Positions 1 through 32,213 of a DNA stretch of 32,213 nt are shown here, piece by piece. Within the stretch, counting starts at the first letter, position 1. Each line of letters begins with the position of its first letter. The position numbers and the translations under genes are program-made. The notes below the pieces were generated by a model. That model had not been told where the DNA came from, searched no databases, and worked only from the letters and a program-made list of their open reading frames with translations. The DNA comes from Opitutaceae bacterium (GTDB lineage: Bacteria; Verrucomicrobiota; Verrucomicrobiia; Opitutales; Opitutaceae), in assembly GCA_014879845.1 (NCBI GenBank), contig JACSRI010000091.1:1-32213 (forward strand), given 5' to 3'.

Positions 1-140
1 GGTCCGGTCGGGCCGGCGGGTACGCGCGGGGGGCGGGGCCATGCTTCGCAAGTCGCTTGATTTCATCGACCGGCGCGGCGCCGCCTTCACGGGAAACCCC
101 GCCGGAACGCAGTCGCCGTCGGCCCCGCGTGCCGGGCGAA

Positions 141-152
141 AACCCTAGGGTT
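141..152. repeat. 12-bp perfect palindrome AACCCTAGGGTT
   Basis: The sequence AACCCTAGGGTT is its own reverse complement and contains CTAG, a tetranucleotide that is usually rare in bacterial genomes. It lies about 57 bp beyond the stop codon of the MoaD/ThiS-like gene. Positions 1-208 hold no gene I can support. The palindrome could be an operator, part of a terminator or chance; nothing decides between them. Confidence 0.35.
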
Positions 153-208
153 CGACTCGGTCCGGCCCAGTCCGGCGGCTTTTCGGATCTCGGGAGCGCG
201 GGCCTCGC

Positions 209-508
209 TCAACCGCCCGCCATCGAACCGACGATCATGAACGGCTCGGCCCCACGCACCACGGACTCCGGCAGCGGCGCATCGAGCGGTTCGTGCGAGA
301 GATCCTGTTCACAGGCGAAAAACCGCACGAGCGGCCGGCGACGTCCCGTCGTGTGGTCGCGCACCGTGCCGCGCAGGGCCGGGAATCGTGCCTCCAGGGC
401 GTCGACGATGGCGCGGGCCGTGACCGGATCGGGGAGGTCGAAGGTCACCTCGCCGCTGACTCCGGCCAGAGTGCGCAGGTGCGCGGGAAGGATGATGCGG
501 ACACTCAT
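209..508 (-). CDS. MoaD/ThiS-family ubiquitin-like protein with C-terminal Gly-Gly
   Basis: This 99-residue protein has the size and pattern of the beta-grasp sulfur-carrier family. It starts with a short strand (VRIILPAHL), has a central helix ([15 protein letters not shown]), and ends exactly in SMAGG. In MoaD, ThiS and related proteins the terminal diglycine is adenylated by an E1-like enzyme and then thiocarboxylated or conjugated. No MoaE, ThiG or E1-like MoeB/ThiF gene is in the window, so molybdopterin or thiamine synthesis is not supported by context. The neighbour on the same strand upstream is an Asp-box propeller protein. I recall this pairing of annotations from other bacteria, which suggests a shared but unknown role. 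The ATG at 508 has no clear Shine-Dalgarno sequence. The family call is firm; the function is open. Confidence 0.85.
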
Positions 509-543
509 GGTGAGAAGGTCGGACGGTGGGAAAACGGGAAGGT

Positions 544-603
544 CGGAAGGCGCGAGGGCTTGACGGCTGGGTGCCCGGGATTCTCGCGCCCTCGCGCCTT
601 CCG
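544..603. repeat. Palindromic element with 16-bp perfect arms
   Basis: CGGAAGGCGCGAGGGC at 544-559 is the exact reverse complement of 588-603, with a 28-nt loop. Just before it, GAAGGTCGGA occurs twice in a purine-rich run (about 512-549). The element fills most of the 120-bp gap between the propeller gene and the MoaD-like gene, which share a strand. It resembles REP/MITE-type palindromic repeats and could act as an attenuator between the two genes. No T-run marks it as a standard intrinsic terminator. Confidence 0.75.
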
Positions 604-628
604 TCGTTTGACCGTAACCGCGGCGCGG

Positions 629-1795
629 CTACGGGAGCATCTGTACTTCGACCGAAAGCACGGCGGGCAGGTCGCGCACGATCGGCCGCCACGAGTCGCC
701 GCCGTCGGCCGAGCCGTAGACTTGGCCGCCCGTCGTGCCGAAATACACGCCGCACGGGTCGAGCGAATCCACGGCCATGGCGTCGCGGTAGACGTTCACG
801 TAGCAGTCCTGCTGTGGCAGTCCCTTGGTCAGCGGCTCCCATTCGCCGCCGCCGGTGCGGCTGCGGTAGACGCGGAGTTTCCCCTCCGGCGGGTAGTGCA
901 GGGAGTCGCTCGTGATCGGCACGACGTAGATCGTATCCGGTTCGTGGGCATGCACGTCGATGGGGAAGCCGAAGTCGCAGGGCAGGTCGCCGCTCACCTC
1001 GGTCCAGTGGCCGCCGGCGTTGTCGCTGCGCATGACGTCCCAGTGCTTCTGCATGAAGAGCACGTCGGGCCGGGATGGATGCAGCGCGATGCGGTGCACG
1101 CAGTGGCCGACCTCGGCGTCGGGGTCGGGCAGCTCGTAGTTCGACTTGAGGCCCTTGTTGATCGGGCGCCAGGTCGCGCCGCCGTCGTCGGTGCGGAAGG
1201 CGCCGGCGGCGGAGATCGCGATGAAGATGCGCCGTGGGTTTTTCGGATCGATGATGATGGTGTGCAGGCCCATGCCGCCGGCCCCGGGCGACCACAGGCC
1301 GGGCTTGACCTGGCGCAGGCCGGAGAGCTCGGTCCACGAGGTGGCGCCGTCTTTCGAGAGGAAGAGCGCGGCGTCCTCGGCCCCCGCGTAGACGGTGTCG
1401 CGATCGGTCAACGACGGCTCGAGGTGCCAGATGCGCTTGAACTCCCAGGGGTGCTGCGTGCCGTCATACCACTGGTGCGTGCCGGGCGTGCCGTCGTAGA
1501 CGAACTGGTTGCTCACGCCCTTGGGCATGCCGCCGGGACCGACGAGGTCCTCGGGCCGCGTGCCGGGGGGATTCCAGGTCCTCCCGCCGTCGTCGGAGCG
1601 TTGGATGATCTGGCCGAACCAGCTGCTCGTCTGGGACGCGTAGATACGGTCCGGGTCGAGCGGCGAGCCCTTCATGTGGTAGATTTCCCAGCCGGCGAAG
1701 TGCGGGCCGTCGACCTTCCAGTCGCGGCGCTGGCCATCGGAGGTGAGGATGAAGGCACCCTTCTTGGTGCCGACGAGGACACGGACACGGCTCAT
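629..1795 (-). CDS. Asp-box (BNR) repeat beta-propeller protein, sialidase-like fold
   Basis: The 388-residue protein has six Asp-box motifs of the form S-x-D-x-G-x-x-W: SDDGGRTW (67-74), SKDGATSW (147-154), TDDGGATW (202-209), SDNAGGHW (257-264), SRTGGGEW (312-319) and SADGGDSW (362-369). Asp boxes mark beta-propellers of the sialidase/BNR and VPS10 type, so a single propeller is likely. There is no signal peptide, so it is probably cytosolic, unlike true sialidases. I do not see the arginine triad of sialidases and would not call it a sialidase on this evidence. The start at 1795 is supported by AAGGAG six bases upstream (1807-1802 on the minus strand). The MoaD/ThiS-like gene follows after 120 bp. 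The fold call is firm; the activity is unknown. Confidence 0.85.
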
Positions 1796-1956
1796 GGTTG
1801 GCTCCTTGTCTCAGGCTGACGGTTTTGGCGCGCCACCGGGGGAGGAGGGTGGGGGACGGTGTGGCGCCAGATCGGGCATGGCATGAAGTGAAACGGCCGC
1901 GCGGGCGAGCCCTTCTTGCGTGATGCATGAAGGACCGCCCGAGCGCGTGGGGTGGA

Positions 1957-2490
1957 TCAGGACGTGGCCCTGTCGCCGCCGCAGCAACCGCCGCCGGTGG
2001 CGAATTTCTGCACGGCGGCCGCGAGTTCGTCCTCGCAGACATCGCGTTGATGCGTGGCGACCGACCAGCTGTGGCCGAACGGATCGTCGAGCAGTCCGTA
2101 GCGGTCGCCCCAGAACATGTCGGCCAGCGGCATGCGCACGGTGCAGCCCGCGCGCACGGCCTGCGCGAAGGTCACGTCGGCGTCGTCGACGTAAAGGTGG
2201 ATGGTCACGGCCGCGCCGCCGAGGGCCTTCGGGCCGCGCGAGCCCATCTCGGGGAACTCGTCGACGAGCATGACGATGGAGTCGCCGATCTTGATCTGCG
2301 CATGCCAGATGCGGCCGTCGGGCCCGGCAAGCCGGCTGATCTCGGCGGCGCCCAAGGCCTTTTTGTAGAACTCGATGGCTGCGGCCGCGCCCGCGCAGAC
2401 GAGATGCGGTGTGACCGTGTGCATGCCCGGCGGGATGCGGGACGGCGTGCGGGTGGTGGAGGCGGGAGTCGGGAGGGTCGTGGTGCTCAT
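1957..2490 (-). CDS. VOC-family protein (PhnB/glyoxalase-like)
   Basis: This 177-residue protein has the PhnB-like VOC pattern: HTVTPHLVCAGAAAAIEFYKKA near the start (about 24-45) and DPFGHSWSVATH near residue 140-150. The paired beta-alpha-beta-beta-beta modules of this family bind a metal or small ligand, but substrates vary widely. An unusual cysteine pair in a glycine-rich tail (GGGCCGG) closes the protein. It is divergent from a YCII/DGPF protein and an ECF42-type sigma factor. VOC, YCII and DUF1428 proteins often accompany such sigma factors, so it may belong to the same regulon. An ATG at the HTVTPH segment, about 22 residues in, is a possible alternative start. No substrate can be assigned. 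Confidence 0.85.
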   Translation of the reverse strand: MSTTTLPTPASTTRTPSRIPPGMHTVTPHLVCAGAAAAIEFYKKALGAAEISRLAGPDGRIWHAQIKIGDSIVMLVDEFPEMGSRGPKALGGAAVTIHLYVDDADVTFAQAVRAGCTVRMPLADMFWGDRYGLLDDPFGHSWSVATHQRDVCEDELAAAVQKFATGGGCCGGDRATS

Positions 2491-2566
2491 GGTGTGGATC
2501 GTGGTGGATTGCGGTGTTTGTTCTGTTGCGGGGAGTCACCTTCACGACGCGCCGATCGCGCTGATC

Positions 2567-2627
2567 CGGACATCTGCCGGTGATTTCTCTGGCGAGGATT
2601 TCGCGCGGCGAGTTGCTCAGATGTCCG
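2567..2627. repeat. Inverted repeat in the VOC / YCII-sigma divergent region
   Basis: CGGACATCTG at 2567-2576 is exactly complementary to CAGATGTCCG at 2618-2627, with a 41-nt loop. It is centred in the 211-bp region (2491-2701) from which the VOC gene and the YCII-sigma pair are read in opposite directions. It could be a regulatory binding site with two half-sites or another palindromic repeat. The arms alone do not decide, and I do not see convincing -35/-10 boxes. Confidence 0.5.
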
Positions 2628-2701
2628 TCCTCGGCTTTTTCGTTCGTCGACGCAGAGGAACCCGTGCACCCAAGCGCTAAGATCCCACCGCGTCTCCGCC
2701 C

Positions 2702-3112
2702 ATGAACACACCTCCCGCCTCCCCGTTTCTTCTCATCTTCCGCGAGCCGTCCGACGACGTCTATCGCACTCTGTCGGCCGAGGAACGCCAGCGCCTGCTC
2801 GAGCAGTGGAACGCCTGGTACGACGGCCTCGCCACGCAGGGCAAGGTCCAGCACGGCGAGCCGCTCGAGCCGGGCGGCCGCGTCGTGCGTCAGCAGCGCG
2901 TCACCGACGGCCCGTTCGTCGAGGCCAAGGAGGCGGTCGGCGGCTATTTCCTGCTCACCGTGGCCGACCTCGAGGAGGCCACGGCCATCGCGCTGCGCTG
3001 CCCGAGCCTGCACCTCGGCATGAGCGTCGAGGTGCGGCCGATCGCCGGTGCGTGCCCGAGTCTGGGCGTGCAGGGTCGTCCGCTGCGCCAGTCGGCCGCC
3101 GCGCCGGCCTGA
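2702..3112 (+). CDS. YCII-related (DGPF) domain protein
   Basis: The 136-residue protein carries the hallmark DGPF motif (TDGPFVEAKE, about 67-76) followed by VGGYFLL. This is the DGPF subgroup of the YCII-related family, which has a dimeric alpha-beta barrel fold. The family has no settled biochemical role; putative peroxidase or ligand-binding activities have been suggested. The next gene, an ECF42-type sigma factor, starts only four bases after the stop codon. The two are therefore probably co-transcribed and translationally linked. DGPF genes are the known conserved neighbours and targets of ECF42 sigma factors. The residues after about 115 (proline, glycine and alanine rich) look like a non-conserved tail. 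Confidence 0.9.
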   Translation: MNTPPASPFLLIFREPSDDVYRTLSAEERQRLLEQWNAWYDGLATQGKVQHGEPLEPGGRVVRQQRVTDGPFVEAKEAVGGYFLLTVADLEEATAIALRCPSLHLGMSVEVRPIAGACPSLGVQGRPLRQSAAAPA

Positions 3113-3116
3113 AGCT

Positions 3117-4451
3117 GTGGCTGAAGACGCAGTCAACTCGGGCGCCGTCCGCGGCGAACCCGGCGGCGGCATCCCGCCGCCGCGCCCGGGCGATCCCTCG
3201 GCGATCGTCGAGCATTTCTTCCGCCACGAGACCGGCCGCCTGCACGGCGCACTCACGCGCCTGCTCGGCCCGGGCAACCTCGCGCTCGTCGAGGACGTGA
3301 CGCAGGGCGCGCTGCTGCAGGCCATGCGCACGTGGTCGATCGGCGGCGTGCCGGCCAATCCCTCGGCCTGGATCACGCGCGTCGCGATCAACCTCGCCCG
3401 CGACGCCGTGCGCCACCGGCGCATGGCCCACGGCAAGGAGGACGGCATCGTCACGCACATCGAGCAGCTCCAGCCCTCCGTCCCGGTCCCGGGCGAGAGC
3501 GCGCCGGAGATCCGTGACGACGCGCTGCGGCTCATGTTCGTCTGCTGTCATCCCGAGCTCGCGGCCGACGCGCAGGTCGTCCTCGCGCTCAAGGTCCTGG
3601 GCGGTTTCAGCATCGGCGAGATCGCACGCGCGTTCTTCAGCAGCGAGGCGGCGATCGAGAAGCAGCTCACGCGCACCAAGGAGCGGATACGCGAGGCCGG
3701 CATCGGCTTCGAGATCCCGGAGGGTCCGGCCCTCGCCGCGCGGCTCGACGGCGTGCTCGCCACGCTCTACCTCATGTTCAACGAGGGCTACAAGGCCTCG
3801 GCGGGCGAGCGGCTCCTGCGCGAGGAGCTCTGCCTCGAGGCGGTGCGGCTCGCGGCCATCCTCGTGGATCATCCCGCCGGGGACGTGCCGCGCGCGCACG
3901 CCTTGCTCGCGCTCATGCTGCTCAATGCCGCGCGCTTTCCCGCGCGGGTCGGCGACCAGGGCGACCTGCTGCGCCTCGACGACCAGGACCGCGGCAAGTG
4001 GGATGCCCACCTGATCGCGCGCGGGCTGAAGCACCTCGTGCGGGCCGCGCGCGGCACGGAGGTGAGCGAGTATCATCTCCAGGCCGGGATCGCGGCGTGC
4101 CACTGCACCGCGGCCGACCACGCCTCCACCGACTGGGCGCGCATCCTCCGCCACTACGACGATCTCCTGCGGCTGAATCCATCCCCGGTCATCGCGCTCA
4201 ACCGCGCCGTGGCCGTGGCGAGCCTGCACGGTCCGCGGGCCGGGCTCGAGGCGATCGACGCCATCCCGCGGCGCGAGCGACTCGAGACGAATCACCTGCT
4301 GCACGCCGTCACCGGCGAGTTGTATTGGCGGCTCGGCGACAGTGCGGCCGCGGCGGCGAGTTTTCGGCGCGCCCTGCAGCTCGCACGCGTGGGGCCGGAG
4401 CAGGCCCACCTCGAGCGCCTGGTCGAGCGAGCCCTCGGCGGGCCCGCGTAG
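3117..4451 (+). CDS. ECF42-type RNA polymerase sigma factor with C-terminal extension (DUF6596)
   Basis: The protein is 444 residues from the GTG at 3117, much longer than a classical ECF sigma factor. The sigma-2 region (DVTQGALLQAMRTW) and sigma-4 helix-turn-helix (LKVLGGFSIGEIARAF, then AIEKQLTRTKERIRE) come first. A long helical C-terminal half contains LYLMFNEGYKASAG and TPR-like repeats near the end. This layout is typical of ECF42, where the extension rather than an anti-sigma factor is thought to control activity. No anti-sigma gene is present. I chose the GTG because it lies four bases after the YCII stop; in-frame codons upstream lie inside that gene. The neighbouring DGPF gene is the expected ECF42 partner. 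The signal it senses is unknown. Confidence 0.92.
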   Translation: MAEDAVNSGAVRGEPGGGIPPPRPGDPSAIVEHFFRHETGRLHGALTRLLGPGNLALVEDVTQGALLQAMRTWSIGGVPANPSAWITRVAINLARDAVRHRRMAHGKEDGIVTHIEQLQPSVPVPGESAPEIRDDALRLMFVCCHPELAADAQVVLALKVLGGFSIGEIARAFFSSEAAIEKQLTRTKERIREAGIGFEIPEGPALAARLDGVLATLYLMFNEGYKASAGERLLREELCLEAVRLAAILVDHPAGDVPRAHALLALMLLNAARFPARVGDQGDLLRLDDQDRGKWDAHLIARGLKHLVRAARGTEVSEYHLQAGIAACHCTAADHASTDWARILRHYDDLLRLNPSPVIALNRAVAVASLHGPRAGLEAIDAIPRRERLETNHLLHAVTGELYWRLGDSAAAAASFRRALQLARVGPEQAHLERLVERALGGPA

Positions 4452-4489
4452 GTGCGCCGGCCGGCCGCTCGGTCGTGTACGACTCCGTC

Positions 4490-5986
4490 TCAGATCCCGC
4501 CGCCCTGGGCGAGGTCGCCGGCGACGGCGCGCATGAGATCCTCGAGGCGGAAGGGCTTGGGCAGGCACACGACAGGGCCGTGGCGCGTCTGGCGGACGCC
4601 GCGTTCGTGCAGGCTCGCCGAGATGAGCACGATCGGGAGGTCCGCGCGGAAGGTGCGCAGCGCGCCGACGAGGGCGTGGTCGTCCGATGTGCCCGCCGAA
4701 TCGAGCACGGCGCCGGCGAGCGAGCCGGTGAACTTCGAGACCCACAGCAGCATCTCCTCGGAGGTGTGTCCCTGGAGCACGCGCAGGCCGCGTCGGCCGG
4801 CGGCCTCCTCGATGCCGTGCACGATGTCGCTTTCGTCCTCCATGAGCAGGAGCACCCGGTCGTGTTCGACCGCGGCGACGGCGTGCGCGATGCGGCGCAG
4901 CACCGGCAGCGTGAGTCGGAAACAGGCGCCGCGCGCGCTTTCGACGAGCTCGAGCTCACCCTTGTGCGTCCGGGCGAGTGCGCGGGCGGCCGACAGGCCT
5001 AGGCCGCGGCCCGCGCCCTTGGTGGATTCGTAGCTCTCGAAGATGCGGTCGCGGATCTCCGGCGCCACGCCGGGTCCGTTGTCCTGGAACTCGATGCACG
5101 CGTGGCCCTGCGGGGTGAACGAGCCGCGCACCGCGATGTGTGCGTCGGACTGGAGTCTCATCGCCTCGATGGCGTTGGTCACGAGGTTGAGCACGATCTC
5201 GAGGATCTGGCTCTCGTTGGCCAGCACCTCGCAGGTCGCGAGTTCGTCGAGGTCCAGCGTCAGCTGCGCCTTTTCCGAGCGGACGGCCTCGAAGCCGGCC
5301 AGCTTGCAGGTGTCGGCCACGAGCGAGGCGAGGTTGAAGCTGCGGGCCTCGGTCAGCCGGCCGGTGCTGAAGTCGCGCAGGTTGCGCACCATCTCGGCCA
5401 TGCGCGTGAGCACGGCGCGCAACGGCTGGGCCTCGGGGGCGCTGGCCGACGGCAGGAGGTCGGTCATGAGCATCGCGCCGCTGAGCAGGTTGTTCATGTC
5501 GTGACAGACGGCGTCGGCCATGCGCCCGAGGGCAAGGGTCCGCTCGATGCGGGCCTCCTCGTCGGCGCGCCGCAGCAGCTCCTCCTGCAGGGCTTTCTTC
5601 TCAGTGATGTCCACGCGCAGGGCGCAATAGTAGGCGATGCGGCCGGCGTGATCGCGGATCGGCGTGAGCGTGGAATCGACCCAGTAGAGCCGGCCGTCCT
5701 TGGCGCGGTTGCAGATCTCACCGCGCCAGGTGCGGCCGCGTGCGATGGCCTGCCACATGTCGCGGTAAAACTCGGGGGTGTGCCGCCCGCTCTTGAGGAT
5801 GCGGTGGTTGCGCCCGATCAGCTCCTCGCGCTCGTACCCGGAGATCGCGACGAACGCGTCGTTGACGAACACGATCTGCCCGCGCGTATCGGTGATCGCG
5901 AGGATGCAGGCCGAGTCCAGAAAGTCGTGCACTGAGGCGAGCAGGTACGCGGGAAGTTCCTGGAGGCTGGACGCGGAGCCGGGCAT
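4490..5986 (-). CDS. Soluble PAS-domain hybrid histidine kinase with C-terminal receiver
   Basis: The 498-residue protein has no signal peptide or membrane segment. A PAS domain covers about 20-128, with the segment GYEREELIGRNHRILKSG typical of aerotaxis-type PAS domains and a PAC-like end at VDITEKK. A coiled linker leads to the H-box (VCHDMNN, His162). The ATPase domain shows the N-box (Asn271 in LVTNAIEAM), DNGPGV (302-307) and GRGLGL (326-331). The receiver domain (about 376-495) has acidic residues MEDES, a likely phospho-acceptor Asp429 (AVLDSAG) and Lys477 in PKPF. No cognate regulator lies beside it, so it is an orphan. The PAS domain could bind flavin or haem and sense redox or oxygen, but no ligand residue proves this. 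It converges with the sigma gene across 38 bp. Confidence 0.93.
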   Translation of the reverse strand: MPGSASSLQELPAYLLASVHDFLDSACILAITDTRGQIVFVNDAFVAISGYEREELIGRNHRILKSGRHTPEFYRDMWQAIARGRTWRGEICNRAKDGRLYWVDSTLTPIRDHAGRIAYYCALRVDITEKKALQEELLRRADEEARIERTLALGRMADAVCHDMNNLLSGAMLMTDLLPSASAPEAQPLRAVLTRMAEMVRNLRDFSTGRLTEARSFNLASLVADTCKLAGFEAVRSEKAQLTLDLDELATCEVLANESQILEIVLNLVTNAIEAMRLQSDAHIAVRGSFTPQGHACIEFQDNGPGVAPEIRDRIFESYESTKGAGRGLGLSAARALARTHKGELELVESARGACFRLTLPVLRRIAHAVAAVEHDRVLLLMEDESDIVHGIEEAAGRRGLRVLQGHTSEEMLLWVSKFTGSLAGAVLDSAGTSDDHALVGALRTFRADLPIVLISASLHERGVRQTRHGPVVCLPKPFRLEDLMRAVAGDLAQGGGI

Positions 5987-6073
5987 CGGGGGGGCGGGGG
6001 TCCCCTGATGGAAACCCGAATCCCGATCCGGTCAACTCCCGCGTTGGGTTCGCCGACGCGCCCGGCGCGTGGC

Positions 6074-7072
6074 TTATGGCGTGTCGAGCACGGCCGAGTC
6101 GTAGAACTTCGTGATCTCGCGGAACCCGTCGCCTTCCATGAAGGCCATCGCCGTGCGCGGGTGCTGGTTGAGGCTGCCCGTGACCATATAGGGGATGGCG
6201 AAACCCCAGCGCAGATCCTCGCGCATCGGTTCCACCGTGCGTTCGATGGCCTCGAGGACCGGCCGGATCTTGAACTTCGGGTTGTGCAGGAAACTCAGGA
6301 TGAGCTCCATCGGGCAATTGCCCGCGCCGCGGCCGAGGCCGGCGATGCTGCCGTCGACGTAGTTGGCGCCGAGCACGATCGCCTCGATGGTGTTGGCGAA
6401 GGCGAGCTGGAGATTGTTGTGCGTATGGATGCCGACGTCCTTGCCCGCGGGCAGGGTGTATTTCTGGAAACGACGCACGAGCTCGCGCACCTGCTCGCTG
6501 TAGAGCGTGCCGAAGCTGTCGACGACGTAGAGCGCCTTGACCGGCGTCTGCACGATCACCTCGAGCGCGCTCTCGAGTTCGCGCTCCGGCACGGTCGATA
6601 CGGCCATGATGTTCAGGCAGGTGTCATAGCCCTTGTCGACGGCGTCGTGCAGGATCTCCAGCGCCGCCGGGATCTGGTGGATGTAGGTGGCGACGCGCAC
6701 CATATCGACCACGCTCTTGTCACGCGGCAGGATGTCGGTGTGGTAGTCCGTGCGCTCGGCGTCGGCCATGATGGAAACCTTCGTGCCGTTCTTCTCGCCG
6801 ATGGCCGCGCGCATGTCGTCCTCGGTGCAGAACTTCCACGTGCCGAACTTGTCGCGGGAGTAGAGGCGCGCCGCAGCCTTGTAGCCGATCTCCATGTAGT
6901 CGATGCCCGCGCCCGAGGCGGCCGCATAGATCGCGGAGACGAAGTCGCGCGAGAAATTGTGATCGTTCATCAACCCGCCGTCGCGGACGGTGCAGTCGAT
7001 GACCTTGATCTCGGGGCGGTAACCGATCCAGCCCTTCGGGCCGGTGGGAGGGGTGGTGCTGGTGGCGGACAC
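6074..7072 (-). CDS. HMGL-like (DRE-TIM metallolyase) aldolase-family protein
   Basis: From the GTG at 7072 the protein is 332 residues. It has the DRE-TIM signature DCTVRDGG near residue 24-31, which supplies a metal-binding aspartate and catalytic arginine. It also has the metal-binding pair in GIHTHNNLQLA, as in HMG-CoA lyase, 4-hydroxy-2-oxovalerate aldolase and isopropylmalate synthase. YVDGSIAGLGRGAGNCPMEL is the conserved loop of the aldolase branch. No partner dehydrogenase or aromatic-degradation genes are nearby, so the substrate is unassigned. The frame is open for a further 109 codons upstream, but that stretch is arginine and proline rich and unlike the family; the start is therefore placed at the GTG just before conserved sequence. 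No Shine-Dalgarno is visible there. Family certain, start and substrate uncertain. Confidence 0.87.
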   Translation of the reverse strand: MSATSTTPPTGPKGWIGYRPEIKVIDCTVRDGGLMNDHNFSRDFVSAIYAAASGAGIDYMEIGYKAAARLYSRDKFGTWKFCTEDDMRAAIGEKNGTKVSIMADAERTDYHTDILPRDKSVVDMVRVATYIHQIPAALEILHDAVDKGYDTCLNIMAVSTVPERELESALEVIVQTPVKALYVVDSFGTLYSEQVRELVRRFQKYTLPAGKDVGIHTHNNLQLAFANTIEAIVLGANYVDGSIAGLGRGAGNCPMELILSFLHNPKFKIRPVLEAIERTVEPMREDLRWGFAIPYMVTGSLNQHPRTAMAFMEGDGFREITKFYDSAVLDTP

Positions 7073-7254
7073 GGTGGTGCGGGGTGGAAACGGACGACGT
7101 CGGTCACCCGTGAGCCGACCGATCCGGCCGCGCAAGCCCCGAGGCCGCCGTGCGCCGCATTCGCCAAGAAAGGCGCAAGCACCAGGTCGGCTCCCCGCCC
7201 CGGAGAGCCACGTCGCGGGCTCGGTGTCGTCCGCGCGACGCGGCGGGCGCGGTG

Positions 7255-7695
7255 TCAGGCGGCGGGTCGGACCGCGGCGCCGCGCGCGGCGAGCCACTGG
7301 GACGGCCGCGTTCCGGGTGCGCCGGATTGCCAGAGCCCGCGCAACTCGGGATCGTGCATGGCCGACACGGCCCAGTTGGCGTCGAGGTCGCACGCGCACT
7401 TGAGGTGCGCGAGCGCCGTGCGGAAGTCGCGCGAGAGGGTGAGGCAGCAGGCGAGCCGGTAGTGGATGGCGGAATCCTGGGGATGCTCCCGGGCCGCGCG
7501 CGTGAGCAGAGCGCGGGCCTCGGCGAGTTGACCGCGCTGGCGCAGCGTCTCGGCCTGGGCCAGGGCCGCCCGCGGATCGAGACGGCGGGCGCGCTGGCGC
7601 GCCGCGCGCGCCAGTCCGGCGGCAAGGAGCAGTCCGGCGCCGAGCGCGAGCACGGCAGTGGCGGACATGGCTGGATCGAGGGCAGTCGATGGCAT
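7255..7695 (-). CDS. Small membrane-anchored TPR-like protein, function unknown
   Basis: The 146-residue protein has one N-terminal hydrophobic helix (about 10-32, SATAVLALGAGLLLAAGLARA) followed by basic residues, so the C-terminal part probably faces the cytoplasm. Residues about 40-110 show two TPR-like helical pairs, including AEARALLTRAAREHPQDSAI and FRTALAHLKCACDLDANW. TPRs are protein-binding modules and give no specific function. A second ATG nine codons in (7668) places the start just before the membrane helix and may be the real start. It shares a strand with the HMGL-like gene, separated by about 180 bp. Confidence 0.7.
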   Translation of the reverse strand: MPSTALDPAMSATAVLALGAGLLLAAGLARAARQRARRLDPRAALAQAETLRQRGQLAEARALLTRAAREHPQDSAIHYRLACCLTLSRDFRTALAHLKCACDLDANWAVSAMHDPELRGLWQSGAPGTRPSQWLAARGAAVRPAA

Positions 7696-8077
7696 GTGTG
7701 ACGGATCACCGGCCGCGAGGCGGCCGGCGGGAGGAAGTGGTGGCTGGAAATACCGCGCGACACGACGCTGCCGTCGTATCCTTCGCGTGTATGGTGCGGA
7801 CGGTGCCGGGTGTGGCCGGCGCCGGGCATGGAGCGGGGTGGACGATCACGCGATCGGCGCGGCCGACAAGCGTTTTCCTGCGCGTCGCTCCATCGTTGCC
7901 CGGGGGTATCAGGAATGCGCGCGCCGGTGTCGTGCTGCATCGGCTACAGTAATAGTTGTGCGTGCCGGCCTTGCCGCGGGCGAAGCGGTTACCCGCGAGC
8001 GACGGCAAGGGTTACGGGTTGCCGTTCCGCTGCGCGTGCGTCAGAGATGAAATGTTCGACGAAAGGAACCCCGTCGC
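7696..8077. other. 382-bp divergent intergenic region without a supported gene
   Basis: This stretch lies between the minus-strand TPR gene and the plus-strand secreted-protein gene and should hold both promoters. I find no convincing -35/-10 pair and no RNA gene. Open frames that cross it have compositions unlike proteins and no recognisable domain. The only structured elements are the stem-loop at 8002-8025 and a purine-rich GAAAGGA (8061-8067), the likely ribosome-binding site of the next gene. Confidence 0.6.
8002..8025 (+). repeat. 7-bp perfect stem-loop upstream of the secreted-protein gene
   Basis: ACGGCAA (8002-8008) pairs with TTGCCGT (8019-8025) around the loop GGGTTACGGG. The stem can extend past one bulge (AGCG with CGCT). 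It ends about 50 bp before the ATG at 8078, so it would lie in the 5' untranslated region or at an operator. No known riboswitch class is recognisable. Confidence 0.45.
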
Positions 8078-9136
8078 ATGAATGCGCTGCACGTTATCGG
8101 ACTGATCGGCGTCGTTTTACTTTGGATGCGCGCCGGCGCCGCGGAGGAGCCTAACCGCATCGACGCGCGCGTCCTCGCCGCGGATGACACCGTCGTGGTC
8201 GGTCGGCTCGGGCATCCGCTCGGCACGGTGGTCGTCGTGGAAGCGACGCTCGGCTATCGGGAGGGGATCGACCTCGGGCCGGCCTACCCGCGTGTGCGCG
8301 AGTACCATCTGCTCGTGCATCGGGTCAACGGCGTGGACCTGCCGGCGCCGGCGAGATTTCCCTACCACAACGTCGTGGGCTCCCGCCGCCACGGGCTGCC
8401 CGATGCGAACATCACCATCCCGGCGCGCGAGCAGCAGCTCTCGGAGGAGGCGCTCTTCTGGAAAGGCGTGCGTGAGGAGTCTCCGGATACGCGGCACATC
8501 CTGTTCGTGCACGAGGAGGCGGAGTTCTCCGGGCTCCCGCGCAATCTTCCTCCCGGGCTGCACGCACGGCTTTCGGGCGAGTGGATCTTTGGATTCTTCT
8601 CGAGGCTCGCGGTTCACCACGAGGACGCCGTCACGCGCTTCACGACCGGCCGGGGGCCCGGCGGACTTCGGTACGCCACGTGGCCGGGGCGCGCCCCGGC
8701 CGATTGCGACGAGTTTTATCGCGGCGTATGGTCGGCGACGCTCGACAGCGATCCGTGGATCACGACCCAGCCGGAGGCCCTCGTCCGGATCATGCGGGCG
8801 GAGTTTGTCGCGGCGGCGGGACGCGAAGGCGGGCCGGCCGCGACAGTCGAGCCCTGCTTCGAGGCCTGGGCCGCGGCCGCCCGCGCGCGCGTCCCGTTGG
8901 CGGTGCCGGCGACGATGATTCTCATGGCGGAGGACGATCCGCCCTCCTGGGTCATCGTGTGGAAGGAGTTTCGCTGGTCCGACGATCCCGCGCGTGGCGA
9001 GCAGGCGCGCGCGCAGCCGACTTTCGGGGCGATCCGGTGGGCGATCTATGTAGCCGACCACTGCACGGTCATCCGCGCAGGTGACGCGCAGGTGCTGCGC
9101 GAGTTCGAACTCTACCGCGTGCGGGACGACGAGTGA
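8078..9136 (+). CDS. Secreted protein of unknown function
   Basis: The 352-residue protein begins with a Sec signal peptide (hydrophobic 5-17, cleavage likely after AGAA near 22). The ATG is supported by GAAAGGA ten bases upstream. I do not recognise a family. The N-terminal part has a beta-rich look (VLAADDTVVVGRLGHPLGTVVVVE), and it holds the word pair YHLLVHRVNGVDLP and a C-terminal stretch FGAIRWAIYVADHCTVI. There are two cysteines after the signal (in CDEF and EPCFE) plus one in ADHC, so a disulfide is possible. It ends 12 bp before the stop of a convergent polysaccharide deacetylase gene. It is probably periplasmic; no activity is proposed. Confidence 0.75.
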   Translation: MNALHVIGLIGVVLLWMRAGAAEEPNRIDARVLAADDTVVVGRLGHPLGTVVVVEATLGYREGIDLGPAYPRVREYHLLVHRVNGVDLPAPARFPYHNVVGSRRHGLPDANITIPAREQQLSEEALFWKGVREESPDTRHILFVHEEAEFSGLPRNLPPGLHARLSGEWIFGFFSRLAVHHEDAVTRFTTGRGPGGLRYATWPGRAPADCDEFYRGVWSATLDSDPWITTQPEALVRIMRAEFVAAAGREGGPAATVEPCFEAWAAAARARVPLAVPATMILMAEDDPPSWVIVWKEFRWSDDPARGEQARAQPTFGAIRWAIYVADHCTVIRAGDAQVLREFELYRVRDDE

Positions 9137-9148
9137 CGCGCCGCGGAT

Positions 9149-9835
9149 TCAGCGCGCGACGCTGCGCTGCTCCGGCGTGAGCGTGGCCGCGAGTTCGCTG
9201 AAGGTGTGGAACGTGCAGCCCTGCTTCCGCAGCTCGGCGAGGATGGCCGGCAGCTGCGCGAGCGTCTCCGCGCGCCATTCGTGGCAGAGGATGACGGTGC
9301 GGTCCTCGATGCCGGCGGTGGCGTTCCTGAGGATGCCGGCGGCGTCGGTCTGCGTGTTCCAGTCGTCGCTCGACACGAGCTTCACCTGCGAGAGAGGGAA
9401 ATGCCGCAGGCCCGCCGAGGCCACCGCGGCGGCGATGGTGTCGTTCCACTCGAGGAACGGCGTCCAGGCCCAGACCGGCTCGCGGCCGGTCGCCTCGCGC
9501 AGCGCCGCCTGCGTGTCGCGCAGTTCCTTCGTGATCGCGTCGGCCGTCATGTCCTTGAAATGCGGATGCGTGTAGGAGTGGTTGGCGATCTCGTGGCCGG
9601 CGGCGAGCACGGCACGGGCGAGATCGGGCCGCGCCGCCACGAAGCGGCCCTCATGCGAGAATGTCGCCTTCACGCCCTCGCGGGCGAAGAGCTCGAGGAA
9701 CTTCGCTGCCTGCTCGGGCACCGGGCCGTCGTCGAAGACGAGGGCGACGCGTCTGGCGGGCGGAGTGGCGTCGCCTCGCGCGACGGCGGAGAGGATCGAG
9801 AGAGACATCGTGAGAAGGAGCAGGACGTGACGCAT
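9149..9835 (-). CDS. Secreted polysaccharide deacetylase (NodB domain, CE4)
   Basis: This 228-residue protein has a signal peptide (MRHVLLLLTMSLSILSAVA) and a NodB homology domain. The first motif FDDGP (34-38) holds the catalytic-base and metal-binding aspartates. The second motif HSYTH (86-90) supplies the two metal-binding histidines. TFSHEGRFV stands where the family usually has TFF(V/I)xG. HEWRAET near the end corresponds to the conserved C-terminal histidine motif. The enzyme probably removes N- or O-acetyl groups from a periplasmic or cell-wall glycan. The gene is divergent from a secreted GH5-like glycosidase, so both may act on polysaccharides, though nothing links them to one substrate. 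Confidence 0.9.
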   Translation of the reverse strand: MRHVLLLLTMSLSILSAVARGDATPPARRVALVFDDGPVPEQAAKFLELFAREGVKATFSHEGRFVAARPDLARAVLAAGHEIANHSYTHPHFKDMTADAITKELRDTQAALREATGREPVWAWTPFLEWNDTIAAAVASAGLRHFPLSQVKLVSSDDWNTQTDAAGILRNATAGIEDRTVILCHEWRAETLAQLPAILAELRKQGCTFHTFSELAATLTPEQRSVAR

Positions 9836-9958
9836 GGTTGCCCCGCACCATGCAGGATCGGGAGCACCGCGGCAAACGGCCGGAGTGTTCTATCGTTCTA
9901 CCAATCGCCCTGCCTTTGGGTTGCCCCGCCACGTGGCCCGATCTCACAGTGCAGGACC

Positions 9959-12217
9959 ATGGCTCACCCCGGCATTGCCCTCGCGCGGATCGTCCTGCTC
10001 GCGGCCGTCCTGCCCCCGTCCCTGTTGGCCGACACCTCCGTCGTCGCGCTCGGCGAGTTCGCACCGTGGCGGCGTGCGGAATGGCGTGTCGACGGCGTGC
10101 CGGTCGTGGACAATCCCTTCGATCCCGACCAGATCCGCGTCGACGCGACCGTCACTGCGCCCTCGGGTCGCGCGATGACCGTGCCGGCGTTCTGGCACCG
10201 CGAGTACTCCCGCGCGCTGGTCGACGGCAAGGAGGTGCTCACTCCGGCCGCCGAGCCGCAATGGCGGCTGCGCTTCACGCCGACCGAGTCGGGCGAACAC
10301 GCGCTCGTGCTGTCGACGGCGCTGCGCGGTGGACCCGCGGTGGCCTCGCCTGCCGTGCGTTTCGCCGTCGCGGGTCCGGCGGCTGACGGCCAGCACGGCT
10401 GGGTGCGCGTCGCCGCGGATCGCCGGTCGCTCGAGACGAGCGATGGCCGCGTGCTCCGGCTCCTCGGTGCCAACGTGTGCTGGGGCGGCGACCGCGGCAC
10501 CTACAGCTACGACGCCTGGCTGCCGGCCATGCGTGATGCCGGGGAAAACTTCGCCCGCCTGTGGTTCGCGCCCTGGTCGATGGGGATCGAGCACGCGCCC
10601 GGCACGCTCAACCGCTACGACCTCGCCGCCGCCTGGCAGGCCGACCACGCGGTCCAGCTGGCCGAGGCGTGCGGCATCTACGTGCTCATCGCCCTAGATC
10701 ATCACGGCATGTTCATGGCGAACGACCCGGCCTGGGGCGGTTCGAACAATTTCTGGACCCGCAGCTCGCCCTACGCCGCGGAAAACGGCGGCCCGTGCGC
10801 CTCGCCCAACGCCTTCTTCACCTCGCCCGAGGCGCGTACGCTCTACCAGAAACGCCTGCGGTACCTGATCGCCCGATACGGCTCCAGCCCGCACCTGCTC
10901 TCCTGGCAGTTCTTCAACGAGATCGACAACGCCTACATCCCGCGCAGCGACCTCGTGGCCTCCGACGTCGCGACCTGGCATCGCGACATGGGGCGTTGGC
11001 TGCGCGCCAACGATCCCTACCGGCACCTCGTCTCCACCAGCCTGACCGGCGCGAGCGACCGGCCGGAGATCTCCGGCCGGTCCGAGATGGACTTCTCGGT
11101 CTACCATTCCTACGGCGAGGCCGACCCGGCGCTCTATGTCGCCGGCATCAGCGCGCGGCTGGCCCGGGCCTACGACAAGCCCGTCATGATCGGCGAGATC
11201 GGCACCAACCATCTCGGCTGGCAGATCCACAACGATCCCCACCTGCGCGGCTTCCGCCAGGGCCTGTGGGGCGGCGTGCTCGGCGGCTCGGTCGGCTCGT
11301 CCATGAGCTGGTGGTGGGAGGACCTGCACGACGACCGCGTGTATCCGCACTATACCGTCGCGCGCGAGGTGATGGCGCGCGCGGGGTGGGGCGAAGGCGT
11401 CTGGAAGCCGGCGGAATTTGTCACGAGCGGCGAGCCGCCGCTTGCGCTTGGCGAACCGGCGGCGGGCGCCCAGCCGTTTTCGGCGACGCTCCCGCTCAAC
11501 CAGCTGCGCCTCAATCCCGTCTCCGGCGAGACGGCCATCGCCGACCCGCTCGCGGCCTCGCGCACGGCCGAGCGCCTGTCCACCTACCTGCACGGCTCGC
11601 GCAGCCCGCACCTGCAGCAGCACGCGCGCATGCACGCGTGGTTTGCCGAGCGCGCGCGGCTTATCTTTCGTGTCAACTCCGTGGCCTGCGACGCCGACCT
11701 GATCGTGCGCGTCGACGGCGAGGAAAGACTCCGCGCACCGCTCGTGAACAAGGACGGCCTCGCGACACTCAACGACGAGATCAACCAGGAGTACACGGTC
11801 GACGTGCCGGCCGGCCGCCACAGCGTCGAGATCGCGCACACCGGAGCGGACTGGGTCAACCTGAAGTCCATCCGCCTCGAGCGCATGCTGCCCGCGCCGT
11901 TTGCCGGAGGCTGGACCTTTGCTGCGGGCGCGATCGGCCTGCGGCGGGGCGACGACGCGGCGGTCGTCTACGTGCGTTCGCCGCACGTCGCGTGGCCGGC
12001 CGGTGCGACTCGCTACAATCCACCGGTCGTGAGTGACGCGGTCGTGACGCTCGCGGGATGGACGGGTGGGACGGCAGCCGTGATCTGGGTCGATCCGGCG
12101 AGCGGTCGCGATGTGATCGCGACTCGGGCCGAACCCCGCGGCGGAGACCTGCCGCTCGCCGTGCCGGAATTTACTGACGACCTCGTGGCCATCGTCCGGG
12201 CCCAGGCCGCGCGCTGA
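9959..12217 (+). CDS. Secreted DUF5060 / GH5-like glycoside hydrolase
   Basis: From the ATG at 9959 the protein is 752 residues and starts with a signal peptide ending near LLAD (20-25). Residues about 28-140 match a DUF5060-type immunoglobulin-like domain (DNPFDPDQIRVDATVTAPSG, then VPAFWHREY). A TIM barrel follows from about 150. The likely acid/base is Glu321 in WQFFNEID and the likely nucleophile is Glu413 in IGEIGTN, as in clan GH-A (GH5-like). VYHSY and SMSWWWED are typical barrel-wall segments. Residues about 545-640 look like an added beta-sandwich, possibly carbohydrate-binding. Family relatives attack mannans, glucans or related chains; the exact substrate cannot be read. The longer open frame upstream overlaps the deacetylase gene and is rejected as coding. 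Confidence 0.88.
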   Translation: MAHPGIALARIVLLAAVLPPSLLADTSVVALGEFAPWRRAEWRVDGVPVVDNPFDPDQIRVDATVTAPSGRAMTVPAFWHREYSRALVDGKEVLTPAAEPQWRLRFTPTESGEHALVLSTALRGGPAVASPAVRFAVAGPAADGQHGWVRVAADRRSLETSDGRVLRLLGANVCWGGDRGTYSYDAWLPAMRDAGENFARLWFAPWSMGIEHAPGTLNRYDLAAAWQADHAVQLAEACGIYVLIALDHHGMFMANDPAWGGSNNFWTRSSPYAAENGGPCASPNAFFTSPEARTLYQKRLRYLIARYGSSPHLLSWQFFNEIDNAYIPRSDLVASDVATWHRDMGRWLRANDPYRHLVSTSLTGASDRPEISGRSEMDFSVYHSYGEADPALYVAGISARLARAYDKPVMIGEIGTNHLGWQIHNDPHLRGFRQGLWGGVLGGSVGSSMSWWWEDLHDDRVYPHYTVAREVMARAGWGEGVWKPAEFVTSGEPPLALGEPAAGAQPFSATLPLNQLRLNPVSGETAIADPLAASRTAERLSTYLHGSRSPHLQQHARMHAWFAERARLIFRVNSVACDADLIVRVDGEERLRAPLVNKDGLATLNDEINQEYTVDVPAGRHSVEIAHTGADWVNLKSIRLERMLPAPFAGGWTFAAGAIGLRRGDDAAVVYVRSPHVAWPAGATRYNPPVVSDAVVTLAGWTGGTAAVIWVDPASGRDVIATRAEPRGGDLPLAVPEFTDDLVAIVRAQAAR

Positions 12218-12219
12218 AG

Positions 12220-12270
12220 CCGGAGCCTCGTCGGGCCGGGGTCGATCTGGGGAAAATCCGCCGGCTCCGG
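12220..12270 (+). terminator. Weak stem-loop after the glycosidase gene
   Basis: CCGGAGCC (12220-12227) pairs exactly with GGCTCCGG (12263-12270) across a 35-nt loop, starting three bases after the stop codon. The loop is long and no T-run follows, so it is only a possible terminator or mRNA 3' structure. Confidence 0.25.
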
Positions 12271-12355
12271 GGGCGGATGCGCAAATCGACGGTTGCCCTG
12301 CGCGCCAACGGCCGCACGGTCGCGGCATGCGCGCGCCGAATCTCCCGCCCTCCCG

Positions 12356-13108
12356 ATGAATCGAGCCTACTGGGAGACAGTCGCTGCCGACTATGACAAC
12401 TCCGTGCTGAGTGTCTTCGATCACGACATCGCCGGTGCCGTGCAGGCGCGGATCGAGGCGGCGGCCGACCCGTCCGCGCGGGCGGCGGATCTCGGCTGTG
12501 GCGTGGGGAAATTCACGCCGGCCCTCGCGCGGTGCTTTGGCCACGTCGAGGCGTGCGACCTGTCCGCGCGCGGCGTCGCGGAGACGCGCGAGCGCTGCCG
12601 CGATCTCGACAACGTCACCGTGCGCCGGATCGACCTCGCGCGCACGCCGCTGCCGTTTGCGCCGGTCGACCTCGTCCTCTGTGTCAATGTGTTGATCATG
12701 CCGGCACTCGATGCGCGACGGCGGACCTGGCGCGCGGTGGCCAACCAGGTCGACCATGGCGGCCGGCTGGTGCTCGTCGTGCCTTCGGTCGAGTCCGCGC
12801 ACTTCGATCGGTTTTGTGATCTCGAGCGAGATCTCGACGACGGCTGCACCTGCGCCGAGGCGCTCGGCCGTGCGCGGCCGGGCGATTCCGGGCGTGATCT
12901 CGGGCAGGGCGTGTTCCGCCTGCGCGGCCTGCGCACCAAGCACTACCTGCGTGAGGAACTGGAATGGCTGTTGTCCGCGCACGAGTTCGACGTCGACGAG
13001 ATCACCAAGCTCGAGTTCGCCGCGTCCCCGGCGCCCGCGGCGGGAGCGGACATCCCGGGCATCCATGCGACCTTCTGGGACTGGCTCGTCGTCGCACGGC
13101 GGCGCTGA
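12356..13108 (+). CDS. Class I SAM-dependent methyltransferase
   Basis: The 250-residue protein from the ATG at 12356 has motif I AADLGCGVGKFTP (43-55), the S-adenosylmethionine-binding loop. It also has an acidic residue after strand 2 (VEACDLSARG) and a motif IV-like segment VDLVLCVNVLIMP. This is the Rossmann-like methyltransferase fold of the Methyltransf_11/25 type. It opens with MNRAYWETVAADYDNSV, a common cap in such enzymes. Nothing in the sequence or neighbours reveals the methyl acceptor. The upstream in-frame residues (from 12293) are basic and non-conserved, so the ATG at 12356 is preferred. Confidence 0.87.
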   Translation: MNRAYWETVAADYDNSVLSVFDHDIAGAVQARIEAAADPSARAADLGCGVGKFTPALARCFGHVEACDLSARGVAETRERCRDLDNVTVRRIDLARTPLPFAPVDLVLCVNVLIMPALDARRRTWRAVANQVDHGGRLVLVVPSVESAHFDRFCDLERDLDDGCTCAEALGRARPGDSGRDLGQGVFRLRGLRTKHYLREELEWLLSAHEFDVDEITKLEFAASPAPAAGADIPGIHATFWDWLVVARRR

Positions 13109-13177
13109 GGCGGAGTCGATCGCGCGCGAGGGGGATTGCCAGCGCGGGGAGGCGCGGCTTGATCGTCCGGGTACACC

Positions 13178-13531
13178 ATGATCACGGTCTACACGCTGGC
13201 CCAGTGCAGCACCTGCCGCGACGCCACCACGTGGCTGCGCGCCCACCGTATCCAATTTGTCGAGAAGCCGATTCGCGAGACGCCGCCGACGCCCGCCGAG
13301 CTGCGCGCGATGCTGGTGCATCAGCGCGGTGAGCTTCGCCGGCTCTTCAACTCGTCCGGCATGGAGTACCGCGCGCTTGGCATGAAGGAAAAGCTCCCGG
13401 CCATGACCGAAGCCGAGGCGCTCGCGCTGCTGGCCTCGAATGGCAGCCTGGTGAAGCGGCCCTTCCTGATCGGGGCGAAAATCGGACTCGTCGGTTTCGA
13501 CGCGGCGAAGTGGTCGGCGGCGCTGACCTGA
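13178..13531 (+). CDS. ArsC/Spx-family protein (YffB-like)
   Basis: The 117-residue protein has a thioredoxin-like fold with the N-terminal redox motif CSTC (10-13), as in the ArsC/Spx/YffB family, and the segment VKRPFLIG that precedes the conserved C-terminal region. LFNSSGMEYRALGMKEKL is typical of the YffB/Spx branch. No arsenic-resistance genes are nearby, so true arsenate reduction is unlikely. YffB-like glutathione-dependent reductase or Spx-like regulatory roles are possible. It converges with the DUF1428 gene. Confidence 0.88.
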   Translation: MITVYTLAQCSTCRDATTWLRAHRIQFVEKPIRETPPTPAELRAMLVHQRGELRRLFNSSGMEYRALGMKEKLPAMTEAEALALLASNGSLVKRPFLIGAKIGLVGFDAAKWSAALT

Positions 13532-13576
13532 GCGGTGCAGTGCGGCGCGCGGCGCGGTCCGCCGCATGCGGGCGGG

Positions 13577-13933
13577 TCACTTCTCCACGATCGCCTTGAA
13601 TCCGCCGTAGACGACGCGCGAGCAGTCGAACGGCATGGACTGCGGCATCGTTTGCATGGCCGGATCCTTCATCACCTTGGCGTTCACGCGATCGCGGTGG
13701 GCGCGCGACTTGTAGACGATCCACGAGAAGACCACGGTCTCGCCCTTCTTCGTGTCGAACGCCTTGGGGAAGGGGATGCCGAACTTTGCATCGAGGTCAT
13801 CGCCGACGCATTCGAAATAGGCCAGCGCGCCGTGCTTCATCCAGACCTTGCCGCCGAGTGCGGCGATCCTGCGATAGTCGGCGACCTTCTTCTTAGGGAC
13901 GGGAATGACGAATCCATCGACGTAGCTGGGCAT
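13577..13933 (-). CDS. DUF1428 family protein
   Basis: From the ATG at 13933 the protein is 118 residues. It opens with YVDGFVIPVPKKK and contains AYFECVGDDL and VVFSWIVYKSRAHRD, the signature segments of DUF1428, a dimeric alpha-beta barrel family related in fold to YCII proteins. The biochemical role is unknown. Such proteins are frequent companions or targets of ECF sigma factors of the kind encoded at 3117-4451, though that gene is about 10 kb away. The long open frame upstream runs antisense through the thioesterase gene and is not coding. It is divergent from the thioesterase gene across about 200 bp. Confidence 0.88.
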   Translation of the reverse strand: MPSYVDGFVIPVPKKKVADYRRIAALGGKVWMKHGALAYFECVGDDLDAKFGIPFPKAFDTKKGETVVFSWIVYKSRAHRDRVNAKVMKDPAMQTMPQSMPFDCSRVVYGGFKAIVEK

Positions 13934-14134
13934 GGTGGTGTTCTCCGGGGTGGTTGGGTTGGCGGGCCTTCTGAATCTCGACGAACCGACCCGGTCGTTT
14001 CGGACACGAGAAGTTGCCAGGTTTCTCGGTTCGTGTGGCTGGACCTCGGAGATGTTGGTGCCTCGCGCGCCGTGGGCAAGCGGTCCGGGCAGATTCGTAT
14101 GGAGCCGGGCTTCAAGTCCGGATGCACTGTGCCC

Positions 14135-14872
14135 ATGGCCGAGAAATGGATCCTCGAGACAGCCGTGGCCTTTGGTGACGTCGACCGCGACAACGTCCTC
14201 ACACTGTGCGGCGTGTTCAAGCTCCTGCAGGAGGCCGCGATCGCGCATGCGAACGAGTATGATACCGGCACCGACGCGATGCTGACCCGCGGCGAGTCCT
14301 GGGTCCTCAACCGCATGGCCGTGGAGATCGTGCGCTACCCGCGCTACGGGGAGGCGCTGCGCCTCGAGACGTGGTCGAGCGGCATCCGCGGCTTCAAGGG
14401 CTACCGCGACTTCCGCGTGTTCGACGGCGCGGGCCAGGTCGTGATCGCGGGCTCGTCGCTCTGGATCTACGTGAGCGTGCGGACCAAGTCCATCATCCGC
14501 GTGCCGCGTGAAGTCGCCGAGAAGTTTCCCGTCGGCACGGACGGCGTGTTTTGTCCCGACCTTGAGTCGCTCGAACTCGCCGCGCCGGATCCGGCCACCG
14601 CCCACGCCTGCACGATCTCGCTGCGCTACTCCGACGTCGATGCCAACCTCCATCTCAACAACACCGCCTATCTCGATCTCCTGCAGAGCGCGCTCGCGTC
14701 CGCCGGCCACCCGCCGCGCCCGCGGTCGGTGCGGATCAAATACGGCAAGGGCATCGCCGCCGGCACGCCCGGGGCCGAGGTGCATCTGGCTCCGACTAGC
14801 GCGGCCGGGTTGCCGCACGCCTTCAGCATCGTCGCCGCCGGTGACGTCCGCGCGCAGGGCGACGTCTTGTAG
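14135..14872 (+). CDS. Acyl-ACP thioesterase-family protein (double hotdog)
   Basis: The 245-residue protein from the ATG at 14135 matches the FatA/FatB-like bacterial acyl-ACP thioesterase layout. Hotdog 1 holds DVDRDNVLTLCGVFKLLQEA; hotdog 2 holds SDVDANLHLNNTAYLDLL. In the second, the N-x-H-x-N-N pattern carries the expected catalytic asparagine and histidine. Such enzymes release fatty acids from acyl-carrier protein or act on acyl-CoA. An ATG at 14099 would add 12 residues, but the family normally begins just before the first strand, so 14135 is preferred. Neither start has a good ribosome-binding site. No fatty-acid genes lie beside it. Confidence 0.85.
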   Translation: MAEKWILETAVAFGDVDRDNVLTLCGVFKLLQEAAIAHANEYDTGTDAMLTRGESWVLNRMAVEIVRYPRYGEALRLETWSSGIRGFKGYRDFRVFDGAGQVVIAGSSLWIYVSVRTKSIIRVPREVAEKFPVGTDGVFCPDLESLELAAPDPATAHACTISLRYSDVDANLHLNNTAYLDLLQSALASAGHPPRPRSVRIKYGKGIAAGTPGAEVHLAPTSAAGLPHAFSIVAAGDVRAQGDVL

Positions 14873-14929
14873 GCGGCGTCTTTCGGGTCATGGTTTCAAG
14901 TCGGCCCGCGCGTGGTCGAACACGTATGC

Positions 14930-16480
14930 ATGAACCCTTCCTGCTGGAGCGCCCTCGGGCGCGTGGCACATGTTGTCTGTGTGGCGGCGTGCGTCATGGC
15001 GGCGTGCGCGAGCCGGGCCGGGTCTGAGGTTTCCGTTTCCGCTCAGCCGCCGAACGGCACGTATGAGGCGACGGCGCGCCACCTTGTCTCAGGTGGCGTG
15101 GTCTACGGTATCGTCGATTTCTCGGGCGATGCCGAAGCATTGAGGCGATTTCTGGCCGATTACCGAGAGCCTGCGAAGGCCGAGTGGCCCTGGCGCGAGG
15201 TGTTCGATGTACGACTCGATCCACTCGTGGATCTGCTCGGCCTGTCAGATATTGAGGCGGCAGGTGTGAGTTCCACCGTTCGGGCAGACGGGCTGTATGA
15301 CAATCGCACCTATTTCCACATGCCCCGCGGGAGGCACGGATTGCTCGAGGCTCTCGGTGACGAGCCGGGGCCATTCACCACGGCGGGGCTGGCGCCGCCG
15401 GACGTCGACTTCTTTTACGAGACGCAGTTTGATCTCGCTGGGGCGTACCAAGTCTCTCGAGGAGGGGTGGCCGAGGTGTTTGGGCGCGGCGCAAGTGACA
15501 CGCTCGACGGCTTCCTCGACGAGGCGCTCGCCTCGGTCGGTGGTGTCACGGTGCGCGATCTCGTCGAGCATGCCCACGGACGGTTCTCGGTCGTGATGGT
15601 GATGGATCCGGACAAGACGGCTTTCGTCGACCTCGACCTGCCGGTCAAGGTGCCTGCGTGTGAGGTCCTCGTGCGCATTGAGGGCGTTGGCAGGGCGCTC
15701 GTGCCGTTTCTCGACCAGGTGCCGGTGCTCGAACTGTCGATACGCGAGGGCCGGCGGCACTATGCCATGGTCGGCCGGCCGTGGGTGTCGACCTGGACCC
15801 CAGCCATTGTGATCGATCACGACGTCGTCTATTTCGGCTCCTCGCAGGCCTTCATCCACGCGTGCATCGGCCGGAAGGACGGACTCGCGACAAGTGCGGC
15901 TTTCGTGAGCGCCATCGCCGAACTGGGCGGTGAAGGCAACTCCATCACTTGGCTGAGTCCACGCATGGGGACGTTCCGCAAGCGCGTGCTGGAGTTGAAC
16001 GAGGGTTCACGGTCCTCCCACATCAAGGATCTCCGAAGCTGGTTGCCTGCCGGCCCGACGCATACCGTCTCGTCGCCTCTCGTCTCGATGCGGCGCAATC
16101 TCGCCGATGGGATCCTCTACCGCTCGCGTTGGGATGTTTCCCTGAAGCGGGACGTGTTCTCGGTCACCCTTCTCAATCCCGTGACGATCGCGATGACAGC
16201 AGGGATCGTGGAGCCGCAGTATCGGCGGGCGAGAGAGTATTCGCAGGAGATCGCGATCTACAGCAACCTACGTCGACTTCAGGTCCACGCGCGGCAGTAC
16301 TGCTACGACCATCGACTTACGACGGTGCCGGTCCGCACGATCATGGGTGACGAGCCCGGCAAGCTCGTGCCGACGCTGAAGCCCGTGGCAGGTGAGGATT
16401 ACTCGGAATTGGTGTTTCGCGAAAACTACGCGTTGTCCGTGAGGACGGAAGACGGTCGCATCGTGGAGTATGGACCGTGA
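14930..16480 (+). CDS. Putative lipoprotein of unknown function with pilin-like C-terminus
   Basis: The 516-residue protein from the ATG at 14930 has a hydrophobic leader ending in VMAAC, a lipobox-like site for signal peptidase II. A GTG at 14912 would add only six residues. The body is unlike any family I can name. It contains several runs such as VVYGIVDFSGDAEALRRFL and FSVVMVMDPDKTAF. The last ~70 residues (LRRLQVHARQYCYDHRLT, then LVPTLKPVAGEDYSELVF) resemble the region after the N-terminal helix of verrucomicrobial type II secretion pilin-like proteins, but there is no prepilin leader. Base composition is slightly less extreme than in its neighbours by eye. It is probably anchored in a membrane; no activity is proposed. 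Confidence 0.72.
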   Translation: MNPSCWSALGRVAHVVCVAACVMAACASRAGSEVSVSAQPPNGTYEATARHLVSGGVVYGIVDFSGDAEALRRFLADYREPAKAEWPWREVFDVRLDPLVDLLGLSDIEAAGVSSTVRADGLYDNRTYFHMPRGRHGLLEALGDEPGPFTTAGLAPPDVDFFYETQFDLAGAYQVSRGGVAEVFGRGASDTLDGFLDEALASVGGVTVRDLVEHAHGRFSVVMVMDPDKTAFVDLDLPVKVPACEVLVRIEGVGRALVPFLDQVPVLELSIREGRRHYAMVGRPWVSTWTPAIVIDHDVVYFGSSQAFIHACIGRKDGLATSAAFVSAIAELGGEGNSITWLSPRMGTFRKRVLELNEGSRSSHIKDLRSWLPAGPTHTVSSPLVSMRRNLADGILYRSRWDVSLKRDVFSVTLLNPVTIAMTAGIVEPQYRRAREYSQEIAIYSNLRRLQVHARQYCYDHRLTTVPVRTIMGDEPGKLVPTLKPVAGEDYSELVFRENYALSVRTEDGRIVEYGP

Positions 16481-16508
16481 CGCGCACGGGAATGCTGGTG
16501 GATCCCCA

Positions 16509-17309
16509 CTATCCCTTCACCGGCCGGATGATCTCACGCACCGAGTGGATGGTGAAGCTGTAGTCGATCCACAACTCGATCTCGGTCTCCGAGGCGATGC
16601 GGGCGCGCACGCGCTGGTTGAGGCCGGAGGGGCGGATCTCGAATTCCTCGCCGAATCCCTTCCGCAGCGCGGCAAAGTCGGCGAAGATCTTCTCCAGGAT
16701 CTCGCCGCGGTACTGCTCGGCGTGGCGCACGAAGAGTCCGACCGAGCCGTCCGCTGCCTTCGTCGCGCCGGATAACTTGGTTTCCTGCAGGAGGTCGCGC
16801 ACCTGCTTCACGCGGTCGGCGATGCGGGCCTCGGGCGTGAGCTCGGCGAAGATCACGATGCTCGCGAACGACACCGCAGTGTTGCCCCGCGAGGTGGAGA
16901 AGAGCTTGCGGTTGCCGCTGGCAAAACGAACCTCGCGCTGCTCCAGGCGCAGACCGGACGCCTTGGCCACAGCCGACTGCAGAATCGCGACGGAGTCGTA
17001 GAGTTCGCGGTTGCGCAGCTCCTGCTTGTCTCCGGCGTGTGAAAGCACGAACTGGATCGCGACCGACTCGGCGCGCCTGAAGATCGATATCGGAACCGCG
17101 GGGGCGGCATTGGCCGAGGCGGGGTCGAGCAGTGGCGTGGCCAACCTCGCTCCGGCGAGTGCGCTGGCTGCGTGGTAGCCTGCGTCGTCCGAGCTGGAGA
17201 CTTCGAACGGGGTCAGGACGATGAATTCCTCGCCCCCGGCTTCATCTTGGGCGAAGACCGGGGCGAGAAGCATGCTGGTGATGGTGAGGACGAGAATCGT
17301 GTATCGCAT
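16509..17309 (-). CDS. Secreted protein with TonB-receptor-like N-terminal motif
   Basis: The 266-residue protein has a clear signal peptide (MRYTILVLTITSMLLAPVFA). Residues about 28-60 (EEFIVLTPFEVSSSDDAGYH, then AASALAGARL) copy the N-terminal extension found before the plug of Opitutaceae TonB-dependent receptors. No plug or 22-strand barrel follows; the protein is far too short. Residues 75-260 form a mixed alpha/beta domain that I do not recognise, with long helices such as ADRVKQVRDLLQET and EILEKIFADFAALRKGF. The protein is likely periplasmic. The shared motif may be a targeting or docking segment. It is convergent with the lipoprotein gene (28-bp gap) and divergent from the SGNH/DUF1080 gene. 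Confidence 0.8.
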   Translation of the reverse strand: MRYTILVLTITSMLLAPVFAQDEAGGEEFIVLTPFEVSSSDDAGYHAASALAGARLATPLLDPASANAAPAVPISIFRRAESVAIQFVLSHAGDKQELRNRELYDSVAILQSAVAKASGLRLEQREVRFASGNRKLFSTSRGNTAVSFASIVIFAELTPEARIADRVKQVRDLLQETKLSGATKAADGSVGLFVRHAEQYRGEILEKIFADFAALRKGFGEEFEIRPSGLNQRVRARIASETEIELWIDYSFTIHSVREIIRPVKG

Positions 17310-17473
17310 GGTCGTGGTGGGTGAGCCCGCATGATGCCCGATTTCATCCCCGGTGTTGTCATCGCCATGTAAGACTTTGTCAGACGAGCGTCATGACGGC
17401 CTGCGCATCCGTTGGAGCAAGGTGGGTGAGATTTCGGCTTACCGTGCGACGGGTTGGTCGCTTGCATGGCTGC

Positions 17474-18856
17474 ATGATCCCACCCCGGTCCTGGTTGTCC
17501 CTGCTGCTTGGTCTCAGCGTCGTCGCATCCCTCGCGATGCCGAACGTGGCTCCGGCCCAGTCGAGCGCGACCTACACGGTCGAAAAACGCGATCCGTACC
17601 TGCTGCCGCCCACCGACGATGGCCTCCCCGGCGCCGGGCCGCTGCGACGATATGACTGGTTTCAGAATCTCTGGCGCGAGCGCCGTTCGGCGTGGGCGAA
17701 GTCCGTGGGGCAGGATCAGGGCGCGGTGGTTTTCCTCGGCGACTCGATCACGCAGGGCTGGGGCGGCGGCCTGGGGGCGGCGTTTCCCGGCATGAAGGTC
17801 GCCAACCGCGGTATCAGCGGAGACACGACGCGCGGCGTCCTCTTCCGCCTCGCGGATGACGTGCTCGCCGTCAATCCCGCCGCCGTCGTGATCCTGATCG
17901 GCACGAACGACATCGACGAGGGCGCGACGCCCGAGACGATCGCCGGCAACATGCGCCTCATCCTCGATGCCCTCAGGGCGCACGACCCGCGCATGCCCGT
18001 CGTGTTGTGCGAGGTGTTTCCGAGCTCGCCGGTGAAGAACCGCCCGCGCGCGACCATCGAGGAGATCAACCGCCGCTACCGCGCGCTCGTGAAGGGCGAT
18101 CGTCAGGTGACCTACGTGGAGACCTGGGCGCTCTTCGCCGGGCCGGAGGGCGATGCGCGGCCCGAGGAGTTTCCCGACCTGCTGCATCTCAACGATGCCG
18201 CCTACGGCAAGTGGGCCGCGGCGTTGCGTCCGGTTTTCGCGACGCTCGGCCTCATCGAGAAGGAGACGGATTTCGTCATGGAGGAGGGCTTCGAGAGCCT
18301 GTTCAACGGCCGCGACCTGACCGGCTGGGGCTATCGCGTCACCTCCGAGGCCGACCGCGAGGGCGCGCGTCGCTGGCAGGCAGCCGACCCCGGCGCCGCC
18401 GAGTGGCCCTTCGTCGAGAAGGCGGAAAACTTCGACGGCCTCACCGTGTCACCGGACGGCCGATACGCTGCGATCAATGGGCGCCTCGTCATCACCACGC
18501 CGCCCGAGTACCGCAAGGTCACGCAGCTGTTCACCACGCGCGAGTTTCCGCAGGATTTCGTCCTCAAGCTCGAGTTCCGCGCCACGCCGAATGCTGACAG
18601 CGGTGTCTATATCCGCGCGCCCCAGCTGCAGTGCCGCGACTACGTCCTCGCCGGCCCGTGGAAGGATTTGAAGCGCTACCGCCCGCAGGACTGGAACGAG
18701 CTGGTCGTGGAGGTCCGCGGCGGCGTGGCCCTCTGCACGTGCAACGGCGAAGTCATCGATCCCGCGATGAAAGTCCCCGCCACCGGCCCGATCGGCCTCG
18801 AGGGCGACCGTGGCCAGATGGAATACCGACGCATCCGGATCAAGGCGCTGAAGTAG
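17474..18856 (+). CDS. Secreted SGNH/GDSL hydrolase fused to DUF1080
   Basis: The 460-residue protein from the ATG at 17474 has a signal peptide ending near VAPAQ (24-29). Residues about 80-265 form an SGNH hydrolase. They include block I GDSITQGWG with nucleophile Ser91, block II NRGISGDTT (Gly), block III GTND with Asn145, and the catalytic DxxH pair Asp235/His238 in PDLLHLN. From about 272 a DUF1080 (3-keto-disaccharide hydrolase) concanavalin-like domain follows, with EGFESLFNGRDLTGW and the ADSGVYIR strand. The fusion suggests removal of acyl or acetyl groups from a sugar polymer bound by the second domain. Fusions of these domains are known from Planctomycetes and Verrucomicrobia. The substrate is not evident. 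Confidence 0.9.
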   Translation: MIPPRSWLSLLLGLSVVASLAMPNVAPAQSSATYTVEKRDPYLLPPTDDGLPGAGPLRRYDWFQNLWRERRSAWAKSVGQDQGAVVFLGDSITQGWGGGLGAAFPGMKVANRGISGDTTRGVLFRLADDVLAVNPAAVVILIGTNDIDEGATPETIAGNMRLILDALRAHDPRMPVVLCEVFPSSPVKNRPRATIEEINRRYRALVKGDRQVTYVETWALFAGPEGDARPEEFPDLLHLNDAAYGKWAAALRPVFATLGLIEKETDFVMEEGFESLFNGRDLTGWGYRVTSEADREGARRWQAADPGAAEWPFVEKAENFDGLTVSPDGRYAAINGRLVITTPPEYRKVTQLFTTREFPQDFVLKLEFRATPNADSGVYIRAPQLQCRDYVLAGPWKDLKRYRPQDWNELVVEVRGGVALCTCNGEVIDPAMKVPATGPIGLEGDRGQMEYRRIRIKALK

Positions 18857-18881
18857 AGCCCGAGCAAGGCAGGTCAGGCGT

Positions 18882-19025
18882 AACCACGGATGAACACCGA
18901 TGGACACGGACAGAAATCCATGCGGTGTCAGCCAGGGTCGCTGCCGTTTTCCTAGCATGGGCAGACCCGACCAAGCGAATCGGCCTGAAGTCCTGATCCG
19001 TGTGCATCCGTGTCCATCCGTGGTT
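18882..19025. repeat. Long imperfect palindromic element with 30-bp arms
   Basis: The left arm (18882-18911) and the reverse complement of the right arm (18996-19025) agree at 26 of 30 positions, both starting AACCACGGATG. Each arm also has an internal 10-bp period: CACGGATGGA, CACGGATGCA, CACGGAT in the right arm read on the minus strand. The 84-nt centre has no open frame of note. The element fills most of the 232-bp gap between the SGNH/DUF1080 gene and the nucleoside phosphorylase gene. It has the size and form of a non-autonomous mobile repeat (MITE or paired REP). No target-site duplication is visible. Confidence 0.8.
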
Positions 19026-19088
19026 CCTCCTGTTCGATCCGTCTCAGTTGCGACTTTCCGAGAGAAGGCGTTTCGCTAGACCTGTCGC

Positions 19089-19931
19089 ATGACCGAGCAG
19101 GAACAACAGCATGCGGAGAACGTCAGGCAGTCCGCGGCGCAGATTTCGTCGCTCAGCAGCCGGCTCGGGCTCCAGCCGAAGATCGCGATCGTGCTCGGCA
19201 CCGGGCTTGGCGGCCTGGCCGACCGGCTCGAGAGAGCGGCCTCGATTCCCTACGCGGAGTTGCCGGGTTTTCCGATCCTTACGGTCAAGGGGCACGCCGG
19301 TGTGCTCCTCGTCGGCCGGCTCGGCGGTGTGCCGGTCATCGTGCTCAACGGACGAAAACACTTCTACGAGACGTGCGACGCCACGCCGCTCAAGACCATG
19401 ATCCGCGCCGTGCGCCGCGCCGGCGCATCGACGCTTTTTCTCTCCAACGCTGCGGGCAGCCTGCGCGCGCACATGCACGTGAGCGAGCTGATGCTCATTC
19501 GCGATCATATCAACTTCCTCGGGCTCAACCCGCTCACCGGGCCCAACGACGACGAGTTCGGTCCGCGCTTTTTCCCCGTGCACGACGCATGGGAACCCGA
19601 GCTTTCGGCACGCATCAAGTCCGTGGCGAAACGCCTCGGCATCACCCTGCACGAAGGGGTCTACGTGGCGTTTCGCGGACCGTCGTTCGAGACGCCGGCG
19701 GAGATCCGCATGGCGCAGGGCTGGGGTGCTGACGCTGTCGGCATGTCCAGCGTGCCGGATTGCCTGATCGCGCGCCATTGCGGCATGAAGGTCGTCGGCA
19801 TTTCCTGCCTGACCAACATGGGTGCCGGCCTCTCCGACGAGATCCTCACGCACGCGCACACGCTCGCCAACGCCGCGCGCGGCGCCGCCGCCTTCGAGCA
19901 GCTGGTGATCGAGGCGGTGAAGGTGCTGTGA
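19089..19931 (+). CDS. punA: Purine nucleoside phosphorylase (trimeric type)
   Basis: The 280-residue protein matches the low-molecular-mass, trimeric purine nucleoside phosphorylase family. It has the phosphate-binding loop VLGTGLGG (about 34-41; usually GSGLG), GRKHFYE (usually GRxHxYEG), SNAAGS (usually TNAAGG), FRGPSFETPAEIRM, and GADAVGMSSVPDCLIA (usually STVPE). It splits inosine, guanosine and deoxy forms with phosphate for purine salvage. Several changes from consensus sit near the active site: Ser to Thr in the P-loop, Glu to Asp in VPD, and the C-terminal Asn-containing SCLTNMGAGL kept. Altered substrate range, for instance methylthioadenosine, is possible. No Shine-Dalgarno is clear. 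It is convergent with wrbA, with a palindromic element between. Confidence 0.9.
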   Translation: MTEQEQQHAENVRQSAAQISSLSSRLGLQPKIAIVLGTGLGGLADRLERAASIPYAELPGFPILTVKGHAGVLLVGRLGGVPVIVLNGRKHFYETCDATPLKTMIRAVRRAGASTLFLSNAAGSLRAHMHVSELMLIRDHINFLGLNPLTGPNDDEFGPRFFPVHDAWEPELSARIKSVAKRLGITLHEGVYVAFRGPSFETPAEIRMAQGWGADAVGMSSVPDCLIARHCGMKVVGISCLTNMGAGLSDEILTHAHTLANAARGAAAFEQLVIEAVKVL

Positions 19932-19963
19932 CGCACGAGCGGCCGACGCTCGGCTGCTCGTGC

Positions 19964-20029
19964 GTGGCGCAGACTTCCAATCTGCCGTCTTCGCGGCGTC
20001 GTTCCGAGCAGGCTGGAAGCCTGCGCTAC
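19964..20029. repeat. Double-hairpin palindromic element at the punA/wrbA junction
   Basis: GTGGCGCAGACTTCCAATCTGC (read as 19964-19985) matches the reverse complement of 20008-20029 at 18 of 22 positions. Each arm is itself palindromic; the right arm folds perfectly as GCAGGCT-TCC-AGCCTGC on the minus strand. The two genes converge here, so the structure could stop transcription from both sides. The right arm also contains the stop codon of wrbA (TAG, 20028-20026). It resembles a REP-type repeat. Confidence 0.75.
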
Positions 20030-20646
20030 TTGGCAGCCAGCTTGGCCGCGATCTGTGCGAGGTGGCGGCCCTGAAAACGCGCGATCGCCAGTTCGTTGGC
20101 GCTCGGTAGCCGGCTGCCATCGCCGCCCGTGATCGTGCTGGCTCCGTAGGGCGAGCCGCCGCTGATCTCCGCCACGGTCGTCTGCTCGGTCGCGGCGTAG
20201 GGCACGCCGACCACGACCAAGCCGTGGTGCAGGAGGAAGGTGAACATGCCCAGCAGCGTGCTCTCCTGGCCACCGTGTTGTGTCCCGGACGAGGTGAATA
20301 CGCCGCCCGCCTTGCCGATGAGCGCCCCCTTGGCCCAGAGGCCGCCGGTGGCATCGAAGAAGGCCTGCATCTGCGCGCTCGCGCTGCCGAAACGCGTGCC
20401 GCTGCCGAAGAGGATGCCGTCGGCCTCGGCCAGCTGCTTCGGGTCGGCGACCGGGATGTGGGCGAAGGCTTTCTTCGCCTCGAGCGCGCCCATCTTGGCG
20501 AGGACGGACTCGGGGAGTGTCTCGGGTACCTGGAGGAGTTCGACCTCCGTACCCGGCACCTCGCGAGCGCCGGCGGCGGCGGCTTCAGCGAGGCAGTAGA
20601 TGTGACCGTAGAGGCTGTGGAAGACGATCTTGATGCGTGTGCTCAT
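20026..20646 (-). CDS. wrbA: NAD(P)H:quinone oxidoreductase, WrbA family
   Basis: The 206-residue flavodoxin-like protein matches WrbA. It has an N-terminal FMN phosphate-binding region (FHSLYGHIYCLAEA), GILFGSGTRFGSASAQMQAF in the middle, the GVFTSSGTQHGGQE loop, and YGASTITGGDG near the end. WrbA enzymes are tetrameric FMN proteins that reduce quinones by two electrons and so avoid semiquinone radicals. The gene lies 45 bp downstream of a ring-cleaving dioxygenase gene on the same strand, which fits a quinone/hydroquinone detoxification pair. Its last codons and stop overlap the palindromic element at 19964-20029. No strong ribosome-binding site is visible. Confidence 0.93.
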   Translation of the reverse strand: MSTRIKIVFHSLYGHIYCLAEAAAAGAREVPGTEVELLQVPETLPESVLAKMGALEAKKAFAHIPVADPKQLAEADGILFGSGTRFGSASAQMQAFFDATGGLWAKGALIGKAGGVFTSSGTQHGGQESTLLGMFTFLLHHGLVVVGVPYAATEQTTVAEISGGSPYGASTITGGDGSRLPSANELAIARFQGRHLAQIAAKLAAK

Positions 20647-20691
20647 GGTGGGATGAAGGATGGAAGGTGCGTGTGACGGTGAGGGTGGTAA

Positions 20692-21651
20692 TCAAGCATA
20701 GGTCCGCGCCGGACGCAGCGGCGGCAGGTGCTTTTCGATCTCGGCGCGTGCCGGCTCGTACTGTGCGGGCAGTTTCAGCGCCCCGCCAAGCGAGACCGCC
20801 GGCTCGTCGTGCGCGAAGCCCGGGACGTCCGTCGCGATCTCGAAGAGCACGCCGCCGCGCTCGCGGTAGTAGATCGAACGGAAGTAGCTTCGGTCGCGCA
20901 CGGGCGAGACGAGGGTGCCGCCAGCGGCGAGTCGCGCCTGCAGGGTGAGTTCGCCCGTGTCGTCGGGCACGCGCCAGGCGATGTGGTGGATCGTGCCGAC
21001 GCCGCCGAGTCCGCGCGGTGCGTGCGGCGTGGCGACGACATCGATGAATGTCCCGGAGCCGCCCGCGCCGGTCTCGAAGCGCGCACGATCGCCCTCGCGG
21101 CGGACGAGCCGGTAGCCCATGTCCCCCGTGATCAGCGTCTCGGTGATCTGGGGTGTCGCGATGGCGAGTTCGGCCGTGTGCAGTCCGCGCAGGGCAAAGG
21201 CCGCGGGGACCGCACCTCCGCTCCAGCCGACGCGCTGGTCGTTCGCGACGGCGACGATCTCCACGGGGATGCCGTCGGGATCGGCGAACTCGAGTACGTC
21301 CTCGCCGAAGCGCATCGCGCGCGCCACGGCGACACCGTGGCGCCGCAGGCGCTCCGTCCAGAAATCGAGCGACTCCGGCGCCGTGGACAACGTGATGCGC
21401 GCGACCTGTCCGGACCCGACGCGCCCGCGGCCGCCCACACCGGGCCAGGTGAAGAACGTGACGATCGTGCCCGGCGACCCGGTCTCGTCGCCGTAGTAGA
21501 GATGGTAGGCGGATGGGTCGTCGAAGTTGACCGTCTTCTTCACCAGGCGCAGGCCGAGCAGGCCGGCGTAGAAGTCGACGTTGGCCTGCGGATCACTCGC
21601 GATCGCGGTGAGGTGATGGATGCCGGTGATAGGCGAGGATGTGGTGGTCAT
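20692..21651 (-). CDS. Ring-cleaving dioxygenase, VOC family (MhqO-like)
   Basis: The 319-residue protein has two tandem VOC modules. Metal ligands can be placed at the first histidine pair in GIHHLTAIA (about 10-18), at GTIHHIAWRV in the second module, and at the glutamate in GVLFEIATD. It matches the MhqO/MhqA/LinE-like hydroquinone dioxygenase group common in soil bacteria. These Fe(II) enzymes open the ring of hydroquinones or catechols. The start is backed by GAGGA just upstream. wrbA follows on the same strand, so the pair probably reduces quinones and then cleaves the hydroquinones. No MhqR-type regulator gene is in the window. Confidence 0.9.
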   Translation of the reverse strand: MTTTSSPITGIHHLTAIASDPQANVDFYAGLLGLRLVKKTVNFDDPSAYHLYYGDETGSPGTIVTFFTWPGVGGRGRVGSGQVARITLSTAPESLDFWTERLRRHGVAVARAMRFGEDVLEFADPDGIPVEIVAVANDQRVGWSGGAVPAAFALRGLHTAELAIATPQITETLITGDMGYRLVRREGDRARFETGAGGSGTFIDVVATPHAPRGLGGVGTIHHIAWRVPDDTGELTLQARLAAGGTLVSPVRDRSYFRSIYYRERGGVLFEIATDVPGFAHDEPAVSLGGALKLPAQYEPARAEIEKHLPPLRPARTYA

Positions 21652-21795
21652 GTCCTCAGTCTAGCGTCGACGGCGCGGTCCGGCCATTGCGCGAAGCGGA
21701 CAGCCATCATGCGCATCACGCATGACGCTGCGGCCCGTGCCCCGCGGGAGAATCTTGCCGCCGCCACCGGACAGCGGGCAGCATCGCCGCACACC

Positions 21796-23178
21796 ATGAA
21801 CGCCCCGGACTCTCTCGAGGGAAAACTCCGCGAGCATCTCGGCGTCCCTGCCGTCCTCACCGCGCAGGAGGACCTGCTCCCCTATGCGTTCGACGGCACG
21901 GCCGCGCTCCGGCAGGTGCCGCGCGCCGTGGTCTTCGCCCGCTCGGCCGAGCAGGTGGCGACGGTGTTGCGGCTCGCCGGCGCCGCCGGCGTGCCGGTCG
22001 TGACGCGCGGCAGCGGCACCGGCCTGAGCGGCGGCAGCGTGCCGGTGCCCGGCGCCCTCGTGCTCTGCCTCGTCGAGATGGATCGCATCCTTGAGATCGA
22101 TACGCGCAATCTCACGCTCCGCGCGGAGGCCGGGGTGATCACCCAGCAGATCTACGACGCGGCCGACGCGGCCGGGTTGTTCTACCCGCCCGATCCCGGC
22201 TCGATGAAGGTCTCCACCATCGGCGGCAACGTCGCGGAAAACTCCGGCGGCCTGCGCGGACTCAAGTACGGCGTCACGCGCGACTATGTCATGGGCCTCG
22301 AGGTCGTGCTCGCCGACGGCTCGATCTGCTGGCTGGGAAACAAGTGCGTCAAGGACGTCGCCGGATACAACCTGCGCGACCTCTTCATCGGCAGCGAGGG
22401 CACGCTCGGCGTGATCACCCAGGTCCTGCTCAAGCTCCTCCCGAAGCCGGCGGCACGCGCCACGCTGCTCGCGACCTTCGCGCAGATGGATGCCGCGGCC
22501 GAGACCGTCTCGGCCATCATCGCGGCGAAGATCATCCCGTGCACGTTGGAGTTCCTCGACCAGAAAACCATCCGCTGCGTGGAGGACTTCGCCCACGTCG
22601 GCCTGCCGACCGAGGCCGCCGCGCTGCTCCTCATCGAGACCGACGGCCATCCCGCCGCCGTCGCCGACGAGATTTCGCGCATCGAGGCGCTGTGTCGCGA
22701 GCGGGGCGCCACCACGCTCAAGCGTGCCGCCGACGCCGCGGAGGCCACGCGTCTCGCCACCGCGCGCCGCAGCGCCTTCAGCGCCCTCGCCCGCCTGCGC
22801 CCCACGACGATCCTGGAGGACGTGACCGTGCCGCGCAGCGAACTCGCGGCCATGATCCGATTCGTCGGGGAGACCGCGGCAAGATACCGCCTCGAGGTGG
22901 CGACCTTCGGCCACTTCGGCGACGGCAACCTGCACCCGACCTTTCTCACCGACGAACGTGATGCTGGTGAGATGCACCGCGTCGAGGAGGCGCTGAAGGA
23001 CATCTTCGCCCAGGCGCTCGCCCTTGGCGGCACGATCACCGGCGAGCACGGCGTGGGCCTGGCCAAGCGATCGTTCCTGCGCGGGCAGATGGGCGACGCG
23101 AGCTACGCGCTGCTGAAGGCGGTCAAGCGCGCCATCGATCCGGACGGGCTTCTCAATCCCGGAAAGGCGACCGAGTGA
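21796..23178 (+). CDS. glcD: Glycolate oxidase subunit GlcD (FAD-linked)
   Basis: The 460-residue protein from the ATG at 21796 has the PCMH-type FAD-binding domain with VTRGSGTGLSGGSVPV (about 76-91) and GGNVAENSGGLRGLKYGVT. Its C-terminal domain carries FGHFGDGNLHPT and GEHGVGLAKR. It oxidises glycolate (or D-lactate) to glyoxylate (pyruvate), passing electrons to the iron-sulfur subunit encoded next. The 356-codon upstream open frame runs antisense to the dioxygenase gene and is not coding. The stop codon overlaps the glcF start as TGATG. The usual third subunit glcE is absent here, as in many two-gene glcDF loci. Confidence 0.95.
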   Translation: MNAPDSLEGKLREHLGVPAVLTAQEDLLPYAFDGTAALRQVPRAVVFARSAEQVATVLRLAGAAGVPVVTRGSGTGLSGGSVPVPGALVLCLVEMDRILEIDTRNLTLRAEAGVITQQIYDAADAAGLFYPPDPGSMKVSTIGGNVAENSGGLRGLKYGVTRDYVMGLEVVLADGSICWLGNKCVKDVAGYNLRDLFIGSEGTLGVITQVLLKLLPKPAARATLLATFAQMDAAAETVSAIIAAKIIPCTLEFLDQKTIRCVEDFAHVGLPTEAAALLLIETDGHPAAVADEISRIEALCRERGATTLKRAADAAEATRLATARRSAFSALARLRPTTILEDVTVPRSELAAMIRFVGETAARYRLEVATFGHFGDGNLHPTFLTDERDAGEMHRVEEALKDIFAQALALGGTITGEHGVGLAKRSFLRGQMGDASYALLKAVKRAIDPDGLLNPGKATE

Positions 23179-24623
23179 TGAGCATGGGGAAGAGCGGACT
23201 GCGCTCGCTGGACTACTCGATCCTTCAGCAGTGCATGCACTGCGGCATGTGTCTGCCGGTGTGCCCCACGTATGCGGAGACCAGGCGCGAGCGCCACTCG
23301 CCGCGCGGGCGCATCGCGCTGCTGCGCGCGATCGCGGATGGCGAACTGGCGATGAACCGCGCGATCGCCGAGGAGATGAACTATTGCCTCGGCTGCCTCG
23401 CCTGCACCTCGGCCTGCCCGGCGGGCGTCGACTACGGCACGATGGTCGAGACGGCGCGGGCCGAGGCGGAGGAACTGCGCATCCTCGCGACTCCCAAACG
23501 CGACTTCATCCGCTGGTCGACCATGCGTGTGCTCTTCACGCGGCCGCGACTGTTGCGGCTGGTCGGGCGCCTGCTCTGGCTCTGGCAGGCGAGCGGGCTG
23601 CAGGCGCTCTCGCGCCGATGGAGACTCACGCGCCTCCTTCCGACGCGTATTCGTGAGCTGGAGCCACTCACGCCGCGGATATGCGCGAAGTTCTCGCACC
23701 AGATCATCGCCCCGATCGAGCGTCCGCGCGATGGCGGGGTGAAGCACCGCGTGCTTGTGCTCACCGGGTGCATGCAGGACCTGATGTTCTCCGAGATCAA
23801 TCGCGCGACGGTCGATGTGCTGCTGGAGAACGGCTGCGAGGTGCACACACCGCCGGCGCAGTTCTGCTGCGGTTCCCTCCACGCGCACAACGGCGACCAC
23901 GCTACCGCTCAACTCCTCGCCCGCCGGCAGCTCGATGCGATCGATCCCGCGCGCTACGATGCCATCATCTCCAACGCCGGCGGTTGCGGCTCGCACTTGC
24001 GCCACTACGACCGGCTGCTGGCCGGCGAAACCGCGTATTCGGAGCGGGCGCGTGAGTGGACGCGCAAGCTGAAGGACATCCACGAGTGGCTCGTCGAGAT
24101 CGGGTTTCGCCGGCCAGCGCCTTGCGGCGAACATCGAACATTCAATATCCAGTTCCCAACACCCCATCAGACAGCAAATGCCGAGGTCCGGGGTTCGATG
24201 TTGGAGGTTGGTTGTTCGAGGTCGGGCGATCGTGGTAGGTCAGCTCCGGTGACGTACCACGAGTCCTGCCACCTCTGCCACGGGCAGAAGGTGAGCGCGC
24301 AGCCGCGGGCGATTCTACGGGCGCTGCCCGGCGTCGAGCTGAGGGAGTGCGCCGAGGCCACCTGGTGCTGCGGCAGTGCGGGCATCTACAACATCACCCA
24401 GCCGCGCACCGCGACCTGGCTGCAGGAGCGCAAGGTCGCCCACCTGCGTGCGACGGGCGCGGAGATCGTCGCGCTGGCCAATCCGGGATGCCACCTGCAG
24501 GTCGCGAACGGCTTGCGCGCGGCAGGTTGTGTCAGCACGCGCGTGGTCCACCCGATCGTGCTGTTGGCCGAGGCCTACGCCGCGGAGCGTTCAACCCGGA
24601 GCGACGTCGGTCAGGCCCCATAG
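23178..24623 (+). CDS. glcF: Glycolate oxidase iron-sulfur subunit GlcF, with in-frame repeat insert
   Basis: The 481-residue protein from the ATG at 23178 (one-base overlap with glcD) carries two [4Fe-4S] motifs: CMHCGMCLPVCP near residue 17 and CLGCLACTSACP near 71. Two CCG domains follow: FCCGSLHAH with GGCGSHLRHY, and WCCGSAGIYN with NPGCHLQV. It moves electrons from GlcD to the respiratory chain. About 40 residues around 315-355 are foreign to the family. The conserved IGFRRPA should run almost directly into APVTYHESCH, but an intervening segment (HRTFNIQFPTPHQ, then SMLEVGCSR) interrupts it; this is encoded by the repeat at 24121-24240. The last 11 codons overlap the end of hypF on the other strand. 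A GTG one codon earlier is an alternative start. Confidence 0.92.
   Translation: MSMGKSGLRSLDYSILQQCMHCGMCLPVCPTYAETRRERHSPRGRIALLRAIADGELAMNRAIAEEMNYCLGCLACTSACPAGVDYGTMVETARAEAEELRILATPKRDFIRWSTMRVLFTRPRLLRLVGRLLWLWQASGLQALSRRWRLTRLLPTRIRELEPLTPRICAKFSHQIIAPIERPRDGGVKHRVLVLTGCMQDLMFSEINRATVDVLLENGCEVHTPPAQFCCGSLHAHNGDHATAQLLARRQLDAIDPARYDAIISNAGGCGSHLRHYDRLLAGETAYSERAREWTRKLKDIHEWLVEIGFRRPAPCGEHRTFNIQFPTPHQTANAEVRGSMLEVGCSRSGDRGRSAPVTYHESCHLCHGQKVSAQPRAILRALPGVELRECAEATWCCGSAGIYNITQPRTATWLQERKVAHLRATGAEIVALANPGCHLQVANGLRAAGCVSTRVVHPIVLLAEAYAAERSTRSDVGQAP
24121..24240. repeat. REP-like repeat block inserted in frame within glcF
   Basis: Composition drops abruptly to A/T-richer, repetitive sequence inside an otherwise very GC-rich gene. 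AACATCGAAC (24130-24139) is the exact reverse complement of GTTCGATGTT (24193-24202), and related words (CGAACA, TTGTTCGA, CCAACA, TGTTGG) recur on both sides. The encoded words (FNIQFPTP forward; PTSNIEPRTS on the minus strand) are typical of a repeat family seen across Verrucomicrobia and Planctomycetes genomes. Boundaries are approximate. No target duplication can be named. Confidence 0.65.
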
Positions 24624-26918
24624 CGCGCCCAGCGCCTGGCCGGCGGCGAGGCCGCCGTCGTTGGGTGGAAGGTCGTGGTGAACGAGCACGTCGAATTTCG
24701 CGGCACGAAGGCCGTGTGTAGTCAGATCGAGGAGACACGCGTTCTGGAAACACCCGCCGCTCAGCGCCACGGCGCCAACGCCGATGGATTCGGCGATCGT
24801 CACCACGGCTGCGGCAAGTGCGGCATGGAAGGCGGCGGCAAGTGCGGCGGCCGGCTCGTGGCCACGCCGGGCCAGGAGCGAGTCGATCATCGGGCGCCAG
24901 TCGACCGTGACGACGCCCCCCGGGCTCATCTCGAGGAAGAAGGGCAGCGCCGCGACAGGCCCGCTGTGGCGTGCCGCGGCAGACTCAACCTGCATCGCGG
25001 CCTGGCCCTCGAAACCCGAGCGGTCGGCGAGGCCGAGCAGGGAGGCCACGCCGTCAAAGAGGCGGCCGGCGCTGCTCGTGACGGGCGCATGCGTCCGCTG
25101 CGCGAGCATGTGGGCGAGCAGCCGGGCTCCGTCCTCGCCGAATCCGTGCTCCAGCGCTTCGACACGAAAACGCGGGTGGTCGGCACCCATGATCTCGTGG
25201 AGCAGCCCGAGGGCCGTTCGGCGCGGCTCGCGCACGGCGGCTTCGCCTCCCGGGAGACGGAAGGCGCGGAGGTGCGCGACCCGGCGCGCCGTCCGCGCGG
25301 CCCGATTGATGAGGATGAACTCACCACCCCAGATCGTGCCGTCGGTTCCATGGCCCGTGCCGTCCCACGACACACCGAGCACACACTCCGGCCCGCCGCC
25401 ATGCTCGAGCAGGCACGCGAGGATGTGCGCGAGGTGATGCTGGACAGGCGTCACGGGCAATCCGAGGCGACGGGCGTAGGTGGTGGAGGTGTAGTCGGGA
25501 TGCGCGTCGCAGGCGACCCGGCCGAACCGGCCGCCGTAAAGTGAACCGAGGAGATCGACCGTGCGCTCGAAAGCGTCGACCGCGGCCGGATTGGCGAGAT
25601 CGCCGATGTGGGGGCTGAGCACGAGCCGGTCGCCCGCCGTGACGGCGATGGTGTTTTTCATGTGCCCGCCCACGGCCAGGAGCGGCACGTCGGTGTGTGC
25701 GTCGGGCGGCAGCGGGAGCGGGGTCGGCGCCAGGCCGCGAGCGCGGCGCAGGACGATCGGCGCGCCGGCGGTGAGTCGGATGACGGAGTCATCCACCGGC
25801 CGGGCGATGCGGCGGTTGTGCGCGAGATAGGCGTCGGCGATACCGGTGAGTCGCGCGAGCGCCTCGGCTTCGTCGATGCACAGGGGCTCCTCGGAGACGT
25901 TGGCACTGGTCGCGACGACCGGACCGCCGACCTCGGCCAGGAGTTCGACGTGGAGCGGCGCGTAGGGCAGGAGGGCGCCGATCCAGGGATTGTCCGGAGC
26001 GACGGACGGCGCGAGGGCATCGGGGTCGCCGGTGTCGTCGAGGCGCTTCGGCACGAGCACGACCGGGGCGGCCGGGGATTGGAGAAGCGCGCGCGCCGCC
26101 GGGTCGACCATGGCGACCACCTCGAGCGCGGCGAGCGTCGGGAACATCACGGCGAAGGGCTTCTCCTCGCGGTGCTTGCGGCGGCGCAACTCGCGGACCG
26201 CGGGTTCTGAGGTCGCGTCGCAGAAGAGATGATACCCGCCGATGCCCTTCACCGCGACGATCTCGCCAGCGAGGATCGCCTCGGCCGCGCGGGCGACGGC
26301 GTCCTCCCGGCCGGCGATGACCGTGCCGCTGCGATCAAGCAGACGCACAGCCGGGCCGCAGAAGGGGCAGGCATTGGGCTCGGCGTGGTAGCGGCGGTCC
26401 TCGGGGTCCGCATATTCCTGCGCGCACTCCGGACACATCGTGAACGGGCGCATGGTCGTGCGGGGACGGTCGTAGGGCAGCGACTCGAGGATGGAGTAGC
26501 GCGGACCACACTGCGTGCAGTTGATGAAGGCGTAGTGGTGGCGGCGATTGGTGGGGTCGGTCAGTTCGGCGCGGCAGGCGTCGCAGAGCGCGAGGTCGGG
26601 TGTGATCGCGGCGTCCGGTGCGGCCGCGGCGTCGGTCGGGCTTTCCAGGATGGTGAATCCTTCGAGCGAAGCCGGTGCGAGGTCCGGCGCGCGGGCGAGG
26701 TCGACCGAGGTGATGTGTGCAGCGGGCGGTGCGCCCGCGCGGAGACGCTCGACGAAAGCGCGGACGGTGGGCTCGTCGCCGGCGAGTGCGATCTCGACCC
26801 CGTGGATGTCGTTGCAGACCCAGCCTCGAAGGCGCTCCGCGCGGGCGAGCCGCGCCACGGCTGGACGGAATCCCACGCCCTGAACCGTGCCCGTGACGCG
26901 GATACGCCAGGCGGTCAT
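24591..26918 (-). CDS. hypF: [NiFe]-hydrogenase maturation carbamoyltransferase HypF
   Basis: The 775-residue protein has the full HypF layout. An acylphosphatase-like domain (1-90) holds VQGVGFRP. Two zinc fingers use Cys112/115, 134/137, 162/165 and 184/187 (CDAC, CTQC, CPEC, CPFC). A YrdC-like domain spans about 200-390. A Kae1-like carbamoyltransferase domain (about 410-770) has VQHHLAH as metal ligands. HypF uses carbamoyl phosphate and ATP to place a carbamoyl group on HypE, the first step to the cyanide ligands of the NiFe(CN)2CO centre. hypE is not in the window. It is the last gene of the leftward hypA-hypB-hypF group, separated from hypB by a strong palindromic element. Its 3' end overlaps glcF by 33 bp. 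Confidence 0.97.
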   Translation of the reverse strand: MTAWRIRVTGTVQGVGFRPAVARLARAERLRGWVCNDIHGVEIALAGDEPTVRAFVERLRAGAPPAAHITSVDLARAPDLAPASLEGFTILESPTDAAAAPDAAITPDLALCDACRAELTDPTNRRHHYAFINCTQCGPRYSILESLPYDRPRTTMRPFTMCPECAQEYADPEDRRYHAEPNACPFCGPAVRLLDRSGTVIAGREDAVARAAEAILAGEIVAVKGIGGYHLFCDATSEPAVRELRRRKHREEKPFAVMFPTLAALEVVAMVDPAARALLQSPAAPVVLVPKRLDDTGDPDALAPSVAPDNPWIGALLPYAPLHVELLAEVGGPVVATSANVSEEPLCIDEAEALARLTGIADAYLAHNRRIARPVDDSVIRLTAGAPIVLRRARGLAPTPLPLPPDAHTDVPLLAVGGHMKNTIAVTAGDRLVLSPHIGDLANPAAVDAFERTVDLLGSLYGGRFGRVACDAHPDYTSTTYARRLGLPVTPVQHHLAHILACLLEHGGGPECVLGVSWDGTGHGTDGTIWGGEFILINRAARTARRVAHLRAFRLPGGEAAVREPRRTALGLLHEIMGADHPRFRVEALEHGFGEDGARLLAHMLAQRTHAPVTSSAGRLFDGVASLLGLADRSGFEGQAAMQVESAAARHSGPVAALPFFLEMSPGGVVTVDWRPMIDSLLARRGHEPAAALAAAFHAALAAAVVTIAESIGVGAVALSGGCFQNACLLDLTTHGLRAAKFDVLVHHDLPPNDGGLAAGQALGALWGLTDVAPG

Positions 26919-26927
26919 GAGTGTGCG

Positions 26928-27004
26928 GGTAGGGCGAGGCCTCTGGCCGAGCCGCGCGAACGACGCGTGTACGGTTGCGGCTCGGCCAGGGGCCTCGCCT
27001 TACC
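26928..27004. repeat. Palindromic element with 28-bp arms between hypB and hypF
   Basis: The left arm (26928-26955, beginning GGTAGGGCGAGGCC) and the reverse complement of the right arm (26977-27004) agree at 26 of 28 positions. The loop is 21 nt (26956-26976). The predicted RNA hairpin is very strong. It fills most of the 97-bp gap between two genes of one operon, so it could lower hypF expression or stabilise the upstream hypA-hypB RNA. No U-tract follows. The form fits a REP/MITE-type element. Confidence 0.85.
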
Positions 27005-27015
27005 GAGGTGGCTGT

Positions 27016-27771
27016 TCATGCGACCATCCCGCGCAGGTAGGCGAGCCAGCGTTCCATTCCTTCGCCGGAGCGTGAGGAAAGCTCGATCACCTCGGCATGC
27101 GGGTTGATGCGTCGGATGTTCTGGAGCGCGGTGGCGCGGTCGAAGCCGAGCGCCTCGGCCACGTCGATCTTGGTCAGCAGGATCACGTGGGCGCTGGTGA
27201 AGATCGGCGGATACTTCAGCGGCTTGTCCTCGCCCTCCGTGCAGGAGAGCAACGTCACGCGGCGGTTCTCGCCGAGATCGAAGGACGCCGGGCAGACGAG
27301 GTTGCCGACGTTTTCGATGAAAAGTAGGCGCGTGTCCGGGAGGGAGAGGGCGTCGAGGCCGCGCTGGATCATCGAGGCGTCGAGATGGCAGGCGCCGCCG
27401 GTGGTGATCTGCGCGACGGGCACGCCGGGGCGACGCAGGCGCTGCGCGTCGTTGTCGGTCTCGAGGTCCCCGACGAGCACGGCGCAGCGGATCTCGGGTG
27501 CGAGGGCATCGAGCGTGCGCTGCAGGAGCGTGGTTTTCCCGGCGCCGGGCGAGGAGACGAGGTTGAGCACGCGCAGGCCGCGGGCGCGGAAGATCTCGCG
27601 GTTGGCCGCGGCCTGGACGTCGTTCTTGTCGAGGAGTCGCGCGGCCAGATCGACCACGCGCACCGGCGTGCCAGTCAGGTGATCGCCGGGCGGAGGCGGC
27701 GGTGTGTCATCGGGTTCGCGCACATCGACGACGATGACCTCAGGCGGGGTGGTGCGGGGTTGGTCGCTCAT
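27016..27771 (-). CDS. hypB: Hydrogenase nickel-incorporation GTPase HypB
   Basis: The 251-residue protein has a P-loop SSPGAGKTT (73-81), GDLETDND as the switch region, and TKID (200-203) as the base-recognition motif of the SIMIBI-class GTPases. The G-domain metal site is intact: Cys128-His129 (GGACHLD) and Cys160 (NLVCPAS). The N-terminal 60 residues contain a proline run (DDTPPPPPGD) but neither the CxxCGC motif nor the histidine-rich nickel-storage stretch of many HypB proteins. It is therefore a minimal chaperone that loads nickel with HypA rather than storing it. hypA lies 25 bp upstream on the same strand. No clear Shine-Dalgarno precedes the ATG. Confidence 0.96.
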   Translation of the reverse strand: MSDQPRTTPPEVIVVDVREPDDTPPPPPGDHLTGTPVRVVDLAARLLDKNDVQAAANREIFRARGLRVLNLVSSPGAGKTTLLQRTLDALAPEIRCAVLVGDLETDNDAQRLRRPGVPVAQITTGGACHLDASMIQRGLDALSLPDTRLLFIENVGNLVCPASFDLGENRRVTLLSCTEGEDKPLKYPPIFTSAHVILLTKIDVAEALGFDRATALQNIRRINPHAEVIELSSRSGEGMERWLAYLRGMVA

Positions 27772-27796
27772 GACAGGAAGTTGAGAAGGAGGAGCC

Positions 27797-28141
27797 CTAC
27801 GTCATCTCGACGCGGATCAAGTCGAGTTCGCGGCCGTGCACGATCGTGCCTGACCAGGTCCGGCAGCGCGGGCAGGCGAAGGGTGGGCCGGAGGTGGGTG
27901 CGAAGTCGGCATCGCACGGTGCACAGTGCACCGTGGGCGGGATCTCGTCGATCTGCAGCGCCGCTTCCGCCGCGGGCGTCTCGGCGCGAACCGCCTCGAA
28001 AGCGAAGCGCAGCGATTCCGCATCCACGCCGGAGAACCGGCCGACCCGAAGCACGATGCGCGACACGCGCGAGCAACCGGCTTTGCGCATCTCCTCGAGT
28101 GCGCGTTCGAGGGCCGATTGGGCGATGCCCAGTTCGTGCAT
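27797..28141 (-). CDS. hypA: Hydrogenase nickel metallochaperone HypA
   Basis: The start is set at the ATG at 28141 because HypA must begin with Met-His-Glu: His2 and the N-terminus bind nickel. This gives 114 residues, the usual length. An upstream in-frame start (28180) would hide that site and is rejected. The zinc site is Cys73/Cys76 (CAPC) and Cys90/Cys93 (CPRC). HypA delivers nickel to the hydrogenase large subunit together with HypB, encoded 25 bp downstream. The gene is divergent from the hydrogenase structural genes across 176 bp, so both arms may be regulated from one region. Confidence 0.96.
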   Translation of the reverse strand: MHELGIAQSALERALEEMRKAGCSRVSRIVLRVGRFSGVDAESLRFAFEAVRAETPAAEAALQIDEIPPTVHCAPCDADFAPTSGPPFACPRCRTWSGTIVHGRELDLIRVEMT

Positions 28142-28317
28142 GCGCGCACCATGGCGCGCAGTCCTGACGTCGTCGAGCATTAGAAAACCACCTGAAGGTA
28201 ATTAAAACCTTGTCGCGGTGCGGTCGGTCCGCCAGCGTTCGCGCATACCCCAATAACCACCCGACCGTGCGTCCCACCGCACCGGTGTGGCGCACTCTCG
28301 GATCACCCAGGAGTGTC
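28142..28317. promoter_or_regulatory. Divergent hyp / hydrogenase intergenic control region
   Basis: This 176-bp region separates hypA (minus) from the hydrogenase small subunit gene (plus). Its only A/T-rich island is 28181-28211. There AAAACC occurs twice, 20 bp apart (28184 and 28204), and AAGGT (28195-28199) pairs with ACCTT (28207-28211). On the minus strand TCTAAT resembles a -10 box for hypA but lacks a good -35. I see no sigma-54 (GG-N10-GC) or FNR-type site. AGGAG just before 28318 is the small-subunit ribosome-binding site. Promoters are inferred from layout, not shown. Confidence 0.4.
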
Positions 28318-29487
28318 ATGAATGCTTTTGCGACCCCGCCCCGCGCGAAGGGGCAGACCCTGTGGGAAGAAATGCAGGCGCGTGGCGTGGACCGCCGCGA
28401 TTTCGTGAAGTTCTGTGCGTGGATGGGCGCGTTCCTCGGCCTCGAGGCGAGCGGCGTGGCCCAGGTGGTGAAAGCCCTCGAGACGAAGAAGCGCCTGCCG
28501 GTCGTCTGGCTGCATTTCCAGGAATGCACGTGCTGCAGCGAGTCGTTCATCCGCTCGTCGCACCCGATCGTCGCGGACATCCTCCTCGACCAGGTCTCGC
28601 TCGACTACACCGAGACACTCCAGGCCGCGGCCGGCCATCAGGCGGAGGAATGCCTGCACAAGACGATGAAGGAGCATCGCGGCGAATACCTGCTCATGGT
28701 CGAGGGCTCGGTGCCGACGGCGGATGACGGAATCCACTGCGTCATTGCTGGCCGCACGGCGCTCGACATCGCCCGCGAGGCGGCCGACGGCGCGAAGGCG
28801 ATCATCGCCTGGGGCAACTGCGCCTGCGCCGGCTGCGTGCAGGCTGCGAGTCCGAATCCCACGAGCGCGACGCCGATCGACAAGGTCGTCACCGGCAAGC
28901 CCGTGATCAAGGTCCAGGGCTGCCCGCCCATCGCCGAGGTGATGGCCGGCGTGATCGTGCACCTGCTCACCTTCGATCGTATCCCGCAACTTGATGCTCT
29001 GGGACGGCCGAAGGCCTTCTACTCGCGCCGAGTCCATGACACGTGCTACCGCCGGCCCTACTACGACGCCGGCCTCTTCGTGGAGTCGTTCGACGACGAG
29101 AACGCCCGCCGCGGCTACTGCCTCTACAAGATGGGCTGCCGCGGCCCGACCACCTACAACGCCTGCGGCACCATGCGGTGGAACGCAGGCGTGAGCTACC
29201 CGATCCAGTCCGGTCACGGCTGCATCGGATGTTCGGAGGCGAAGTTCTGGGACAACGGCCCGTTCTACCAGCGGCTCGCGAGTTTCCCGGGCTTTGGCAT
29301 CGAGACGACGGCCGACACGGTCGGCATGGCCGTCGGTGCCGCCACGGTCGCCGGTGCCGCAGCTCACGCGATCCTGACCAATATCCGCAAACACCACGCC
29401 ATCGGCGAACAGGCCGGTGAATCTGCGGCCGACGAGGCCCCGCCGCCGGCGGTCGATCCGCATCCCGAGCAAAGGAAGGAGGATTGA
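28318..29487 (+). CDS. [NiFe]-hydrogenase small subunit, Tat-exported, O2-tolerant group 1d-type signature
   Basis: The 389-residue precursor has a Tat signal (RRDFVKF, 26-32) and a C-terminal membrane anchor (about 340-365). Proximal-cluster cysteines are Cys70, Cys72, Cys73 (ECTCCSES), Cys168, Cys173 (GNCACAGC) and Cys202 (QGCPP). Their spacings equal those of Cys17/19/20/115/120/149 in E. coli Hyd-1, the six-cysteine [4Fe-3S] cluster of O2-tolerant enzymes; standard enzymes have glycine at 19 and 120. Distal and medial cluster ligands appear in RRVHDTCYRR, GYCLYKMGC, NACGTMRWN and HGCIGCSE. An additional Cys170 lies between the ligands. The protein passes electrons from H2 to the cytochrome b. 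The ATG has AGGAG five bases upstream. The large-subunit gene begins four bases after its stop. Confidence 0.96.
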   Translation: MNAFATPPRAKGQTLWEEMQARGVDRRDFVKFCAWMGAFLGLEASGVAQVVKALETKKRLPVVWLHFQECTCCSESFIRSSHPIVADILLDQVSLDYTETLQAAAGHQAEECLHKTMKEHRGEYLLMVEGSVPTADDGIHCVIAGRTALDIAREAADGAKAIIAWGNCACAGCVQAASPNPTSATPIDKVVTGKPVIKVQGCPPIAEVMAGVIVHLLTFDRIPQLDALGRPKAFYSRRVHDTCYRRPYYDAGLFVESFDDENARRGYCLYKMGCRGPTTYNACGTMRWNAGVSYPIQSGHGCIGCSEAKFWDNGPFYQRLASFPGFGIETTADTVGMAVGAATVAGAAAHAILTNIRKHHAIGEQAGESAADEAPPPAVDPHPEQRKED

Positions 29488-29490
29488 ACC

Positions 29491-31215
<1,725 letters not shown>

Positions 31216-31237
31216 GCCCGGAAGGAAGGAGGCCACG

Positions 31238-31993
31238 ATGTCCGCTCCCAAACCCGCCACCCACCCGCACATGTTCAAGCGGGTCTACGTGTGGCAGCTG
31301 CCCGTGCGTTTCTACCACTGGCTGAACGCGCTGTGCATCCTCGTCCTCGCGGTGACCGGTATCCTGATCGCGCACCCGCCCGCGCTCTCCAGCGCGAGCG
31401 AGGCGTCGTTCAGCTACTGGTTCGGCGTGAACCGCTTCATCCACTTCGCGACGGCCTACGTGTTTCTCTTCAACTTCGCCTTCCGCATCTACTGGGGCTT
31501 CGTCGGCAACCAGTACTCGGATTGGCACAACTTCCTGCCGTTCCGGCGCGCGCAGTTCCGCGAAGTGGGCAAGGTGCTGCGCGTGGACATCCTGCAGGCC
31601 GTCGACAAGCCCGTCCACGCCGTCGGGCACAACGCCCTGGCCTACTTCACCTACTTCGCGATGTTCCTGGTCTTCGTCTTCCAGGTCGTCAGCGGGTTCG
31701 CGATGTATGCCTCGATGAGCGACTTCTGGTTCCCGCAGTTGTTCGCGTGGGCTGTCCCGCTCTTCGGCGGCGACTTCGCCATCCGCCAGTGGCACTACCT
31801 CGCCACCTGGTTCTTCATCCTCTTCACCGTGGTCCACGTCTACCTCGTGTTTTATCACGACTACGTGGAGGGCCACGGCGTGATGTCCTCGATGGTCGGC
31901 GGCTGGAAATTCCTGCCCAAGGACGAGGCGCCGCCCGCCAAGCCCGCGACACCCGCCTCCGGCGCGACCGCCGGAGCCACCAAATCACCATGA
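31238..31993 (+). CDS. Ni/Fe-hydrogenase b-type cytochrome subunit
   Basis: The 251-residue integral membrane protein has four hydrophobic helices (about 27-46, 65-86, 130-157 and 185-208). Histidines placed for two b-type haems are in RFYHWLNAL, RFIHFATAY, HAVGHNALAY and the last helix (WHYLATWFF, VVHVYLVFYH). It matches HyaC/HupC/HoxZ, which anchors the periplasmic hydrogenase and passes electrons to the quinone pool. The C-terminal tail is alanine/proline-rich and cytoplasmic. GGAAGGAGG precedes the ATG. The stop overlaps the next start as ATGA, showing tight coupling with the maturation protease. Confidence 0.96.
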   Translation: MSAPKPATHPHMFKRVYVWQLPVRFYHWLNALCILVLAVTGILIAHPPALSSASEASFSYWFGVNRFIHFATAYVFLFNFAFRIYWGFVGNQYSDWHNFLPFRRAQFREVGKVLRVDILQAVDKPVHAVGHNALAYFTYFAMFLVFVFQVVSGFAMYASMSDFWFPQLFAWAVPLFGGDFAIRQWHYLATWFFILFTVVHVYLVFYHDYVEGHGVMSSMVGGWKFLPKDEAPPAKPATPASGATAGATKSP

Positions 31994-32213
31994 GCGCGAC
32001 AGCGACCGAAACCCTGAACCATGGCCATAGCATGCCCGCGGCCGAGTGCGCACACGATCGTGTGCTCGTGCTCGGCGTGGGCAACTTACTCGTCGGCGAC
32101 GAAGGCGTCGGCGTGCACGTCGTGCAGGCTCTGCAGAGGCAGAGCTGGCCCGACTACGTCGAGATCGTCGACGGCGGCACGGGCGGCTTCCACCTGCTCG
32201 AGCTGCTGCAGTC
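31990..32213 (+). CDS. Hydrogenase maturation protease (HyaD/HupD/HybD family), cut by window end
   Basis: The ATG at 31990 overlaps the cytochrome stop codon. The visible 74 residues include VLVLGVGNLLVGDEGVGVHV, the family's N-terminal signature, and DGGTGGFHLLELL. Glu38 (in GDEG) and Asp61 (in DGGT) are the expected nickel-binding residues, the third being a histidine beyond the window. The endopeptidase removes the large subunit's C-terminal peptide once nickel is in place. The first ~22 residues, with several histidines (HGHS, CAHD), extend beyond the family's usual start. A second ATG at codon 15 may be used instead. It completes the visible structural operon. Confidence 0.95.
   Translation, partial: MSATATETLNHGHSMPAAECAHDRVLVLGVGNLLVGDEGVGVHVVQALQRQSWPDYVEIVDGGTGGFHLLELLQ

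Follow-up and report, generated by a model that had tools for sequence, protein, structure and literature searches.

Here, we describe the palindromic repeat elements of a 32,213-nt window (positions 1-32,213, forward strand, of contig JACSRI010000091.1) from an Opitutaceae bacterium (GCA_014879845.1), with copy numbers counted over its entire 5.44 Mb genome of 277 contigs. The elements, labelled E1 to E4, and an additional dyad within glcF are listed with the neighboring genes in Table 1. A sequence-only reading of the window had interpreted these palindromes as several unrelated non-autonomous families, placed at gene ends and mobilized by trans-acting enzymes that recognize structure. Palindromes are present at every position it named; its observation was partly confirmed and its interpretation is partly supported, as described below.

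Table 1. Repeat elements and neighboring genes in the window.
Feature	Position	Strand	Description
E1	539-608	none	Dyad present once in the genome, arms 544-559/588-603 (16 bp, perfect); 20 bp past the stop codon of a minus-strand gene (629-1795)
GDSL lipase / 3-keto-disaccharide hydrolase gene	17321-18856	+	3' end carries E2
E2	18882-19025	none	Non-coding terminal-inverted-repeat element, unique interior, 25 bp behind the GDSL-lipase stop
E2 left arm	18882-18911		AACC and three hexamers, two bases off the family hexamer
E2 right arm	18996-19025		AACC and three hexamers, perfect
Purine nucleoside phosphorylase (PNP)-type gene	19089-19931	+	Between E2 and E3
E3	19964-20029	none	Head-to-head REP hairpin pair between convergent PNP and FMN-reductase-type genes
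E3 left copy	19964-19985		Decayed, GTGG tag
E3 right copy	20008-20029	-	Intact, GTAGCGCAGGCTTCCAGCCTGC
glcF	23175-24623	+	CCG and 4Fe-4S domains
glcF dyad	24017-24118	none	16-bp perfect arms within coding sequence
hypF	24591-26918	-	5' end 9 bp from E4
E4	26928-27004	none	Head-to-head REP hairpin pair, 21-nt variable spacer; 11 bp behind the 3' end of the hypB-type gene
E4 left hairpin	26929-26953	+	GTAG
E4 right hairpin	26979-27003	-	GTAA
CobW/HypB/UreG-domain gene (hypB type)	27016-27771	-	3' end carries E4

Dyads in the window

Ungapped dyad scores are 22 for E4, 21 for E2 and 16 each for E1 and the glcF dyad, compared with a maximum of 18 in 40 Markov-1 resamples of the window, 3 of which reached at least 16 and 19 at least 14 (a first control, of three resamples only, found nothing). 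The E4 and E2 dyads are clearly above chance and the arms of E1 and glcF marginally so, while E3 is missing among dyads scoring at least 14 because its left copy has decayed. Folded as single-stranded DNA, E4 (z -8.6), E2 (z -5.0), E1 (z -5.0) and E3 (z -2.0) depart from shuffles to different degrees, with 6 of 200 shuffles folding as well as E3.

Three of the four palindromes (E2, E3 and E4) belong to multi-copy families. E1 has a copy number of one (next-best match elsewhere in the genome, E = 0.024), with no family and no enzyme found for it; as the sequence-only reading had named a single copy in advance as the finding that would count against an element, E1 is ruled out as a repeat family and drops from the proposed mobile families. 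The glcF dyad, lying inside coding sequence, departs from the proposed gene-end layout, and no enzyme was found for it. It adjoins heptamer-like (CGAACAT) arms at about 24128-24224, a stretch that folds no better than shuffles (z -0.8), and the dyad may be an in-frame insertion. A motif search for a four-helix-bundle (S23) protein, a possible partner of the heptamer repeat, found no match in the loci examined.

E3 and E4 are paired REP hairpins

E3 and E4 are inverted pairs of GTAG-tagged REP hairpins, of the already known REPIN/BIME type. E4 arms occur 53 times forward and 55 times reverse in the genome at up to 2 mismatches, and E3 arms 18 and 19 times at up to 1 mismatch, with no matches to the reversed-pattern control in either case. 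Copies of E4 are mostly inverted dimers at gene ends with GTAG at the hairpin foot (retained in the left arm only of the window copy), and E3 combines the same foot with a hairpin in multi-copy inverted dimers, one arm of its window copy being decayed. Compensatory changes are found in the E4 stem (10 double-change cells vs 3.4 when shuffled, with 0 of 500 shuffles as high), and pairing reaches 98.6%, as opposed to 43.3% or less in slid comparisons; of five covariation measures, two were not above shuffles. The E4 stem also contains a tandem G-A mismatch.

Y1-type transposases (RAYTs) flanked by the same hairpins, which had been suggested as a sign of mobilization, were found for both families. 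E4 hairpins flank a RAYT in the genome itself (loci L140/L325) and in relatives G002 and G112 (L164, L332). The genome's own gene (G000:C75:54333-54704; NF047646, 80.8 bits) has outward-facing E4 arms on either side, at 54244 and 54827, and contains one in-frame TAG; it is the only RAYT detected in the genome by a relaxed search and NF047646, and its detection rejects the absence of any RAYT indicated by PF01797 at E 0.001. E3 hairpins lie on both sides of a RAYT at 3 (L320, L324, L330) of the 30 RAYT loci fetched and examined for hairpins, out of 78 matches. These three come from related genera (G166, G143, G100) and from a clade other than that of the E4 RAYT; by coordinates, E3 hairpins also flank a RAYT at G112:C219. 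Among RAYTs with hairpins, members of one clade have REPs of the same type; the labelled groups are tiny (3 and 2 rows), 98 and 110 of 500 shuffles were equally clustered, and the tree does not resolve the placement of L164 beside the genome's own RAYT. No GTAG/GTGG hairpin was present at 6 of the 30 RAYT loci, and a loosened scan of the first 30 Y1 loci showed no excess of GTAG hairpins (9 vs 13.2 in shuffles).

The E3 and E4 families share with REPtron/REPIN/BIME systems, as characterized in PMC3733652, a GTAG foot, a short hairpin, head-to-head pairing, copy numbers in the tens, placement at gene ends and a RAYT flanked by the same hairpins. They differ in the G-A mismatch, in the in-frame TAG of the E4 RAYT and in the lack of a detected E3 RAYT in the genome. 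E4 is retained as a REP/REPIN despite no intact RAYT being found in the genome because REPs without a tnpA_REP gene are reported (PMC6006769). As the E4 RAYT has an in-frame TAG and the searches recovered no RAYT for E3, the two families are probably relics in this genome. By analogy to studies of other REPs, a RAYT (an HUH/Y1 single-strand transposase) would recognize the GTAG foot and hairpin of single-stranded E3 or E4 DNA, cut it and then rejoin it. The two families add examples of enzyme-hairpin pairing within one bacterial family, in a genome that keeps its REP repeats though the one RAYT detected in it seems to be interrupted by a stop codon.

E2 shares its ends with GxxExxY genes

The genome contains 20 two-arm E2 sites including the window copy (one start position counted per place), together with 10 additional places, with E values of up to 0.75, where the match is weak or confined to one arm. 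E2 ends are inverted repeats of AACC and three ACGGAT hexamers about 10 bp apart, with no GTAG and no RAYT, the genome's RAYT carrying E4 arms; E2 is not a GTAG REP/REPIN, and one mechanism for all window elements is ruled out by its ends. Since they consist of iterated hexamers, these ends look more like a terminus recognized by sequence than one recognized by structure alone. Most E2 interiors have no relation to one another: a 10-mer is shared in 4 of 78 pairs, and in 3 of these through a nested second repeat. This is unlike an ordinary MITE family with a shared interior from one progenitor. Otherwise E2 resembles MITEs in being short, non-coding and multi-copy with terminal inverted repeats, and differs from them also in its lack of detectable target-site duplication and in an associated enzyme that is not an insertion-sequence transposase.

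The terminal repeat of E2 is the same as that of elements encoding GxxExxY, a named but uncharacterized family (TIGR04256/PF13366). A DNA-only pattern (E2 hexamers about 400 bp apart) identified 9 sites (24 rows) in 252 related genomes, with none for the reversed control, and an HMM search found GxxExxY encoded at all 9 compared with 0 of 140 other loci, some of them overlapping. E2 is associated with this family in place of the expected Y1 enzyme. GxxExxY could in principle be a passenger between ends moved by an unrelated transposase or RAYT, as cargo genes are known inside non-autonomous elements and the genome has no detected GxxExxY with E2's hexamer; the 9 of 9 pattern sites, the absence of GxxExxY from all 56 Y1 loci and the lack of GTAG in E2 ends make this quite improbable. 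The single GxxExxY gene of the genome is bracketed by ACAGAG-type rather than ACGGAT ends, and thus the cognate enzyme of E2 was not found in the assembly. None of the 30 E2 loci of the genome encodes GxxExxY; therefore, E2 is at most a non-autonomous relative.

Association of GxxExxY with inverted repeats extends across phyla. Repeats score at least 15 at 51 of 77 GxxExxY loci (80 loci minus 3 with short flanks, the 80 being the best of a longer candidate list from one peptide pattern, unselected by repeat score or ACC), whereas 26 have no repeat at this cutoff. Among controls, the same score is reached in 4 of 77 mismatched pairs and in none of the 57 distal windows. For the genome and 29 relatives, 19 of 30 loci reach 15 and 27 exceed all 20 shuffles, with one locus (L193) read at the wrong position. 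Well-defined elements (score of at least 15 and ACC in both arms), some of which are at orthologous sites and so not independent, have a median end-to-end length of 452 bp, with a left/right arm identity of 0.88 that is biased upward because of this selection. Their repeat segments show autocorrelation peaks at 9-10 nt (53 elements), while unselected 80-nt flanks were too noisy. Elements with similar proteins also have similar terminal repeats (Mantel r 0.385, n=50; 0.309 among 32 genome-contig loci; 0 of 2000 permutations for each). In our literature search, we found no published description of GxxExxY with such terminal repeats, which provide a testable substrate for a family found here in many phyla; a dispersed repeat (CCACGGATGAACACGGATG-like) thereby becomes the end of a defined element.

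Alignment of 29 GxxExxY sequences shows invariant E28, D68, E78-x-K80 and Q92, and the predicted structure (pLDDT 94) has a PD-(D/E)XK fold, which together with the D...E-x-K active site places the family among PD-(D/E)XK nucleases by prediction and alignment. Among the structures in VIA's list, the model matches SSO0001 (4ic1; Z 10.0) and Hjc (Z 7.2). No Foldseek match reached E 0.001 (the best was 0.009), a PDB sequence search gave E 0.42-0.53 (endonuclease I, 1m0d, at 0.42), and the PADLOC Cas4 model matched weakly (E 0.0044). GxxExxY resembles Cas4, Hjc and T7 endonuclease I in predicted fold and active-site residues, and differs from them in its gene standing alone between hexamer repeats and in having no invariant cysteine, and hence no iron-sulphur site of the kind found in many Cas4 proteins.

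Gene-end placement and possible origins

A stop codon lies within 20 bp of 10 of 13 E2, 20 of 25 E4 and 5 of 18 E3 copies compared with 3-5% of random points, bearing out gene-end placement for these families. Genes called by a crude method contain 2 of 27 E4, 3 of 22 E3 and 0 of 15 E2 copies. Of 45 well-defined GxxExxY elements, 37 lie no more than 20 bp from a stop codon (5.6% of random points do), and in 12 of these 37 the stop codon is formed by the element's own end. Placement behind stop codons, along with single-copy E1 and the marginal arms of E1 and glcF, is what ordinary transcription terminators or chance dyads would produce, but this explanation, which may hold for E1, is contradicted for E2-E4 and hardly credible for all elements together: all three are multi-copy (E3 and E4 with zero reversed-pattern controls), the E4 stem has compensatory changes, and the T-run lies outside E2-type ends, not after them.

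Target-site duplication by E2/GxxExxY elements was rejected, as none was detected at E2 copies, where it was sought as a MITE feature, or at well-defined GxxExxY elements (sets of 53 and 50). The gatA-gatB junction is occupied by a GxxExxY element at 8 loci in several genera, and such orthologous sites suggest that the element has long resided there or is site-specific, more than that it transposes freely. GxxExxY might accordingly be a gene that stays in place and is inherited vertically, its inverted repeats serving as binding sites (for autoregulation or mRNA end structure), with E2 as dispersed sites of the same protein; co-varying ends and enzyme, the lack of target duplication and the unrelated E2 interiors agree with this. 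We consider it unlikely, though a serious contender, given that one genome has 20 two-arm E2 sites scattered through it, that the gene is present in 51 of 76 genomes at 1 to 11 places each, and that the active site fits a cutter, not a regulator. Also against it, fabD-fabG junctions of alphaproteobacterial replicons occur both with the element and without it, though they are too diverged to give an exact boundary; no exact empty/filled site pair was found for GxxExxY elements.

A homing-type nuclease that cuts empty gene-end sites, is copied in by repair and has ends doubling as recognition arrays would account for the single nuclease gene, recurrent sites across genera, gene-end placement and lack of target duplication. 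GxxExxY elements occupy several different sites, however, and the 20 two-arm E2 sites of one genome, which lack the enzyme, point to a spread that is not limited to one site. Symmetric terminal inverted repeats are, to our knowledge, not a usual homing feature, and we judge this origin rather improbable.

We favor, with a probability of about 0.78, non-autonomous members of at least three independent families with a tendency to lie directly after stop codons, in which E3 and E4 are RAYT-linked REP dimers and E2 represents a one-gene GxxExxY element in a form that lacks the enzyme; the proposal of several unrelated families with trans-acting enzymes thereby holds for three of its four elements, E1 being the exception. 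For E2, we infer that GxxExxY binds, cuts and moves its ends: the nuclease would probably bind in trans to the hexamer arrays of both ends, bring these together and cut at the T-rich/AACC boundary, after which the element or its arms would enter the gap that follows a stop codon, by pasting or copying and with no duplication of the target. In PMC3733652, TIRtrons are described as tyrosine transposases (TIRYTs) flanked by long inverted repeats unrelated to REPs; E2/GxxExxY is similar in that a single small nuclease gene is enclosed by inverted repeats which are also found with no such gene inside, and differs in its PD-(D/E)XK rather than HUH/Y1 enzyme and its iterated hexamers. More tentatively, and at somewhat less than even odds, GxxExxY elements may be a new class of minimal mobile element, with one PD-(D/E)XK gene between inverted, helically phased triple hexamers, inserted behind stop codons with no target duplication, occurring in bacteria and at least one archaeal lineage and accompanied by enzyme-less end pairs such as E2. 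Sequence searches returned no phage record and 8 plasmid records.

Dyads of the window and their copies

The window corresponds to contig 38 in a draft assembly of 5.44 Mb (277 contigs, 99.4% complete), and all of the dyads claimed by the sequence-only reading are present at their positions. Scores for E4 and E2 lie above all 40 Markov-1 resamples (maximum 18), while E1 and the dyad in glcF are marginal, their score being reached in 3/40 resamples. Genome-wide searches with the arms of E3 and E4 returned multiple sites, with none for either reversed-pattern control.

Features of the window and of related loci
Feature	Position	Strand	Dyad score	Sites in own genome
E1	544-603		16	no further copy
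E2	18882-19025		21	20 two-arm, plus 10 single or weak
PNP (purine nucleoside phosphorylase-type gene)	19089-19931	+
Hairpin at PNP stop codon, abutting E3	19931-19965
E3	19964-20029			arms 18 + 19
glcF dyad, within coding sequence	24017-24118		16
Heptamer-like arms in glcF, beside the dyad	about 24128-24224			no second copy within 414 kb
E4	26928-27004		22	arms 53 + 55
Own RAYT	G000:C75:54333-54704			one
In-frame TAG of own RAYT	L140:1489-1491	-
GxxExxY element at gatA-gatB	L170:1447-1890

The heptamer-like arms (CGAACAT...) are inverted, in frame, and resemble another repeat type with a 7-nt period. The hairpin between PNP and E3 is a separate structure (16-nt arms, 94% complementary, 3-nt loop), perhaps a terminator, perhaps a repeat in decay.

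E3 and E4 as REP elements with RAYTs

The sequence-only reading proposed multiple families served by separate enzymes, which holds for three of the four elements (E2, E3 and E4), and pointed to REP-associated tyrosine transposases (RAYTs) as the kind of enzyme, which applies to E3 and E4; E2 is instead associated with GxxExxY. E3 and E4 are new members of the known REP/RAYT kind, and belong to the same system as the GTAG REPs and RAYTs described in PMC3733652, which reports a strong enrichment of GTAG repeats in Opitutus terrae and a location of REPs close to gene 3' ends. REPtrons and REP hairpin cleavage are likewise described in PMC6006769 and PMC8266576.

Copies of E4 are mostly ~77bp long: an arm tagged with GTAG is followed by ~21nt of variable spacer and then by the arm inverted, each arm forming a hairpin of GTAG, GGC, tandem GA, four more pairs and a 3-nt loop. 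Among 13 arms (10 distinct) from the own and related genomes, 98.6% of stem cells are paired, and pairing is destroyed by sliding the partner. Double changes in the stem number 10 versus 3.4 in shuffled data (0/500 shuffles as high); neither the number of double-change pairs nor that of further pair types exceeds the shuffled data (170/500 and 232/500). E4 arms with at most 2 mismatches were found in 8/76 searched genomes, and the GTAGCGCAGGCTTCCAGCCTGC family of E3 in 45/252 genomes of the bacterial family.

RAYT matches number 78 in 13 genomes, with a single one detected in the own genome (PF01797, E = 0.016; NF047646, 80.8 bits). This RAYT is bracketed by outward E4 arms, 584bp end to end, and its frame is well conserved apart from one TAG, perhaps a nonsense mutation, perhaps an artefact of the assembly. 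E4-type hairpins also lie beside the RAYTs of genomes G002 and G112; the G112 RAYT is sister to the own RAYT (98/89), and that of G002 groups with both in unsettled branching order. Across the 30 loci fetched from the 78 matches for hairpin survey and tree, E3 hairpins flank both sides of the RAYT in three (G166, G143 and G100), with a fourth case known from coordinates alone (G112:C219), and no hairpin was seen at 6/30. In the tree of these 30 RAYTs, a supported branch (96/94) separates the E3 group from the E4 group, and several other REP types are consistent within their clades; a grouping test with 3 and 2 labelled rows did not go beyond shuffles (98/500 and 110/500). GTAG/GTGG hairpin types of their own occur in further RAYT clades of this bacterial family (L326, L335, L316-L318, L329, L340, L333, L342, L343, L151 and L152).

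Association of E2 with GxxExxY genes

The surprise of the analysis is E2 and its counterpart, the GxxExxY family (TIGR04256/PF13366). E2 arms read AACC-ACGGAT-N4-ACGGAT-N4-ACGGAT, the left arm in the window deviating at two bases. Thirteen measured copies span 74-202bp and have mostly unrelated interiors, with a shared 10-mer in 4/78 pairs, three of them owing to a nested second inverted pair of the same layout with hexamer GCTGAT. This pair sits at similar distances in copies L035, L036 and L039, as if it and E2 travel together. Copy L041 has an E4 arm inside.

The association is strong. A pattern of E2 hexamers only, inverted and ~400bp apart, matched 9 sites in 9 of 252 genomes (reversed pattern, 0), and GxxExxY is encoded at all nine (E 2.4e-33 to 5.9e-19), three of which (L275, L281 and L282) have E2 hexamers at E2 spacing throughout. 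GxxExxY is absent from 140 other, partly overlapping loci (own E2, own E4, Y1 and E3). No long E2-hexamer element with a ~400-bp interval was found in the own genome, so the cognate enzyme of E2 is either absent here or has a changed hexamer. PF13366 is present in 51/76 searched genomes, with one gene in the own genome (125 aa; TIGR04256, E 1.4e-45), located between gatA and gatB as read from flank translations and bounded on both sides by AACC-ACAGAG-N4-ACAGAG-N4-ACAGAG.

Of 30 GxxExxY loci, 29 in relatives and one in the own genome, 19 are flanked by inverted repeats scoring at least 15. Named genomes, scanned independently, yielded at least 80 loci in many phyla, two in archaeal bins; of 77 testable among those 80, 51 reach this score and 26 do not, versus 4/77 mismatched upstream/downstream flanks and 0/57 distal windows. 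One archaeal locus passes (L241) and the other does not (L220).

GxxExxY is supported as a lone predicted PD-(D/E)XK nuclease. Residues E28, D68, E78-x-K80 and Q92 are invariant across 29 sequences, and an AlphaFold2 model (pLDDT 94.1) aligns in VIA-align with SSO0001 (4ic1), a Cas4 protein, at Z 10.0, and with Hjc resolvase at Z 7.2, within the range the tool terms common. Foldseek gave a best E of 0.009, and the PADLOC Cas4 model matched at E 0.0044.

Papers naming GxxExxY, PF13366, TIGR04256 or PDDEXK_3 include one on reverse transcriptases. Among the titles and abstract openings listed for PDDEXK with repeats or MITEs, for Verrucomicrobia/Planctomycetes repeats and for the sequence CCACGGATG, subscription journals and preprints aside, no description of such elements was found, which is weak evidence of novelty. 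The part consulted of a prokaryotic MITE review (PMC10969869) mentions neither nuclease, RAYT, REPIN nor Verrucomicrobi-.

Ends, placement and residence of GxxExxY elements

In 50 elements selected for a repeat score of at least 15 and ACC in both arms, most ends read [A/C]ACC and continue with RCNRAK-type hexamers at 9-10-nt spacing, and T is favored over about five bases outside. Flanking direct duplications of at least 6 bases occur in 0/50 elements versus 5.3% of mismatched pairs. A stop codon (frame of at least 120 codons) lies within 20bp of 37/45 elements versus 5.6% of random points; 12 of these 37 stops overlap the element's own end (TAA/TGA into ACC), for a stricter figure of 25/45. 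Arm similarity tracks protein similarity (Mantel r 0.385; r 0.309 among 32 genome_contigs loci; 0/2000 permutations each), a correlation to which shared descent contributes.

Common sites count against mobility. The gatA-gatB junction is occupied in eight loci of the own and related genomes (L169, L170, L171, L184, L187, L189, L197 and L229), and other groups, such as L276-L279, have other sites in common. Of the eight, L197 (a named Opitutaceae record) and L229 (Candidatus Didemnitutus) share up to ~86% DNA identity with the family's genomes in this region, which makes Opitutaceae (Verrucomicrobiota) the probable host family. Hexamers at gatA-gatB vary by genome, being mainly ACGGAG in L169 and L197, all ACAGAG in L170, and mixed in L184, L187 and L229; either the element has resided there for long with its repeats co-evolving with the enzyme, or the site has been re-entered. 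At the short fabD-fabG gap, Sphingomonas parapaucimobilis (L367, NZ_CP155749.1) has an element with GCGAAG-type ends, and S. paeninsulae and Rhizobium indigoferae, too distant to fix its boundary, have ~30bp and no element. The right repeat of the L170 element contains a GTG that reads in frame with gatB, possibly as its start codon.
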